This document shows, one piece after another, positions 1-64,000 of a stretch of 64,000 bases of DNA. Every line of letters starts with the position of its first letter. Position 1 is the stretch's first letter. A program made the position numbers and the translations under genes. A model generated the notes under the pieces. The model searched no databases and was not told the DNA's origin. It saw only the letters and a list, made by a program, of their open reading frames with translations. Where the stretch lies: positions 1-64,000 of the forward strand of contig NZ_QHHQ01000001.1 in the NCBI RefSeq assembly GCF_003258595.1, written 5' to 3'. This DNA comes from Acuticoccus sediminis. Lineage in GTDB: Bacteria; Pseudomonadota; Alphaproteobacteria; Rhizobiales; Amorphaceae.

Positions 1-329
1 CACCTTGATGCCGCCGCTACCCGGCCCGGGGCCTCGTCTCCGCCCGGCCGGCTCCGGAAATCCGGCGCCGCGCCATGCGCGTCGGTCCCGAGCCTCGCCT
101 CCGGCGGCCACAGTCCCCGAAAACCGCCGCATGCCATGCCCGCTGCGAGGGCCCGGGGCCCCGCCGGCGCCCGCCGGCTGTTGCTGCAGCCTCGCGCCAT
201 GGTGTTGCAGCAAGGATGCGGCGGGCGGGCAACATGTGTCCACTTCGTGCGCGTGGTGCCGTGGATGGTGGCACAACCGTGACTTTCAATGCCGGCTGAG
301 CAAGAGTAACGTTATAAAACCATAAGGCG
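1..329. other. Gene-free leader upstream of the radical SAM gene
   Basis: I see no convincing coding region here; the open frames are rich in Pro/Arg/Ala and look like GC-driven noise. There is an 8-base inverted repeat, TTGCTGCA (181-188) and TGCAGCAA (206-213), separated by 17 bases. An AT-rich TATAAA at 313-318 lies close to the start codon at 330, but I could not find a matching -35 element, so the promoter of the following gene is not defined. Confidence 0.4.
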
Positions 330-2054
330 ATGCGCATGCACGATCAGAACTCTCCGAACCTCGGCTCAGGAACGTTCGTGCCGCGTGTCCGCTCGTCACC
401 GGTGGCAGTGTTCGACCGCCCCCTCAGAATTGCCCTCGTCTGTCCAAGATTCGAGCCGTCGTTCTACGGCGACGACTACTATGTACCGCTCGCCTCGAGC
501 AGGGCGCGGGCGACGATGGCGCCGGGGGTGCTCCCGCTGCTGGCCGCCCTGGTACCCGGCCGGCACGAGATCGTCCTCTTCGACGAGAATACGGACGCCC
601 TCGACTTCCAGGAGCTGAGAACCTTCGACGTCATCGGCATCACCGGGATGATCGTGCAGCGCATCCGACTGCGGGAGATCCTGGCGGAACTGCACGACTT
701 CGACGGCATCCTCGCCGTCGGCGGACCGTACGCGAGCATCGACGAGGACTTCTTCTCGCACCGCTGCGACGTGATCTTCGTCGGCGAGGCGGACGAGTCC
801 TGGCCGCGGTTCGTCGAGGACGTGGTGGCCGGCCGCCCCCTCCCCCGGCGCCTCGAGCAGTCGGCCAAGACGGACATGACGAAGCTGCCGCCCCCGCGGT
901 ACGACCTCGTCGACCACACGAAGTACCTTAGCGCGTCGGTACAGTTTTCGCGCGGGTGCCCGTTCCTGTGCGAGTTCTGCGACATCATCACGATCTACGG
1001 CCGCAAGCCGCGGGCGAAGGATCCCGCCGCGGTGATCGCCGAGCTCGACGTGCTCCGCAAGCGCGGCGTCGGCACGGTCTTCCTCGTCGACGACAACCTG
1101 ATCGGCAACAAGAAGCTCGCCAAGGGGCTGCTGGTCGAGCTGGTGGCCTGGCAGAAGGCGAACAACTATCCGCTGAAGCTCGCGACCGAGGTGTCCATCA
1201 ACCTCGCCGACGAGCCGGAGCTGCTCGAGCTCATGTACGAGGCGGGGATGAGCTCCATCTTCATCGGGATCGAGTCGCCCAGCGAGGCGGCGCTCGCCGA
1301 GACGAAGAAGGTGCAGAACATCCGTGGCGACAGCCTGGCGGACAAGCTCACCCGGATCCGCGAGGCGGGACTGCTCGTCACCGGCGGCATGATCGTCGGG
1401 TTCGACAGCGACGGGCCCGAGATCTTCGCACTGCAGGAGGAGTTCGTGCGGGAGGTGGCGCTGGCCCGCGTCGGAATCGCGACGCTGACGGTGCTACCGA
1501 CGACGCCGCTCTTCGACCGGATGAAGAAGGAGGGCCGGCTCAGGCTCGACAATCCCAACTGCAACTTCCAGCCGCTGCAGATGACGCCGGAGGAGCTGTC
1601 GGCGGGATGCGCCGCGCTGAATCAGCGCCTGTTCGAGCCCGAGGCGTACTTCGACCGCTACTTCTCGACCATCGCCAACTTCCCGGGGCTACGGCAGAAG
1701 CGAAAGGAGCTGGCGGCACGGCGGGGCAAGCCTCCCGCCGCCATGCGCGCGCTGGCCTACGTCGGCGCGATGCGCCAGCTCTGGCGCCTGACGAAGGCGG
1801 CGAAGTCCGCGGGCGAGCTCGGCAACGTCATGCCGCGCTACGCGAAGATCTTCCGTGGCCGGACGCGTTATGCCGGCGGGTCGGAGACGTCGTTCCCGAT
1901 CTTCGTCAATGCCTGCGCACAGCACTGGCACCTCTACTACCTCTACAAGTCCTTCCGCAGCCAGAAGCACACGATCACGAACACCTACGCCTACGGGTCG
2001 GACACGCCGGTGCCGCAGATCGTGGAGCGCGAGCCGGCCAAGCTGAGCGCCTAG
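330..2054 (+). CDS. B12-binding domain radical SAM protein
   Basis: 574 residues. An N-terminal cobalamin-binding-like Rossmann region (about residues 30-165) is followed by a radical SAM barrel whose cluster motif is CPFLCEFC with Cys210, Cys214 and Cys217 (CxxxCxxC). The C-terminal third (PLQMTPEEL, FEPEAYFDRY) resembles the DUF4070-type tail found in HpnP-like and related B12 radical SAM enzymes. Such enzymes commonly methylate unactivated carbon or rearrange lipid or natural-product skeletons using S-adenosylmethionine and cobalamin. The start is ATG at 330, preceded by a weak AAGG; a second in-frame ATG follows two codons later. It stands alone: the next gene is convergent. The substrate cannot be read from sequence; hopanoid methylation is possible but no other hopanoid gene is nearby. 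Confidence 0.85.
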   Translation: MRMHDQNSPNLGSGTFVPRVRSSPVAVFDRPLRIALVCPRFEPSFYGDDYYVPLASSRARATMAPGVLPLLAALVPGRHEIVLFDENTDALDFQELRTFDVIGITGMIVQRIRLREILAELHDFDGILAVGGPYASIDEDFFSHRCDVIFVGEADESWPRFVEDVVAGRPLPRRLEQSAKTDMTKLPPPRYDLVDHTKYLSASVQFSRGCPFLCEFCDIITIYGRKPRAKDPAAVIAELDVLRKRGVGTVFLVDDNLIGNKKLAKGLLVELVAWQKANNYPLKLATEVSINLADEPELLELMYEAGMSSIFIGIESPSEAALAETKKVQNIRGDSLADKLTRIREAGLLVTGGMIVGFDSDGPEIFALQEEFVREVALARVGIATLTVLPTTPLFDRMKKEGRLRLDNPNCNFQPLQMTPEELSAGCAALNQRLFEPEAYFDRYFSTIANFPGLRQKRKELAARRGKPPAAMRALAYVGAMRQLWRLTKAAKSAGELGNVMPRYAKIFRGRTRYAGGSETSFPIFVNACAQHWHLYYLYKSFRSQKHTITNTYAYGSDTPVPQIVEREPAKLSA

Positions 2055-2136
2055 CGCGCCAGGGAGCCGGTCCCGCCCGGGTTATCGCATCGGAAGGGTG
2101 CCGCATCCGCGTCGCGCAGAGGCTGTCGACGGCCAG

Positions 2137-2565
2137 TCAGGCGACGGTCCTGACGTTCAGCGTCACCGGGACGTTGCCGCGGATCGCCTTGGAGTAGGGG
2201 CACATCTGGTGCGCGGCCTCGACGAAGCCCTCCGCCGTCTCCTGCGGCAGGCCCTTGATGGTGACGTCGAGCGTGACGGTGAGGGTGAAGCCGACCGGCT
2301 CGACCGGGTCGAGGCCGACGGTCGCCGCGACCTCGATCATGTCGTTGTCGACCTTGATGTCCTTGCCTCGCATCAGGAACATCGTCGCGCTCTGGAAGCA
2401 GGCGGCGTAGCCGGCGGCGAAGAGCTGCTCGGGGTTCGTGGCACCGCCGAGGCCGCCCATCTCCTTCGGCATCGCGAGCTTCAGGTCGAGGATTCCGTCG
2501 TCGCTCCTCACCTCGCCGCGGCGTCCGCCGGACGCGGTGACGCGGGTGGAATAGGTCGTTGCCAT
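2137..2565 (-). CDS. ohr: Ohr/OsmC-family organic hydroperoxide reductase
   Basis: 142 residues, the usual Ohr length. Both redox cysteines are present: Cys56 in GYAACFQSA and Cys122 in QMCPYSKA, as expected for thiol-dependent peroxidases that reduce organic hydroperoxides with lipoylated partners in the cytoplasm. The ATG at 2565 is preceded by an AGAGAGG ribosome site. It lies 83 bases after the end of the FAD oxidoreductase gene on the same strand, so it may be read from the long upstream operon or from its own promoter in that gap. No OhrR-type MarR repressor is adjacent, which is the common partner elsewhere. Family assignment is firm; whether Ohr or the looser Ohr-like group is less so. 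Confidence 0.9.
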   Translation of the reverse strand: MATTYSTRVTASGGRRGEVRSDDGILDLKLAMPKEMGGLGGATNPEQLFAAGYAACFQSATMFLMRGKDIKVDNDMIEVAATVGLDPVEPVGFTLTVTLDVTIKGLPQETAEGFVEAAHQMCPYSKAIRGNVPVTLNVRTVA

Positions 2566-2648
2566 GTGTGGCCTCTCTGGAGTTGGGCCGGCCGGCACGG
2601 GCCGACCGGCGGAGACGGCGTTGACCCGCGTCTCCCGGAAGGGGTTGG

Positions 2649-4046
2649 TCAGGCACGGGCCTGGCGCGCGGCGGCGAGACCCGCGAGGCGCCCCAGCGCG
2701 ACCGCCGTGAGCAGCCCGTTGCCGGACAGGTAGCCCGCGGCCGAGCGGCCCGAGACGCCGCACGCCGCCCCGCCCGCAGCGTAGAGGTTGGGAAGGAGCG
2801 TGCCGTCGGCCCGGGTCACATGCGCGTCGCCGTCGACCACGAGGCCGCCCTGCGTATGGAACAGTGCCCCGGTGACGCGGACGGCCCGGAACGGTGCGGC
2901 GAGCGGCGCGACGCCGGCGAAGGCACGCCCGAACGTGTCGGCGCGCTCGCCGCGCTTGGCCGCGTCGACGGCAGCCGCCGTCCGCTCCAGGGCGTCGGGG
3001 GGGAGATGCGCGGCCTCGGCGAGCGCCGCGACGGTGTCGCCCTCGACCACCGCGCCGGCGGCGACGGCGTTGCGATAATCCTCGAACTGGCCGGCGATGT
3101 CGGCGATGCGGGCGTCGAAGATCGTCCACGCGACCCCGTCCTGCTGCTCGAGGACCCGCGCGGCCTGCTCGGAGTAGCCCGTCGCCTCGTTGGAGAAGCG
3201 CTCGCCGGACGCGTTCACCTGGAAGCCGCCTTCCATGACGGTCGCCCAGGTCAGAAGGATGCCCGCGGGGTGGGCGACGGACCCGTGCCCCTGATGGCCC
3301 GAGAGGTCGCGCACCGTGGCCCCCAGCGCCTCGCCCCACAGGAGCGCGTCGCCCTGGTTGCCGGGATGGCCGAAGTAGAGCGCGTCCGCCAGCTCGGGGA
3401 TGTGCCTCGCGACCAGCGCCCTGTTCCCGCCGTAGCCATTGCAGGCGAGGATCAGCGTCTCGCAGCCGATCTCCTCGGCCGTCCCGTCCGGCCGCCCGGC
3501 GACCACGCCGCGGACCCGGCCGTCGGGCGCCGCGACCAGGGTCGTCACGTGCGCGTCGCAGATCATGTCGATGCCAGCCGCCTCGGCCGCCTGGCGCAGC
3601 CGGTCGATCAGTTCCTCGCCGGAGCGGGAGGGCAGCCCGTGCATGCGGTAGGCCGAATGGCCCGGATAGCGGAAGTTGTCGACCACCGAGAACGGCAGCC
3701 CGTGCGCCTCGCCCAGCCACTCCAGCGCGGGACCGACGGCCCCGGTGACGGTCGCGATGAGCGCCGGGTCTGGCTCGTCGTGGGCCTTGGCCATGATGTC
3801 GGCGGCGAAGCCGGCGGGCGCGTCCTCGATCCCCGCCTCGCGCTGCCAGCGCGTGCCGGCGGCCGGGACCAGCCCGGCGGATAGCGCGGTGGAGCCGCGC
3901 GGCAGGCTGTCGCGCTCCAGCACCAGCACCTCGGCCCCCGCCTCGTGCGCCGAGAGCGCGGCCACGAGGCCCGCCGCTCCCGCGCCGATGACGAGCACCG
4001 GCACGGTCAGCGCGAAGTCGCGATCGGAGACCTCGACGGTGCTCAC
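2649..4046 (-). CDS. FAD-dependent oxidoreductase, fumarate reductase/ketosteroid dehydrogenase type
   Basis: 465 residues from a GTG at 4046. The N-terminus has the dinucleotide-binding fold VIGAGAAGL (Gly21, Gly23, Gly26) ending in an acidic residue after the second strand (VLVLERD), and the C-terminus has the second FAD contact LYAAGGAACGVSG. This layout is that of the FrdA/KstD superfamily, which moves hydride between FAD and an enone or a dicarboxylic acid. The GTG overlaps the stop of the preceding isochorismatase-fold gene in GTGA, so the two are translationally coupled. A role in reducing or desaturating an intermediate of the pathway encoded upstream is inferred. No signal peptide is seen, so the protein is probably cytoplasmic. 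Confidence 0.85.
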   Translation of the reverse strand: MSTVEVSDRDFALTVPVLVIGAGAAGLVAALSAHEAGAEVLVLERDSLPRGSTALSAGLVPAAGTRWQREAGIEDAPAGFAADIMAKAHDEPDPALIATVTGAVGPALEWLGEAHGLPFSVVDNFRYPGHSAYRMHGLPSRSGEELIDRLRQAAEAAGIDMICDAHVTTLVAAPDGRVRGVVAGRPDGTAEEIGCETLILACNGYGGNRALVARHIPELADALYFGHPGNQGDALLWGEALGATVRDLSGHQGHGSVAHPAGILLTWATVMEGGFQVNASGERFSNEATGYSEQAARVLEQQDGVAWTIFDARIADIAGQFEDYRNAVAAGAVVEGDTVAALAEAAHLPPDALERTAAAVDAAKRGERADTFGRAFAGVAPLAAPFRAVRVTGALFHTQGGLVVDGDAHVTRADGTLLPNLYAAGGAACGVSGRSAAGYLSGNGLLTAVALGRLAGLAAARQARA

Positions 4047-4657
4047 GCGGCGAGCACCTCGGCGGTCATCTCCGCGACCGTGGCGACGCGGCACACCGGG
4101 CGCAGCGCGTCGATCGCCGTGTCGTGCACGTGCTCGGAGAAGGCGGCGGTGCCGTCCGACAGCACCACCGGCTCGAGGTCGCGCACGTGGGCGTCGCGCA
4201 CCGTGGAGGCGACGCCGCCGTTGGTGACGATCCCGGCCACGATGAGCTTATGGATGTTGCACTTCTTCAGTACCCACTCCATCCGCGTCATGTAGAACGC
4301 CGAATAGGCGATCTTCTCGACCGTGAGGTCGGCGGGCTGGAGCGTGTCGACGAGCTGATGGCCCCAGGCGCCCGGTGCGAAGTCGCCCTTCTTCAGGAAG
4401 GGGCGGAGCTGCTTCAGGTGCGGGGAGATGATCGGCTCGCCCCCCTTGGCCGGGACCAGCGTGAACTGGGTGGAGATCACCCAGCCGCCCTTCTGGCGCA
4501 GCGCATCGGCGAGCGGCTTCACCCGCTCGGGCAGCGCGGCGATCGGGGCCGCCGTCTGGCCGGCGCGCCCGTAGGCGCCCTCCGGGTGGACGAAGTCGTT
4601 CTGCAGATCGACGATCAGGAGCGCCGTCTGCTCCACGGGGATGGTTGCGTCGCTCAT
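4043..4657 (-). CDS. Isochorismatase-fold hydrolase-like protein lacking catalytic Cys
   Basis: 204 residues. The family's first catalytic residue is seen in LLIVDLQNDF (Asp) and a Lys lies in the VEKIAYSAF segment. The third position is unusual: the loop normally written T-N-x-C-V reads GIVTNGGVASTVRDAH, so Gly replaces the nucleophilic Cys needed by amidases such as N-carbamoylsarcosine amidase or maleamate amidase. True isochorismatases (EntB, PhzD) also lack this Cys and cleave a vinyl ether, so the change argues against a thiol amidase mechanism rather than proving loss of function. ATG at 4657 overlaps the hyuA stop in ATGA. The hydantoinase context would suggest an N-carbamoyl hydrolase, which makes the missing Cys striking. 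Confidence 0.85.
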   Translation of the reverse strand: MSDATIPVEQTALLIVDLQNDFVHPEGAYGRAGQTAAPIAALPERVKPLADALRQKGGWVISTQFTLVPAKGGEPIISPHLKQLRPFLKKGDFAPGAWGHQLVDTLQPADLTVEKIAYSAFYMTRMEWVLKKCNIHKLIVAGIVTNGGVASTVRDAHVRDLEPVVLSDGTAAFSEHVHDTAIDALRPVCRVATVAEMTAEVLAA

Positions 4658-6711
4658 TTCCGCTCCACGATCACGTTGCCGAACCGGTCGACGCGGGCCT
4701 TCAGGTCCGGGTCGACGACGGTTGTGGCGTCGGGCTGTTCCAGGATGGCGGGGCCGTCGATCTCGGCCCCCACCGGCAGGTCGAGGCGGGCGTAGATCGC
4801 CGTCTCGTGCCAGGCGCCGGAGAACCACACGTCGCGCGTGCCTGTTCGGGCGGCGGCGATGGTGGTCGCGTTCTGCGGCGCCAGCGCGGCCATGTCGAAG
4901 CTCGGCCGAATGCCGATGGCGCTGGTGCGCAGGTTGACGATCTTCATCGGCACGCCCGGCAGCAGACGGCTGAACGAGCGCTGGTAGGCCGTCTCGAACG
5001 CCTCGCGGATCATCGCCTCGGAGACGCCGGTGGTGTCGCCCTTCAGCTCGGCCGGAACGGTGACGCTGATGGTGTGCGTCTGGCCGATGTAGTGCATGTC
5101 GAGCTCGAAGCGCGTCTCGATTCGCTCCACGGCGAGGCGGGCGTTCTCGACCACCTCGCGCGTGGCGCGCGCCTCGTGCGCCATCCGCCTGTCGAGCGAC
5201 TCGATGTCGATGCCCTCGAGGGCGACGTTCACCGTCTGCACCTGGTCGTGGCGGATGTCGGCGATGACGCAGCCGAGCGCCGACGTCACCCCGGGATAGC
5301 GCGGGACGAGCGCCGCCTTGAGGCCGACGTCCTTGATCAGCGCTCCGGCATGGAGCGCGCCGCCGCCGCCGAACGGCATCGCCGCGAAGCGTGCCGGGTC
5401 ATGGCCCCGCTCGATGGACATGAGGCGGATCGCACCCGCCATCTTGGAGTCGGCGATCCGCACGATCGCCTCCGCCGCCTCCATGACACCGAGACCCAGC
5501 GGCTCGCCCACCTGCCTGGCGATGGCCGCCTTCGCGGCCTCAACGTCGAGCCTGGCGAGCTTGCCGCCGATCGGCTTGTCGGCGTTGATGCGGCCAAGGA
5601 CGACGTTGGCGTCGGTCAGCGTCGGCCGGTCGTTGCCGCCGCCGTAGCACACCGGGCCCGGGACCGAGCCCGCGCTCTCCGGCCCGACCTCCAGCAGTCC
5701 GCCACGGTCGACGTGCGCGATGGAGCCGCCGCCCGCGCCGATGGTGGTGATCTCGATCATCGGGGTGCGGATGACGAGACCGAAGTCGATGGTCGTCTGT
5801 GCGGAGAGCGCCGTCTTGCCGTCCACCACCAGCGAGACGTCGAAGGACGTGCCGCCGAGGTCGCCGGTGATGACGTTCGGGAAGCCGGCCTCCGTCGCGA
5901 TGGCCGCCGCCGCGATGACGCCCGCCGCCGGCCCCGACAGCGCGGTGCGCGAGGGGAGCTGCCGCGCCATCTCGGTCGACATGACGCCGCCGTTTGACTG
6001 CACGATATGGAACCGGCCGGCGAAGTCGTTCTCGGCGAGCGCGCCTTCGAGGCGGCCGAGATACGAGCCGACCACCGGTTGCAGGTAGGCGTTGAGCACC
6101 GTCGTGGACGTACGCTCGAACTCGCGGATCTCGGGAAGGATCTGCGACGACGCGGCGACGCAGTCGTTCGGCCAAACCCTGCGGGCGGCCGCCAGCGCGG
6201 CCTCCTCGTTGGCGGGATTGGCGTAGGCGTTGACGAAGACGATGGCGAGCGCCTCCGCCCCCTTCGCGATCAGCGCCTTCGCCGCTTCCTCGACCTCGGC
6301 GGGGTCGAGCGCGACGCGCACCGTCCCGTCGGCGAGGGTGCGCTCGGCCACCTCGAGGCGCATGTCGCGGTCGACCACCGGCACGAAGTCGCCCCAGAGG
6401 CCCCACGTCTTGCGGCGGTCGCGCCGGCGCATCTCGAGGACGTCGCGGAAGCCGGCGGTCGTGATGAGGCCGGTCCTCGCCCCCTTGCGCTCCAGCAGCG
6501 CGTTGGTGCCGACCGTGGTGCCGTGGACGATGGAGGAGAGGTCCGCCACCGCGCCGAAGCTCGACAGGCCGTCCATGAAGCCGACGGCCTCGTTGCCGCG
6601 GTTCGATGGCACCTTGTTGGTGCGGAACGCGCGCGCGTCCTCGTCGTAGTAGAACAGGTCCGTAAACGTGCCGCCGACGTCGACGCCGACGATCTTACCC
6701 AGCGCGCTCAC
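4654..6711 (-). CDS. hyuA: Hydantoinase/oxoprolinase family protein, subunit A
   Basis: 685 residues, the normal size for HyuA-type subunits. The N-terminal ATP-binding signature GVDVGGTFTD is at residues 9-18, the hydantoinase core follows, and the second phosphate motif GDLGGTSFDV and a late FGGGGALHAG are intact. HyuA works with HyuB as an ATP-dependent enzyme that opens cyclic amides or imides (5-oxoproline, N-methylhydantoin, caprolactam) or carboxylates ketones (acetone, acetophenone). It starts at ATG 6711, which overlaps the hyuB stop in ATGA. The pair sits in an operon with its own ABC importer. No third (gamma) subunit typical of acetone carboxylase is present, which favours ring opening. 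The exact substrate is not predictable. Confidence 0.93.
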   Translation of the reverse strand: MSALGKIVGVDVGGTFTDLFYYDEDARAFRTNKVPSNRGNEAVGFMDGLSSFGAVADLSSIVHGTTVGTNALLERKGARTGLITTAGFRDVLEMRRRDRRKTWGLWGDFVPVVDRDMRLEVAERTLADGTVRVALDPAEVEEAAKALIAKGAEALAIVFVNAYANPANEEAALAAARRVWPNDCVAASSQILPEIREFERTSTTVLNAYLQPVVGSYLGRLEGALAENDFAGRFHIVQSNGGVMSTEMARQLPSRTALSGPAAGVIAAAAIATEAGFPNVITGDLGGTSFDVSLVVDGKTALSAQTTIDFGLVIRTPMIEITTIGAGGGSIAHVDRGGLLEVGPESAGSVPGPVCYGGGNDRPTLTDANVVLGRINADKPIGGKLARLDVEAAKAAIARQVGEPLGLGVMEAAEAIVRIADSKMAGAIRLMSIERGHDPARFAAMPFGGGGALHAGALIKDVGLKAALVPRYPGVTSALGCVIADIRHDQVQTVNVALEGIDIESLDRRMAHEARATREVVENARLAVERIETRFELDMHYIGQTHTISVTVPAELKGDTTGVSEAMIREAFETAYQRSFSRLLPGVPMKIVNLRTSAIGIRPSFDMAALAPQNATTIAAARTGTRDVWFSGAWHETAIYARLDLPVGAEIDGPAILEQPDATTVVDPDLKARVDRFGNVIVERK

Positions 6712-8390
6712 TCGGCCGCCTCTTTCATTCCGTAGACATCACGCGCCACCTCGGCGCTGACGAAGCCGAGGCGCACGTCGCGCCGCACGGCCTCGGGGTC
6801 GCGCTTCGACGGGTCGCCCCAGCCGCCGCCGCCGGGCGACTCCAGCCGTACCCGCTGCCCGGCGCGGACGCGCACGCCGGTGATCTTGGACACCATCGGC
6901 GGCGACTTCTCGCCCTCGTCCGACTGCCAGGTGAAGCGGTTCGTCGCCGCCTCGCCGCCGCCGACGACGCCGAACGGGGCCGCCTTGCCGCGTTCGCCGA
7001 GCAGCGACACGTCCGCGTCCGTCAGCGGCTCGATCTCGTAGATCGCGCCGACGCCGCCGCGGTGCTCGCCCGCGCCCGCCGAGTCCGGCCGCAGCGCCCA
7101 CTGGGTGAACATCACCGGATAGGCGGCTTCCAGGATCTCGATGGGCGGGATCGTCGCCGTGGAGATGGGGTTGTTGGCGTGGTTGAGGCCGTCCGTCTCC
7201 GGGTTGCCGCCGAGGCCGCCGCCGAAGAACGAGAACATCACCCAGCGCGAGCCGTCGCCACGGTAGCCCGCGATGGAGAGCGCGTTGATGGTGCCGAACG
7301 GGGCGGCCATGGCGCGCGACGGATCCGCCTGGGCGATGGCACCGAAGACGACGCCGATGAGGCGCAGGATTGTCTCGGTGTAGCCCGCCGTCGGCTTCGG
7401 CGCCTTGGCGCCGAGGAGGGAGCCGTCGGTGATCTCGAACGAGATCGGGCGAAGGCACCCGGCGTTGGCCGGAACGTCGGTGAAGACGTGCTTCAGCGCC
7501 ACGTAGCAGGCGGCGATCGTCGTCGCGCGCGAGATGTTGATCGGCCCCTGCGGCCCCGGCGAGGATCGCGAGAAGTCGAGCGTCATCGTGTCGCCGGCGA
7601 TCGTGAGGTCGAGCGCGACGGTCAGCATCTCGTCGACGATGCCGTCGTTATCGAGGACGTCCTCGAACGAGTAGCGCCCGTCCGGCAGCGCCTCGATGGC
7701 CGCGCGCATCAGCGCCTCGGCACGATCCGAGAAGGCCTCGAACGCGGTGGAGATCGTCGCGTCGCCGTACTCGTCGAGCAGCGCGACGAGGCGCTTCTCG
7801 CCGAGGTCGAGGGCGTTGAGCTGGCCGTTGAGGTCACCCCAGTTGGACATCGGCACGCGCGCCATCGCATCGATGATGTCGAGGATGTCCTGCTGCATCT
7901 CGCCGGCGCGGATGAGCTTCACCGGCGGGATGCGCGCGCCTTCCTGGAAGCTTTCGGTGGCCTTCGGGTTGTAGCCGCCGGGGACGTTGCCGCCGACGTC
8001 CAGCCAGTGGCCCACCGATGCCATCCAGCAGAAGAGCGTGCCGTCGCGGAAGATCGGCCGCACGAGGCGGAAGTCGTTGAGGTGCGTGCCACCGTCGTAC
8101 GGGTCGTTGAAGATGAAGGTGTCGCCCTCCTTCAGCCCGCCGTCCCTTGCCACCTTGTCGATGACCGCCTTCACCGCGAACGCCATCGCCCCGACGAAGA
8201 TCGGCAGGCCGTTGGCGCCCTGCACCAGCGTCTCTCCGGTCTCGGCGTGGTAGAGGCCGTGACAGGCGTCCTTCGCCTCGGCGATGGTCGGGTTGAAGGC
8301 CGAGCGGTAGAGCGTCGCGTCCATCTCGTCGACGATCTGCTCGAGCCGCCCCTTGAGGACGGCGAGGGTGACTGGATCGAGCGCGCTCAC
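6708..8390 (-). CDS. hyuB: Hydantoinase/oxoprolinase family protein, subunit B
   Basis: 560 residues. The opening MSALDPVTLAVL, the segment QGANGLPIFVG, the metal-site-like FNDPYDGGTHLNDF and the late ESPGGGGWGDP are hallmark HyuB sequences. It is the partner of the downstream hyuA and carries the hydrolytic or acceptor half of the ATP-dependent reaction. A GTG at 8390 overlaps the stop of the lyase gene in GTGA. Length and motif order show no truncation. The pairing order B-then-A along the mRNA is common in alphaproteobacterial operons. Substrate specificity is unknown. Confidence 0.93.
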   Translation of the reverse strand: MSALDPVTLAVLKGRLEQIVDEMDATLYRSAFNPTIAEAKDACHGLYHAETGETLVQGANGLPIFVGAMAFAVKAVIDKVARDGGLKEGDTFIFNDPYDGGTHLNDFRLVRPIFRDGTLFCWMASVGHWLDVGGNVPGGYNPKATESFQEGARIPPVKLIRAGEMQQDILDIIDAMARVPMSNWGDLNGQLNALDLGEKRLVALLDEYGDATISTAFEAFSDRAEALMRAAIEALPDGRYSFEDVLDNDGIVDEMLTVALDLTIAGDTMTLDFSRSSPGPQGPINISRATTIAACYVALKHVFTDVPANAGCLRPISFEITDGSLLGAKAPKPTAGYTETILRLIGVVFGAIAQADPSRAMAAPFGTINALSIAGYRGDGSRWVMFSFFGGGLGGNPETDGLNHANNPISTATIPPIEILEAAYPVMFTQWALRPDSAGAGEHRGGVGAIYEIEPLTDADVSLLGERGKAAPFGVVGGGEAATNRFTWQSDEGEKSPPMVSKITGVRVRAGQRVRLESPGGGGWGDPSKRDPEAVRRDVRLGFVSAEVARDVYGMKEAAE

Positions 8391-9268
8391 GCCACGTCCT
8401 CTTCGGTGTCGGGGGTCTCGTAGGCCCTGCCGCGCTCCAGCATCTCGGGCGTGCCGATCAGCGCGTTGAGGTTCGTGAAGTCGAACATCCTGTCGGCGAA
8501 CGGACGGTTGGAGCCGTTCGTGGCCAGCGAGCGGTAGTAGTCCTGCGCGTGGCGGGCGAGAGCGCGGACGATGCCGCCGGGGAAGATCACGATGGAGAAG
8601 CCCAGCGCGCCCAGCTCGTCGGCGGAGGAGATCGGCGTGTCGCCGCCCTCCACCATGTTGGCGAGAAGGGGCCTCATGCCGCCGAGCGCCGCGGTCACGG
8701 CCTTGAGCTGGTCCTCCGAACGCGGCGCCTCGACGAAGAGGATGTCCGCCCCCGCCTCGGCGTAGGCGCGCGCGCGGTCGATGGCGCGCTCGAAGCCTTC
8801 CACCGCCACGGCGTCGGTCCGCGCGACGATCAGCGTGTCCTCGCTGACGCGCGCGTCGACGGCGGCCTTCACCTTGCCGACCATCTCGCCGGCGGTGATC
8901 AGCGACTTGTCGCGCAGGTGCCCGCAGCGCTTGGGCATCGTCTGGTCTTCGAGCTGGATCGCGGTTGCGCCGGCGCGCTCGAACGTGCGCACCGTGCGCT
9001 CCACGTTGAGCGCGTTGCCGTAGCCGTTGTCGGCGTCGACGATGAACGGCGTCGGCACGCGGTCGCGCACCAGGGCGATGGTGTCGGCGACCTCGTTCAT
9101 GGACACGAGGCCGATGTCGGGCCGGCCGAGCCGCGTGTAGGCGATCGCCGCACCCGACAGATACAGGAGCTCGAAACCGGCATCCGTGGCGATCGAGGCC
9201 GTCAGGGCGTCGTAAACGCCGGGCGCCACGACCGGCCGCTTGTCTTGAAGTCGCTCCCTCAAGCGCAT
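8387..9268 (-). CDS. Isocitrate lyase/PEP mutase family C-C lyase
   Basis: 293 residues, the size of 2-methylisocitrate lyase, oxaloacetate decarboxylase and 2,3-dimethylmalate lyase. The metal-site strand VDADNGYGN (Asp78, Asp80) and the catalytic flexible loop KRCGH (residues 113-117) with its Cys are intact, so a retro-aldol C-C cleavage or decarboxylation of a 2-hydroxy-dicarboxylate is likely. AAGGA lies upstream of the ATG at 9268. It sits between the ABC importer and hyuB in the operon. A LeuC/LeuD-like hydro-lyase pair about 9.5 kb away in the same region makes a hydration-then-cleavage sequence plausible, as known for dimethylmaleate in nicotinate fermentation. The substrate is not known. 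Confidence 0.9.
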   Translation of the reverse strand: MRLRERLQDKRPVVAPGVYDALTASIATDAGFELLYLSGAAIAYTRLGRPDIGLVSMNEVADTIALVRDRVPTPFIVDADNGYGNALNVERTVRTFERAGATAIQLEDQTMPKRCGHLRDKSLITAGEMVGKVKAAVDARVSEDTLIVARTDAVAVEGFERAIDRARAYAEAGADILFVEAPRSEDQLKAVTAALGGMRPLLANMVEGGDTPISSADELGALGFSIVIFPGGIVRALARHAQDYYRSLATNGSNRPFADRMFDFTNLNALIGTPEMLERGRAYETPDTEEDVA

Positions 9269-9293
9269 TCTTGTAGTCCTTGGTTTGAAGCCC

Positions 9294-9995
9294 TCAGAGG
9301 CCCAGATACGCGCGCTTCAGCTCGGGATCGTCCCGCAGCGTCTCGGCCGGACCGGACAGTGCGACCTGCCCGTTCTCGAGGATGTACGCCCGCGACGCGA
9401 GCTGAAGCGATTGGACGACGTTCTGCTCCACCAGCATGATGGGCAGACCGCTCGTGTTGAGCTCCGCAATGAGCGCGAACATCTCCTCCACCAGGAGCGG
9501 GGAGAGGCCGAGCGAAGGCTCGTCGAGGATGAGGAGCTTTGGCTCTCCCATCATGCCGCGGCCGATGGCCAGCATCTGCTGTTCACCGCCCGACAGCGTC
9601 CCCGCCGACTGGCGGTGACGTTCCTTGAGGCGCGGGAAGGTCGCGAACACCCGCTCCAGGTTGGTTTTGCGCGCCGCCCCGGCCCGGCGGTAGCAGCCGC
9701 ACTCGAGGTTCTCGCGCACCGAAAGGTTCGGGAAGATCCGCCGCCCTTCCGGCACGTGGATCAGCCCCCTGGCGACGATCTCCGGCGCCGGGAGGCCGTC
9801 GATCCGCTCGCCGTCGAACACGACGGCGCCGCTGTCGCGCTTCACGAGGCCCGACAGCACCATGTTGAGGGTCGTCTTGCCGACGCCGTTGGCGCCGAGC
9901 ACGGCGACGATCTCGCCGGCGTCGACCTTGAGGTCGATGCCGCGCAGCACCTCGGTGCCGCCGTAGCCGGCGCGGATGGCGGAGACCTCAAGCAT
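9294..9995 (-). CDS. livF: Branched-chain-type ABC transporter ATP-binding protein LivF
   Basis: 233 residues, standard for LivF. The Walker A GANGVGKTT, signature LSGGEQQ, Walker B LLILDEPS and the late switch histidine region (LVEQN) are all present, so it should hydrolyse ATP. It is the second nucleotide-binding subunit of the HAAT-type importer encoded with LivG, LivM, LivH and LivK. Its ATG (9995) overlaps the end of livG by 8 bases, and 25 bases separate it from the lyase gene. Despite the name, LivFGHMK-type systems also import amides, urea and aromatic acids; here the operon's catabolic genes suggest a cyclic amide or related acid. Confidence 0.95.
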   Translation of the reverse strand: MLEVSAIRAGYGGTEVLRGIDLKVDAGEIVAVLGANGVGKTTLNMVLSGLVKRDSGAVVFDGERIDGLPAPEIVARGLIHVPEGRRIFPNLSVRENLECGCYRRAGAARKTNLERVFATFPRLKERHRQSAGTLSGGEQQMLAIGRGMMGEPKLLILDEPSLGLSPLLVEEMFALIAELNTSGLPIMLVEQNVVQSLQLASRAYILENGQVALSGPAETLRDDPELKRAYLGL

Positions 9996-10737
9996 GGGAG
10001 CCCGCCTGCTGCTGCATCCGCCCGGCCGCGCCGTGGCCGAGGTAGGCCTCGATCACCGTCGGGTCGACGCACACCTGCTGCGGCGTGCCGGCCGCGATCA
10101 CCGCGCCCTGATTGATGACGGTGACGTGCTCGCAAAGGTCCATCACGGCCTGCATGATGTGCTCGATCATCAGAATGGTGACGCCGTCCTGGTCGCGGAT
10201 GGCCCGCACGATCGGCAGGATGTCGCGGATCTCGGACGGGTTGAGCCCGGCGAGCACCTCGTCGAGCAGGAGCAGCCTGGGCGACGTCGCCAGCGCCCGG
10301 GCGAGCTCCAGCCGCTTGCGCCCGGCGACGGTGAGCCCGGACGCGGGCCGGTCGAGCTGGGAGCCGAGGCCGACGCGCATCGCCACGTCCTGCGCCTTCG
10401 CCATCGCCTCACGCCGGTGGCGGGTGTGCAGATAGGCGCCGACCGCGATGTTCTCGCGCACCGACAGGCCCGCGAACGGCTTCACGATCTGGAACGTCCG
10501 CGCGAGGCCGCGGCGGGCCCGCACGTGCGGCTTCTCGCGGGTGATGTCCTCGCCCTCGTAGACGACGCGGCCCTCGGTCGGCGGCAGGAAGCCGGCGATC
10601 ATCGCGAACAGCGTCGTCTTGCCGGCGCCGTTGGGGCCGATCAGCCCGGCGATGGCGCCCTGCGGCACCTCCAGCGAGACGTTGTTGACCGCGACGAGGC
10701 CCGAGAAGCGCTTGGTCAGTCCGTCGACCTTCAGCAT
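9988..10737 (-). CDS. livG: Branched-chain-type ABC transporter ATP-binding protein LivG
   Basis: 249 residues. Walker A GPNGAGKTT and Walker B LLLLDEV are intact; the ABC signature region reads LTVAGRKRLELARAL instead of LSxGQ, a variant seen in many LivG proteins. The C-terminal VDPTVIEAYLG is the typical LivG tail. The start at 10737 gives TGATG with the livM stop, a one-base overlap implying coupled translation. It pairs with LivF at the membrane to drive import through LivH and LivM. Confidence 0.95.
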   Translation of the reverse strand: MLKVDGLTKRFSGLVAVNNVSLEVPQGAIAGLIGPNGAGKTTLFAMIAGFLPPTEGRVVYEGEDITREKPHVRARRGLARTFQIVKPFAGLSVRENIAVGAYLHTRHRREAMAKAQDVAMRVGLGSQLDRPASGLTVAGRKRLELARALATSPRLLLLDEVLAGLNPSEIRDILPIVRAIRDQDGVTILMIEHIMQAVMDLCEHVTVINQGAVIAAGTPQQVCVDPTVIEAYLGHGAAGRMQQQAGSHA

Positions 10738-11708
10738 CACGCGTCCTCCGTCCGCGTCCGGCGACGGCCGAAGAGGCGCGACGCGAGGCCGGTGATGCCC
10801 GTCGGCGCGAACGCCACGGTCAGCACCAGGATGACGCCGAAGACCGCGAGGTCCAGCCCGGGGATGTTGCCGGAGAAGGTCTTGGTGATCTCCGACAGGC
10901 CGTGCAGCACGACCGCGCCGAGGAGCGGCCCCAGCATCGTGCCGAGCCCGCCGACGATGGCGGCGAACAGCGCCTCGATGGAAATCCACGTGCCGTACGC
11001 CACGTTGGCGTCGATGAAGAGGTAGTTCTGGGTGTAGAGGCAGCCCGCCGCCGCGGTCACCGCGGCTGACAGCGTGATGCCGCCGAGCTTGACGCGGAAG
11101 ACGTCGACGCCGAGCGCCTGCGCGGCCTCCTCGTTCTCGCGCACCGCTACCAGGTGGGCGCCGAACCGCGAGCGTTCGAGCCAGCGCGTGATCAGGAGCA
11201 CCACGCCGACGAACGCGACCAGGATGAGGGCGAAGATGCGGCGGTCCTCGAACTGAAGGTTCCACGCGCCGTAGTCGATCGGGACGAGCAGCCCCGCGGC
11301 GCCGCCGGTGAAGGACGCCGAGTTGGCGCAGATCCGCAGCACCTCGGCGAAGGCGAGCGTCACCAGCGCGAAGTACGAGCCGCGCAGGCCCGAGCGGAAC
11401 GACACCGCGCCGATGAAGGCGCCGACGAGCGCGCCCGCCGCGATGCCGGCGACGAGACCGGCCCAGGCGTTGATGCCGAAGGTGATCTGCAGGATCGCCG
11501 TCGTGTAGGCGCCGGTCCCGAAGAAGGCGGCGTGGCCGAACGAGGTCTGACCGCCAAAGCCGCCGAGGATGTTCCAGCCCTGCGCCGTCATCGTCACGAT
11601 CAGCGTGAAGATGAGGAGGTTCATCAGGCTGCCCGACAACCCCGCGAACGGCAGCGCGGCGAGGATGACCAGCGCGACGAGCGCCGGAATGAAGTCGCGG
11701 GTGCTCAC
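10737..11708 (-). CDS. livM: Branched-chain-type ABC transporter permease LivM
   Basis: 323 residues from a GTG at 11708 that overlaps the livH stop in GTGA. The protein is strongly hydrophobic with about eight to ten membrane segments. GQTSFGHAAFFGTGAY is the typical LivM signature near the N-terminus, and EENEEAAQALGV-like sequence (RENEEAAQALGV) forms the cytoplasmic coupling loop that touches the ATPases. A short basic cytoplasmic tail ends the protein. It forms the translocation path with LivH. Confidence 0.94.
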   Translation of the reverse strand: MSTRDFIPALVALVILAALPFAGLSGSLMNLLIFTLIVTMTAQGWNILGGFGGQTSFGHAAFFGTGAYTTAILQITFGINAWAGLVAGIAAGALVGAFIGAVSFRSGLRGSYFALVTLAFAEVLRICANSASFTGGAAGLLVPIDYGAWNLQFEDRRIFALILVAFVGVVLLITRWLERSRFGAHLVAVRENEEAAQALGVDVFRVKLGGITLSAAVTAAAGCLYTQNYLFIDANVAYGTWISIEALFAAIVGGLGTMLGPLLGAVVLHGLSEITKTFSGNIPGLDLAVFGVILVLTVAFAPTGITGLASRLFGRRRTRTEDA

Positions 11709-12577
11709 TGGCGCGCTCCGAAGAGGCCCGTCGGCTTGAAGAGCAGGACCAGGATGAAGATGAGGAAGATGCCGATCTGGCCGAGGCTGTCGCCGAGATA
11801 GAGGCTCGACGCGCTCTCCACGACGCCGATCAGCAGCCCGCCGACGAGGGCGCCGGTGATCGACCCCATGCCGCCCAGCACCACGATGGTGAAGGCGACC
11901 AGCACGAACGCCGCGCCGGTGCGCGGGTTGACGTAGAAGGTCGGCATCAGGAGGCCGGCCGCGACCGCGAGGCAGGTGCAGCCGAGCGCGAAGGTGATCG
12001 CGTAGATCTTCGGCACGTCGATGCCGGAGAGGCTGGCGCCCGTCTTCTCCTTGGCGACGGCGCGGATGGCGCGGCCGATCCTGGTCTGGTTGAGCACGAT
12101 CCAGAGGGCGATCGCCGTCACGATCGCGACACCGAGCCCGATGACGCGCGGGTACGACAGGAGCAGCGGCCCAGCCTCGATCACCTCGAAAGCGTAGTCG
12201 GTCGAGATGGTGCGCGTGTCGGACTGGAAGACCGCGAGCAGCACGTTCTCGATCACGATGGAGAGGCCCAGTGTCACCAGCAGGATGTTGTTGTCGCTGC
12301 CGTGCGAGGCGGGGCCGATGATGTAGCGCTGCAGGCTGTAGCCGATGCCGAACATGACCGGCCCGACGACGAGGATCGACAGGTACGGGTCGAGGCCCAG
12401 CGTGGCGGAACAGATCCACACCCCGAACATCGCCACCGTCAGCAGCGCGCCGTGGGCGAAGTTCACGATGTGGAGGACGCCGTAGATCAGCGTCAGCCCG
12501 AGCGCCACGAGCGCGTACACCGCTCCCAGCATCAGGCCGTTGATCAGGGCTTCAGCGACTATGATCGGCGAATACAT
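11705..12577 (-). CDS. livH: Branched-chain-type ABC transporter permease LivH
   Basis: 290 residues, eight predicted membrane segments, typical LivH size. Family features seen are the opening NGLMLGAVYALVALGLTLIYG and the coupling-loop TRIGRAIRAVAKEKTGASLSG is close to the consensus contact with the ATPases (shown in two pieces here: TRIGRAIRAVA and KEKTGASLSG). The start at 12577 is an ATG. Some 90 bases separate it from livK, a gap that in this family often holds a hairpin reducing downstream expression; the gap here is GC-rich with inverted repeats but no T-run. Confidence 0.94.
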   Translation of the reverse strand: MYSPIIVAEALINGLMLGAVYALVALGLTLIYGVLHIVNFAHGALLTVAMFGVWICSATLGLDPYLSILVVGPVMFGIGYSLQRYIIGPASHGSDNNILLVTLGLSIVIENVLLAVFQSDTRTISTDYAFEVIEAGPLLLSYPRVIGLGVAIVTAIALWIVLNQTRIGRAIRAVAKEKTGASLSGIDVPKIYAITFALGCTCLAVAAGLLMPTFYVNPRTGAAFVLVAFTIVVLGGMGSITGALVGGLLIGVVESASSLYLGDSLGQIGIFLIFILVLLFKPTGLFGARQ

Positions 12578-12667
12578 ACGCGCTTTCGCTCGGACAATGG
12601 GGAACGGGGGACCGTCGTGCCCCCCGCCGCGGGGTCCGGGAGGGGCCGTGCGGCCCGCTCCGGGGTG

Positions 12668-13894
12668 TTACTTGTTGGCCGGGAAGACCGGCGCGGCCTG
12701 CGCGAACTCTTCCGGGTAGATCACGTTGATGTCGCCACCCTGCACCTGGGTGTTGAGCGGCAACGCGCTGGTGTTCTGGCCCGTCTCGTCGAACTTCGAC
12801 ATGCCGTAGGGCATCACGCCGCTCTCGAACTCCTGGGTGGAGAGCGCCTCGATGATCGCCTCCTTGTCGGTGGAGCCGGCCTTCTCCAGCGCCTGGGCGA
12901 ACACCTTCACGACCGAGTAGTTGATCGGCGTGTTGTAGGCGTAGAACTTGCCCTGCTCCTCGACGATCGTCTTCAGCTCGGCCGACTTGGGGTTCTTCGG
13001 ATCGCCCCAGTGGTTGCAGTCCATCACGCCCTCGGCCGCCTCCGGGAACTCGTTCACGAAGCGGTAGGAGGACGCCGCGCCGCCGAATACGGCGTAGACG
13101 CCCATCGGCTTGACGCGCTGCTGCTGCATGGTGCGGGCGAGCAGCACGAACTCGTTGTAGTACATGGACGGGATGACGAGGTCCGGACGCAGCGAACGCA
13201 GGCGCAGCACGACGTTGGACATGTCGCGCGCCGGGGTCGGGTGGGAGATCGTCTCGATGATCTCGAAGCCGAGCTCGGGCAGGCGGTTCTTCATGATGGT
13301 CGCGAGACCGGAGCCGAACAGGCCGTCCTCGTGCACCAGCGCGACGGTCTTGGCCGGCTTGCCGGCGTCGTCGTTGAGCTTCACGAGGTTCTTGAGCGCC
13401 GTGTCCGTCGCCATCGAGAAGTTCGGGTTGAAGCGGAAGGTGTTCTTCAGGCCGCGCTGGGTGATCGTGTCCGACACCGCGCAGTCGACGATGTAGGGCA
13501 GGTTGTAGCGCGAGGCGGCCTGCGTAGCGGTCAGCGCGATGCCGCTGGCGAAGCCGCCGAGCACGCCCGCGACGCCGGCCGCGTTGAGGTCCTCGGTCGC
13601 CTGGGCGCCGGCCTCGGCGTTGGAGCGCGAGTCGCCGACGACGAGCTCGATCGGAGCGCCGTCCAGCGCCTTGATGCCACCGGCCTCGTTGATTTCCTTG
13701 ACGGCCTGCTCGGCGCCGATGCGGGCGAGGTCACCGTCGAGCGCGAAGGCGCCCGAGATCGGCTGCAGCAGGCCCACCTTGACCGGCGCCGGGCTCTGCG
13801 CGCGCAGGATGCCCGGGGCGGCCAGCACCGCCGCGGCGGCTACACCACTCTTGAGGACCGTCCGGCGGGACTGTCCGTACAGTTTGTTCGTCAT
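12668..13894 (-). CDS. livK: ABC transporter periplasmic substrate-binding protein, LivK type
   Basis: 408 residues from ATG 13894, preceded by a strong GGGGGAG site. The N-terminus is a twin-arginine-like signal (SRRTVLK, Arg10-Arg11, then a hydrophobic run ending GILRAQS), suggesting Tat export of a folded protein. The mature part opens PVKVGLLQPISGAFA, the hallmark of type I periplasmic binding proteins of the amide/urea/branched-chain group. It binds the transported compound in the periplasm and delivers it to LivHM. It lies 14 bases after the GntR regulator gene, so the regulator is probably the first gene of the operon. Confidence 0.94.
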   Translation of the reverse strand: MTNKLYGQSRRTVLKSGVAAAAVLAAPGILRAQSPAPVKVGLLQPISGAFALDGDLARIGAEQAVKEINEAGGIKALDGAPIELVVGDSRSNAEAGAQATEDLNAAGVAGVLGGFASGIALTATQAASRYNLPYIVDCAVSDTITQRGLKNTFRFNPNFSMATDTALKNLVKLNDDAGKPAKTVALVHEDGLFGSGLATIMKNRLPELGFEIIETISHPTPARDMSNVVLRLRSLRPDLVIPSMYYNEFVLLARTMQQQRVKPMGVYAVFGGAASSYRFVNEFPEAAEGVMDCNHWGDPKNPKSAELKTIVEEQGKFYAYNTPINYSVVKVFAQALEKAGSTDKEAIIEALSTQEFESGVMPYGMSKFDETGQNTSALPLNTQVQGGDINVIYPEEFAQAAPVFPANK

Positions 13895-13908
13895 GCTCTC
13901 CCCCTTTT

Positions 13909-14712
13909 TTATCGATCCTGATCGCCCGGCGTGGGTGCCGCCGGGACGGTCGCAGCCGGGCTCCAGCGGCTTTCGCCTTCGCCCCTGGTCCGAACGAGAT
14001 CCATCTGCAGGCTGTACCGGTCGGGCCGGTAGAGCGCCTGCAGGTATTCGAGCCCCTCCCCGTCGCGGCCGTACACCGCGCGGGTGAGCGAGATCAGCGG
14101 CGCGCCGACCGAGAGGTCGAGCGCCTCCGCGACGTCGGGGCTGGCGAGCGTCGCGCTGATGTCCTGCGTCGCGGTCTCGGCACTGTGGCCGCTGCGCTCG
14201 ATCAGCTCCAGCAGCGGCAGGGCGGCGAGGTCCTCGCGCGAGTAGGCACGGCCGATGCGCTCGGGGACGGACGCGGTGAGGTACGAGAACGGCACACCGT
14301 CCACGTGGCGCACGCGCACGGACACCTGGACGCGCTCGTCGTCCTCCATCCTGAGGGCGTCGCGGATCCATTCCGTCGGCATCTGGTAGGCGAAGGTGAG
14401 GAGCCGCGCTTCCGTCGAGCGGCCCATCTCGCGCAGGTGCGTGAAGACGTTGGCGACATCGGCGATGATGCCCTGGCGCTTGGCGACGTCCTTGCGCACG
14501 AAGGTTCCGGAGCCGGGCCGCTTGTCGATGAGCTGTTCGGCCGCCAGCCGCTCCAGCGCACGGCGGATGGTGACGCGGGAGACGTTGAAGGCGTCGGCGA
14601 GCGCGGGTTCTGCGGGAAGGCGGCTGCCCGCCGGAAGCTGTCCGGCGGCGATCTGGTCGCGGAGCAAGAGGTAGACGCGTTGCGTCTTCAACGGCTCCGT
14701 TGCCTCCCTCAT
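13909..14712 (-). CDS. GntR/HutC-type transcriptional regulator with UTRA domain
   Basis: 267 residues. A winged helix at residues 1-75 (LPAEPALADAFNVSRVTIRRAL is the recognition part, seen as LADAFNVSRVTIRRALE) is followed by a UTRA effector domain (about 95-240). HutC-type regulators usually repress catabolic operons and release DNA when they bind the pathway substrate or an early intermediate. The start at 14712 is the only workable ATG; an ATG upstream at 14726 hits a stop at once. Its own promoter holds two palindromes matching HutC-type half-sites, so autorepression is likely. It is divergent from the Old-Yellow-type oxidoreductase and should control both arms. Confidence 0.92.
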   Translation of the reverse strand: MREATEPLKTQRVYLLLRDQIAAGQLPAGSRLPAEPALADAFNVSRVTIRRALERLAAEQLIDKRPGSGTFVRKDVAKRQGIIADVANVFTHLREMGRSTEARLLTFAYQMPTEWIRDALRMEDDERVQVSVRVRHVDGVPFSYLTASVPERIGRAYSREDLAALPLLELIERSGHSAETATQDISATLASPDVAEALDLSVGAPLISLTRAVYGRDGEGLEYLQALYRPDRYSLQMDLVRTRGEGESRWSPAATVPAAPTPGDQDR

Positions 14713-14728
14713 ACCGCGGCCTCCATCG

Positions 14729-14755
14729 GTATCAATCTTGATACAAGCATTGTAT
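14729..14755. promoter_or_regulatory. Two overlapping operator palindromes
   Basis: GTATCAA-TC-TTGATAC (14729-14744) and ATACAA-GCA-TTGTAT (14741-14755) are both perfect inverted repeats and share four bases. TTGTAT/ATACAA half-sites are typical of HutC-type GntR regulators. The second covers the proposed -10 of the regulator gene. Binding by the adjacent regulator is inferred. Confidence 0.65.
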
Positions 14756-14779
14756 GAAAGGCGTGACAGCTCTCGTCAA
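14749..14779 (-). promoter_or_regulatory. Candidate sigma-70 promoter of the GntR-liv-hyu operon
   Basis: On the minus strand, TTGACG (14779-14774) and TACAAT (14754-14749) are each one mismatch from consensus, 19 bases apart. The -10 lies inside the 14741-14755 palindrome, so a bound repressor would block it. Confidence 0.5.
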
Positions 14780-14869
14780 GCCGAATATGATGCCTGCGTG
14801 TGCATGACCAAACACCGAGCACCGCTCACGGTCACGCGCCAATCCTACGAACGGACTTTGGCTGAGCTT

Positions 14870-16843
14870 ATGGCAGAGCACCTGTCGCGTGTCTTGGAAC
14901 CGCTCCGGGTCGGCAATCTGACCTTCCGCAATCGGATCTTCGTCCCCGCCCATACCACCAACTACGGCGAGGACCACCTGCCGAGCGACCGCCACCGGGC
15001 CTACCACGAGGCGCGCGCCAGGGGCGGGGTCGGGGCGATCATCTTCGAGTCGATCCGGGTTACGGCGAACTCGCTCGGCCGCCCGCAGGCCGTCTGCGGC
15101 TTCGACCCGGCCTGCATCGCCCCGTTCCGCCGCGTCACCGACGCGGTGAAGGCGCACGACACGCGCATCCTCGGCCAGATCATTCACCTCGGCCGGCAGG
15201 TCGAGGGCGACTTCGAGCGCACCGTGTCCTGGGGCCCGTCGCCGATCCCGTGGTCGACCACCGCCCTGCCGCCCCGTCCGATGGACGAGGACGACATGGC
15301 CGAGGTGATCGAAGGCCACGTCGTCACCGCCCTCAATCTCGTGGAGGCGGGGTTCGAGGGGATCGAGCTGCAGATGGGCCATGGCCACCTGCTGCAGCAG
15401 TTTCTCTCCCCCCTCTCCAACCAGCGCGAGGACACGTACGGCGGCACGACGGAGAACCGCCTGCGCTTCCCGCTCGCGGTGCTCGCCGCCGTGCGCGCCG
15501 CCATCGGCCCGGACATCACCCTCGGTATCCGCGTCAGCGGCGACGAGTACGTGGACAACGCCCTCCATATCGAGGAGGTCGAGCGCATGGTGCCGATGCT
15601 GGCGCAGGCCGTCCCCGTCGACTTCGTCAACGTGTCGCACTCGGCCTACCACGCGAGCTATTCCCTCGCGACGCAGATGGCGGACATGGCCATCGACCCG
15701 GCTCCCTTCCGCACGCTCCCCGAGCGGATCCGGGCCGCCCTGCGCGCCGCCGGGCACGAGACGCCGGTCTTCGCCGTCTGCCGCTTCTCCCGCCTCGCCG
15801 AGGCCGAGGAGATGATCGCCTCCGGCCGCGCCGACGCCGTCGGCATGGCCCGCGCCCACCTCGCCGAGCCCGCCATCGTGAAGAAGACGCTGGAGGGGCG
15901 GGAGGACGAGATCCGCCCCTGCATCGCCTGCGACCAGGGCTGCGCGGGGATGCTGGAGAAGAACCTCCCCATCCGCTGCCTGGTGAACCCGGTCGCCGGG
16001 CTCGAGGCCGAATGGTCCGAGCCCGAGGATGCGCCCGCCACCCAACCGCGCCGCGTCCTCGTCGTCGGCGGCGGCCCGGCCGGGCTCGAGGCGGCCCGCG
16101 TCGCCGCCAGCCGGGGCCACAACGTCACGCTCTGGGAACGCACCGACGGCCTCGGCGGCCAGCTCGCCACCGCGGCCGCCATGCCGAAGCGGTCGAAGTT
16201 CGGCGACTTCCTCGCGTTCGAGCGGAGCGCCCTCGCCCGCCTCCAGGTGCGCGTCGCATACGGCGAGGCCGCTGACGCGGACGCCATCGCCGCCTTCGGC
16301 GCCGACACCGTGGTGCTCGCCACCGGCTCCGACCCCGTCCGCCAGCACGTTCCCGGCGGCGGGCGGACGGTGACGGTCACCGAAGTGATCGCCGACCCGG
16401 ATGCCCTGGGCGGCGCCGTCGCGGTGGCGGACGTCACCGGCGAGTGGACCGCGCTCGCCGCGATCGAGCACCTCGCCGACCTCGGCAAGCGCGTCACCGT
16501 GTTCCTGCCGATCAACGCCTTCGCCTGGCGCACGACGATCTACTCCACGCTGGCGACCTCCAGGCGGCTGCGCGAGCGCAAGGTGAAGCTGATGCCGCTG
16601 CGCAAGGTGCTCGCCTGGGACGGCACGACGCTCGACGTCGAGGACGTCTCCACCGGCGAGCGCGAGGCCCACGGCCCCTTCGGCGCGCTCGTCTTCGCCC
16701 AGCACAATTTTGCGGACCAGTCGCTCTACCGCGAGCTCAAGCGCCGTGGCATCCCGGTCCGCCAGGTCGGCGACAACGTCGCCCCCAGAACCGCCCTCGA
16801 GGCCGTCTTCCACGGCCACAAGACCGCTCGGGAGATTGCGTAA
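14870..16843 (+). CDS. FMN/4Fe-4S/FAD oxidoreductase of the Old Yellow Enzyme family
   Basis: 657 residues. An FMN-binding TIM barrel (residues about 1-345; LEPLRVGNLTFRNRI opens it) is followed by a 4Fe-4S motif with Cys351, Cys354, Cys358 and Cys370, then a dinucleotide fold VVGGGPAGLE (Gly400, Gly402, Gly405). The architecture is that of 2,4-dienoyl-CoA reductase, trimethylamine dehydrogenase and N-methylproline demethylase. The reaction would be either enone/dienoyl reduction or oxidative N-demethylation. I chose ATG 14870 because the barrel begins directly after it; in-frame ATGs at 14738 and 14804 would add a non-family extension. It is divergent from the GntR gene, with the operators between, and abuts the next gene. 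Confidence 0.9.
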   Translation: MAEHLSRVLEPLRVGNLTFRNRIFVPAHTTNYGEDHLPSDRHRAYHEARARGGVGAIIFESIRVTANSLGRPQAVCGFDPACIAPFRRVTDAVKAHDTRILGQIIHLGRQVEGDFERTVSWGPSPIPWSTTALPPRPMDEDDMAEVIEGHVVTALNLVEAGFEGIELQMGHGHLLQQFLSPLSNQREDTYGGTTENRLRFPLAVLAAVRAAIGPDITLGIRVSGDEYVDNALHIEEVERMVPMLAQAVPVDFVNVSHSAYHASYSLATQMADMAIDPAPFRTLPERIRAALRAAGHETPVFAVCRFSRLAEAEEMIASGRADAVGMARAHLAEPAIVKKTLEGREDEIRPCIACDQGCAGMLEKNLPIRCLVNPVAGLEAEWSEPEDAPATQPRRVLVVGGGPAGLEAARVAASRGHNVTLWERTDGLGGQLATAAAMPKRSKFGDFLAFERSALARLQVRVAYGEAADADAIAAFGADTVVLATGSDPVRQHVPGGGRTVTVTEVIADPDALGGAVAVADVTGEWTALAAIEHLADLGKRVTVFLPINAFAWRTTIYSTLATSRRLRERKVKLMPLRKVLAWDGTTLDVEDVSTGEREAHGPFGALVFAQHNFADQSLYRELKRRGIPVRQVGDNVAPRTALEAVFHGHKTAREIA

Positions 16844-17836
16844 GTGTCGATACTGGTGACCGGAGCCGGCGGGTTCGTCGGCCTCAACGTGGTGGAACGC
16901 CTGCTCGACGACGGACACACCGTCGTCGCCCTCGGCAACCGCCCGCTGCCGCAGATCGTGCGCGACCGGTTCGCGCGGCGGCCGGGTACGCTGCATCCCG
17001 TGACCGCGGACGTGCGCGACGCCGCCGCGATGCGCGCGGTCCTGAAGGACTACGGCGTCGACCGCATCTTCCACGGCGCGGCGATCACCCTCGGCGTCGC
17101 CGGCACCATCGCCCCGGCGACCGACGTCGTCGACATCAACGTCGTCTCGACCGCGGTCCTGCTGGAACTCGCCCGCGAGGTGGAGATCGTCCGCTTCGTC
17201 TACCCAAGCTCGACCGCCGTCTACACCGGCTACGCGTTCGACGCCGGCCCCGTCACCGAAGCGCACGCGCCGACGCCCACCGCCCTCTACGGCTTCACCA
17301 AGCTCGCCTGTGAGCGGCTGATCCGCGACGCCGCCGCGCGCCACGGCCTCTCCGCGGTGTGCGGGCGCATCACGGCCGTGTTCGGTGCGTGGGAGCACGA
17401 CACCGGCGCGCGCGAGACGCTGAGCCCGCCCTACCAGATCGCCCGCAAGGCGCTGACGGACCAGCCGATCGTCATCTCGCGGGGCGGCTGGCGCGACTGG
17501 ACCTCGGCCCGCGACGTCGCCCGCGTCTTCTCGCTCCTGCTGACGCGGGACACGCTGCCGCACGATATCTACAACATCAGCCTCGGCGAAACGTGGGACC
17601 CGGCGCTGCTGTGCGAGGCGCTAAGCGCGCGGATCCCCTCGATCGACTGGTCCGCCGGGGAGACGAACCTCTCCTACAACGACGACCTGACGCGCAAGCG
17701 CTCGGCCCTCTCCAACACCCGCCTCGCCGAGGACTTCGGCTTCCGCTTCATGCCCCCGGCCGAGGCCGCGGCTGACTACGCCGAATGGGTCGCCGAGTTC
17801 GGCGCCGCGGGCTTCGAGGCGCTGGAAAGCCGCTGA
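16844..17836 (+). CDS. NAD-dependent epimerase/dehydratase family protein (extended SDR)
   Basis: 330 residues. The NAD(P) motif TGAGGFVG is at residues 6-13, and the catalytic set is Ser122-Ser123-Thr124 with Tyr149 and Lys153 (YGFTK). This is the extended short-chain dehydrogenase fold used by sugar epimerases and by uronate or 3-hydroxy acid dehydrogenases. The GTG at 16844 follows the stop TAA of the preceding gene without a gap, and GGAG just before that stop serves as ribosome site, so the two genes form one operon. The substrate is unknown; membership in the catabolic region suggests a hydroxy acid rather than a nucleotide sugar. Confidence 0.88.
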   Translation: MSILVTGAGGFVGLNVVERLLDDGHTVVALGNRPLPQIVRDRFARRPGTLHPVTADVRDAAAMRAVLKDYGVDRIFHGAAITLGVAGTIAPATDVVDINVVSTAVLLELAREVEIVRFVYPSSTAVYTGYAFDAGPVTEAHAPTPTALYGFTKLACERLIRDAAARHGLSAVCGRITAVFGAWEHDTGARETLSPPYQIARKALTDQPIVISRGGWRDWTSARDVARVFSLLLTRDTLPHDIYNISLGETWDPALLCEALSARIPSIDWSAGETNLSYNDDLTRKRSALSNTRLAEDFGFRFMPPAEAAADYAEWVAEFGAAGFEALESR

Positions 17837-17862
17837 GCCCGGCCGGGGCGCGCGGGGCCGCG

Positions 17863-18603
17863 TCAGGTCGCTGTGTAGCCGCCGTCCACCAGCATGTCGG
17901 TGCCGGTCATGAAGCTGGCGCCGTCGCTGGCGATGAACAGCGCGGCCTCGGCGATCTCCTCCGGCCGGCCCACGCGGCCCAGCGCGTGGAGCTTGCCGAG
18001 CCGCTCCTGAACCCCGTCCTCGCCGCCCATCACGCTGGTCAGCCGGCTCGTCATCACGGCGCCCGGCGACAGGCTCACCGCCCGGATCCCGTCCTCCGCA
18101 TGGTCCACCGCCAATGTCCGCGTCAGGGAAATCAGCCCCGCCTTGCTCGCCGAGTAGGGCGCGCGGCCCTTCGTCGTGACGGTGCCGAGCTGCGAGGCCA
18201 CGTTGACGATCACGCCGCCCCCGCCAGCCGCCATGTGCGGGATCACCTGCTGGCACATCAGGAAGGCGCCGGTGAGGTTGATCTCCAGCGTCTCGCGCCA
18301 TGTGGCCGCGGTGATCTCGGTGACCTTGCCCACGAGCACGGGCCCTGCGGCATTGTTCACCAGAATGTCGATGCGCCCGTACGCGTCGAACACCGCCGCC
18401 ACGGCCCGCGCGACGGCCTCGTCGTCGGCGACGTCGCAGGCCATCGCCATGCCGCCTTCGGGCGCGGCCGGCACCCTGCCCTCGATATCGAGCGCCGCGA
18501 CGCGCGCGCCGGCCTTGGTGTAGCGCGCCACGATGGCCGCGCCGATGCCGCCGCTGGCGCCCGTGACGATCGCCACGCGCCCGTCGAGGAGTAGGTCCGC
18601 CAT
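17863..18603 (-). CDS. Short-chain dehydrogenase/reductase (classical SDR)
   Basis: 246 residues. TGASGGIG (residues 14-21), NNAAG, and the catalytic Ser137, Tyr150 and Lys154 (YSASK) are intact; DGGYTAT ends the protein in the FabG-like way. It should oxidise or reduce a hydroxyl/keto group with NAD(P). I selected ATG 18603 because AAAGGA sits nine bases upstream; another in-frame ATG at 18624 is less well placed. It is convergent with the epimerase-like gene and divergent from leuC-like, with a TGTAT/ATACA palindrome in the shared promoter region, which ties it to the GntR regulon by inference. Confidence 0.9.
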   Translation of the reverse strand: MADLLLDGRVAIVTGASGGIGAAIVARYTKAGARVAALDIEGRVPAAPEGGMAMACDVADDEAVARAVAAVFDAYGRIDILVNNAAGPVLVGKVTEITAATWRETLEINLTGAFLMCQQVIPHMAAGGGGVIVNVASQLGTVTTKGRAPYSASKAGLISLTRTLAVDHAEDGIRAVSLSPGAVMTSRLTSVMGGEDGVQERLGKLHALGRVGRPEEIAEAALFIASDGASFMTGTDMLVDGGYTAT

Positions 18604-18682
18604 GAAGTCCGTTCCTTTCGTCATGCCGCCCGGTGTCGCCGAACCCTCTCGCCGACCCGGGCGATGCACCTTAACTTGGATG

Positions 18683-18702
18683 CTGTATGGTGTTTAATAC
18701 AG
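18683..18702. promoter_or_regulatory. Operator-like palindrome between SDR and leuC-like gene
   Basis: CTGTAT (18683-18688) and ATACAG (18697-18702) form a perfect 6+6 inverted repeat with an 8-base spacer in the 148-base divergent gap. The TGTAT/ATACA half-sites match those at the GntR promoter, although spacing differs. Shared control by the GntR/HutC regulator is a reasonable inference. Confidence 0.5.
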
Positions 18703-18751
18703 GAAACAATGCGACCCCGGCTCGGGCGTCGCAGGCCGCGGAGGAAGTGTG

Positions 18752-20191
18752 ATGTCGGCCCCCGACACCCCGAAGACGCTCTACGACAAGGTGTGGGACG
18801 CCCACGTCGTCGTGACCCGAGAGGACGGCGAGAGCCTGTTGTGGATCGACCGGCATTTCGTCCACGAAGGTTCACACCACGCATTCAATACATTGAAATC
18901 GCGGGGCGCAAAGGTCACGCGGCCGGATCTCACGTTCGGCATCGCCGATCACTATGTGCCGACGCGCGGGCGGGCCACGATGGCCGGCGCCGATCCCTCC
19001 ATCGCCGGCATGGTGGAGAAGCTGACGGCCAACTGCGCGGCCAACGACGTCCACATCTTCGGCCTGACGGACCCGCGGCAGGGCATCGTGCACGTCGTCG
19101 GTCCTGAGCAGGGGCTGACCCTGCCGGGCCTGACGATGGTCTGCGGCGACAGCCACACCTCGACCCATGGCGCGTTCGGCGCGATGGCGTTCGGCATCGG
19201 CGCGTCCGAGGTGGCCCACGTCCTCCTCACGCAGACGATCTGGCAGCGCAAGTCGAAGCGCATGCGGGTGACGGTCGACGGTGCGCTCGCTCCCGGCGTC
19301 AGCGCCAAGGACATCGCTCTGTCGTTCATCGCGAGAGTCGGCGCGGACGGCGCGCGCGGCCACGCCATCGAATATGCCGGCTCGGCGGTGCGCGGCCTGT
19401 CGATGGAGGGGCGGCTGACGCTGTGCAACCTGTCGATCGAGAGCGGCGGCCGGCTCGGCATGGTGGCTCCGGACCAGACGACGGTCGACTATGTCCGTGG
19501 CCGCCCGATGGCCCCGCAGGGCGCCGTCTTCGATGCCGCCGCGGAGCTGTGGCTCTCCCTCGCCAGCGACGCGGACGCAGCGTTCGACCGCGAGGTGGTG
19601 CTGGCGGGTGCGGACATCGTGCCCGTCGTCACCTGGGGCATCAGCCCGGAGGATGCGCTCCCCGTCACCGGCACCGTCCCCGACCCGGCCTCGATCAGCG
19701 ACGAGGCGCGCGCGGCACACGTCAGGTCGGCGCTCGACTACATGGGACTGACGCCGGGCATGAAGCTCGAGCAGGTGCCGGTGGACCGCGTCTTCATCGG
19801 CTCCTGTACCAACGCGCGGATCGAGGACCTGCGGGCCGCGGCCGCCGTCCTCGCCGGGCGCAAGGCGCGGGTGCCGGGCCTCGTGTCGCCGGGCTCGTCG
19901 CTTGTGAAGCGGCAGGCGGAGGAAGAGGGTCTCGACCGGATCTTCGCCGACGCGGGGCTCGAATGGGTGGAATCCGGCTGCTCGATGTGCGTCGGCATGA
20001 ACGGAGACCTGGTGCCGCCGGGCGAGCGCTGCGCCTCCACCACGAACCGCAACTTCCGCGGCCGCCAGGGACCGGGCGCGCGCACCCACATCATGTCGCC
20101 GGCGATGGTCGCCGCCGCGGCCGTCACCGGCCATCTGACCGACCCGCGCCCGCTGCTGCACGGCCGGCCCCTGGAGACCCAAGGCGCATGA
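18752..20191 (+). CDS. leuC: 3-isopropylmalate dehydratase large-subunit-like hydro-lyase
   Basis: 479 residues. The three 4Fe-4S ligands are Cys352 (GSCTNARIEDLR), Cys410 and Cys413 (GCSMC), and GDSHTSTHGAFG is intact, so an aconitase-type (de)hydration is expected with the small subunit encoded next. The N-terminus (WIDRHFVHEGSHHAFNTLKSRG) departs from standard LeuC, where the equivalent reads HEVTSPQAFEGLR. Genomic context is catabolic, with no leuB or leuA. It may therefore act on another C4-C6 dicarboxylate: maleate, citraconate or dimethylmaleate hydratases are LeuCD relatives. ATG 18752 is preferred over GTG 18749 because GAGGAAG is correctly spaced. Confidence 0.85.
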   Translation: MSAPDTPKTLYDKVWDAHVVVTREDGESLLWIDRHFVHEGSHHAFNTLKSRGAKVTRPDLTFGIADHYVPTRGRATMAGADPSIAGMVEKLTANCAANDVHIFGLTDPRQGIVHVVGPEQGLTLPGLTMVCGDSHTSTHGAFGAMAFGIGASEVAHVLLTQTIWQRKSKRMRVTVDGALAPGVSAKDIALSFIARVGADGARGHAIEYAGSAVRGLSMEGRLTLCNLSIESGGRLGMVAPDQTTVDYVRGRPMAPQGAVFDAAAELWLSLASDADAAFDREVVLAGADIVPVVTWGISPEDALPVTGTVPDPASISDEARAAHVRSALDYMGLTPGMKLEQVPVDRVFIGSCTNARIEDLRAAAAVLAGRKARVPGLVSPGSSLVKRQAEEEGLDRIFADAGLEWVESGCSMCVGMNGDLVPPGERCASTTNRNFRGRQGPGARTHIMSPAMVAAAAVTGHLTDPRPLLHGRPLETQGA

Positions 20192-20799
20192 CCCCGTTCA
20201 CCACCCTCACGGCCACCGCCTGCCCCCTGCCCTACTCGGGGATCGACACCGACCAGCTGATCCCGGCGCGCTTCATGAAGCGCCCGCGGTCCGAGGGCTA
20301 CGGCCAGTTCCTGCTCCACGACCTGCGGTTCGACGAGGCGGGGGCACCGCGCGCGGACTTCCCCCTCAACGCCCCGCAATACGGGGATGCAGCGATCATC
20401 GTCGCCCGGCGCGGCTTCGGCGGCGGCTCCTCGCGCGAGGCGGCGGTCTACGCGCTGGTCGACTACGGGATCCGCTGCGTGATCGCGCCGAGCTTCGGCG
20501 ACATCCACGCCTCGAACGAGGTGAACAACGGCATGCTCCCGGCCCGCGTCACGGAGGAGGACGCCGAGCGGCTGCTCGCCCGCGCCCCAGAAACGAAGCT
20601 GACGGTGGACCTCGAGGCACAGACCGTCACCGCCGGCGACATCGTCGTGCCCTTCGAGGTGGAGCCGGTGTGGCGCACCAAGCTCCTCAACGGCTGGGAC
20701 GACCTCGACCTCACCGCGAGCTTTGCCGACGCCATATCCGCGTTCGCCGCGAACGACGCCGCGCAGAACCCCTGGAAGACCCCCACCCGCACCGCCTGA
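20188..20799 (+). CDS. leuD: 3-isopropylmalate dehydratase small-subunit-like protein
   Basis: 203 residues, usual LeuD size. The opening GIDTDQLIPARF and the swivelling-domain loop GGGSSREAAVYAL (Gly80-Ser-Ser-Arg-Glu) are recognisable. The residue after SSRE is Ala85 where classical LeuD has His (GSSREHA), a change near the active-site loop that fits altered substrate choice. ATG 20188 overlaps the large-subunit stop in ATGA, so subunits are made together. The C-terminus NPWKTPTRTA shows no damage. Function as the small subunit is firm; the substrate is not. Confidence 0.85.
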   Translation: MTPFTTLTATACPLPYSGIDTDQLIPARFMKRPRSEGYGQFLLHDLRFDEAGAPRADFPLNAPQYGDAAIIVARRGFGGGSSREAAVYALVDYGIRCVIAPSFGDIHASNEVNNGMLPARVTEEDAERLLARAPETKLTVDLEAQTVTAGDIVVPFEVEPVWRTKLLNGWDDLDLTASFADAISAFAANDAAQNPWKTPTRTA

Positions 20800-20852
20800 T
20801 CCCGGTCACGGCGCCGCCGCTCCGCCTCAGCGCCGGCGGTCTTCTCCCTGGT

Positions 20853-20875
20853 GAGCGCGGTTCGCGACCGCGCTC
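20853..20875. terminator. Hairpin between convergent leuD-like and GbsR genes
   Basis: GAGCGCGGT-TCGCG-ACCGCGCTC is a perfect 9-base stem with a 5-base loop between two convergent genes. No T-run follows on either strand, so it is either a weak bidirectional terminator or an mRNA-stabilising stem. Confidence 0.4.
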
Positions 20876-21009
20876 CGTCGTTGCGGAGAGGTGGTGGGCT
20901 ACGCCGCAAGGCCACGGCCGATACCGCGAGCGGCGGCCGCGCGCCTAGCGGGAGCTCCGGGCCGGAACGAGGGTTCCGCTCTGGAACGGGCCGGCGGCCG
21001 GGCGCCGCG

Positions 21010-21597
21010 TCAGGTGGTGCCGCCGTCCTTTTCCGCGGCCGCGCCCTTGCGGCGCCGCAGCGGGAGGACGTTACCGGCCTTGTTCATGAGGTCGGTGACG
21101 CGCGCGCCAAGCGACAGGAGCTGGATCAGCCGGTCGGTCTCGAGCCCGTTGATGTCGTCGTACCAGCCGGTGAGGAGCTCGATGAGCTGGGTCAGCTCCT
21201 CGATGCGGTGGTTGGCGTACTCGTCGCCGTCCAGCTTGTCGCGAGACATCTGCAGCTCGCGCAGCTTCGTCAGCGTCGGGTCGATCTCGCGGCGCTTGCG
21301 CTCCTCGACGAGGGTCCGCACGATCTCCCAGAGGTCCGTCGGGGTGGTGAAGTATTCGCGCCGGTCGCCGGGGAAGTGCTTGAGGCGGACGATCTTCCAG
21401 GCCTGCAGCTCCTTGAGGCCCATGGAGACGTTGGAGCGCGAGAATCCGAGGCTCTCGGCGATCTGCTCGGCGTTGAGCGGGTGCTCGTTGACGAAGAGCA
21501 GCGCGTAGATCTGGCCGACCGTGCGGTTGATCCCCCACCGCGACCCCATCTCGCCAAAGTGGAGGACGAACTCCTCCTGCAGCGGTGGCAGATTCAC
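21010..21597 (-). CDS. GbsR/MarR-family transcriptional regulator
   Basis: 195 residues. A winged helix-turn-helix (NAEQIAESLGFSRSNVSMGL, about residues 43-62) is followed by REYFTTP and a long charged helical C-terminal half (residues 80-170) likely used for dimerisation. GbsR-type proteins control betaine or choline genes and other envelope or osmotic functions. I use the GTG at 21597, with GGAG eight bases upstream; the open frame continues upstream but that part is arginine-rich and unlike the family. The neighbours are convergent leuD-like and, on the same strand upstream, the secreted hydrolase. Its targets are not visible. Confidence 0.85.
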   Translation of the reverse strand: MNLPPLQEEFVLHFGEMGSRWGINRTVGQIYALLFVNEHPLNAEQIAESLGFSRSNVSMGLKELQAWKIVRLKHFPGDRREYFTTPTDLWEIVRTLVEERKRREIDPTLTKLRELQMSRDKLDGDEYANHRIEELTQLIELLTGWYDDINGLETDRLIQLLSLGARVTDLMNKAGNVLPLRRRKGAAAEKDGGTT

Positions 21598-21891
21598 GGC
21601 GGCTCCATTGTCATGCGGCGTCCCGTGCCGCGTCCTCGCCCGGTGCGGGCGCCGGTCGCGCCGCCCGCAACACTCCAGATTGGCAGTGTCGCCCTTTCCG
21701 CGTCGCGGACGAAGTCCGGGATTTTGGAAAACGCTCTTGCAGATAAGGTGCACTTGACGCCGACCACAATCCCAAAAGAGGGATCGTGAGCCGGCCAACT
21801 GTTAATCAAGATCGATCGGCGGGGCCAGAACGTCCGTCCGCCGTCCCCGGTGCGGTCCCGCGCCGGCGACCGGAGAGCGGCCCGGGCCGCG
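21598..21891. other. Intergenic region upstream of the GbsR-type regulator
   Basis: No gene is supported. The right half (about 21710-21810) is noticeably more AT-rich, with the segment ATTTTGGAAAAC near 21722 and ACTGTTAATCAAGATCGATC near 21798, and is the likely site of the regulator's promoter. I could not fix a -35/-10 pair. Confidence 0.35.
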
Positions 21892-22674
21892 TCAGTTCGT
21901 GTAGAACGAGGTCACTGTATCCTGCGCGACCTGCCGGAGGAAGGCGGCCGTGTCCGGGTCGACGCGGCCGAAATAGTCGTACGTCAGGTCGACCGGGGAC
22001 CTGCCGTAGACGCTCGCATAGACCGTCGCCGCGGCGAGGTAGGTGCCGGCGAGCGTCGGGTGCGAGTGGTCGTAGTCCTGCTGCAGCTCGAGGTCGGGAC
22101 GGCGGCGTCGCGCCTCCTCGAAGGCGAGGCCGACGGGGATCACGAGGGCGTCCGCCCGGGCGCCCGCCTCGTTGTAGAGCGCGCGGATCTTCTCGATGTT
22201 GTCCGGGTCGTACTGCTTGTGACCCTCGTCGTAGGCGTGGGTCATGTAGAGCGCCGGAGTCGCGCCGGCGGCCTTGATCTTCGCGGCCGCCGCGTCGACC
22301 GCCTCGTCGAAGGCCGCGGTGCGCTTCTCGCTGAGGGCAGCGGCGCTGTGGCCCTGGAGGATCACGAGGTCGAACGGCCGGTCCGCGCCGACGTTTCCGC
22401 TCTCGAGGTAGTGGTCAATCGGATGGTAGCCGAGCGAGCCGCCCGAGATGGTGATCGACACGTACTTCAGGTCGCCCATCGGCACGCCGAGCCCTTCGGC
22501 CACCATGCGGCGGACGTGATTGTGCAGACTGTCGTTGTAGTAAAAGTAGCTGTTGCCGATGAGCAGGACGTCGTCCGGCGCGTCGATGCCGAGCGACGCC
22601 GCGCTCTGCTGTGCGATGGCCGGCCCGCCGAGCAGCGGGGCGGCCAGGAGAATCGCAGGCAAGATCCGTTTCAT
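21892..22674 (-). CDS. Secreted SGNH/GDSL-like hydrolase
   Basis: 260 residues with a Sec signal peptide (MKRILPAILL...GPAIA, cut near residue 21). The mature part shows the SGNH block I LIGNSYFYYND with nucleophile Ser42, an oxyanion-type LQGHS near residues 106-110, and block V DHSHPTLAG giving Asp202 and His205. Family members remove acetyl or acyl groups from polysaccharides or lipids in the periplasm; some are DUF4886-like proteins of unknown function. GGAGGAA provides an excellent ribosome site. It follows the Fe(III)-binding protein gene by 101 bases on the same strand, so co-transcription is possible. The substrate is unknown. Confidence 0.8.
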   Translation of the reverse strand: MKRILPAILLAAPLLGGPAIAQQSAASLGIDAPDDVLLIGNSYFYYNDSLHNHVRRMVAEGLGVPMGDLKYVSITISGGSLGYHPIDHYLESGNVGADRPFDLVILQGHSAAALSEKRTAAFDEAVDAAAAKIKAAGATPALYMTHAYDEGHKQYDPDNIEKIRALYNEAGARADALVIPVGLAFEEARRRRPDLELQQDYDHSHPTLAGTYLAAATVYASVYGRSPVDLTYDYFGRVDPDTAAFLRQVAQDTVTSFYTN

Positions 22675-22775
22675 GGGCCGTTCCTCCAGCGTCTTCTTAT
22701 GTTGTGCGACGATGGTGGACCGGATTGCAGCGGATGGCGAGCGGAGATTTACCAAAACCCCCGCCCAACCTGACG

Positions 22776-23783
22776 TTACTTGTAGCCGACCTCGTTGTAG
22801 ATCTTCTGCGCCGCGCTGCTCGCCGCGGCGACCTTGCCGATGTCGACCGTGTCCGGGGTGAACTCGCCCATGGACGCGACCGCCTCGGACGCCGGGACGC
22901 CCTCGAGCACCGGGAACTCGTTGTTGTCGGACGCAAGCAGGCCCTGCGCCTCGGGCGTCAGGGTGAACTCGATCAGCTTGCGGGCGGCCTCCGGGTGCGG
23001 CGCATACTTCGCGACGCCGATGCCCGAGATGTTGATGTGCGTGCCGTTCGTCTCCTGGTTCGGCCAGACGATGCCGATGCCGTCGACGCCTTCGGTCAGC
23101 CCGGCCACCTCGCCCGAGAGGCCACGCGCGAAGTAGTAGTGGTTGGAGAGCGCGATGTCGCACTCGCCGGAGACCAGGCCGCGAAGCTGGTCGGTGTCGC
23201 CGCCCTCGGGGTCACGGGCGAGGTTGTTCTTCACGCCCTCGGCCCACGCGCGCGCCTTCTCCTCGCCCTCGTTGACGATGATCGAGGCGAGCAGCGACTG
23301 CATGTAGACGTTGGAGGAGGAGCGGGTGCAGATCAGGCCCTTGTACTTCGGGTCCGCGAGGTCGTCGTAGGTCTGCGGCGGATCGGTGACGTCGGCCTTG
23401 TCGTAGAAGATGATCCGCGCGCGGCGGGAGAAAGCCGTCCAGTCCTTGGTGTGGAGGTTCGCCGGCACCACCTCCTTCACGACGTCGACGTCGAGCGGCT
23501 GGAAGATGGCGGCGTCGTCGGCCCGGGCGAGACGGCCCACGTCCACGGTGATGAAGACGTCGGCGGCGCCGAGGTCGCCCTCGGAGCGGATGCGCTCGAT
23601 CAGCACGTCGGCGTCGTCTTCGATGCGGTTCACCGTGATGCCGGTCTTCTCGGTGAAGGCGGCGAAGAAGGCGTCGTCCGTATCGTAGTGGCGTGAGGAG
23701 TAGACGTTCACCTCCTCGGCCAGGGCGGACGAGGCACCGAGGACGGTTCCGACAAGAAGGGTTGCAATCGTCAGTCTCTGCAC
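22776..23783 (-). CDS. Fe(III) ABC transporter periplasmic binding protein (FbpA/FutA type)
   Basis: 335 residues from a GTG at 23783 with GGGAG upstream; the signal peptide ends in SSALA. VNVYSSRHYDTDD opens the mature domain and the paired iron-ligand tyrosines are Tyr216-Tyr217 in SNHYYFARG, with Tyr160 (SSNVYMQS) also conserved in the family. The protein would capture ferric iron in the periplasm. No permease or ATPase gene is adjacent, so it must share a membrane complex encoded elsewhere. Upstream is a good TATAAT box joined to a palindrome, suggesting repression by a metal-responsive regulator. Confidence 0.92.
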   Translation of the reverse strand: MQRLTIATLLVGTVLGASSALAEEVNVYSSRHYDTDDAFFAAFTEKTGITVNRIEDDADVLIERIRSEGDLGAADVFITVDVGRLARADDAAIFQPLDVDVVKEVVPANLHTKDWTAFSRRARIIFYDKADVTDPPQTYDDLADPKYKGLICTRSSSNVYMQSLLASIIVNEGEEKARAWAEGVKNNLARDPEGGDTDQLRGLVSGECDIALSNHYYFARGLSGEVAGLTEGVDGIGIVWPNQETNGTHINISGIGVAKYAPHPEAARKLIEFTLTPEAQGLLASDNNEFPVLEGVPASEAVASMGEFTPDTVDIGKVAAASSAAQKIYNEVGYK

Positions 23784-23860
23784 TCTCAGGCTCCCTAGAA
23801 TCGAGAGCCCGGGCCTAAGCTGCGCGCAATCTTTCGTCAATCCGACGCAAGCATCTCAAC

Positions 23861-23882
23861 ATTATAGCGAGTCAAAACTCGC
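23861..23882 (-). promoter_or_regulatory. Promoter -10 with embedded palindrome for the Fe-binding protein gene
   Basis: On the minus strand a perfect TATAAT occupies 23866-23861. Directly upstream, between -10 and -35, is the perfect inverted repeat GCGAGT-CAAA-ACTCGC (23867-23882). The -35 region (around 23884-23889) is poor. This layout suits a repressor that blocks polymerase; the sequence does not match the Irr or Fur consensus I know. Confidence 0.55.
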
Positions 23883-23917
23883 ATCAGATCAGAATAACTC
23901 TAAGCCGTAAGTCCGCA

Positions 23918-26900
23918 CTAATACTCGCGTTCATAGTAGAGACCGATGGTCGACTCGTCCGTCATCGCCTCACCCCGCGCCTTTAAGCCGCGGGTGATGT
24001 CGATGCTGACGGTGACGCCGGAGGACTTCTCGCCCGCCCGGACGCCCACGTAGACGTTGTCGGCGATGTACCGGCCGGCCTGGACGGCGGTGCTGCCAGT
24101 CTCCGTGGTGATGATCTCCAGGTTGTCGAGACCGGAGAAGGCGCGAACCTGGTCGATGATCGACGGGCCGTTGCCGACGCCGGCGAGCTCGGCCACCGCG
24201 GCGGCGAGCTGGGCGAGCTGGAAGGGCGACAGGTCGTCGATCGACTGGCCGAAGATGAGCTGCGACAGCACCTCGTCCTGCGGCAGGTCCGGGACGGACT
24301 CGAAGCGCACCTGCGGGTCGTTCGCCGGACCGTCGACGATGACGCGCACGGTCACCTGATTGCGGCTCGTCTCGGCCACCAGGTAGATCTGCGGGTTGAG
24401 GTCGCCGAACAGCGTCACCCGGCCCTCGTCCAGCACGATGCGCTGGGTGAGGATGTTCATCTGGCCGCGGATGAGGTGGAACTCGCCGACGGGCTGGATG
24501 TCCGACACCGGACCGGTCACCCGCAGCTCGCCGCCGAGCTCGGCGTCGATGCCGCGGCCGCGCACGAAGATCCGGCGCGGCGCGCTGATGGTGACGTCCA
24601 GCGTGAAGCCGGATGCGTTTGAGCCGCCGTCGTCGTCGCTGTCGGTGAACGGGCCCGCGTGGGCGCGGCGCAGCGTCTCGAGCACCGGCGACGGCGTGTT
24701 GAAGTTGGACACCTCGAGCAGCGCGGCGGTGCCGGAGAGGCGCGTCGGCACGGTGATCTCGGCCCGGTCGATGTCGACGCGGCCCTCGACGCGCGGCCCG
24801 GTCAGCGGGCCCTTGATGCCGAGGTTGGCGCTCAGCGTCACGGCGACGAGCTGGCCGTCGGAATACCGCGCGTTGTTGGCGACGAAGGTCAGGTCGGCGG
24901 GGAAGCCCGCGCCGAGGCCGATGCTGCCGGTCACGCTGACCGTCCCGTCGCCGAGCGAGGCGGTGAGCCGGTCGACGACGATCCGGTTGCCGTCCATGCT
25001 GGCGACGAGCTGCCCGTTGTTGAGCACGAGGTTGCTCAGCGGGTCGCGCACGGTGAAGCCGGAGGAGCGCACGCTGCCGGAGACCGTGGGGTTGGAGAGA
25101 GATCCTCGCGCCCGCACGTCCGCCACCACGTCGCCGGAGAGCGACGAGCCGCGGGAGGCGAGGAAGTGATTGGCGAGCGACAGCGGCGCGTTCGCCCGCA
25201 CCGCGACGTCGAGCCCGCCACCCGACAGCGGCACGAACCCGGACGCGGTGACGTTGAGCCCGCTGCCCTCCGCCCGCGCCGAGGAGATCGTGATGCCGCG
25301 TCCGCCGTATGAGCCGGCCGCGTTGACCGTCAGCACGCCGACGCCGGCGTCCTGCAGCGGCAGGGCGGAGATGCCGGTGCCCGACAGGTTGAAGTTCGCG
25401 GACGGGTTGCTGAGCGAGCCGGTGGCGGTCGCCGAGCCGGACAGGCGCCCGGTGAGGCCGAGGTTCGGCACGAAGCCGTTGGCGATCGCCACCGGCAGGT
25501 TGGAGAGGTCCACCGACAGGTTCAGCCGGCGGCCCACGGTGCCGCGCGCGTTGAGCGACCCGCCGCCGAGGTTCACCGCGGCGCGGTCGATCGTGACGGT
25601 CTGGTTGCGCATCGAGCCCGCGGCGTCGATGGAGCCCGGCCCCATCCCGGCGTCGCGCAGCGGCGCGGCCGAGACGGAGGGCGCGTTGATGGTGAAGCGC
25701 ACCTGCGGGTTGGAGGGCGAGCCCTGCGCCGTCACTTCGCCCGAGAGCGCGCCCGCGACGCCGAGCTCGGGGGCGAAGCCGTTGGCGATCGCCAGCGGGA
25801 TCTGGCTGAGCTTGACCGTCAGGTCCATTGCCCGCGCGCTGACGCTGCCGGTGGCGGACAGGGTGCCCTGCCCGAGGCGCGCCTCGGCAGTCGTCAGGGT
25901 CGCCGTCTCGTCCGCGTAGCGGCCGGCGACGGTGGCGTTGACGGCGCCGACGTTGGCGCCCTCGAGGAGCCGCGCCGAGGCCCGGTCGACATTGATCGAG
26001 AAGTCGGCCGCCGGGTCCTTCATCGAGCCCGACACATCCGCCCGGCCGGTCACCGTGCCGGAGAGGCCCAGCGACGGGTCGGCGGCGTTGGCGAGCGCCA
26101 GCGGCAGGCGGTCGACGTTGACGGTGATGTCGAGCGCGTCGCCGATGGTGCCGGCCGCGCGGATCGCGCCGCCGCCCACGGTCGTCTCGAAGGTCTGCAG
26201 CGTCGCCACCTTGTTGGCGTAGGAGCCCCGCGCCGTCGCGTTGAGCGGCTGGATCCCGCTGCTGCGAAGCTGCGCCACCGTCGCGCCGTTCACGTCAACG
26301 GCGAACTCGGCGGAGGGATTGTCGAGCGTGCCGGACGCGCTCACCCGGCCGGACAGGGTGCCGGAGGCGTCAAGGCTCGGGTCCACCGCCTCGGCGAGGG
26401 CGAGCGGCAGGTTGATGATCTCGGCGGTCACGTCGAGCTGCTGGCCGACCGAGCCGCTCGCGGTGATGCGGCCGCCGCCGATAGTGGTCTCGAACGTCTG
26501 CAGCACCGCCGTGCCGTTGGCGAAGGTGCCGACGGCGGTGGCGTTCAGCGGATCGAGCCGGGCGTCGCGCAGCGGCTTGGCGTTGGCGTCGACCACGCGC
26601 ACGTCGAACTGGGCATTCGGCTCCTCGAGCGTGCCCGTCGCGGTCACGTTGCCCGAGAGGCTGCCGGACACTTCGAGCTCGGGACGCACCGCGTTGGCGA
26701 GCGCCAGAGGCAGGTCGCTGACATCGGCCTTGATGTCGAGCGTCTTGCCGACCGTGCCGGAGGCGTTGATCTCGCCGCCGCCCACGTTGGTGTGGAAGGT
26801 CTCGAGCGTCGCCACCTTGTCGATGTAGGAACCGCGCGCCGTCACCGTCAGCGGGTCGATGCCGCGCTCGGCGAGGATCGCGGCGGTGACACCGTTGGCC

Positions 26901-29737
26901 TCGATGTCGACCGTGGCGTTCGGCAGGGCGCGCGTGCCCGTCAGCGCGACCGTGCCGCTGACGACGCCGCCGACCTTCAGCTCGGGCTGGATGAGGTTGG
27001 CGATCCTGAGCGGCAGGTCCTCGATCGTGGCGTTGAGGTCCAGCTCGTTGCCGAGTTCGCCTTCGACCTGAACGGTGCCGTCGCCGATGTTCAGCACCGT
27101 GTTGCCGATGCTGATCGAGCGCTGGATACGGTTCACGCCGATCTCGGTCGGACCGCGCAGCTCGGCCTCGAAGTCGCCCTGCGCGAGGCGCAGCGTCGCG
27201 ACGCGCGCGGAGAAGCCGTCGTCGGTGCGGCTGAGCGCGCCGGTGCCGGAGAGCTCGCCGGAGCCGAGGTCGGCGTCGAGCGCGAGGTTCGAGGTCTCGC
27301 CCTGGCGCTGCGCGGTAAGGTCGGCCGACACCACCTCGTAGCCCGCCACGTCCAGCTTGCGCAGGTTCGCCCGACCGTCGAGCGCCGGAATGCCGAAGAC
27401 GTCGTCGACCACCATGTCGATGTCCGCCTCGGTGAGGCTGATCCCCGACGCCGTGACGTTGCGGGCCGCGCCGTCGAAGGCGACGACCTGGTGGCCGTCG
27501 GCGACCGACAGGGTGACGTCGGCCTTCAGGCTGCCCGTCGCGTCCTGGAGGGCGAGCGATGCGAGCCGCGAGAGGTCCGGGATGTCAACTTCGAGGTGAC
27601 CGGCGAGGGTGCCGACGTTCTGGAAGGCGATGTCGCCCGCGAGCGTGGCCCCGGCGATGGCGGCGGAGAGGTCCTGCAGCGCGCGCGCGTCCGGCCCGGT
27701 CTCGAGCGTCGCGTTGACGCTGACCGGGCGCCCGTCGAGCGAGCCGGTGACGGCGAGCGTGCCGTCGAGGTCGAACGCGACCGTCTCGCTGCGCGTGTAG
27801 ACGCCGTCGAAGTTCAGCGCGAGGTCGGAGAGCTTCTGGCCCGACAGGGTGATCTCGGTGCCGGTGACGCCGGCGTTGACGGCGGGACGGGCCGGATTGC
27901 CGGTCACGGCGAGCTGCGCCTGGATGCCGCCGGCCATCTCGCTGTTGACCAGCGAGAGGTCCTGCAGCGAGGCGTCGACCTTGAGGTCCGCCTCCGCGGC
28001 GGTGGCGCGGCCGTCGGCGCTGACGTTGAGCTGCGGGTTCTCGAGCCGGAAGGTGTCGAACACGAGTCCCGTGTCGGTGCGCGCCGCGCGGCCCGAGAGG
28101 CGCGTGCGCCCGTCGAGGAGCCCGTCCAGCGCCTCGCTGCCCGCCTTCACGTTGGTGGCGGTGCCGTCGAGGATGAGGTCGAACGTGCCGTCGAACCCGA
28201 CGTTGCCGTCCGCCGCGATGTCGATGGCGCCGGCGAGGTCGCGCCCGGCGACGGCCGCGAAGGCGGAGATGTCGCCGGTCGCTAGGCGCATCCGCCCGTT
28301 GACGGAGTTGAGGATCGTCCCGGCGAACGAGGCCTCGACGGTGTCGGTCTGCAGCGACAGCGTCTCGACGGTGAGCGGCTCGCCGCTCGACCAGGAGCCC
28401 GCGGCCTCGAGGTCGAGCGCGGAGCCGAGCGCGTCGCTGACGCCCTCCTTGCCGGAATCCATGCCGGTCGCGTTGCCGGTCAGCTTGAACGTCACGGCCC
28501 GGCGCGCGGCGTCGCCGAGGTTCGTGGCGGTGCCGGTGGCCTGGATGGTCGCCTCGGGGGCGGAGAGGACCGAGGTGTCGAGCTCGTTGAGCGTGATCTC
28601 CGCGGAGAAGTCGTCCGACCCGCCGCCCAGCGAGGCGCGGATCACGGCCGAGCGGATCGTCGACGCGCCGCCGCCGCCGGGTAGCGCGATCTCGTCGCCG
28701 TCGGCCCGGCGGAGGTCGCCGTTGAGGGAGAGCGCGGTCGGCACGCCGTCCGCACCGACGTCGGCGGTGAAGTCTATCCGCGCCACGCCGGAGACGAGGC
28801 GCCCCTCCGACACGGTGATCGCCCCGTCCGGCGCCCGTGTCGCATCGATCTTGAGCTCGGAGCCGCCCTCCACGAACGAGCCGTAGACATCCGGCACGAG
28901 GACGCCGACGTTGCCCTTGATGTCGGCGATGAAGCGGAACCCTGCGTCGGTGTTGTCGATGGTGGTGGTGCCCGACAGCAGCGTCTCGCTGTTCGCCGCG
29001 AGAAGGATGTCGGCCTTGAACTCCGCCAGCGGGCCTTCGCCCTTGATCGTGAAGGAGAGCGGCGGACGGCCCTCGATGTCGAGGGCGTTGGCGATCACGC
29101 CGTCTTCCGGCTCGGAGATCTTGAAGTCGATCGCGAGGTTGCGGCTCGAATTGTCGAAGCTCGCGGCGAGGTTCAGGTCACCCGGCCGGTCGAGGCGCTT
29201 GATCGCGAGGTCGGTGTCGAGCGCACCGTCGGCCAGCGTGATGTTGCCGTCCACCGAAAGCGAGGCCGGCGGACCGATGATGCCCTCCGCGATGTCCACC
29301 TTCGGCACGGAGAGTTTGCGCAGGATGACCGAGACCGGGAGGCTCGGCACCTCGAACTGCTCCGCCCCGCTCTCGAGCGGCGTGTCGTTCTCCACCGGCA
29401 GCGGCGTGCGGGAGATGGTGATCGACTCGGCTTCCAGGAGATCGATGGAGAGCCGCCCGCGCAGCAGCGCGAGGCGCGACCAGATGAGGTGCGCGCCGTC
29501 GATGCGCAGCCACACGCCCTGACGGTCGGCGATGGTGATGTAGCCGATGCGCACGTCGGAGGAGAGCGCACCCTGGATCGGGCCGAGGTTGATGCGGCGG
29601 TCCGGCGTGGAGATCTGGCGTTCGATGAAACGGACGAAACGGCCCGACTCCTCGTCCTGCGCCAGCGCGTACTTGGTCGCGACGACGCCGATCGAGGCGA
29701 GGCCGAGCACCGCGAGGGCGATCAGGATCCTCTTCAT
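23918..29737 (-). CDS. tamB: TamB-like translocation/assembly module protein, very long with repeats
   Basis: 1939 residues, against about 1260 in Escherichia coli. One N-terminal membrane anchor (MKRILIALAVLGLAS) is followed by a periplasmic beta-rich body. Its middle holds six units of 101-103 residues (908-1516) plus a partial seventh, each starting (L/I)PLA(I/L)AN and ending with a GGGxIxAxGTVG-type turn. The C-terminal DUF490/TamB domain (about 1600-1939) ends GLYYEREY, with SQLIFGQSIDDLSP as recognisable core. TamB forms a groove linking inner and outer membranes and works with TamA in outer-membrane protein insertion or phospholipid transport. tamA lies 70 bases upstream on the same strand. 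ATG 29737 has GGGAG seven bases before it. Confidence 0.93.
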   Translation of the reverse strand: MKRILIALAVLGLASIGVVATKYALAQDEESGRFVRFIERQISTPDRRINLGPIQGALSSDVRIGYITIADRQGVWLRIDGAHLIWSRLALLRGRLSIDLLEAESITISRTPLPVENDTPLESGAEQFEVPSLPVSVILRKLSVPKVDIAEGIIGPPASLSVDGNITLADGALDTDLAIKRLDRPGDLNLAASFDNSSRNLAIDFKISEPEDGVIANALDIEGRPPLSFTIKGEGPLAEFKADILLAANSETLLSGTTTIDNTDAGFRFIADIKGNVGVLVPDVYGSFVEGGSELKIDATRAPDGAITVSEGRLVSGVARIDFTADVGADGVPTALSLNGDLRRADGDEIALPGGGGASTIRSAVIRASLGGGSDDFSAEITLNELDTSVLSAPEATIQATGTATNLGDAARRAVTFKLTGNATGMDSGKEGVSDALGSALDLEAAGSWSSGEPLTVETLSLQTDTVEASFAGTILNSVNGRMRLATGDISAFAAVAGRDLAGAIDIAADGNVGFDGTFDLILDGTATNVKAGSEALDGLLDGRTRLSGRAARTDTGLVFDTFRLENPQLNVSADGRATAAEADLKVDASLQDLSLVNSEMAGGIQAQLAVTGNPARPAVNAGVTGTEITLSGQKLSDLALNFDGVYTRSETVAFDLDGTLAVTGSLDGRPVSVNATLETGPDARALQDLSAAIAGATLAGDIAFQNVGTLAGHLEVDIPDLSRLASLALQDATGSLKADVTLSVADGHQVVAFDGAARNVTASGISLTEADIDMVVDDVFGIPALDGRANLRKLDVAGYEVVSADLTAQRQGETSNLALDADLGSGELSGTGALSRTDDGFSARVATLRLAQGDFEAELRGPTEIGVNRIQRSISIGNTVLNIGDGTVQVEGELGNELDLNATIEDLPLRIANLIQPELKVGGVVSGTVALTGTRALPNATVDIEANGVTAAILAERGIDPLTVTARGSYIDKVATLETFHTNVGGGEINASGTVGKTLDIKADVSDLPLALANAVRPELEVSGSLSGNVTATGTLEEPNAQFDVRVVDANAKPLRDARLDPLNATAVGTFANGTAVLQTFETTIGGGRITASGSVGQQLDVTAEIINLPLALAEAVDPSLDASGTLSGRVSASGTLDNPSAEFAVDVNGATVAQLRSSGIQPLNATARGSYANKVATLQTFETTVGGGAIRAAGTIGDALDITVNVDRLPLALANAADPSLGLSGTVTGRADVSGSMKDPAADFSINVDRASARLLEGANVGAVNATVAGRYADETATLTTAEARLGQGTLSATGSVSARAMDLTVKLSQIPLAIANGFAPELGVAGALSGEVTAQGSPSNPQVRFTINAPSVSAAPLRDAGMGPGSIDAAGSMRNQTVTIDRAAVNLGGGSLNARGTVGRRLNLSVDLSNLPVAIANGFVPNLGLTGRLSGSATATGSLSNPSANFNLSGTGISALPLQDAGVGVLTVNAAGSYGGRGITISSARAEGSGLNVTASGFVPLSGGGLDVAVRANAPLSLANHFLASRGSSLSGDVVADVRARGSLSNPTVSGSVRSSGFTVRDPLSNLVLNNGQLVASMDGNRIVVDRLTASLGDGTVSVTGSIGLGAGFPADLTFVANNARYSDGQLVAVTLSANLGIKGPLTGPRVEGRVDIDRAEITVPTRLSGTAALLEVSNFNTPSPVLETLRRAHAGPFTDSDDDGGSNASGFTLDVTISAPRRIFVRGRGIDAELGGELRVTGPVSDIQPVGEFHLIRGQMNILTQRIVLDEGRVTLFGDLNPQIYLVAETSRNQVTVRVIVDGPANDPQVRFESVPDLPQDEVLSQLIFGQSIDDLSPFQLAQLAAAVAELAGVGNGPSIIDQVRAFSGLDNLEIITTETGSTAVQAGRYIADNVYVGVRAGEKSSGVTVSIDITRGLKARGEAMTDESTIGLYYEREY
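25190..27016 (-). repeat. Six tandem ~303-bp repeats within tamB
   Basis: The (L/I)PLA-type start codons fall at 27016, 26713, 26410, 26107, 25801 and 25498, then a seventh at 25189: spacings of 303, 303, 303, 306, 303 and 309 bases. Units agree at protein level (for example GSLSG, LSGRVSASGTL, TFETTVGGG) but have diverged at DNA level, so this is an old duplication series. Confidence 0.85.
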
Positions 29738-29807
29738 CGTTCACTCCCATCAGAACGCCGCCGCTGCGGCGTCGATTTCGTTGCACCGAACGGGCGCATC
29801 CCCAGCC

Positions 29808-31721
29808 TCAGAACGCCTGGCCGAGGCCGATGTAGAAGGCGACGTTCGGGTCGCCGTCGTAGGGGTCGAGCGGCACCGCGACGTCGAAGCGCAGCGGGCC
29901 GAGGCCGGTGTAGTAGCGCAAACCCAGACCCACCGAGGTCTTGAGCGGCACGTCGAAGTCCGGATATTCGCTGTCGAAGGCGTTGCCGAAGTCGAAGAAC
30001 GGCACGACGCCGATCGTGTCGGTCACCTTCACGCGCGCCTCGAGCGAGCCGACCAGGTAGCTGCGGCCGCCGTGCACCTCGTCGGTGACCGGGTCCACCG
30101 GGCCGACGCCGCGATAGGGATAGCCGCGGATGGAGCCGCCGCCGCCGGCGAAGAACATCTTGTTCGCCGGCACTTCCTGCAGCGGCGCGCCGACGATGGA
30201 GCCGACGACGCCGCGCGCGGCGAGCACCACGCGGTCCTTGGCGAAGCCGTAGTAGACGCGCCCGTCGATCTGCGAGATCGCCCCGATGTTGCCGTTCACC
30301 GCCTCGTAGAAGGGCTCGAACGAGCCGATCAGGTGGTAGCCCTTGGTCGGGTTGTACTGGTTGTTGGAGCCGTCGTAGTCGACCGACAGCGGCAGGGAGG
30401 CGAACAGGAAGTCGCCGTCGCCGTAGTCGGTCTGGTCGATCGTGGAGGCCTCGAACGAGGCGTAGCCGGCGAGCGTGATCTTCGTCGTCGGTCGGTGCAT
30501 GAAGCCCATGCGGCCGCCGACGGCCCGCGCCCGGTAGGTGTCGGGGGAATCCTGCTCGGCGTAGATCTTCGCCAGGAAGTCCGTGTACGGCGTGAAGACG
30601 CCCGGCTTCAGGAAATTGGCTTCGAGCTTGTAGTTGTAGGAGTCCGGGTCGTCGGCGTCCACGCCGCCGATCGACGCGTTCAGCTCCAGCTGCTCGGCGC
30701 GGCCGAAGAGGTTGCGATGCCGCCAGTAGGCTTCGGCGCCGGCGCCGTCGAGGGTCGAGTAGTTCACGCCGCCGCCGATGACGCGCAGCGGCCGCTCCGC
30801 GACCTCGATCCCCATGTCGAGGGTGCCGTCGGGGTTGATGGTCTCCCCTTCGACGATCCGGGCGGCCTTGAACACGCCGAGGCGGCGAAGCTGGTCGCGC
30901 GCGCGCTCGACGGCGTCCGGATCGAACCGCTCGCCATACTTGAGGCCGGCGTACCAGGCGACGAATTCCGGATCCATCCGCGCGGTGCCGGAGACGCTGG
31001 TGGTCCCGAAGACCGCCGGCCGGCCTGGCGCGACGTCGATCATGACGCCGAGCTGGTCCGTCTCGTGGTAGGCCGATGCGGTCCGGCGGGCGATCTGCGC
31101 CTTCGGGTAGCCGAGCTCGCGCCAGCCGCCGACGAGCGCCGCCTCGCCGGCGATGATCTTGTTCGCGTTCGCGACCCCGCCGGGGACGAGGCCCAGCTCC
31201 TCGAGGCTCGGCGGCACCGTCTCGTCGTTCGGGATCTCGCCGGGGCGGTTCTTCACGTCGACCTCGCCGAACGTGAACACCGGGCCGGGGTCGACCGTGA
31301 CGACGACGTCGGCGGTGTCGCCGAACTCGGTGTCGATCGGCGTGCTGGAGACCTCGCGGCCGTCGACCTTGATGGAGATCGTCGGCCCGTAGCGGGCATT
31401 GTCGTAGAGCGCGGCGAGGATGCGCTGGTAGTCGGTGTTGGCACGCGACAGCAGGGCGGCCGAACCCGGGCTCGGCTCGCCCTTCTCCTCCTCCAGCACC
31501 GAGGCGCGCTCGACGCTCTTGAGCAGGTCGCTCTCGCCGCCGACGACGTCGAACTGGACGTTGTACGTGACGGAGCCTTCCGGCGGCGGCGGAGGCGGGC
31601 CTTCGAAGAAGCGGAAACCGAACAGCTCGAACGCCTGCGCCGCTCCCGGCGTCAGGCCGACGACGAGCGCGAGCGCCCCCGCTCTCCAGGTCTGGCCGAT
31701 CGAAAGACGCACGTTCTCCAC
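29808..31721 (-). CDS. tamA: TamA-like Omp85-family outer membrane protein
   Basis: 637 residues if the GTG at 31721 is used (GGAG just upstream); this gives a clean signal peptide ending GAAQA. An ATG at 31766 would add 15 residues before it. POTRA-type periplasmic domains fill about residues 40-300 (VDPGPVFTFGEV is typical), and a 16-strand barrel follows with the conserved lid motif GSIRGYPY near residue 530. The protein ends in Phe (YIGLGQAF), the outer-membrane sorting signal. A proline stretch (EGPPPPPPEG) after the signal peptide is odd. It is the outer-membrane partner of TamB, encoded next. Confidence 0.93.
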   Translation of the reverse strand: MENVRLSIGQTWRAGALALVVGLTPGAAQAFELFGFRFFEGPPPPPPEGSVTYNVQFDVVGGESDLLKSVERASVLEEEKGEPSPGSAALLSRANTDYQRILAALYDNARYGPTISIKVDGREVSSTPIDTEFGDTADVVVTVDPGPVFTFGEVDVKNRPGEIPNDETVPPSLEELGLVPGGVANANKIIAGEAALVGGWRELGYPKAQIARRTASAYHETDQLGVMIDVAPGRPAVFGTTSVSGTARMDPEFVAWYAGLKYGERFDPDAVERARDQLRRLGVFKAARIVEGETINPDGTLDMGIEVAERPLRVIGGGVNYSTLDGAGAEAYWRHRNLFGRAEQLELNASIGGVDADDPDSYNYKLEANFLKPGVFTPYTDFLAKIYAEQDSPDTYRARAVGGRMGFMHRPTTKITLAGYASFEASTIDQTDYGDGDFLFASLPLSVDYDGSNNQYNPTKGYHLIGSFEPFYEAVNGNIGAISQIDGRVYYGFAKDRVVLAARGVVGSIVGAPLQEVPANKMFFAGGGGSIRGYPYRGVGPVDPVTDEVHGGRSYLVGSLEARVKVTDTIGVVPFFDFGNAFDSEYPDFDVPLKTSVGLGLRYYTGLGPLRFDVAVPLDPYDGDPNVAFYIGLGQAF

Positions 31722-31955
31722 CCTTGCTCCGCAGTTCAATAGGCTTGGAAGAGCCTGGGCTGACAAGACGATCGGGTGTTACGGGCGCGCCTTGAGGTAG
31801 TCCTGCGCCATATCAGCAACACTGCGACAAGCTGAATCTGGAAGAGCTTAACGCTTCATTCGCCGACCGTTGCTGAACTGTCTTGCATCCGACGGATAGC
31901 GTTATTGCTTTTGATATGAAATGTAAGGGCGTTCTCGAGCGTTGGAGGCGTTGCG

Positions 31956-32744
31956 ATGAGTGCGGCGATTCTGCAGTTTCTGGGCCTGTGGGCGTTGACC
32001 TACGCCCTGGTCTTCGGAACCTATCTCGGCTTCGGCTGGGCCTTCACCGCGTGGTCCCAGCGCCATCCCGAGCGCAAGATCCAGCCCAAGCGCGACGGGC
32101 AGAAGCGCCGCGCCAAGGAAATCCGCGCCTCGGCGCGGTCGCTGGTCGTCACCTGCGGCTGCTTCGCCGGCGGCCTCTTCTGCATGCTGAAGGGCTGGAC
32201 GCTGTTCGACCCGTGGCCGCTCACGTGGTGGTCGGCGCCGCTGATGTTCGTCGCGTCGGTCATCTTCTATGATGGCTGGTTCTACGTCGTGCACCGCCTC
32301 GGCCACACCGGGCCGTTCATGAAGTACCACGTGCTGCACCACCAGTCGGTCGCGCCGACGGTGTGGAGCAACTACTCCGACACCTTCTTCGACGCCTTCA
32401 CCCAGCAGGGCTACTTCCTGATCGTGCCGCTGATCGTGCCGTTCGGCTGGCCGATCTTCGTGGCGCACCGGATCTTCGACCACTTCAACGGCATGATCGG
32501 CCACTCGGGCTTCGAGTTCGCGGCGGGGCCGTCCTCGCGCACGCCGTGGCCGCTCGCGTCGGTGACGTTCCACGACATGCATCACTCGACGTTCAATTAT
32601 AACTACGCGAACCATTTCTCCTTCTGGGACCGGGTGTTCGGCACGATCCATCCGGAGTACGATCACCGCTGCGCCGAAATGGAGGAGAAGATCGCGTCGG
32701 CCGGCAAGTCCGGCGGCTCACAGACCCCGCTGCCCACGTCCTGA
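31956..32744 (+). CDS. Sterol desaturase/fatty acid hydroxylase family membrane protein
   Basis: 262 residues with four or so membrane segments. The diiron histidine clusters are His113-xxx-His117 (HRLGH), His125-xx-His128-His129 (HVLHH) and His206-xx-His209-His210 (HDMHH), with an extra GHSG at residues 182-185. This is the FA_hydroxylase superfamily, which hydroxylates or desaturates lipids in the membrane using O2. GGAGG lies eight bases before the ATG. It is divergent from tamA with about 230 bases between and appears to be monocistronic. Possible substrates include ornithine lipid, hopanoid, carotenoid or sterol-like lipids; the sequence does not decide. Confidence 0.88.
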   Translation: MSAAILQFLGLWALTYALVFGTYLGFGWAFTAWSQRHPERKIQPKRDGQKRRAKEIRASARSLVVTCGCFAGGLFCMLKGWTLFDPWPLTWWSAPLMFVASVIFYDGWFYVVHRLGHTGPFMKYHVLHHQSVAPTVWSNYSDTFFDAFTQQGYFLIVPLIVPFGWPIFVAHRIFDHFNGMIGHSGFEFAAGPSSRTPWPLASVTFHDMHHSTFNYNYANHFSFWDRVFGTIHPEYDHRCAEMEEKIASAGKSGGSQTPLPTS

Positions 32745-32978
32745 GCGCAAGCCGCGGCGTCGTAGGCGCCGCGCGCATCCTCCACCGGGGCACGTCCTGG
32801 CGCCTGACCGGACCGCGCGACCGCGCCGTGCTGGACAGGCGTTCGGCGTTGGGCAGAGACTGAAGGCGCCACATGCGGCCGCGATGCGCCGCGGCGTGGC
32901 CTGGACTGCGCCGGCGAGACCTGGCCTCGTCATGCACTGCAACATGAACCGACTCTCACGAGCCGCACGGACACGCTC

Positions 32979-34367
32979 ATGAACATACAGATCGCCCCCA
33001 ACGACATCAGCCACGTGATCGAGGCCGACAAGGCCAACGTGTGGCACCACCTGATGCAGCACGCCGCGTTCGAGACGGTGGACCCGCGCATCATCGTGGA
33101 AGGCAAGGGCCTGCGTGTCTGGGACGCGACCGGGCGCGAGATGATCGACGCGGTGTCCGGCGGCGTGTGGACGGTGAACGTCGGCTACGGCCGCGCGCGG
33201 ATCGCCGACGCGGTTCGCGACCAGCTCGTGAAGATGAACTTCTTCGCCGCGGCGGCCGGCTCGATCCCGGCGGCCCTATTCGCCGAGCGCCTGATCGAGA
33301 AGATGCCCGGCATGAGCCGCGTCTACTACTCGAACTCGGGCTCCGAGGCGAACGAGAAGGCCTACAAGATCATCCGCCAGATCGCCCACAAGCGCTACGG
33401 CGGGAAGAAGCACAAGATCCTCTACCGCGAGCGCGACTACCACGGCACCACCATCGGCGCCCTCGCCTCGTGCGGGCAGCCGGAGCGCGCGGCCCAGTAC
33501 GGCCCCTTCCCGCCGGGCTTCGTGTCGGTCCCGCACTGCCTCGAGTACCGCAGCCAGTGGGGCGACGTGCCGGACTACGGCGTCCGCGCCGCACGCGAGA
33601 TCGAGCGCGTCATCCTCGAGGAAGGGCCGGACACCGTCGGCGGCATCGTCCTGGAGCCGATCACCGCGGGCGGCGGCGTCATCGTCCCGCCGGAGGGCTA
33701 CTGGGAGACCGTGCAGGAGATCTGCACCAAGTACGACGTCCTCCTCCACATCGACGAAGTGGTCTGCGGCCTCGGGCGCACCGGCCAGTGGTTCGGCTAC
33801 CAGAACTTCGGCATCAAGCCGGACCTCGTGACGATGGCGAAGGGCGTCGCCTCGGGCTACGCGGCGATCTCCTGCACCGTGACCACCGAGCGCGTGTTCG
33901 ACATGTTCAAGGATGATCCGAGCGACCCGCTCGGCTACTTCCGCGACATCTCGACCTTCGGCGGCTGCACCGCCGGCCCCGCCGCCGCGCTCGAGAACAT
34001 GGCCATCATCGAGGACGAGGACCTGCTCGAGAACACGCTGGTCCGCGGCGAGCAGCTCGGCAACGGGCTCGAGGCGCTGAAGTCGCGCCACGCCATCGTC
34101 GGCGACGTGCGCGGCATGGGCCTCTTCTGGGGCGTCGAGCTGGTGGCGGACCGCGAGACGCGCGAGCCGCTGCCGGAGAAGACCGTCGCGGCCGTCGTCG
34201 CGGCCGCCGGCGCGCGCGGGGTCATCATCGGCATGACCAACCGCTCGCTGCCGGGCTACAACAACACGCTGTGCCTCAGCCCCGCGCTGATCGCGACCGC
34301 CGCCGAGATCGACACCATCGTCGAGGCCATCGACGGCGCGCTCACCGAGGTCGGCGCCACCCTCTGA
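32979..34367 (+). CDS. tpa: Class III aminotransferase, probable taurine:pyruvate aminotransferase
   Basis: 462 residues. The PLP lysine is Lys288 in TMAKGVASGY, preceded by the cofactor Asp in LLHIDEVVCG; SNSGSEANEKAYK binds phosphate. The segment DISTFGGCTAGPAAALEN resembles Tpa proteins I know. Tpa moves the amino group of taurine to pyruvate, giving sulfoacetaldehyde and alanine. The next gene is a TSUP permease of the TauE/SafE family, the type that exports sulfite during taurine breakdown, which supports the call. No xsc or taurine importer is in view. Another omega-aminotransferase substrate (putrescine, beta-alanine) is the main alternative. Confidence 0.75.
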   Translation: MNIQIAPNDISHVIEADKANVWHHLMQHAAFETVDPRIIVEGKGLRVWDATGREMIDAVSGGVWTVNVGYGRARIADAVRDQLVKMNFFAAAAGSIPAALFAERLIEKMPGMSRVYYSNSGSEANEKAYKIIRQIAHKRYGGKKHKILYRERDYHGTTIGALASCGQPERAAQYGPFPPGFVSVPHCLEYRSQWGDVPDYGVRAAREIERVILEEGPDTVGGIVLEPITAGGGVIVPPEGYWETVQEICTKYDVLLHIDEVVCGLGRTGQWFGYQNFGIKPDLVTMAKGVASGYAAISCTVTTERVFDMFKDDPSDPLGYFRDISTFGGCTAGPAAALENMAIIEDEDLLENTLVRGEQLGNGLEALKSRHAIVGDVRGMGLFWGVELVADRETREPLPEKTVAAVVAAAGARGVIIGMTNRSLPGYNNTLCLSPALIATAAEIDTIVEAIDGALTEVGATL

Positions 34368-34536
34368 GCACCCGCCACCGAAGCGCGGCGGTCCGCCGCC
34401 ACGCATCGGACGCACCGTTTCCTGACGCTCCGACCCGCCGCGAACCGGCCCGTCGGAGCGCACATTCCCACGCCACCGCGCCGCGCGTCCCGTCCACCGG
34501 GCCCGCCGACGCGCGCCTCATGCGCGAGAGGCCGAC

Positions 34537-35301
34537 TTGAGTTCCATCCTCGCGGCGCTTCCGGCGCCGCATATCCTGGCCGCGGTGCTCGGCTCCGTGC
34601 TCGCCGCCGCCATCCTGCGCGGCCTCACCGGGTTCGGCTTCGCGCTCGCCGCCGTCCCCCTCCTCTCGCTGGTCGTCAGCCCGGAGCAGGCGGTGACGCT
34701 GGCGATGCTGCTGCAGCTCATGATCGGTATCCGCGATTCCATCGCGCTGCATGCCGTCCTCGACCGGCCGTCCCTCGCCCGCCTCTCCATCGGCGCGCTC
34801 CTCGGCACGCCCGTCGGCGTCGCCTTCCTGACGGTGCTGGAGCCGTCGGTGATGCGCGTCGCCATCGCGGTCATCGTCATCGTCGGGCTGGTCTTCATCC
34901 TGCGCGCGCCGAAGAAGGCGGCAGCCGACCGGCTGCGCCTCGCGGTCCCGACCGGGATCGTTGCCGGCCTCTTCGCGGGTCTCGCCGCGATGCCCGGGCC
35001 GCCCGCCGTCGCCTACTACCTCGGCACCGACCGGCCGGCCAACGTCACCCGCGCGTCGCTCATGATCTTCTTCTTCGTGACGTCGCTGATCGCGGTGCCG
35101 CTGCTGTTCCTCAACGGCGCCGTGGACCTCACCATCGCCGGGGCGAGCGTCGTCGCCTTCCCGGTCTTCATCCTCGGCACCGCGATCGGCACCCGCCTCT
35201 TCAGGCGCACCAGCGAGACGGGCTACCGCTCGCTCGCCATCGCGACGCTCGTCTTGATGGCGCTGGCCGCCGGCATCCGGGGGATCGCCGGCCTGCTCTG
35301 A
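34537..35301 (+). CDS. TSUP (TauE/SafE) family membrane permease
   Basis: 254 residues, about eight membrane segments. GLTGFGFALAAVPLL near residues 29-43 and the symmetrical second half LFAGLAAMPGPPAVAYYLG are the paired signatures of the family. TSUP proteins export sulfite, sulfoacetate or related anions. The start appears to be TTG at 34537, with GAGAGG upstream; the ATG at 34520 is in another frame and stops after six codons. It follows the Tpa-like gene after 169 bases, and a stem-loop at 35376-35400 lies downstream. Confidence 0.85.
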   Translation: MSSILAALPAPHILAAVLGSVLAAAILRGLTGFGFALAAVPLLSLVVSPEQAVTLAMLLQLMIGIRDSIALHAVLDRPSLARLSIGALLGTPVGVAFLTVLEPSVMRVAIAVIVIVGLVFILRAPKKAAADRLRLAVPTGIVAGLFAGLAAMPGPPAVAYYLGTDRPANVTRASLMIFFFVTSLIAVPLLFLNGAVDLTIAGASVVAFPVFILGTAIGTRLFRRTSETGYRSLAIATLVLMALAAGIRGIAGLL

Positions 35302-35375
35302 CCGCCGGAGCGCGGTCCGCCCAATCCGAGAGGACACGAGCGCGCTCGCCCCATAGCTCCGGCGCGATTGCTCTT

Positions 35376-35400
35376 CGCTCAGGTTGCTCCAACCTGAGCG
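35376..35400. terminator. Stem-loop between convergent TSUP and Pat-like genes
   Basis: CGCTCAGGTTG-CTC-CAACCTGAGCG is a perfect 11-base stem with a 3-base loop, placed between the ends of two convergent genes. There is no T-run on either side, so it may act as a shared terminator or 3'-end stabiliser. Confidence 0.6.
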
Positions 35401-35409
35401 GCAAGCGCG

Positions 35410-38100
35410 CTAGCGATGGCTCGCCGCCCACTTCAGCGGCTCGAGGCGCGCCTTGCGGACGGTCATGTCCTCCGGGTCGGCCGTGTCGACGAAGCCGAGC
35501 TCGCGGACGAAGTCGAGCATGAAGCGATTGGACGACAGGACGTCGCCGTACATCTCCTCGATGCCCTCGGAGGCGGCGTACTCGATGAGGCGGACCATCA
35601 GCGCGCGGCCGATGCCCTGCCCCTTGAGGTCGCTGCGCACGAGGACGGCGAACTCGGCCGTGCGGTAGTCCGCGTCCGCCGCGAAGCGCGCCACGCCCAG
35701 CATGGCGCCGTCGTCGTCGAGGCCGATGAAGGCCATCGCGCGGGCATAGTCGATCTGGGTCAGCCGCGCGATCTCCTCGTGGGTCAGCGTCGAGAAGAGA
35801 CGGAAGAAGCGCCGGCGGATGTCCTCCTTGGAGACCTTCGCGAGGAAGTCGGGGTAGAGCGCCTCGTCCTCCGGGCGGATCGGGCGGATCTGGATCGTGC
35901 CGTACGGCACCTTCTCCGGCTTGTCCCACTCGCTGGGGTACGGGCGGATCGCGAGGCGCGGATTGCCGCCGGGGGCGACCCGCTCGGCCGGCGCGACGCG
36001 GATGCGCGCATCCACCGCCACGACGCCCGTCGCGTCGGCGAGCAGCGGGTTAATGTCGAGCTCGCGGATCTGCGGCATGTCGGCGACGAGCTGGGAGAGG
36101 TGCACCAGCGCGAGGGCGATCGCCTGCCGGTCGGCCGCCGGCTTGTCCCGGTACCCGGCGAGGAGCTTGCCGATGCGGGTGCGGTCGATCATGTCCTCGG
36201 CGAGGAGCAGGTCGAGCGGCGGCAGCGCGAGCGCCTTGTCCTTGACCACCTCGACCGCCGTACCGCCCGCGCCGAACAGCATCACCGGCCCGAATGTCGC
36301 ATCGTCGGAGATGCCGAGGAGCAGCTCGTGCGCGTTGGGGCGCTTGACCATCGGCTGGACGACGACGCCGTCGATGTGCGCGTCGGGCCGCCGCTTGCGC
36401 ACCCGGTCCAGCATCGCCGCGGCCGCCTCGCGCACCTGGTCGGGGCCGGACAGGTTGAGCTGCACGCCGCCGACGTCGGACTTGTGGGTGATATCGCGCG
36501 ACAGGATCTTGATGGCGAGCAGCGGATGCTCGGCCATCTGCTCGGCGAGCGCGGCCGCCTCGTCCGGCGTGCGGGCGATGCGCGTCTCGTTGACCGGCAC
36601 GCCGTACGCGGCGAGAACCGCCTTGGCCTCCACCTCGGAGAGGATCTCGCGCCCCTCCTTGAGGGCCGAGTCGATCGCCCACTGGGCGGCCTCGCGGTCC
36701 GGCTCCGGCCCCGGCGGAAGGCTCGCGGGGGTGCGCATCAGGTGGATCTGCGACTTGCGGTGACGCACCAGCGTGTCGAACGCGTCGATGGCCTGGCGCG
36801 GGGTCGCGTGGGTGGCGATCCCCGCCCGCTCCAGCACCTGCGCGGCCTGGGTGGCCGTCGCGCCGCCGAGCCAGGTGGCGAGCACCGGCTTGCCCTTCGG
36901 GTTGGCCCGGCCGATCGTCGCGACCACCGCCTCGGCCGCCTCCGACGATGAGGCAAGGCCGGTCGGGCAGTTGATGACGAGAATGGCGTCCGCCTCCGGC
37001 TCCGCGAGCAGCGACTCGAGGGCGGCCTCGTAGCGGTCGGGTCCGGCGTCGCCGATGATGTCGACCGGGTCGCCGTGCGACCACGTGGACGGCAGGCTCG
37101 CGTCGAGGGTCGTCATGGTGCCCGGCGAAAGCTCGGCGAGCCGGCCGGACGTCTTCGCCAGCGCGTCGACCGCGAGGACGCCCGCGCCGCCGCCGTTGGT
37201 GAGGATCGCGAGACGGTCGCCCTTCAGCGGCCGGTGCCGCGCCAGCGCCTCCGCGGCGTCGAATAGCTCCTGCAGGTCGTCGACGCGCAGGACGCCCGCG
37301 CGGTCGAACGCGGCCTCGTAGACGTCGTCCGCCCCGGCCAGCGCCCCGGTGTGCGACGCGGCCGCCTTGGAGGCCGAGGCGGAGCGGCCCGCCTTGATCA
37401 CGATGACCGGCTTGGCACGCGCCGCAGAGCGGGCCGCGGACATGAACTTCTTCGCGTTGGTGACGCCCTCGAGGTACATCAGGATCGCGCGCGTCTGCCG
37501 GTCCGCCGCCATCTGGTCCAGCATGTCGCCGGTGTCGATGTCGGCCATGTCGCCGAGCGAGGCGACGGTCGAGAAGCCGATCCCGCGCGCCTCCGCCCAG
37601 TCGAGCATCGCGGTGATGATCGCGCCGGACTGGGAGAGCAGCGCCACGTGGCCGCGACCCGCCGTGAGGTGCGCGAAGCTCGCGTCGAGGCCCATGTGCG
37701 GCACCTGCAGGCCGACGCAGTTCGGCCCCATGATGCGCAGCGTGAACGGCTTGGCGGCGTCCAGCATCTCCTGGCGCAGCGCCCCGGTGACGCCCGCGGT
37801 GATGACCACCGCCGCGCGCGCCCCCTTCTCGCCCAGTTCGTGGATGAGCCCGGGGACGGCCGTCGCCGGCGCGACGATCACGCCGAGGTCCGGCACGAAC
37901 GGCAGGTCCATGACGCTCGGATAGCAGGGCTGGTCGCCGATCGCCTTGTACTTGGGATTGACGAGACCGATGGATCCGCGGAAGCCCGCGCCGGTCAGGC
38001 GGCGCAGGACGACCCCGCCGAGCGAGCCCCTCCTGTTGCTGGCGCCGATCAGCACGACGCTGCGCGGCTCGAGGAGGTACTCGAGGTTACGTACGGTCAT
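35410..38100 (-). CDS. Pat-like protein: ADP-forming acyl-CoA synthetase domains fused to GNAT
   Basis: 896 residues, close to Salmonella Pat (886). A CoA-binding domain (LIGASNRRGSLGG, residues about 17-30), a succinyl-CoA-ligase-like domain and an ATP-grasp domain (residues about 470-700) are followed by a C-terminal GNAT acetyltransferase (about 740-896; acetyl-CoA loop GQGIGRAL near 828). Pat proteins acetylate and switch off acyl-CoA synthetases. Here the phosphohistidine of ADP-forming synthetases, His250 in ASHTGALAG, is kept; the residue is lost in the Pat proteins I recall, so synthetase activity may remain. GGGAG precedes ATG 38100. It is followed on the same strand upstream by the phosphotransferase-AAA gene. 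Confidence 0.87.
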   Translation of the reverse strand: MTVRNLEYLLEPRSVVLIGASNRRGSLGGVVLRRLTGAGFRGSIGLVNPKYKAIGDQPCYPSVMDLPFVPDLGVIVAPATAVPGLIHELGEKGARAAVVITAGVTGALRQEMLDAAKPFTLRIMGPNCVGLQVPHMGLDASFAHLTAGRGHVALLSQSGAIITAMLDWAEARGIGFSTVASLGDMADIDTGDMLDQMAADRQTRAILMYLEGVTNAKKFMSAARSAARAKPVIVIKAGRSASASKAAASHTGALAGADDVYEAAFDRAGVLRVDDLQELFDAAEALARHRPLKGDRLAILTNGGGAGVLAVDALAKTSGRLAELSPGTMTTLDASLPSTWSHGDPVDIIGDAGPDRYEAALESLLAEPEADAILVINCPTGLASSSEAAEAVVATIGRANPKGKPVLATWLGGATATQAAQVLERAGIATHATPRQAIDAFDTLVRHRKSQIHLMRTPASLPPGPEPDREAAQWAIDSALKEGREILSEVEAKAVLAAYGVPVNETRIARTPDEAAALAEQMAEHPLLAIKILSRDITHKSDVGGVQLNLSGPDQVREAAAAMLDRVRKRRPDAHIDGVVVQPMVKRPNAHELLLGISDDATFGPVMLFGAGGTAVEVVKDKALALPPLDLLLAEDMIDRTRIGKLLAGYRDKPAADRQAIALALVHLSQLVADMPQIRELDINPLLADATGVVAVDARIRVAPAERVAPGGNPRLAIRPYPSEWDKPEKVPYGTIQIRPIRPEDEALYPDFLAKVSKEDIRRRFFRLFSTLTHEEIARLTQIDYARAMAFIGLDDDGAMLGVARFAADADYRTAEFAVLVRSDLKGQGIGRALMVRLIEYAASEGIEEMYGDVLSSNRFMLDFVRELGFVDTADPEDMTVRKARLEPLKWAASHR

Positions 38101-38164
38101 CGTTGGACTCCCTGCCGTCAGGTCAATGTCTTAGCGTCCCGGCACGGTCGTGCCTTGACGGGGG

Positions 38165-39691
38165 TCAACTTTGTTGACAAGGCGCCGGAAGCCCGAGGGC
38201 CGCACCCGCCCGCGCCACCACGTCCTCGATGCCGCCGTCCGCGTCCACCTCGTCCCAGTCGAGCGGCCCCAGCGGCCGGGAGAGCTGCGCGTCGACGACC
38301 GCCACGTCCGCGTCCGATGCGTCGCCGGTGCGCGCCTCGACCCGCCGGTGCAACGTCCGGGCCGGGGCGGAGAGCCACAGGCCGGCGAACGGAACGCCCC
38401 GCTCCTCGGCAAGACCGCGCGCGAGGCCGCGCATCGCCGCGTCGGCGAAGGTGGCGTCGAGGATCACGGTGGCACCTGCCCGCAACGCGCGGCCGGCCTC
38501 GACCATCATGCGCCGGTAGACCGCGCGGTTGGCCTCCGCCGTATAGGAGCCGGCGCCCAGCCGTTCCTCCGGCGCGACGCCCGCGAGGCGCTTGCGGACG
38601 GTGTCGGAGCGGACCACCACCGCCCCCGCCACCGGCGCGAGGGCACGCGCCACCGTCGACTTGCCGCTCCCCGAGAGGCCGCCGACGGCAATCAGCCGCG
38701 CTGCCGCCGGACGCTCCAGGTAGTGCCGCGCCATCGCCGCGGACGGCGCCGCGTCCTGGCCCTTGGCGAGCCGGGTGAGCGCCCGCACCATCGCCCGCTG
38801 CGACAGGAACAGCGGCATCACCGCAAGTCCGCAATAGTCCCGCGTCGCCTCGAGATAGCGCGACAGGAGCCGCCAGGAGAGCGCCTCCCGCTGCCGCGAA
38901 TCGAGGTCCACCAGCACGAAGGCAAGGTCGTAGAGGACGTCGATCGTGGCGATGTCCTCCGAGAATTCGATGGCGTCGAACGGGGTCGGCCGCCCGTCCC
39001 AGAGGCAGATGTTGGAGAGATGCAGGTCGCCGTGGCAACGCCGGGTGAACCCGTGCCGGCCGCGCCGGTCGAGGAGCCCGCGATGCTCGGCCGCCACGGA
39101 GCGGGCTGCCGCGTACCAGGCCTCGACATCGTCGAGCACCGGTCCCGGCTTCAGGCCCGCCGCCACGTCGCGGTGGAGCTGGTCGGAGCGGGCGGCGACC
39201 GGATCGGCCCCCGCCACGTGCACGACGGGCGCGGTCCGGTGCATCGCGGCGATGCCGTCGGCGGTGGCGTCGATGATCTCCGGCGTGAGGGTGCCGCGGT
39301 CGGCCATCACGTCGAGCTGTTCGTCGGCCGCGAACCGGCGCATCTCGACCAGCCACTCGACGACGTCGCCCTCGCCGCCGAGGGCGAGGCCGTCAGGCCC
39401 CCGCGTCACCGGCACCACGCCGACATAAAGGTCGGGCGCGAAGCGACGGTTGACCTCGAGCTCCCTGCGGCAAAAGCCCTCGCGCTTGTCCAGCGACGAG
39501 TAGTCCACGACCGCCCAGGCGATCCGCTTCTTCAGCTTCAGGACGCGGTCGCCGGCGAGGAAGAGGTGGGAAAGGTGCGTCTCGACGTGCTGCGGCGTCT
39601 CGCCCCCGTGCGCCGCCGGGCTCCCCAGGAACCGCACGATCGCGGCCTCCTCGGTAAGGTCGTCGCCGCCGTCTGTCGCGGGACCTGCCAT
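38165..39691 (-). CDS. Aminoglycoside-phosphotransferase-like domain fused to AAA/kinase domain
   Basis: 508 residues from ATG 39691 (AGGAGAGG upstream). The first two thirds resemble the APH fold: the catalytic loop CHGDLHLSNI has Asp222 and the metal-binding FDAIEFSED follows. The last third is a small P-loop kinase domain with Walker A GGLSGSGKST (Lys344) and ILDATFAD. This two-domain arrangement is widespread in proteobacteria as 'bifunctional phosphotransferase/ATP-binding protein' but has no settled function; resistance is not implied. It lies 64 bases upstream of the Pat-like gene, so the two may be one operon. Confidence 0.85.
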   Translation of the reverse strand: MAGPATDGGDDLTEEAAIVRFLGSPAAHGGETPQHVETHLSHLFLAGDRVLKLKKRIAWAVVDYSSLDKREGFCRRELEVNRRFAPDLYVGVVPVTRGPDGLALGGEGDVVEWLVEMRRFAADEQLDVMADRGTLTPEIIDATADGIAAMHRTAPVVHVAGADPVAARSDQLHRDVAAGLKPGPVLDDVEAWYAAARSVAAEHRGLLDRRGRHGFTRRCHGDLHLSNICLWDGRPTPFDAIEFSEDIATIDVLYDLAFVLVDLDSRQREALSWRLLSRYLEATRDYCGLAVMPLFLSQRAMVRALTRLAKGQDAAPSAAMARHYLERPAAARLIAVGGLSGSGKSTVARALAPVAGAVVVRSDTVRKRLAGVAPEERLGAGSYTAEANRAVYRRMMVEAGRALRAGATVILDATFADAAMRGLARGLAEERGVPFAGLWLSAPARTLHRRVEARTGDASDADVAVVDAQLSRPLGPLDWDEVDADGGIEDVVARAGAALGLPAPCQQS

Positions 39692-40049
39692 CGTCGTCAC
39701 CTCTCCTGTCCTCCGGCGCGAGGCGGCGGTCCGATGGTGCGACGGCCCGCCACGGCAGACGTTCCCCCATGGAACCACCCCAGGGAAAGCACCTATGTCT
39801 TCGACCGGGGATTTCACACTGGTGTGACATACCGGTACACCGTTGGACCGTGGAGCGGATTGCCCTTGCCATCGGGGCACCGCGCGAGGCTAGACGGGAC
39901 GGGCAGACCTTCGGAGCGGACGTCGGCACCCGGCTCGGCCGTCCGGCACCCGCTCCGCCACGGGAGGACCGGGCCGCTCGCCGGCGCCCGGGTCGTTCCG
40001 ACAGCGGCAACCAGGGAGGTCCCGCGCGGGCCGCCCGTTCGGGGAGATC
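39692..40049. other. Divergent promoter region with palindromes
   Basis: 358 bases between the divergent phosphotransferase and exbB-like genes, with no supported gene. TCACAC-TG-GTGTGA (39814-39827) is a perfect inverted repeat, and TACCGGTA (39830-39837) is an 8-base palindrome three bases on; TACACC follows. These are good operator candidates for one or both genes, but I cannot name the regulator. Confidence 0.4.
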
Positions 40050-40802
40050 ATGGACGGGATCAGGGACATCCTATCCTCGGTGGAGTTCAACGGTCTCGCC
40101 GACCTGCTGGAGCTCGGCGGACCGGTCGTCCTCCTGTTGCTCGGCCTCTCCGTGGCGGTCGCGACCATCGCGCTCGCGAAGATCATCGCGTTCGTCACCG
40201 CCGGGGTCGGGCGCCACCAGCCCGCCCGCGAGGCGGTGCAGCTCTACCTCGCAGGCGACGCGCCCGCCGCCCGCCGCCGGGCGTCCGGGCCGGTGAGCGC
40301 GCAGATCGTTCGCTACGCGATCGACGCCTCCGCCGCGATGGCACCCGAGGCGGCGCGCGACGCAACCGAGGCCGTCGCCATCCTGCGCCTCCACCGGCTC
40401 CGCGCGATGACCGGACTGCTCGACATCATCGCCCAGATCGCCCCGCTCCTCGGCCTCTTCGGTACCGTTCTCGGCATGATCGAGGCGTTCCGCGCGCTGG
40501 AGGACCGGGGCGCCAGCGTCGACCCGTCCGTCCTCGCCGGCGGCATCTGGGTGGCGCTGCTGACGACGGCGGTGGGTCTTGCCGTGGCGATGCCCGCCTC
40601 GGTGCTCACGGCGTGGTTCGAGGGGCGCCTCGAAAGCGAGGAGATCGCCATCGAAGGCCTCGTCACCGCGCTCTTCACCGGCGCCCTCCCCGAGGAGCGG
40701 CCCGGCAGGCGCGGCCGTGGCGCCCATGAGGCGGACACCGTACCGCCCGCCGGTCCAGCGACCGGCTCGCCCAGGCCCCGACGGCCGATCCGCAGCCGAT
40801 GA
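40050..40802 (+). CDS. exbB: MotA/TolQ/ExbB proton channel family protein
   Basis: 250 residues. Three membrane segments are seen near residues 22-48, 125-150 and 168-190; APLLGLFGTVLGMIEAF (with Pro/Thr in the pore) is the family signature. ExbB forms a pentameric inner-membrane channel that energises TonB or a TolA-like protein with proton flow, normally around an ExbD/TolR dimer. The C-terminal tail (from about 215) is Pro/Arg-rich and atypical. GGGGAG lies just before ATG 40050. Its stop overlaps the TonB-like start in ATGA. No ExbD gene lies between or beside them. Confidence 0.87.
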   Translation: MDGIRDILSSVEFNGLADLLELGGPVVLLLLGLSVAVATIALAKIIAFVTAGVGRHQPAREAVQLYLAGDAPAARRRASGPVSAQIVRYAIDASAAMAPEAARDATEAVAILRLHRLRAMTGLLDIIAQIAPLLGLFGTVLGMIEAFRALEDRGASVDPSVLAGGIWVALLTTAVGLAVAMPASVLTAWFEGRLESEEIAIEGLVTALFTGALPEERPGRRGRGAHEADTVPPAGPATGSPRPRRPIRSR

Positions 40803-42238
40803 CGCCACACCGCCACCGCACGCGCACGCTGTCGATCCTCGACGCCGGCGGCCTTCAGCCGAGGGCCGCGCGCCGTGCCCGCGCGACCTGGATCTGGAGC
40901 GTCGCTCTCGCGATCGCCGTCGTGGCGCACCTGGCGTTCTTCGTCGACTTCAACCGCAAGGCGGAGCAGACCGAGCAGCAGGAGGCGGCGAACACCGTCC
41001 CGATCGTACTGTCGCCCGACAGCCTGGAGGCGCTCCTCGGCGAGAACCAGGCCGAGTCCGACACCGCCGAGGAGGACGGCGCGAAGGCAGACGAGACCGA
41101 CGCGCCGCCCTCGCCGATGGAGGGCGAACCGGAGACCGCGCAGGAGCCGGAGGCGGCGGACCAGCCGGCCCCCGAGACCCAGGGCGCGCAGGAGGCCGAG
41201 ACCGCCGCCAACCTCCTGCCGCAGAAGCAGGTGGAGGACACGGCCGACGACCCCTCCGAGCCGATGGCCCCGCCGGAGGAATTCGACGTCCCGGACCTCG
41301 ACGCCACGTTCACCTCGCTGGTCGACGGCGAGGCCTCCAACCCGGCGAGTGTCGAGGAGGCGGCCCCGCCCGAGGCCGAGCCCGCACCCGAGACACCGGA
41401 GGAAACCGCCGAAGAGCCGGCCGATCCTCCACCCCCGCCACCCGACGCCACCGAGGCCGCGCCGCAGGACGTCGCCGCCCCGGAGACCAGCGACGCCGCG
41501 ACGGACGATCCGATCCCCGCCGAGGGCCCCGCGAACGCCGACCCGGGCGGCACGCCCACCGACGATCCCGGCACGCCCGCGCCCGCGCAGCCCTCGCTGG
41601 CGCTGCCGGATATCCGCTCCGCGTTCGAGGTCGTGAGCGGCGCCAGCACCGACCTCGCGGCTGCCCTCCCGGACATCGCCGCGCAGGAGGCGGTGGAGGC
41701 GCAGCCGGACGCCGACGCCGGCACCTCGACCGCCGGCGAGACGACGGAGCGCCCGGCGGACACGTTCTACCCGTTCCCCACCCCGCGCCCCGGCGCCGGT
41801 GCCCGCAGGTCGACGTTCTCGCAGGCCGACCCCAGCGCGCTGGAGGCCGTTCCCGTACCGCAGCCGAACCCCGAACCGGCGTCCGAGCGCGCAGCCGCCC
41901 GGCCGCAGGCCACGCAGGAGCCGACGCGGACGGCCGCCGCCACTGCCTCCGGATCCTCCGACGGCGAGGAGGCCTCATACGCGCGGGCGGTCCGCGCGAT
42001 CGTCGGTCGCGCCTTCTTCAGCGCCGCCCGCCTCGGCCAGGTCGGTGCGGGAACGGCCATCGTGACGGTGACGATCGGACGCGACGGCCGGCTGATCGGC
42101 GCGGAGATCACCACCCCATCCGGCAACGCGTCGCTGGACAGGGCCGTGCTCTCCGCAGCCTACAACGACTTCCCCCGCCTGCCCGCACTCGTCGCCGGGA
42201 ACTCGTTCTCCGTCTCGGTCCCGATCCGGGTCCGCTGA
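40799..42238 (+). CDS. TonB-like energy transducer
   Basis: 479 residues, long for TonB. A single N-terminal membrane anchor (WSVALAIAVVAHLAFFV, about residues 32-49) follows an Arg-rich cytoplasmic start; then comes a periplasm-spanning region of about 330 residues rich in Pro, Glu and Ala. The C-terminal TonB/TolA fold (about 395-479) is recognised by GTAIVTVTIGRDGRLIGAEI and the closing FSVSVPIRVR. It should carry force from ExbB to outer-membrane receptors. It is translated from an ATG overlapping the exbB stop. No TonB-dependent receptor is in the window. Confidence 0.87.
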   Translation: MTPHRHRTRTLSILDAGGLQPRAARRARATWIWSVALAIAVVAHLAFFVDFNRKAEQTEQQEAANTVPIVLSPDSLEALLGENQAESDTAEEDGAKADETDAPPSPMEGEPETAQEPEAADQPAPETQGAQEAETAANLLPQKQVEDTADDPSEPMAPPEEFDVPDLDATFTSLVDGEASNPASVEEAAPPEAEPAPETPEETAEEPADPPPPPPDATEAAPQDVAAPETSDAATDDPIPAEGPANADPGGTPTDDPGTPAPAQPSLALPDIRSAFEVVSGASTDLAAALPDIAAQEAVEAQPDADAGTSTAGETTERPADTFYPFPTPRPGAGARRSTFSQADPSALEAVPVPQPNPEPASERAAARPQATQEPTRTAAATASGSSDGEEASYARAVRAIVGRAFFSAARLGQVGAGTAIVTVTIGRDGRLIGAEITTPSGNASLDRAVLSAAYNDFPRLPALVAGNSFSVSVPIRVR

Positions 42239-42340
42239 CGCCCGCGTTCGACCGCCGCCGGGTATGGCAGCGGAGATGGCAGCGCCGTGCAGGCGGGACG
42301 GCGCGGCGGCAGAAAGCGACGGCCGGTCACATCGAAGCGG

Positions 42341-42369
42341 TTGGTTCGGTCCAGAGCTGATCCTATGCT
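42341..42369 (+). promoter_or_regulatory. Candidate promoter for the SDR gene
   Basis: TTGGTT (42341-42346) and TATGCT (42364-42369) are separated by 17 bases and lie 55 bases before the ATG. Match to consensus is moderate, so the call is tentative. Confidence 0.3.
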
Positions 42370-42423
42370 TCGGGCGAACGTCCCGCCCGCCCGCGCGCGC
42401 GCATCGATCGACAGGAGCACTTT

Positions 42424-43176
42424 ATGGCTGACCGACCCGTTCTTCTCGTGACCGGGGGCGGTCGCGGTATCGGCGCGGCCACGTGCCGGAAGGCCGCTGC
42501 GGCCGGGTTCGACGTCGTCGTCAACTACGTCCGCGACGCCACCGCCGCCGAGGCGCTGGTCGCCGAGCTGCGCGGCATGGGCGCGCGGGCCGAGGCCTAT
42601 CAGGCGGACGTCTCGAAGGACGAGGACATCGCCGCCCTCTTCGCCAAAATCGACGAGCGCTTCGGCCGCCTGACGCACTTCGTCTGCAATGCCGGAATGA
42701 CCGGCCGTGTCGGCCGGCTCGACGACGCGGATCCCGCCATGCTGCGCCAGGTCGTCGACCTCAACGTGACCGGCGCGCTCCTCACACTGCAGGCGGCGGT
42801 GAAGCGCATGTCCACCAGGCACGGCGGCAGCGGCGGGGCGATCGTCATCCTCTCGTCGGTGGCGGCGCGGCTCGGCAGCGCCAACGACTTCGTCTGGTAC
42901 GCGGCCAGCAAGGGCGCGATGGACAGCCTCACCGTCGGCCTCGCGCGCGAGGTCGCGGGCGAGGGAATCCGCGTCAACGCCGTCTCGCCGGGGATGATCG
43001 ACACCGAGATCCACGCGACCGCCGGCGACCCCGGCCGGGCCGAGCGTGCGGTGGCGGCGATTCCGGCGCGCCGCGTCGGCTCTGCCGAGGAGGTCGCCGA
43101 GGCGATCATGTACCTCCTGTCGGAGTCGGCGTCCTACGTGATGGGCGGCAACCTCGACGTCAGCGGCGGCCGCTGA
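42424..43176 (+). CDS. Short-chain dehydrogenase/reductase
   Basis: 250 residues. TGGGRGIG (residues 10-17), CNAG, Ser144/Ser145, Tyr159 and Lys163 (YAASK) are intact; MGGNLDVSGGR closes the protein. This is a classical FabG-like SDR that uses NAD(P) to interconvert an alcohol and ketone. AGGAG precedes the ATG by seven bases. It is convergent with the aldolase gene at 43230, 53 bases away, and seems to be transcribed alone. Many family members with this opening (ADRPVLLVTGGGRGIG) are annotated as sugar or glucose dehydrogenases, which cannot be verified here. Confidence 0.9.
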   Translation: MADRPVLLVTGGGRGIGAATCRKAAAAGFDVVVNYVRDATAAEALVAELRGMGARAEAYQADVSKDEDIAALFAKIDERFGRLTHFVCNAGMTGRVGRLDDADPAMLRQVVDLNVTGALLTLQAAVKRMSTRHGGSGGAIVILSSVAARLGSANDFVWYAASKGAMDSLTVGLAREVAGEGIRVNAVSPGMIDTEIHATAGDPGRAERAVAAIPARRVGSAEEVAEAIMYLLSESASYVMGGNLDVSGGR

Positions 43177-43229
43177 GGCCACCGGTCCCGCCCGGTCCCC
43201 GGACCGGGCGGCCGTCCGAGCGAGCCGCC

Positions 43230-43856
43230 CTAGCGGCCGTAGTCCTTGAAGGCGTCCAGCACGCGGTCCATCTCGTCGTCCGGCAGGATCACCGGTTCGC
43301 CGGCGGCGAGCGCCATCCGGTAGACGCTGGCGAGAAGCTCCACCTCGCGCGCCAGGTCCATCGCCTTCGCGAGATTGACCCCCGCCGCGACCACGCCGTG
43401 GTTGGAGAGGAGGCAGGCGTTGACGCGCGCCATGGTCGCGCAGATCGCCTCCGACAGGGCCTGCGTGCCGAAGGTGGCGTAGGGGGCGAGCGGGATCTCC
43501 TTGCCGCCGGCCATCGCCACCATGTAGTGCGACGCCGGGATCGGCTTGCGCAGCGTCGCGATGGCCGTCGCGTTCGGCGAATGGGTGTGCACCACCGCCT
43601 TGAGGTCCGGCCGGGCGAGGAACAGGTCGCGGTGGAAGCGCCATTCGGACGAGGGCCTGCCGGTCGCCTCGCCGTCGAACGGCACCACGGCGATGTCCGC
43701 CGGCTCCATCTCCGCCGCCGGCACGGCGCTGGGGGTGATGAGCAGCCCGTCCTCGATTCGCACCGAGACGTTCCCGGCGCTGCCGACGATGAGCCCCTCC
43801 GCGAGCAGTGTCCGGTAGGCGGTGACGAGGGCGGCGCGCTCGGCCTTATGGGACAT
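43230..43856 (-). CDS. Class II aldolase/adducin family protein
   Basis: 208 residues, the L-fuculose-1-phosphate aldolase size. The zinc ligands are His90, His92 (HTHS) and His153 (SNHG), with the catalytic Glu71 in SSEW; NVS at 29-31 and TPS at 41-43 bind phosphate. It should cleave a sugar phosphate or an aldol such as 4-hydroxy-2-oxo acid to smaller carbonyl products. Its start (43856) lies 11 bases inside the end of the ATPase gene, so it is the last gene of the ABC-importer operon. This hints that the imported compound is a sugar-like or hydroxy-acid compound rather than a peptide. Confidence 0.9.
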   Translation of the reverse strand: MSHKAERAALVTAYRTLLAEGLIVGSAGNVSVRIEDGLLITPSAVPAAEMEPADIAVVPFDGEATGRPSSEWRFHRDLFLARPDLKAVVHTHSPNATAIATLRKPIPASHYMVAMAGGKEIPLAPYATFGTQALSEAICATMARVNACLLSNHGVVAAGVNLAKAMDLAREVELLASVYRMALAAGEPVILPDDEMDRVLDAFKDYGR

Positions 43857-45360
43857 CGTCGGCCTCCTCCACCAGGGCTTTCGTCGACGGGTGTTGCGGG
43901 CGCTCGAAGATCTCCTCCGGCGTCCCCTCCTCTACCACCACGCCGTCGTCCATCACCATGATACGATCGGCGAGCGTGCGGACCAGGGCGAGGTCGTGCG
44001 CGATGAAGACGAGGGCGAGGCTGTCCTCGCGCGACAGGCGGTCGAACAGCGCCACGATCTGCCCCCGCAGCGCCGCGTCGAGCGCCGAGACCGGCTCGTC
44101 CGCGAGCAGCACCTTCGGCCCGGCGACCAGCGCGCGGGCGATGGCGATGCGCTGGCGCTGCCCGCCCGAGAACGCGTGCGGCCGCCGCTGCAGCGCCTCC
44201 GGCGGGAGGCCGACGCGTTCCAGCGCCTCGACCGCCCGCGCCCTGCGCTCGGCCCGCGACAGCGTCGTCGCATGAAGCGGCTCGGTCACGATCCGCAGCA
44301 CCGTGTGGCGGGGGTTGAAGCTCGTCGCCGGATCCTGGAAGACCATCTGCGCGTCGCGGCGCAGGATCGGCGAACCGGGCGCGACGGGCGTGCCGGCGAG
44401 CGTCAGCGCGCCTTCCATCGGCAGGAGGCCGAGCATGGCGCGGACCAGGGTCGTCTTGCCGCTGCCCGACCCGCCGACCAGCGCGATCCGCTCACCCGGC
44501 TCCACCGCGAACGACACGCCCTTGACGATCGCCCGCCCGCCGCGCGCGACACGGATGTTTTCCGCCTCCAGCACCGGCGCGCGCGGCGCCGCATCGGGCC
44601 GCGGCGGCAGCGTGACGACGCGCGAGGCGGCGAGCGCGCGGCCCGCTTCGCTGCGGGGATGGGTCAGTGCATCGGCCCCCTCCTCCGCGATTGCCCCGTC
44701 CGCCATGACGACGACCCGCCCCGCACGCCGTGCGACGGAGAGGTCGTGGGTGATGAGGACGAGCGCGGTGCCCCGCTCCGCGGTCAGCCGCTCGAGAAGG
44801 TCGAGAACACGCAACGAGGTCACGGCGTCGAGCGCGCTCGTCGGCTCGTCGGCGACGACGAGGCGGGGCGAGAGTGCCACCGCGATGGCGATCGCGACGC
44901 GCTGACGCTGCCCGCCCGAGAGCTGATGCGGGTAGCGCTCCGGCCCGACGCCGGCGTCGGTGAGACCGGTCCGGTCGAGGAGTTCCATCACCATGCGCGC
45001 GCGCTCGCGCGAGGGCGTGTCGGTATGGAGGCGGATCGCCTCGTCGATCTGCGAGCCGATCCGCTTGACCGGATTGAGTGCCGTCGCCGGTTCCTGGAAC
45101 ACCATCGACACGACCGCGCCGCGCAGCCTCGCCACCTCGCGGTCGGGCATCCCGAGGAGCTCCCGCCCGTCGATCCGGACGGTGCCGGTGTACCGCACGC
45201 CCGCCGGCGGCAGCGCCAGCATCGCCCGCGCCGTCAGCGACTTGCCCGAGCCGGAGGCGCCGACGATGGCGACACGCTCCCCCGCCCCGATCCGCAGCGA
45301 GATGTCCCGGACGAGGGTGTCGCCACCGGCCCTCGCGGTCAGCCGTTCCAGCTCGAGCAT
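43846..45360 (-). CDS. Peptide/nickel-type ABC transporter, two ATPases fused in one chain
   Basis: 504 residues carrying two complete nucleotide-binding domains. The first has Walker A GASGSGKS (34-41), signature LSGGQRQ and Walker B VVADEPTS; the second has GGSGSGKTT (near 297-305), FSGGQRQ and LLADEPVS. DppD/DppF-type subunits are usually separate, but fused forms are frequent in rhizobial importers. Both halves look active. The start at 45360 overlaps the permease stop by one base (TGATG). It powers the DppB/DppC-type permease pair encoded upstream. Confidence 0.93.
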   Translation of the reverse strand: MLELERLTARAGGDTLVRDISLRIGAGERVAIVGASGSGKSLTARAMLALPPAGVRYTGTVRIDGRELLGMPDREVARLRGAVVSMVFQEPATALNPVKRIGSQIDEAIRLHTDTPSRERARMVMELLDRTGLTDAGVGPERYPHQLSGGQRQRVAIAIAVALSPRLVVADEPTSALDAVTSLRVLDLLERLTAERGTALVLITHDLSVARRAGRVVVMADGAIAEEGADALTHPRSEAGRALAASRVVTLPPRPDAAPRAPVLEAENIRVARGGRAIVKGVSFAVEPGERIALVGGSGSGKTTLVRAMLGLLPMEGALTLAGTPVAPGSPILRRDAQMVFQDPATSFNPRHTVLRIVTEPLHATTLSRAERRARAVEALERVGLPPEALQRRPHAFSGGQRQRIAIARALVAGPKVLLADEPVSALDAALRGQIVALFDRLSREDSLALVFIAHDLALVRTLADRIMVMDDGVVVEEGTPEEIFERPQHPSTKALVEEADDVP

Positions 45361-46160
45361 CAGGCGCCGCCGGCGAAACGCGGGTCGAGACGGCGGTTGA
45401 ACGCCTCGCCGAGGGTGGTGGCCGCGAGCACCGTGACGACGATGGCGAGGCCCGGCCAGACGGCGAGCTGCGGCGCGAGTGCGATCAGCGTCTGCGCCTC
45501 GGCCAGCATGCGGCCCCACGAGACGGTCGGCGGCTGCGCGCCGAGACCGACGTACGAAAGGCTCGCCTCGGCGAGGATGGCGATGGCGAACTGCGTCGCC
45601 GCCTGCGTCATGACGAGGGGTGCCACGAGCGGCGCCACGTGCTCAACCGCGATGCGGGCGCGCCCCTTCCCCGCGAGGCGTGCCGCGTCGACGAAGTCGA
45701 GCGCCAGCACCCGGCGCGCGGACGAGGCGGTCAGCCGCATGAACACGGGAATGTTGAAAATACCGATCGCGATCAGCGCGTTGAGCGCCGACGGTCCGTA
45801 GAAGGTGGTGAGGATCGCGGCGACGATCAGCGCCGGGAAGGCGAACACGATGTCCCCGCCCAGCATCAGCACCGAATTGCCGAGGCGGCCGGAGGATGCG
45901 GCCGCGAGCCCCAACGGCGCGCCGATCCCGACCCCGATGAGGATCGCCCCGGCCCCGACGCCCAGCGAGGTCCGCGCCCCCGCCATCAGCATGGAGAGGA
46001 TGTCCCGGCCGTAATGGTCGGTGCCGAGCGGGTGGGTGAGCGCCGGCATGGCGAACCGGTGCGCCATGTCGAACCCGTCGACCGGATAGGGCGTCCAGAC
46101 CAGCGCGGCGAGCGCGGCCGCGACGACGACCGCGAGGACGAGCGCGGCGGCGAGCCTCAT
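45360..46160 (-). CDS. Peptide/nickel-type ABC transporter permease, DppC type
   Basis: 266 residues with about six membrane segments. HPLGTDHYGRDILS near the N-terminus and the coupling-loop DFVDAARLAGKGRARI are typical of DppC/OppC; SLSYVGLGAQPP lies towards the end. The ATG at 46160 overlaps the preceding permease stop in ATGA; an earlier in-frame ATG would run into that gene. It forms the membrane channel together with the DppB-type subunit. Substrate is unknown. Confidence 0.93.
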   Translation of the reverse strand: MRLAAALVLAVVVAAALAALVWTPYPVDGFDMAHRFAMPALTHPLGTDHYGRDILSMLMAGARTSLGVGAGAILIGVGIGAPLGLAAASSGRLGNSVLMLGGDIVFAFPALIVAAILTTFYGPSALNALIAIGIFNIPVFMRLTASSARRVLALDFVDAARLAGKGRARIAVEHVAPLVAPLVMTQAATQFAIAILAEASLSYVGLGAQPPTVSWGRMLAEAQTLIALAPQLAVWPGLAIVVTVLAATTLGEAFNRRLDPRFAGGA

Positions 46161-47098
46161 GCGGCGCTCCTCTGCCGCGGGTTGGTCCACGCCGCGATCG
46201 CGTCGCAGAGCGCGTTGACCACGACGACCGTCGCGACGACCACGAGGCAGATGCCCTGCACGAGCGTCACGTCACGCTGCGCCACGGCCTGGAACAGCAG
46301 CCGCCCGAGGCCGGGCAGGTTGAACACGGTCTCGATCACGATGGCCCCCGCCACGAGGAAGCCGAACTGCATGCCGACGATCGTGAGGATCGGCGCCCAG
46401 GCGTTCGGGAGCGCGTGGACGATCACCGCCCCCGCCTCGCGCCGCCCCTTGGCTCTGGCGAGCGCGACGTAGTCCTCGTCCATCGCCTCGGTGACCGCGG
46501 TGCGCACGATGCGGGTCAGGATCGACGCCTGCGGGATCGCCAGCGCGATCGCCGGCAGGGCCAGCGCGCCGAGGCCGGGCCACAGACCCGCCTGCCATCC
46601 GGGAAAGCCACCGGAAGGCGCCCAGCGGAGGTAGACGGCGAACGTATATATAAAGAGTAGCCCCAGCCACAGCGCGGGGATGGAGAGGCCCACCTGCGCG
46701 GCCGTCTGCACCAGCCGGTCCGGGAGGCGGCCGCGGCGGATGGCGGCGAGGAGCCCCATCGGCAGCGCGACCCCCACCGACAGGGCGAGCGCCAGCAGCG
46801 CGAGCGGCACCGACACCTCGGCCCGCTCCGCCATGAGTTCGACCACCGGGACGTCGTAGGTGCCGGACATGCCGAAGTCCCCGGTGGCGACGCCGCCGAG
46901 CCAGCGCACGAAGCGCTCCGGTACAGGCTTGTCCAGCCCCATCTCCGCCCGGAGCGCCGCGACGGCCTCGGGCTCGGCGTTCATGCCGAGGCGAAGCTGG
47001 GCCGCGTCCCCGGGCAGCACGCTCATCGCCACGAAGACGATGGCGCTGGCCACGAGGAGTGTGCCGAGGAGCTGGGCGAGGCGCGTCAATGCCCCCAC
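46157..47098 (-). CDS. Peptide/nickel-type ABC transporter permease, DppB type
   Basis: 313 residues starting from a GTG at 47098. LVASAIVFVAMSVLPGD at the start, the loop DEDYVALARAKGRRE and the segment VIETVFNLPGLGRLL are standard for the DppB/OppB family. About six membrane segments are expected. Only 13 bases separate it from the binding-protein gene, so the five genes from binding protein to aldolase form an operon. The ribosome site is weak, in keeping with coupling to the preceding gene. Confidence 0.93.
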   Translation of the reverse strand: MGALTRLAQLLGTLLVASAIVFVAMSVLPGDAAQLRLGMNAEPEAVAALRAEMGLDKPVPERFVRWLGGVATGDFGMSGTYDVPVVELMAERAEVSVPLALLALALSVGVALPMGLLAAIRRGRLPDRLVQTAAQVGLSIPALWLGLLFIYTFAVYLRWAPSGGFPGWQAGLWPGLGALALPAIALAIPQASILTRIVRTAVTEAMDEDYVALARAKGRREAGAVIVHALPNAWAPILTIVGMQFGFLVAGAIVIETVFNLPGLGRLLFQAVAQRDVTLVQGICLVVVATVVVVNALCDAIAAWTNPRQRSAA

Positions 47099-47111
47099 GG
47101 ATGCCGCCCGG

Positions 47112-48584
47112 TCACTCCTTCCATTCGACGTGCGTGACGTCGTTCGCCTGGATGGGGGAGTCGTGCCAGAAGCCGGTCAGCCGCGCGTCCCAGACGCCGA
47201 TCTTCGGCAGGACGAACAGGAATGCGTTCACGGCATCGTCGGCGATCAGCTTCTGCGCCTCCTGCAGCAGGCCGATCCGCGCGTCGGGGTCCGCCTCGGT
47301 GCCGAGTTTGGCCAGAACCTCATCCAGCCGGGCGTTTGCCACGTGGAAGTAGTAGTCCGGACGGCCATAGATGCCGATGTCGTTGGGTTCGGTGTGGGCG
47401 ACGATGGTGAGATCGTAGTCCTTGCCCTTGAAGGCCGAGGACAGCCACTCGGCCCACTCCACCGGCTTCAGCGAAACGTCGATTCCGACCTGCCGGAGCT
47501 GCGCGGCGATGAGCTCGCCGGAGCGGCGGGCGTAAGCCGGCGGCGGCAGGGTGATCGTCAGCGAAAGGTTGGTGACGCCCGCGTCGGCGAGCAGGGCCCT
47601 GGCCCGGTCGGGGTCGTAGCCGTTCACGCCGGTGAGGTCGATATAGGCCGGATTGTGCGGCGGCATGTGCGAGCCGATCGGCGTCCCGGCACCGTACATC
47701 GCGCCCGCGATCAGCACGTCGCGGTTGATCGCGGCGGAGATCGCCTGGCGCACCTCCAGCTTGTCGAACGGGGCGCGGGCGGAATTGATCGCCAGGATCA
47801 CCTCGCCCTCGGTGGTGCCGATCTCGACCGTGAAGCTCTCGTTCGCCTCCAGCACCGGGACCTGCTCCGGCGCGGGGAAGTTCGGGTAGGCGTTGACGTC
47901 GCCGGCGAGCAGCGAGGCGAGCGCGGTTCCGGGGTCGGAAACGAAGGCGAACTCCACCCGCGGCACGCGCGCGGGCTCGCCCCAGTAGCCGTCGTAGCGG
48001 GTGAGAATCACGCGGTCGCCGCGGCGCCAGTCCTCGAACATGAACGGTCCGGTCCCGACCGGGGCCTGCTTGTTGCCGTCGGCGCTGTCAGGATGGACCA
48101 TCACCGCGTCACCCCAGCCGAGCGAGTACGGGAGGTTCGCGTCGGGGCGCGACAGGGTGATCTTCAGGGTGGTCGGATCGACCGCCTCGACCGAATCGAT
48201 GGCGGCGAAGAGCTGCGGCTGTGCATTCTCGGCGCCCGCCGCCCGGAAGCGGTCCAGCGCGAACTTCGCGACCGAGGCGTCGAACGGCTTGCCGTCGTGG
48301 AAGGTGACGCCTTCGCGCAGGGTGAAGGTCCAGGACATGCCGTCGTCCGCGACCTCCCAGCCGGTGGCGAGCTGCGGCTGCACGGTGCCGTCCGCCGCGA
48401 TCTGGGTCAGGCCCTGGAAGACATTGTCATAGAGCACCTCGTCGATGGCCGCGGCGGCGCCGGCGGTGGGATCGAGATGCGGTGGCTCGAGGGCCATTCC
48501 GACGACGAGCGGTCGTTCAACCTGGGCCATCGCACTGAGCGGGAGGACGAGGAGCGCAACGGCGAGACAAAGACGGCTGAGCAT
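47112..48584 (-). CDS. Periplasmic substrate-binding protein, SBP_bac_5 (dipeptide/nickel) type
   Basis: 490 residues; the ATG at 48584 starts a Sec signal peptide (MLSRLCLAVALLVLPLSAMA). Family landmarks are PHLDPTAGAAAAIDEVLYDN, VTFHDGKPFDASVAKFALDR and GTGPFMFEDWRRGDRV (each a typical SBP_bac_5 stretch). It binds its ligand in the periplasm for the DppB/DppC/ATPase complex. Family members carry peptides, nickel, glutathione, opines or plant sugars. An adjacent aldolase in the operon argues for a carbohydrate-like ligand. It is the first gene of the operon, with its promoter in 48585-48780. Confidence 0.93.
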   Translation of the reverse strand: MLSRLCLAVALLVLPLSAMAQVERPLVVGMALEPPHLDPTAGAAAAIDEVLYDNVFQGLTQIAADGTVQPQLATGWEVADDGMSWTFTLREGVTFHDGKPFDASVAKFALDRFRAAGAENAQPQLFAAIDSVEAVDPTTLKITLSRPDANLPYSLGWGDAVMVHPDSADGNKQAPVGTGPFMFEDWRRGDRVILTRYDGYWGEPARVPRVEFAFVSDPGTALASLLAGDVNAYPNFPAPEQVPVLEANESFTVEIGTTEGEVILAINSARAPFDKLEVRQAISAAINRDVLIAGAMYGAGTPIGSHMPPHNPAYIDLTGVNGYDPDRARALLADAGVTNLSLTITLPPPAYARRSGELIAAQLRQVGIDVSLKPVEWAEWLSSAFKGKDYDLTIVAHTEPNDIGIYGRPDYYFHVANARLDEVLAKLGTEADPDARIGLLQEAQKLIADDAVNAFLFVLPKIGVWDARLTGFWHDSPIQANDVTHVEWKE

Positions 48585-48783
48585 GACGTGCCCCGATATT
48601 TCGTGGTCGAGGCAGGTGTAGCGCGAGGCTCGGCGCGGCACCATAGAGGTTCCGATACGCGCCATAAGGACCCGGCTGTTGGCAAAGCGTTAAGCGTGAT
48701 CCATTTGCAACACGCAATGGAACTTCGCATTCGCTACCGGGTTATGGTATGAGTTTTTGCGTCGCAGCAGTGTTGCAGCGGCA

Positions 48784-48807
48784 CCATCCGGGGGAATGGA
48801 TGGCATT
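48784..48807. repeat. 24-bp hairpin repeat, copy 1
   Basis: CCATCC-GGGGGAAT-GGATGG followed by CATT. It matches the copy at 48913-48936 in 22 of 24 positions, and each copy can fold through CCATCC/GGATGG. Confidence 0.75.
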
Positions 48808-48830
48808 GGGCAGGCGCGCCCCGCGAGGTT

Positions 48831-48858
48831 CGGCAGTTTCGGCTGCCGGGCCTTTTTT
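48831..48858 (+). terminator. Orphan plus-strand Rho-independent terminator
   Basis: CGGCAG (48831-48836) and CTGCCG (48843-48848) form a stem around TTTCGG, followed by GGCC and TTTTTT (48853-48858). No plus-strand gene precedes it for several kilobases, so it may end a small RNA starting somewhere near 48740-48780. Confidence 0.6.
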
Positions 48859-48881
48859 CTTATGCTCGCTGCCCTGAAAAC

Positions 48882-48911
48882 GAAAAAGGGCCCGGCGTTG
48901 CCGCCGGGCCC
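48882..48911 (-). terminator. Rho-independent terminator of the porin gene
   Basis: On the minus strand GGGCCCGGC and GCCGGGCCC (48911-48888) form a perfect 9-base stem with a 6-base loop, followed by TTTTTCG. It lies 24 bases after the porin stop codon. Confidence 0.9.
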
Positions 48912-48912
48912 T

Positions 48913-48936
48913 CCATCCGGGGGAAAGGATGGAATT
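48913..48936. repeat. 24-bp hairpin repeat, copy 2, at the porin 3' end
   Basis: CCATCC-GGGGGAAA-GGATGG followed by AATT. It abuts and slightly overlaps the porin stop codon (48935-48937) and lies next to the terminator. It is nearly identical to the copy at 48784-48807. Confidence 0.75.
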
Positions 48937-50176
48937 AGAAGGTACGCTGAGCGCGGAGGAAGCCGGCCAGAGCGTTACCGTCACCGAGGTGGTCGGTGTC
49001 GACGTACTTGTACTGCAGACCACCGGCGAAGACGAAGCCGGAGACGATCTCGTAGGAGAGCATGCCGTCAACCGTGATGCTCTGGATGTCGCCAGCGTCG
49101 GAGTCGTTGGCCTGGTCGTAGTAAGCGTAACCGCCGCCCAGGGTGTAGGACAGAGCCGGCGTGAAGCTGGTGGAGAAACCACCGGCGACCGAGAAGGCGT
49201 CTGTCAGGTCGAAGTTACCCGAAGCGTCGTTCCAGTAGCCGTCGATCACGTCAGCAACCGGCGTCTCGTTCACGTAGGCCGCCGAACCATGCGAGTAAGC
49301 CGCCTGGATGCCGACCGTGGTGTCCGTGCCGAACGGAACGTTGATGGTCACGCCACCGCCGACACCGTAAGCGATCTCGCTCTCGGAGTCAGAGTAGATG
49401 CCGTTGCCGTTCAGGCGACCGGCCTCACGGTAGCCGACGAAGCCCATGATCTGAGCCGAACCCCAGCCCTGATCGACGCGGATGTTCGCGACCAGATCCG
49501 GAACCCAGGCCGTCTTGTCGTACGCCTCATCATCACCGCTGCCGACGTCGATGTCGGACTGGATGCCGAGCTGGCGGCTGCTGGAGTCTTCGATCGACAG
49601 CGAAGCGGAGAAGCCGTTGCCGAACGCGGCGGTGTAGGCCGCAACCATCGTGTGATGGTCAGACGTCGGGGCTTCCCAGAAGAACTGCGAACCGAAGAAG
49701 GCGTCGCTGTAGTCCCAGAACGAACGGGTGTTACCGAAGGTCAGGCCGCCGAACTGGATGAAGGCGCGCTCGACGTCCGTCTGCTGGAAAGAGTTACCGT
49801 CTTCCCAGTTCCACTGCAGTTCGGTGAAGGTACGCAGAAGACCGAACTCGGTGGACGTGCGGGAGTCGAGGTAGAGGTACGCACGAGCACGGAAGCGGTA
49901 GCCACGCTCGTTGTCACGGTCGTAACCACGGTTGGTGATCTCGTAGTCGCCACCGTCGGCGGAGAGGTCACCGAAGAACTGGTAGTCGGCACGGATACGG
50001 CCGGCAACGCGCAGGCAGGTCTCCGTACCCGGGATGTAGTAAAAGCCCGTGCCGTAGGCGTCGCAGATGCGAACGTACTCGACAGGCTCGACGACGACCG
50101 GAAGGTCCGCCGCCTGCGCCCCGGTCACCGCGAGAGCACCCGCAGCCGTGCCGAGGACAAGACGCTTAATGTTCAT
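48935..50176 (-). CDS. Alphaproteobacterial outer-membrane porin (Porin_2 type)
   Basis: 413 residues. A signal peptide (MNIKRLVLGTAAGALAVTGAQA) is followed by ADLP and the family signature RICDAYGTGFYYIPGTETCL with its two cysteines, then VAGRIRADYQF. The rest is made of short amphipathic strands and the protein ends in Phe (LRAQRTF), as needed for barrel assembly. It forms a general diffusion channel in the outer membrane, related to Brucella Omp2b and rhizobial RopA. GGAGA lies seven bases before ATG 50176. Codon use is more selective than in neighbours, as expected for an abundant protein. A clear terminator follows and a long leader precedes it. Confidence 0.93.
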   Translation of the reverse strand: MNIKRLVLGTAAGALAVTGAQAADLPVVVEPVEYVRICDAYGTGFYYIPGTETCLRVAGRIRADYQFFGDLSADGGDYEITNRGYDRDNERGYRFRARAYLYLDSRTSTEFGLLRTFTELQWNWEDGNSFQQTDVERAFIQFGGLTFGNTRSFWDYSDAFFGSQFFWEAPTSDHHTMVAAYTAAFGNGFSASLSIEDSSSRQLGIQSDIDVGSGDDEAYDKTAWVPDLVANIRVDQGWGSAQIMGFVGYREAGRLNGNGIYSDSESEIAYGVGGGVTINVPFGTDTTVGIQAAYSHGSAAYVNETPVADVIDGYWNDASGNFDLTDAFSVAGGFSTSFTPALSYTLGGGYAYYDQANDSDAGDIQSITVDGMLSYEIVSGFVFAGGLQYKYVDTDHLGDGNALAGFLRAQRTF

Positions 50177-50717
50177 GTCTCGATCTCCAAAGATGTTCAC
50201 TTGTAGAGGCCCTTTGACTTTCGTTCCGGCGGTGACCCGAGGGCCGAAAGTCGCCGGACTTCCAACTGATTTGATCAAGCCGCTGCGGCCCGCCCAAACC
50301 GCGATGGGGTCGTTGCCGCCCCGTCGCAAAGCCACATTGCTCAGGTGCCTCGCTCACGGCAACGGAAAGCGTGCGGGTGAAACTCGCTGAACCCCGCACG
50401 CAATCTGCGATGTTGCACGGACAACACGTTTTCGCCCGCAACCCGGACAAAATCGCCCCAAACGGCAAGGATCCATTAGGATTTCGGGGGGAGGGGACGT
50501 GCCCCTTTGTGGATAATCCGATGCCGCCAACGGTGGTATCCGCTTGCTGGTCGGCCCGCCGGTCGCGCCGGGCCCTGTCCTCGATATCGCATGAGATTAC
50601 CGCATCGGCTGGGGCGGGGCTGATCGCTCCCGCGCGGTCCCGTCGCCGGACCGGGTCCGGTCGGGGCGATATGGCCGAAATGCAACACGACCTGTAGCTG
50701 CCGTAGCAGCCGCCGCA
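50177..50717. other. Long leader and promoter region of the porin gene
   Basis: 541 bases without a supported gene, between the end of the treY gene and the porin start. The part next to the porin probably makes a long 5' untranslated leader; it holds the inverted repeat at 50216-50252. The part near treY (50500-50717) shows nothing recognisable. I found no -35/-10 pair good enough to report. Confidence 0.4.
50216..50252 (-). promoter_or_regulatory. Inverted repeat in the porin leader
   Basis: GACTTTCG (50216-50223) and CGAAAGTC (50245-50252) are perfect 8-base arms with a 21-base spacer, 40 bases upstream of the porin start codon. It could fold as a stem in the leader mRNA or serve as a protein site. 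Confidence 0.4.
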
Positions 50718-53087
50718 CTACCAGTTTGTGGCGATGACGACGGGCAGATGCTCGAGCGCGGCCATCAGGCCGCCTTCCCCGTCGAGCGGGCGGCCGGAGA
50801 GGCGATCGGTCAGGCCGTGAGCGTCCGCCAGCCCCAGTCCGCGCAGCGCGTCGGGGGCGAGACCCAGGCCCGCGGCGCCCAGCATCGCCATCGGCCGAGT
50901 TGCCACCAGCGCCAGCATCCAGTCCCGCTCGCTCCGCCGCTCGAACGCTGCGAAGGCGCCGGCGGCCGGGCCCGACAAGTCCACCCTGGTGAGCGCCGTC
51001 CCGGCGAACAGGCGTGGCCGTTCGCGGCGCAGGGCCAGCCCCTCGATGAGGATGCGCGCCTTGATTGCACCCGACTCCCATCCGGCGGCGAGCGAGGGCG
51101 GGTCGGAGGCCATTGCGGCGTTGCACAATTGCTCTTCGGCAACGTAGTCGACCGGGCGCCGGTTGTCCGGATCGACCATCGCGAAGTCCCAGCCGAAGCA
51201 GCCCTGGTAGATGTCGGGCGTCGGCCGGCCGACCGTCTTCAGGAGCGCCTGGCCGAGGCCGATGGCGGCGCCCGCCCGCGCCACCGGCGCCAGCGGGGCG
51301 AGCCGGTGCCGCTCTGCCGCCACCGCCTCGGCCGCTTCGGCGACGCGATTCTCGAACCCCTCGTGCGTGCGGGTCCAGCTCGTCTGCTGCTTGGCCTCGC
51401 GTACGGTCTTCAGCGCCGTCTCGCGGAAACGATCGGTGAAGTCGGGATCCTCCGCGAGCGGGTCGGCCGCGAACAGCATCTGCACCAGCGCCCACTTTAG
51501 CTTGTCCGGCACCTCGCCCGGGAAGGTCGGCCAGAGCGCCTCGAAGATCGGCACCGCCTCAGGATCGGAGAGGGCGTAGAGGCGGGCGCGCGCATCCTCG
51601 CCGCGCTTGGTGTCGTGCGTCTGCGTCGTCGCGAGGCCGTCGGCGGCGGCCACCTTCAGGAAGCGCTCGGGCCCCAGGGCCGGCTCCAGCTCGCCCCCCA
51701 CCTCGTTCAGGCCGACGAGGCGGTGGTGGCGGTAGAACAGCGTGTCCTCGAGCGACTTCGCCATCAGCGGGCCGGACGTCTGCTGGAACCGGGCGATGAA
51801 CTCGCGTGCAATCTCCGGGTGCGGGTCGTCCTCGGGGTCGGCGGTCAGCAGCGCGACGAGGTCGTCGAGGATGCGCTCGTCCTCCAGCCGCGCCGACGTG
51901 GCGGCCGCCCGCGCCTCGGCGAGCACCGCCCGGTCCTCGGGGTCGTCGCTCGGCAGGTAGGTGCGATAGACCGAGAGGCCCTTCATCAGCGCGACGATCC
52001 CCTCCCGCACGGTCGCCGTCCCGTGGTCGCGCGCAGAGAGGTCGTCCGCGAACAACGTGAGGGCGAGCGCCGTGAGGCGCTCCAGCTCGCCGGCGAGGTT
52101 GCGCGTCAGGATCACCGTCTTGGCCGCGTTTGTCATCGCCGCGAGGTCGTTGCGGGCGATCGCCCCGTAGGCCTGGTCGAGCGTCTCGAGCCCTTCGCCG
52201 TCGGTGAACAGCGCGGCCATCGCGGCGATGAACTCGTAGCCCGTCGTGCCGACGACCGGCCAGTCGCGCAGCGTCTCGCTCGCCTCGAGGATCTTCTCCA
52301 CCAGGACGGGAACGCCAGCGCGCTCGGCGAGGCGCGCGAGGTACCCCGCCGGGTCGGCGAGACCGTCGACGTGGTCGACCCTGAGGCCCGTCACCACGCC
52401 CAGCGTCGCGAGGCGCAGGATGGTGCGGTGGACGTCGTCGAAGACGGCCGGATCCTCGACCCGCACGCCGACCAGCCCCGTCACCTCGAAGAAGCGGCGA
52501 TAGGTGAGACCGTCGCGCCCCAGCCTCCAGTAGGCAAGGCGATAGTTCTGCGCCTCGTGCAGCGCATGGACGTCCTTGATGTGCTCCGTCCCCGGCGCCA
52601 GCGGCAGGTCGGTACCGGGAACCGAGAGGACGACCGAACCCTCGCTCTCGACGCGCTCGATGTCCCCGTCCGCCAGAGCCTCGCCGTAGGGCTTGCCGAG
52701 GATCGGCAGGATGAGCTTGCCGGCGTTCCAGTCGATGTCGAAGTGGCCGGCGTAGTCGGACCGCTCGCCGTGCATGGCGACGTCGCACCACCAAGGGTTT
52801 TCCATCGACGCGGCCATGTGGTTCGGCACGATGTCGAGGATGAGGCCGACGCCCGCCGCCTCCAGCGCCTCGACCAGCACGGCGAAGCCCTCCTCGCCGC
52901 CGAGCTCCGGGTCGAGCTCGTTGTGGTCGGTGACGTCGTAGCCGTGGGTCGAGCCGGCCGTCGCGGCGAAGATCGGCGACGCGTAGAGGTGGGTGATCCC
53001 GGCCCGCGCGAGGTGCCGGACGATGGCGGCGGCATCCTCGAAGCCGAAGCCGTTGCGGAACTGGACCCGGTAGGTCGCGCCGATCAT
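50718..53087 (-). CDS. treY: Maltooligosyltrehalose synthase
   Basis: 789 residues, GH13 family. The enzyme turns the reducing end of an alpha-1,4-glucan into a trehalose unit. TYRVQFRNGFGFEDA at the start is the TreY signature; DIVPNHMA, the nucleophile Asp238 in LRVDHVDGLADP, the acid Glu in PVLVEKILE and THDTKRGEDAR are all present. ATG 53087 overlaps the malQ stop in ATGA. TreZ, encoded two genes upstream, then releases trehalose. It is the last gene of the alpha-glucan operon, so the pathway can go from glycogen to trehalose. Confidence 0.95.
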   Translation of the reverse strand: MIGATYRVQFRNGFGFEDAAAIVRHLARAGITHLYASPIFAATAGSTHGYDVTDHNELDPELGGEEGFAVLVEALEAAGVGLILDIVPNHMAASMENPWWCDVAMHGERSDYAGHFDIDWNAGKLILPILGKPYGEALADGDIERVESEGSVVLSVPGTDLPLAPGTEHIKDVHALHEAQNYRLAYWRLGRDGLTYRRFFEVTGLVGVRVEDPAVFDDVHRTILRLATLGVVTGLRVDHVDGLADPAGYLARLAERAGVPVLVEKILEASETLRDWPVVGTTGYEFIAAMAALFTDGEGLETLDQAYGAIARNDLAAMTNAAKTVILTRNLAGELERLTALALTLFADDLSARDHGTATVREGIVALMKGLSVYRTYLPSDDPEDRAVLAEARAAATSARLEDERILDDLVALLTADPEDDPHPEIAREFIARFQQTSGPLMAKSLEDTLFYRHHRLVGLNEVGGELEPALGPERFLKVAAADGLATTQTHDTKRGEDARARLYALSDPEAVPIFEALWPTFPGEVPDKLKWALVQMLFAADPLAEDPDFTDRFRETALKTVREAKQQTSWTRTHEGFENRVAEAAEAVAAERHRLAPLAPVARAGAAIGLGQALLKTVGRPTPDIYQGCFGWDFAMVDPDNRRPVDYVAEEQLCNAAMASDPPSLAAGWESGAIKARILIEGLALRRERPRLFAGTALTRVDLSGPAAGAFAAFERRSERDWMLALVATRPMAMLGAAGLGLAPDALRGLGLADAHGLTDRLSGRPLDGEGGLMAALEHLPVVIATNW

Positions 53088-54859
53088 CGTCCCCCTCCCC
53101 TCACCTCGCGCACGGCGGCCAGCGTCGCGGCGAGGCGCGGCGAGCGGGCGATCTCGGCAACGGTCAGCGGCAGGGTGCGGCGCCAGTTGGGATGCTCGCG
53201 GTCCGTCCCCGGCAGGTTGACGAGGCGGCGCCCGCCGACGACGTCCTCCAGCCTGACGGCGAAGAGGCGTGAGGCGGTCCGGGCGCCGAGCCGGTGGAAG
53301 GCGACGATTATGGCGTCGTCGATCGCGCCGGACGCGCGGGCTGGCGGCAGCCCCGCCATCGCCAGGATGTCGCGCTTGTCGCCGAGCCGGGCGCGATGCT
53401 CGACCTCCGCCACCCGGCCCGAGATCCGGCCGAGCGTCAGGCGCAGGTCGATCTCGTCGCCGCGCCACCATGCCTCCAGCGGAGCGATATCGTGCGTCGA
53501 GAGACAGGCGAGCGCGTCCGCAGGGTAGCGTGCGGGCGGCGTCATGCCGCCCGGCCCCCGCTCGAAGGCGACGATCCGCATCGAGAACAGTCGCCGCGCG
53601 GCCATCCGCTCGCGAAATCCGGGCGGCACCACGCCGAGGTCCTCGCCGATGGCGAGCGCCCGGTGGGCGTGGGTCGCGGCTACCACCTCGTCGGTGAGGT
53701 TCGGCTGGCGCACGTAGGCGCCTTCCGCGGCGGTCATGCCGTCGGGGATCAGCCAGAGCCGTTCCAGGCCCATCGCATGGTCGATCCGCATGGCGCCGGC
53801 GTCGCCCATCACGGCGTCCATCACCGCGCGGTAGGGGGCGAAGTCGCGCTCCACCAGCGCCGTCGGCGACAGCGGCGCGAGGCCCCAGTCCTGCCCGTCC
53901 AGCGAGAAGAGGTCCGGCGGCGCGCCGATCCTCAGCCCTCGCATCGCGAGGGACGGATCGGCCCAGGTGGAGGCCCCGTCCGGCGCCTCACCTACGGCCA
54001 AATCAAGGTAAAGTCCGATCCGCATTCCGGCGGCGAGGCACGCTGCGTGCGCCCCGGCGAGCTGCGTCTCGGCGATATGCTGGAGCCAGAGGTGAAAGTC
54101 GATCTCGTTGCGGTGCGCCTCGGCGAAGGCGCGCACGGCGGCGCTCGACCGGTCGACGTACTGGGACGGCCACGCCGTCCAGCCCGCGGCCTTCCCGTTC
54201 GCGACCATGTGGTGCGACAGCGCCTCGAACAGCGCGAAGTCGGTGACGGCATTGCCGCAGGTCGACGCATACCGGGCGGCGGCGGACCTTGCCTCCTGCG
54301 GCACCGACGGATCGCCCGCACGCCACGTCTGGTGGATCTTCGCCAGGATGGTGAGCTTGGCGTGAGCGGCCGCGGTGTAGTCGACCTCCTCCATCATGGA
54401 GGGGACGGGCACCATCTCGGCCATATTGGGGTGGAATCCGGGCACCTCGTCGACGGCGATGATGAACGGATTAAGGCGCCGCCGGTCGGACGGGGAGAAC
54501 GGCGAGGCGCGCTCGGGCGCCGCCGTGAAGAGCGCATGGAGCGGGTTGAGGCCGATGAAGTCGACCCCCGCGTCCGCCAGCATCGGCACCAGCGCCTTGA
54601 GGTCGGCGAGGTCGCCGACGCCGAGGCTGCGCGGCGAGCGGAGCTGGTAGAGCTGCAGCGCGAGGCCGAACGCGCGCGCCGTGTCGAGCCACGGGGGCAC
54701 GTAGGCGGGTCCGGTGCCCGTCGGGGGCAGGCTCGGCGGCTTGCCCAGGATGTCGACGAAGGCGCGCTTGGCGGCGTCCGAGACCGGCACCGCGTCCTCG
54801 CCCGGGCGCTCCAGGACGACGCCGGCCGCCCGGGCCGCGGCGTCGAGCGCCATCGTCAT
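53084..54859 (-). CDS. malQ: 4-alpha-glucanotransferase
   Basis: 591 residues, GH77 family. Nucleophile Asp360 (MRIDHAMGLERLW), acid/base Glu406 (AIGEDLG) and Asp457 (STHDIAPLEAWW) are in place. QLYQLRSPRSLGVGDLADL near the N-terminus is standard. The enzyme moves maltooligosaccharide chains between glucans, recycling short chains produced by the debranching enzyme. ATG 54859 overlaps the treZ stop (ATGA); an ATG two codons later is an alternative. The first 50 residues are less conserved. Placement between treZ and treY is common in rhizobia. Confidence 0.94.
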   Translation of the reverse strand: MTMALDAAARAAGVVLERPGEDAVPVSDAAKRAFVDILGKPPSLPPTGTGPAYVPPWLDTARAFGLALQLYQLRSPRSLGVGDLADLKALVPMLADAGVDFIGLNPLHALFTAAPERASPFSPSDRRRLNPFIIAVDEVPGFHPNMAEMVPVPSMMEEVDYTAAAHAKLTILAKIHQTWRAGDPSVPQEARSAAARYASTCGNAVTDFALFEALSHHMVANGKAAGWTAWPSQYVDRSSAAVRAFAEAHRNEIDFHLWLQHIAETQLAGAHAACLAAGMRIGLYLDLAVGEAPDGASTWADPSLAMRGLRIGAPPDLFSLDGQDWGLAPLSPTALVERDFAPYRAVMDAVMGDAGAMRIDHAMGLERLWLIPDGMTAAEGAYVRQPNLTDEVVAATHAHRALAIGEDLGVVPPGFRERMAARRLFSMRIVAFERGPGGMTPPARYPADALACLSTHDIAPLEAWWRGDEIDLRLTLGRISGRVAEVEHRARLGDKRDILAMAGLPPARASGAIDDAIIVAFHRLGARTASRLFAVRLEDVVGGRRLVNLPGTDREHPNWRRTLPLTVAEIARSPRLAATLAAVREVRGGGR

Positions 54860-56652
54860 GCGCGGTCCAGGGTGAGGATGACGGAGTGACCCGCGCGCGA
54901 CGTCGGCTGCGCCACGAGTTCGCCGCCCGCCACCGCCGCCAGCACCTCGCCCTCCGGCACCGGGCCGACGTCCTCGGTCGTCATGTTGATGTACATCGAC
55001 ATCACCGACCCGTCCGCCAGGGTCCAGGAGACGTCGACGACGCCGTCCTCCGCCCGCAGCACCTTGCCGACCTTCGGCGCCTCGCCGGTGAGGCGGGGCA
55101 CGATCTCGCGCGAACGCACGCCCAGCAGCGTCGCGTAGAGGGCGAGCCAGGCGCGTCCCTCCGCGGTCCCGGCCTTCGCCCAGTCGACGCGGCTCGCCTC
55201 GAAGGTGCTGAGGGCGTTGGGGTCCGGAATGTCCTCGCGCGAGTCGGGGTCGATGAAGGCGTCGAACTTCGAGAACTCGTTGCGCCGCCCCTTGCGCACC
55301 GCGGCGGCGAGCTCGCCGTCGAAATCGCAGAAGAAGCAGAACGGGTTGGTCTCGCCCCACTCCTCCCCCATCCACAGCAGCGGAATCTGCGGCGAGAGAA
55401 GCAGGACGGCGGTGAAGACGACCACCATCTCCCGCTCGGAGAGGTCGATGAGGCGTTCGCCGAAGGCGCGGTTGCCGACCTGGTCGTGGTTCTGGTTGAA
55501 CGCCACGCAGGCGATCAGCGGCTGGTCCCTGGAGTCCTCGCCGCGCGGCTCGTTGCTGTGGCCCTTGGACGGCTCGCCCTGAAAGATGAACCCTTCGGTC
55601 ATCGCCCGGCCGAGCTTCTCCCAGCGATGCTCGGTGAAGTCGATGTAGTAGCCCTCGGTGTCGCCGGTCGCGATCGGGTGGATCACGTTGTGATAGTCGT
55701 CGTTCCACTCGGCGGTGAAGAGCTTCGGCTTGCCGCCCTCGTAGGGGTGCAGGAAGACGACGTTCCTCTCGTCCTCCGTGTGGAGGTGGACCGGGCGGTC
55801 GAAGACCTCGCGGACCTTGCGCGCCATCATCCTGAGGATGTGCTCTTCCGACGGGTCCTTGATGTGGTCGATGGCGTCGAAACGCAGCCCGTCGAGCCGG
55901 AACTCCGTCAGCCAGTAGATCGGGTTCTCGACGAAGTAGGCCCGCACGGCCGGGTTGTCGAACGCGATGGCCGCGCCCCAGGGCGTGTGCCGGCCGGCGT
56001 CGAAGAATTCCTTGGCGTACTTGCCGAGATAGTTCCCGTCCGGACCGAAGTGATTGTAGACGACGTCGAGAAAGACCATCAGGCCTTCGGCGTGCGCGGC
56101 GTCGACGAAGGCGCGGAAGTCGTCCGGCGTGCCGTAGCACTCGTGCGGCGCGTAGAGGAGCACGCCGTCGTAGCCCCAGCCGCGGCGGCCGCCGAACTGG
56201 GCGAGCGGCAGGACCTCCACCGCCGTGATGCCGATGGCGGCGAGGTGGGGCAGCTTCTCGATCGCCGCGCGGAAGGTCCCCTCGGGCGTGAAGGTGCCGA
56301 CGTGCATCTCGTAGATGACGGTCTCGCGCCACGGCCGGCCGGCCCACTCGGTCTTCCAGACGTAGGCGTCGGGGTCGACGAGCCTCGACGGGCCGTGGAC
56401 GTCGCCCGCCTGGGCACGGGCGGCCGGGTCCGGCACCACGAAGCCGTCGTCGAGCACGAACGCGTAGCTTCCGCCGACGGGGACGGCGTCCGTCACCAGC
56501 TCGAACCAGCCGTCCTCGATCCGGTTCATCGGAAGATCGCCGGCATCGGTCCGCAGCTTCAGGGCGGTCTCGTCGGGTGCCCACAGACGGAACCGGGCGC
56601 GGCCGTCGCCCAGAACCGTGGCACCCCAGGTGGTCGGAGATGCGTTCGTCAC
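54856..56652 (-). CDS. treZ: Maltooligosyltrehalose trehalohydrolase
   Basis: 598 residues, GH13 with N-terminal CBM48-like domain (FRLWAPDETALKLRTD). Catalytic residues are Asp259 (LRFDAIDHI), Glu293 (HTEDERN) and Asp390 (NHDQVGNR). It releases trehalose from maltooligosyltrehalose made by TreY. The start is GTG 56652, with GGGGAGA upstream; the open frame extends further but that part is not TreZ-like. 47 bases separate it from glgX, and its stop overlaps the malQ start. Confidence 0.95.
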   Translation of the reverse strand: MTNASPTTWGATVLGDGRARFRLWAPDETALKLRTDAGDLPMNRIEDGWFELVTDAVPVGGSYAFVLDDGFVVPDPAARAQAGDVHGPSRLVDPDAYVWKTEWAGRPWRETVIYEMHVGTFTPEGTFRAAIEKLPHLAAIGITAVEVLPLAQFGGRRGWGYDGVLLYAPHECYGTPDDFRAFVDAAHAEGLMVFLDVVYNHFGPDGNYLGKYAKEFFDAGRHTPWGAAIAFDNPAVRAYFVENPIYWLTEFRLDGLRFDAIDHIKDPSEEHILRMMARKVREVFDRPVHLHTEDERNVVFLHPYEGGKPKLFTAEWNDDYHNVIHPIATGDTEGYYIDFTEHRWEKLGRAMTEGFIFQGEPSKGHSNEPRGEDSRDQPLIACVAFNQNHDQVGNRAFGERLIDLSEREMVVVFTAVLLLSPQIPLLWMGEEWGETNPFCFFCDFDGELAAAVRKGRRNEFSKFDAFIDPDSREDIPDPNALSTFEASRVDWAKAGTAEGRAWLALYATLLGVRSREIVPRLTGEAPKVGKVLRAEDGVVDVSWTLADGSVMSMYINMTTEDVGPVPEGEVLAAVAGGELVAQPTSRAGHSVILTLDRA

Positions 56653-56699
56653 AAGGTCTCCCCGGTGGTCCTGACGGGATGATGTGGCGCAGGGCGCCG

Positions 56700-58784
<2,085 letters not shown>

Positions 58785-58795
58785 TCATGCCCGAC

Positions 58796-60986
58796 CTAAT
58801 GTGGAACGAAGATCAGCGCGCCGAGCGGCGGCAACGTCAGCTCGGCCGAAAATTGTCGTCCATGGAATGCATGCTCCTGGACGTCGATCGCCCCGGCGTT
58901 GCCGACGTTCGACCCGCCGTAGACAGAGGAGTCTGTGTTCATCGCCTCGCGCCACTTGCCTCCGTGAGGGAATCCCACGCGATAATTATAACGTACAACC
59001 GGAGTAAAGTTCAGCACAACGACGACGGGCGACCGATCTGCTGCATAACGCACGTAACAATAGACCGAGGACATGTTGTCGGACGCGTCGATCCACTCGA
59101 ACCCGTCCGGATCGCAGTCCCGCTCGTGGAGCGCGGACGTCGTCTTATAGAGTGTGTTGAGGTCGCGGATGAGGTCCTGGACGCCCTTGTGCAGCGGGTC
59201 GACGAGGAGATGCCAGTCGAGCGACTGGTCGTGGTTCCACTCCCGCTCCTGCGCGAACTCGCCGCCCATGAAGAGGAGCTTCTTGCCCGGGTGGGACCAC
59301 ATGAACGCGTAGTAGGCCCGGAGGTTGGCGAACTTCTGCCAGCGGTCGCCGGGCATCTTGCCCAGCATCGAGCCCTTGCCGTGCACCACCTCGTCGTGGC
59401 TGAGCGGCAGGATGAAGTCCTCCGAGTAGGCGTAGTGGAGGCCGAAGGTGATGGCGTCGTGATGCCAGCGGCGGTGGATCGGCTCCTCCTGCATGTAATG
59501 CAGGGTGTCGTGCATCCAGCCCATGTTCCACTTGAAATTGAAGCCGAGCCCGCCGTCCTTCACCGGGCGTGAGACCTGCGGGAAGGCTGTCGACTCCTCG
59601 GCCGCCATCATCGCCCCCTCGCCGACCTCGGCGACGCGTTCGTTGAGCGAGCGCAGGAAGTCGATGGATTCGAGGTTCTCCCGCCCGCCGTAGCGGTTGG
59701 GGACCCAGTCGTCGCCGCGCGAGTAGTCGCGGTAGAGCATCGACGCCACCGCATCCACGCGCAGGCCGTCGACGTGGTAGCGGTCGATCCAGAAGAGGCC
59801 GTTCGCCTCCAGGAAGTTCGCCACCTCGTTGCGGCCGAGGTTGTAGATCAGCGTGTTCCAGTCCTTGTGGAAGCCTTCGCGCGGGTCGGAGTGCTCGTAG
59901 AGCGCCGTGCCGTCGAACTGGCCGAGCCCGTGCTGGTCGGTCGGGAAGTGGGCCGGCACCCAGTCGATGATGACGCCGATCCCCTCCCTGTGCGCCCGGT
60001 CGACGAAGCGCGCGAAGCCCTCCGGCGTGCCGAAGCGCGAGGTCGGCGCGTAGAGGCCGATGGGCTGGTAGCCCCACGAGCCGGAGAACGGGTGCTCGGA
60101 GATGGGCAGCAGCTCGACGTGGGTGAAGCCGAGCGACTTCACGTACGGGATCAGCTCGTCCGCGAGCGCGTCGTAGCCGAGGTAGGTGTTGCCGTCGCCG
60201 CGCCGCCAGGAGCCGAGATGCACCTCGTAGATGGAGATCGGCGCCGAGCGGTCGTTGGCCCCGGCCCGGGTCGAGATCCACGCCCCGTCCGTCCAGTCGT
60301 GCTCGACGAGGCCATGGACGACCGACGACGTGTCCGGCGGCACCTCGGTCGCGAAGGCGAGCGGGTCCATCTTCAGCGGCAGCACGTTCCCGTGCGCGCC
60401 GATGATCTCGTACTTGTAGTAGAGGCCGCGCGAGATGCCGGGAATGAAGATCTCCCAGACGCCGACCTCCGCCCGCAGGCGCATGACGTGTCGGCGCCCG
60501 TCCCAGCCGTTGAAGTCGCCCACGACCGAGACGCGCTTGGCGTTCGGCGCCCAGACGCCGAAGTAGACGCCCTCGACGCCGTTCATGGTGGTGGGGTGGG
60601 AGCCGAGGCGCTCGTAGAGCTTCTGGTGGCGCCCCTCGGCCATCAGGTAGACGTCGAGCTCGCCGAGGACCGCGTCGAAGCGGTACGGGTCGTCGGCGGT
60701 CCACTCGTGGGCCCCGGAGCGCAGCTTCAGGCGGTATTCGAACGGCTTGGCCTTGTCGAGGACGACCGCGAACAGCCCGTCGGGATGGGTCTTGTCCATG
60801 GCCGCGACGGTCTTTCCCTTCGTATCGACGAGGCTGACGGCCTCGGCGTGCGGCGCGAAGGTGCGGACATAGAGGCGGCTGCCGTCTTCCGACGGATGCA
60901 TCCCCAGAATCGAGAAGGGATCGGAGTGCCGCCCGGTGACGATCGCTTCCGCCGCCGCGGGCATGAGGTCGTCGCGCAGACGGGTA

Positions 60987-60994
<8 letters not shown>
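58796..60994 (-). CDS. glgB: 1,4-alpha-glucan branching enzyme
   Basis: 732 residues, matching the two-domain N-terminus form (E. coli 728). The nucleophile is Asp414 ([10 protein letters not shown]), the acid/base lies in the pair Glu466-Glu467 (AEESTAFP), and Asp534 is in [11 protein letters not shown]. It adds alpha-1,6 branches to linear glucan. ATG 60994 overlaps the TreS-maltokinase stop by 8 bases and has GGGGAG eight bases upstream. In the GlgE route, branching is needed to give GlgE a non-reducing-end-rich product. No glgA or glgC is in view. Confidence 0.97.

Positions 60995-64000
<3,006 letters not shown>

Follow-up and report, generated by a model that had tools for sequence, protein, structure and literature searches.

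A putatively GntR-controlled operon pair in Acuticoccus sediminis that possibly serves the catabolism of a five-membered cyclic imide

The window, the whole stretch of DNA analysed here, comprises 64,000 nucleotides from Acuticoccus sediminis. All the genes named in a preliminary description of it were found between 2649 and 20799, each as a long reading frame of high GC3, and all ten proteins entered in each of two family searches matched the families given for them, which bears out the gene content as described. The features, with the evidence for each assignment in brackets, are as follows:

2649..4046, minus strand: frdA-like FAD enzyme, flavocytochrome c/urocanate reductase family (family matches, residue alignment)
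4043..4657, minus strand: isoch, isochorismatase-fold protein (RutB alignment, Foldseek, residue conservation)
4654..6711, minus strand: hyuA, ATP-binding subunit (CapA model, ATP motif)
6708..8390, minus strand: hyuB, metal-binding subunit of an ATP-dependent lactam/hydantoin hydrolase (Pfam Hydantoinase_B, CapB model)
8387..9268, minus strand: icl, ICL/PEPM-family C-C lyase with a KRCGH loop (PrpB model, PDB alignments, motif conservation)
9294..9995, minus strand: livF-like ATPase
9988..10737, minus strand: livG-like ATPase
10737..11708, minus strand: livM-like permease
11705..12577, minus strand: livH-like permease
12668..13894, minus strand: livK-type periplasmic binding protein (Pfam Peripla_BP_6)
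13909..14712, minus strand: gntR, regulator of the GntR/UTRA type (HutC-like) that opens the left operon (Pfam GntR and UTRA)
14729..14744, no strand: operator-like palindrome GTATCAATCTTGATAC between gntR and oye (GTAT-N8-ATAC match)
14870..16843, plus strand: oye, OYE/Fe-S/FAD oxidoreductase, accessory (mycofactocin OYE_2 model)
16844..17836, plus strand: epimerase-like extended SDR, accessory (Pfam Epimerase)
17863..18603, minus strand: classical SDR, accessory (family search)
18685..18700, no strand: operator-like palindrome GTATGGTGTTTAATAC between sdr and leuC (GTAT-N8-ATAC match)
18749..20191, plus strand: leuC-like hydro-lyase large subunit (NCBIfam LeuC)
20188..20799, plus strand: leuD-like hydro-lyase small subunit (Pfam Aconitase_C, NCBIfam LeuD)

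The livF-, livG-, livM- and livH-like genes were each assigned by position, sequence, conservation and a Roseomonas counterpart, that of livH being annotated as a branched-chain amino acid ABC permease. The oye protein scored 586 bits with the mycofactocin OYE_2 model, under the cut-off of 793.

The left arm lies entirely on the minus strand and has ten junctions. Five of these are 4-base overlaps (frdA/isoch, isoch/hyuA, hyuA/hyuB, hyuB/icl and livM/livH) and the rest comprise one overlap of 8 bases, one of a single base and three gaps (25, 90 and 14 bases), so the earlier statement that 4-base overlaps join the arm through most of its length is a little generous. A single operon does not account for the right arm, with oye and the epimerase-like gene on the plus strand, the classical SDR on the minus strand and leuCD on the plus strand. 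The pattern GTAT-N8-ATAC has two matches in the 64 kb (0.03 expected), one ahead of each arm, and two palindromes were reached in 0 of 100 shuffles. At another locus (L023) a palindrome occupies the same place between gntR and oye, and the copy between sdr and leuC is identical; the strict palindrome was present in only 5 of the 20 upstream stretches of the extended loci described below. As the palindrome occurs once before each arm, the arms look co-regulated, as one GntR regulon with a common predicted operator. Different inducers for the two arms had been put forward as evidence that would count against a single island; for the core genes, the operator-like site common to both arms in the window favours the island.

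Comparison of loci gave a conserved core of thirteen genes: those for GntR, LivKHMGF, the ICL-type lyase, HyuB, HyuA, isoch, the FAD enzyme, LeuC and LeuD. Among 61 relatives, the own genome included, a lyase orthologue (at least 59% identity) was found in 13 of the 13 genomes carrying isoch (at least 58% identity) and in 1 of the 48 non-carriers, leaving uncounted the lyase homologues of 43-45% in two more non-carriers. A leuC gene call was missing at 40 of 92 loci, mostly through the end of the stretch, and at one of these (L032) leuC was present by tblastn. Of the 40, 29 were examined further: in 27, leuC lay 10.2-14.6 kb from isoch at 70-77% identity, and in the remaining two it was either 45 kb from isoch (L073) or represented only by a 61% match elsewhere (L107). 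Twenty extended loci were then taken from the 27 with a nearby leuC, so the presence of leuC in them is by choice. All thirteen core genes were present in 18 of the 20, the other two being without frdA only, and a GntR homologue (at least 33% identity) was found in every one.

The core is retained under differing gene orders. Many Alphaproteobacteria have the thirteen-gene set, and close variants of it occur in some Burkholderiales. Co-conservation in relatives, whose absence was to have counted against the island, therefore holds for the core. The exact eleven genes earlier proposed as a unit did not survive the comparison: OYE (at least 45% identity) was present in 5 of the 20 extended loci, the epimerase-like SDR in 4 of the 20 upstream stretches, and a classical SDR adjoining the core in just one (L142, 59%). 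These three are optional members. An MmgE/PrpD enzyme, absent from the Acuticoccus sediminis island, is a common extra (39 of 92 loci), and racemase-fold and tautomerase genes are further common extras near the core. None of the listings obtained in literature searches for the combination names such a gene set. It is very likely that the set serves one compound often met by these bacteria.

The best scores of HyuA and HyuB were with the caprolactamase models, CapA (506 bits) and CapB (330 bits), both below the equivalog cut-off of 1000 bits. The phosphate-binding ATP motif of HyuA, DVGGTFTD, is at residue 11. When matched by motif rather than full alignment, Asp41, His103, Asp106 and His128 of HyuB are the counterparts of the CapB metal ligands Asp41, His99, Asp102 and His124, as given in the passages cited from PMC8453981. 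At other loci the Liv system is replaced by transporters of carboxylate types, TRAP DctP and TctC.

The residues of the isochorismatase-fold protein are not those of an ordinary cysteine amidase. Its best matches by sequence and by fold (Foldseek) were RutB, BiuH and TrtA, with isochorismatase domains appearing in the fold list from rank 20 downward. At the position of the nucleophilic Cys of these amidase relatives the window protein has Gly148, and Gly was found in 99 of 99 homologues; Asp17 was kept in 96 of 96 readable sequences (3 gaps) and Lys115 in 99 of 99. GIVTNGGVA was part of the seed of the collection scan, and Gly was also found in all 13 isoch proteins of a set gathered without that seed. 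The Asp-Lys-Cys triad of the cysteine amidases is thus incomplete, and a standard maleamate amidohydrolase is ruled out by the missing Cys, the loss of which argues against ordinary amide hydrolysis. To our knowledge, isochorismatases are without this Cys; the Asp and Lys fit the isochorismatase-type vinyl-ether hydrolases, whereas the nearest relatives by sequence and fold are RutB and BiuH.

The lyase scored 289 bits with the PrpB 2-methylisocitrate lyase model (cut-off 354). In PDB alignments its motifs FVEAP and NMVEGG are as in petal death protein, whereas a PrpB-like enzyme would have FPEA/EFG. Petal death protein prefers dialkyl-malates. The K(K,R)CGH loop, the Cys of which is catalytic in C-C lyases of the ICL/PEPM superfamily, is present, with Cys115 in 90 of 91 sequences and one gap. 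LeuC (646 bits, cut-off 560) and LeuD (174 bits, cut-off 116) are both above their NCBIfam thresholds, which assign a sequence family only. Three more LeuC matches (58-62%) were found in the same genome, and in two of these the matched stretch is interrupted by a single in-frame stop. As the genome has other LeuC, a role as the leucine enzyme was ruled out, and the leuC-like gene is probably a catabolic paralogue. Across loci the place of the hydratase is taken by one of two kinds of LeuC, a near one (identity about 65-85%) or a distant one (32-38%); the single distant one tried, that of L149, belongs to the homoaconitase/IPMI subfamily by NCBIfam. As this place is filled by a near or a distant LeuC, hydration looks to be needed by the pathway. 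When the LeuD loop residue was compared as a homoaconitate marker, in a set without biosynthetic LeuD, Lys was common at that position and did not discriminate.

These observations suggest a route from imide to lyase. The imide would be imported by LivKHMGF and its ring opened by HyuAB with ATP to give a maleamate. The Cys-less isoch protein might then free ammonia by acid catalysis, the nucleophile being the neighbouring carboxylate of the substrate itself. The FAD enzyme could set the oxidation state, for example by converting a succinimide to a maleimide. LeuCD would hydrate the disubstituted maleate, and the ICL-type lyase would cleave the resulting alkyl-malate to pyruvate and a carboxylate, which would be glutarate if the substrate were hematinic acid. 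What was read from the sequence is the gene set, its co-conservation, the common operator-like site, the retained HyuAB and lyase residues and the lost isoch Cys; from these we infer each reaction, the order of steps and the substrate. With the substrate left unnamed, we consider the scheme on balance probable. That the operon pair serves a cyclic imide with a five-membered ring, the likeliest being hematinic acid or another 2,3-disubstituted maleimide, is a reasonable proposal that falls a little short of probable. The analysis supports the earlier proposal of a catabolic island, apparently self-regulated, that would combine import and ring opening with ATP, a hydration and a cleavage of the ICL type.

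The scheme accounts neither for the role of the FAD enzyme nor for the frequent additional genes of the MmgE/PrpD, racemase-fold and tautomerase kinds. In an alignment of the window protein with 1qo8, the Arg of ELTTRD is replaced by Tyr and SETVR by TWATV, positions which we take to bind fumarate in 1qo8. The label "FrdA-like" does not, then, extend to fumarate-type chemistry; both a fumarate-type and a tricarballylate-type enzyme were ruled out, by the loss of these residues and by a TcuA score of 155 bits against a cut-off of 369. The MmgE/PrpD protein of one locus (L039), the single one compared, had IDS-epimerase and IRG1 as its nearest solved chains.

Glutarate or butyrate, together with pyruvate, had been set down as possible products ahead of any search for them. 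Hematinic acid is 3-methyl-4-carboxyethyl-maleimide, a fragment of chlorophyll and heme. A glutaryl-CoA dehydrogenase, GcdH (620 bits to GCDH 1sir), is encoded directly after a core gene and on the same strand in three lineages: in Tistrella 48 bases after isoch, in L032 overlapping frdA, and in L131 56 bases after frdA. The Tistrella gene is paired with that for a CoA-transferase which matched the succinate--glutarate CoA-transferase model best (523 bits, cut-off 750); this operon is without a lyase gene, the only homologue found on its plasmid being one of 36% about 210 kb off. GcdH adjoins the core in only 3 of 133 loci, some of which overlap or share a genome, and is far from it in most carriers. 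Its presence alone gave no clear enrichment (12 of 13 carriers, 36 of 48 non-carriers), and proximity at the 20 kb scale would be unremarkable in a set of 80 genomes. What does stand out is that in three lineages the gene directly adjoins the core on the same strand, against a chance expectation of about 0.1 by hand arithmetic. This adjacency and the glutarate CoA-transferase-like gene point to hematinic acid, which we name tentatively, as a rather doubtful identification of the substrate; no gene of the set is a specific marker for imides or tetrapyrroles.

The same scheme could act on another disubstituted maleimide or dialkyl-maleate precursor, such as methyl-ethyl- or methyl-vinyl-maleimide, giving pyruvate and butyrate or similar, with GcdH incidental. 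The lyase motifs, like those of a protein with dialkyl-malate preference, and the rarity of GcdH beside the module would suit such a substrate; GcdH in three lineages, once with the CoA-transferase-like gene, and the carboxylate-type transporters would not. The leaf study PMC7318184, in the passages cited, found hematinic acid present and maleimides undetected, which also weighs against this proposal, and we regard it as unlikely. A partly accidental neighbourhood, in which lactam opening and alkyl-malate cleavage are separate pathways under one regulator, would account for the divergent arms of the window and the opposite-strand SDR that interrupts the right arm, but the persistence of the core across differing gene orders and the palindrome common to both arms make it very improbable.

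Other alternatives turn on the isoch protein. Were HyuAB to open a substituted hydantoin or oxo-pyrimidine, isoch could cleave the ureido moiety in the manner of RutB or biuret hydrolase, leaving the carbon skeleton to LeuCD and the lyase. Its closeness to RutB, BiuH and TrtA would then be natural, and hydantoinases are among the HyuAB relatives in the passages cited from PMC8453981. Against this, the Cys required by those amidases is invariably Gly, the core is without an amino-acid-processing enzyme, and by our reasoning a ureido acid is not a natural precursor of a maleate-type substrate for the hydratase; we consider such a route improbable. Hardly less improbable is an unsaturated lactam, the enamine from which would be hydrolysed by the Cys-less isoch, with Asp protonating C=C as isochorismatases do to vinyl ethers. 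This would fit the retention of Asp17 and Lys115 without Cys and the isochorismatase domains among the lower-ranked fold matches, but isoch is closer to RutB and BiuH, and we know of no ene-lactam that leads into a LeuCD/ICL tail. The catalytic Asp is present in the isochorismatase VibB and relatives, according to the passages cited from PMC12210187, and is in keeping with the ene-lactam.

If the substrate of the imide route were hematinic acid, the pathway would supply a final step in the turnover of chlorophyll and heme. Passages cited from PMC7318184 report hematinic acid from leaves, cite it for lake sediment, and put yearly chlorophyll synthesis and breakdown on the 10^12 kg scale. Among the top matches of literature searches, nothing was found on bacteria that use hematinic acid or imides. 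It is conceivable, at a strength we would call speculative, that the set represents a widespread, undescribed bacterial pathway for terminal tetrapyrrole breakdown, converting hematinic acid or related maleimides to ammonia, pyruvate and glutarate by way of an amidase-fold enzyme that has discarded its Cys because a carboxylate of the substrate itself takes over the role. An amidase-fold enzyme invariably without its nucleophile is in any case an enzymology question open to test.

Each part of the set has likenesses among known systems. HyuAB shares its ATP motif and four metal ligands with CapAB and the HyuAB hydantoinase/5-oxoprolinase family, but scores far under the CapAB cut-offs; the caprolactam pathway is not known to include genes like those adjoining HyuAB here. 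The isoch protein has the fold, Asp and Lys of RutB, biuret hydrolase and the maleamate amidohydrolase NicF, unlike which it has Gly for the catalytic Cys. The lyase shares the Cys loop and FVEAP/NM(I,V)EGG with the petal death protein branch of the ICL superfamily, to which it is only distantly related (190 bits). As in the tail of the 2-methylcitrate cycle (PrpD, aconitase, PrpB), there are an aconitase-superfamily hydro-lyase and an ICL-type lyase, often with MmgE/PrpD, but the core is without methylcitrate synthase and the lyase scores under the PrpB cut-off and differs in its loop motifs. Nicotinate fermentation uses dimethylmaleate hydratase and 2,3-dimethylmalate lyase to give pyruvate and a carboxylate. 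Nicotinate itself was rejected as the substrate, as by our reasoning the carbon count yields no LeuCD substrate; the core is without the mutase or isomerase of that pathway and entry would be via HyuAB, but the two have in common a LeuCD/HacAB-type hydratase followed by an ICL/PEPM lyase that would release pyruvate and a carboxylate.

The window is 70% GC and lies at the start of its contig, in a genome of 7.76 Mb in 44 contigs. The island has two arms, and two copies of an operator-like palindrome, GTAT-N8-ATAC, fall within it:

2649-20799 (whole island), left arm, minus strand, in order: frdA-like FAD enzyme, isochorismatase-fold protein (isoch), hyuA, hyuB, ICL-type lyase (icl), livF, livG, livM, livH, livK, gntR
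up to 20799, right arm, in order: OYE/Fe-S/FAD oxidoreductase (plus), epimerase-like SDR (plus), classical SDR (minus), leuC-leuD (plus)
14729: palindrome 1, just upstream of the gntR start
18685: palindrome 2, ahead of leuC

Families were assigned by NCBIfam and Pfam searches, four proteins also being compared with PDB sequences, and livF, livG, livM and livH were named from sequence, gene order and an annotated Roseomonas counterpart. The gene positions give 4-base overlaps at five of the ten left-arm junctions. An Ohr/OsmC-like gene (2137-2562, minus), named from its own sequence, adjoins frdA; relatives with 37-47% identity lie between an epimerase-like gene and leuC in three homologous loci of other bacteria (L133, L134 and L145). 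Read by eye, 330-2054 (plus; RGCPFLCEFCDI) resembles a B12-binding radical SAM protein and 22776-23840 (minus) an iron(III) ABC-transporter binding protein.

The preliminary description had treated these genes as one catabolic unit, and a core of them is indeed kept as a group. Among 61 relatives (own genome included) an isoch orthologue (at least 58% identity) was found in 13, and a lyase orthologue (at least 59%) in all 13 and one more, two lyase homologues at 43-45% being left out of the count. Twelve loci were fetched from these relatives: leuC, hyuA, hyuB, isoch and icl occur together, in altered orders, in all ten longer than 8 kb, and the remaining two are short contig pieces with parts of the set. 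When the isoch alignment was run against GTDB genome contigs, at least 536 related stretches came up; the analysis used the 80 best of these, a sample biased towards close relatives of the window. The commonest order over 92 loci was liv genes - [MmgE/PrpD] - icl - hyuB - hyuA - isoch - [frdA] - [leuCD], with MmgE/PrpD present in 39. A leuC gene call was missing in 40 of the 92, many stretches ending before leuCD; for 27 of the 29 checked genome-wide leuC lies 10.2-14.6 kb from isoch, while one of the other two has it 45 kb away and one has none nearby. The missing stretch was fetched for 20 of the 27, where leuC is thus present by choice, and with identity thresholds of 30-55%, set per gene, 18 of these 20 hold all thirteen core genes (gntR, livKHMGF, icl, hyuB, hyuA, isoch, frdA, leuC and leuD), the other two being without frdA alone. 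frdA is divergent from leuC in 8 of the 20. With the own genome counted, isoch is rare in a phylum-wide draw (8/398) and occurs in 48 of 397 genomes of the order.

The two palindromes in the 64-kb window compare with an expectation of 0.03, and none of 100 shuffles contained two. As a pattern in the sequence, this supports the view that both arms may form one regulon. Ten matches were found in fetched loci outside the own genome, nine of them between genes of the set (L146 is the exception); that in L150 lies, by that locus's annotation, between gntR and a tautomerase gene. The strict palindrome occurs in the gntR region of only 5 of 20 upstream stretches, so elsewhere the site has diverged or is different.

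HyuA retains the ATP motif and HyuB the metal ligands that are described for caprolactamase (PMC8453981). ATP-dependent lactam/hydantoin hydrolases are strikingly expanded in the own genome, with 23 matches to the hydantoinase A N-terminal family. In a sequence alignment isoch keeps the Asp and Lys and has Gly at the position of the RutB Cys. The best fold matches of its AlphaFold model (mean pLDDT 79.7) are RutB, BiuH and TrtA, with isochorismatase domains from rank 20 on and NicF at rank 49. The lyase retains the Cys loop and has motifs like those of petal death protein. The FAD enzyme is flavocytochrome c-like, without the residues that bind fumarate. LeuCD belongs to the isopropylmalate family; the own genome has three further LeuC matches, two with one in-frame stop inside the matched stretch. 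In other loci a distant LeuC (32-38% identity) replaces the usual one, and one of these, tested against NCBIfam, fell in the homoaconitase/IPMI subfamily. This points to hydration as a necessary step that either of two enzyme types can carry out.

A cyclic imide would be imported and its ring opened by HyuAB to a maleamate. When a maleamate carries two substituents, its adjacent carboxylate can drive out ammonia with the help of an acid. Isoch may be the acid helper for this release; an enzyme with Asp and Lys but without Cys would fit, because the maleamate's own carboxylate does the expelling. LeuCD would then hydrate the maleate and the lyase would split the product to pyruvate and a carboxylate. 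For hematinic acid the maleate would be 3-methyl-homoaconitate and the second product glutarate.

Pyruvate plus glutarate/butyrate, and a check of neighbours for CoA ligase/glutaryl-CoA genes, had been noted before glutaryl-CoA dehydrogenase (GcdH) was discovered inside the Tistrella operon. Its gene is also directly downstream of frdA in L032 and L131 (133 loci searched), and about 2.3 kb from isoch in G550, another genome from the genus of L032. The best model for the Tistrella CoA-transferase is succinate--glutarate CoA-transferase, with a score below the model cut-off. Against the glutarate reading, GcdH is present somewhere in the genome in 77 of 80 carriers, mostly far away, and its presence alone is not clearly enriched in carriers.

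Farther off, the enzyme set recurs with substitutions in Roseomonas, Sulfitobacter, Tistrella, Paraburkholderia and Variovorax. TRAP transporters replace Liv and adjoin leuCD in Sulfitobacter, and the Tistrella operon is without the lyase, FAD enzyme and Liv genes. TctC tricarboxylate-type binding proteins adjoin leuCD in L151 (7464-8429) and L153 (1505-2485). Genes on the same strand as a core gene and no more than 100 bases from it were listed for 125 loci; of the labels fixed beforehand, the list shows MmgE/PrpD, racemase-fold, tautomerase, Ohr/OsmC-like, OYE and GcdH, with epimerase and CoA-transferase once each. Another 37 entries were unlabelled; by eye, some are diverged LeuD, DctP and TctC proteins, while no other gene recurs widely in what remains. 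One or two Asp/Glu/hydantoin-racemase-fold proteins follow isoch or frdA among L035, L039, L041, L051, L056, L070, L071 and L104, some of which add a tautomerase or second MmgE/PrpD. At a single locus (L034, 11832-12605) an Amdase-family, arylmalonate decarboxylase-like protein lies about 10 bases downstream of leuD.

PMC7318184 reports hematinic acid in sweet potato leaves, with maleimides undetected there, and cites senescent barley and radish leaves and lake sediments as sources. Carriers among the matches listed include Azospirillum, Methylobacterium, Bradyrhizobium and Rhizobium, a circumstantial ecological fit with such sources. The parts are of known families; their combination was not found in the open-access literature searched, most subscription journals being outside its scope. 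The tail of the island is like that of the methylcitrate and dimethylmaleate systems, from which the island differs in being fed by ATP-dependent ring opening.
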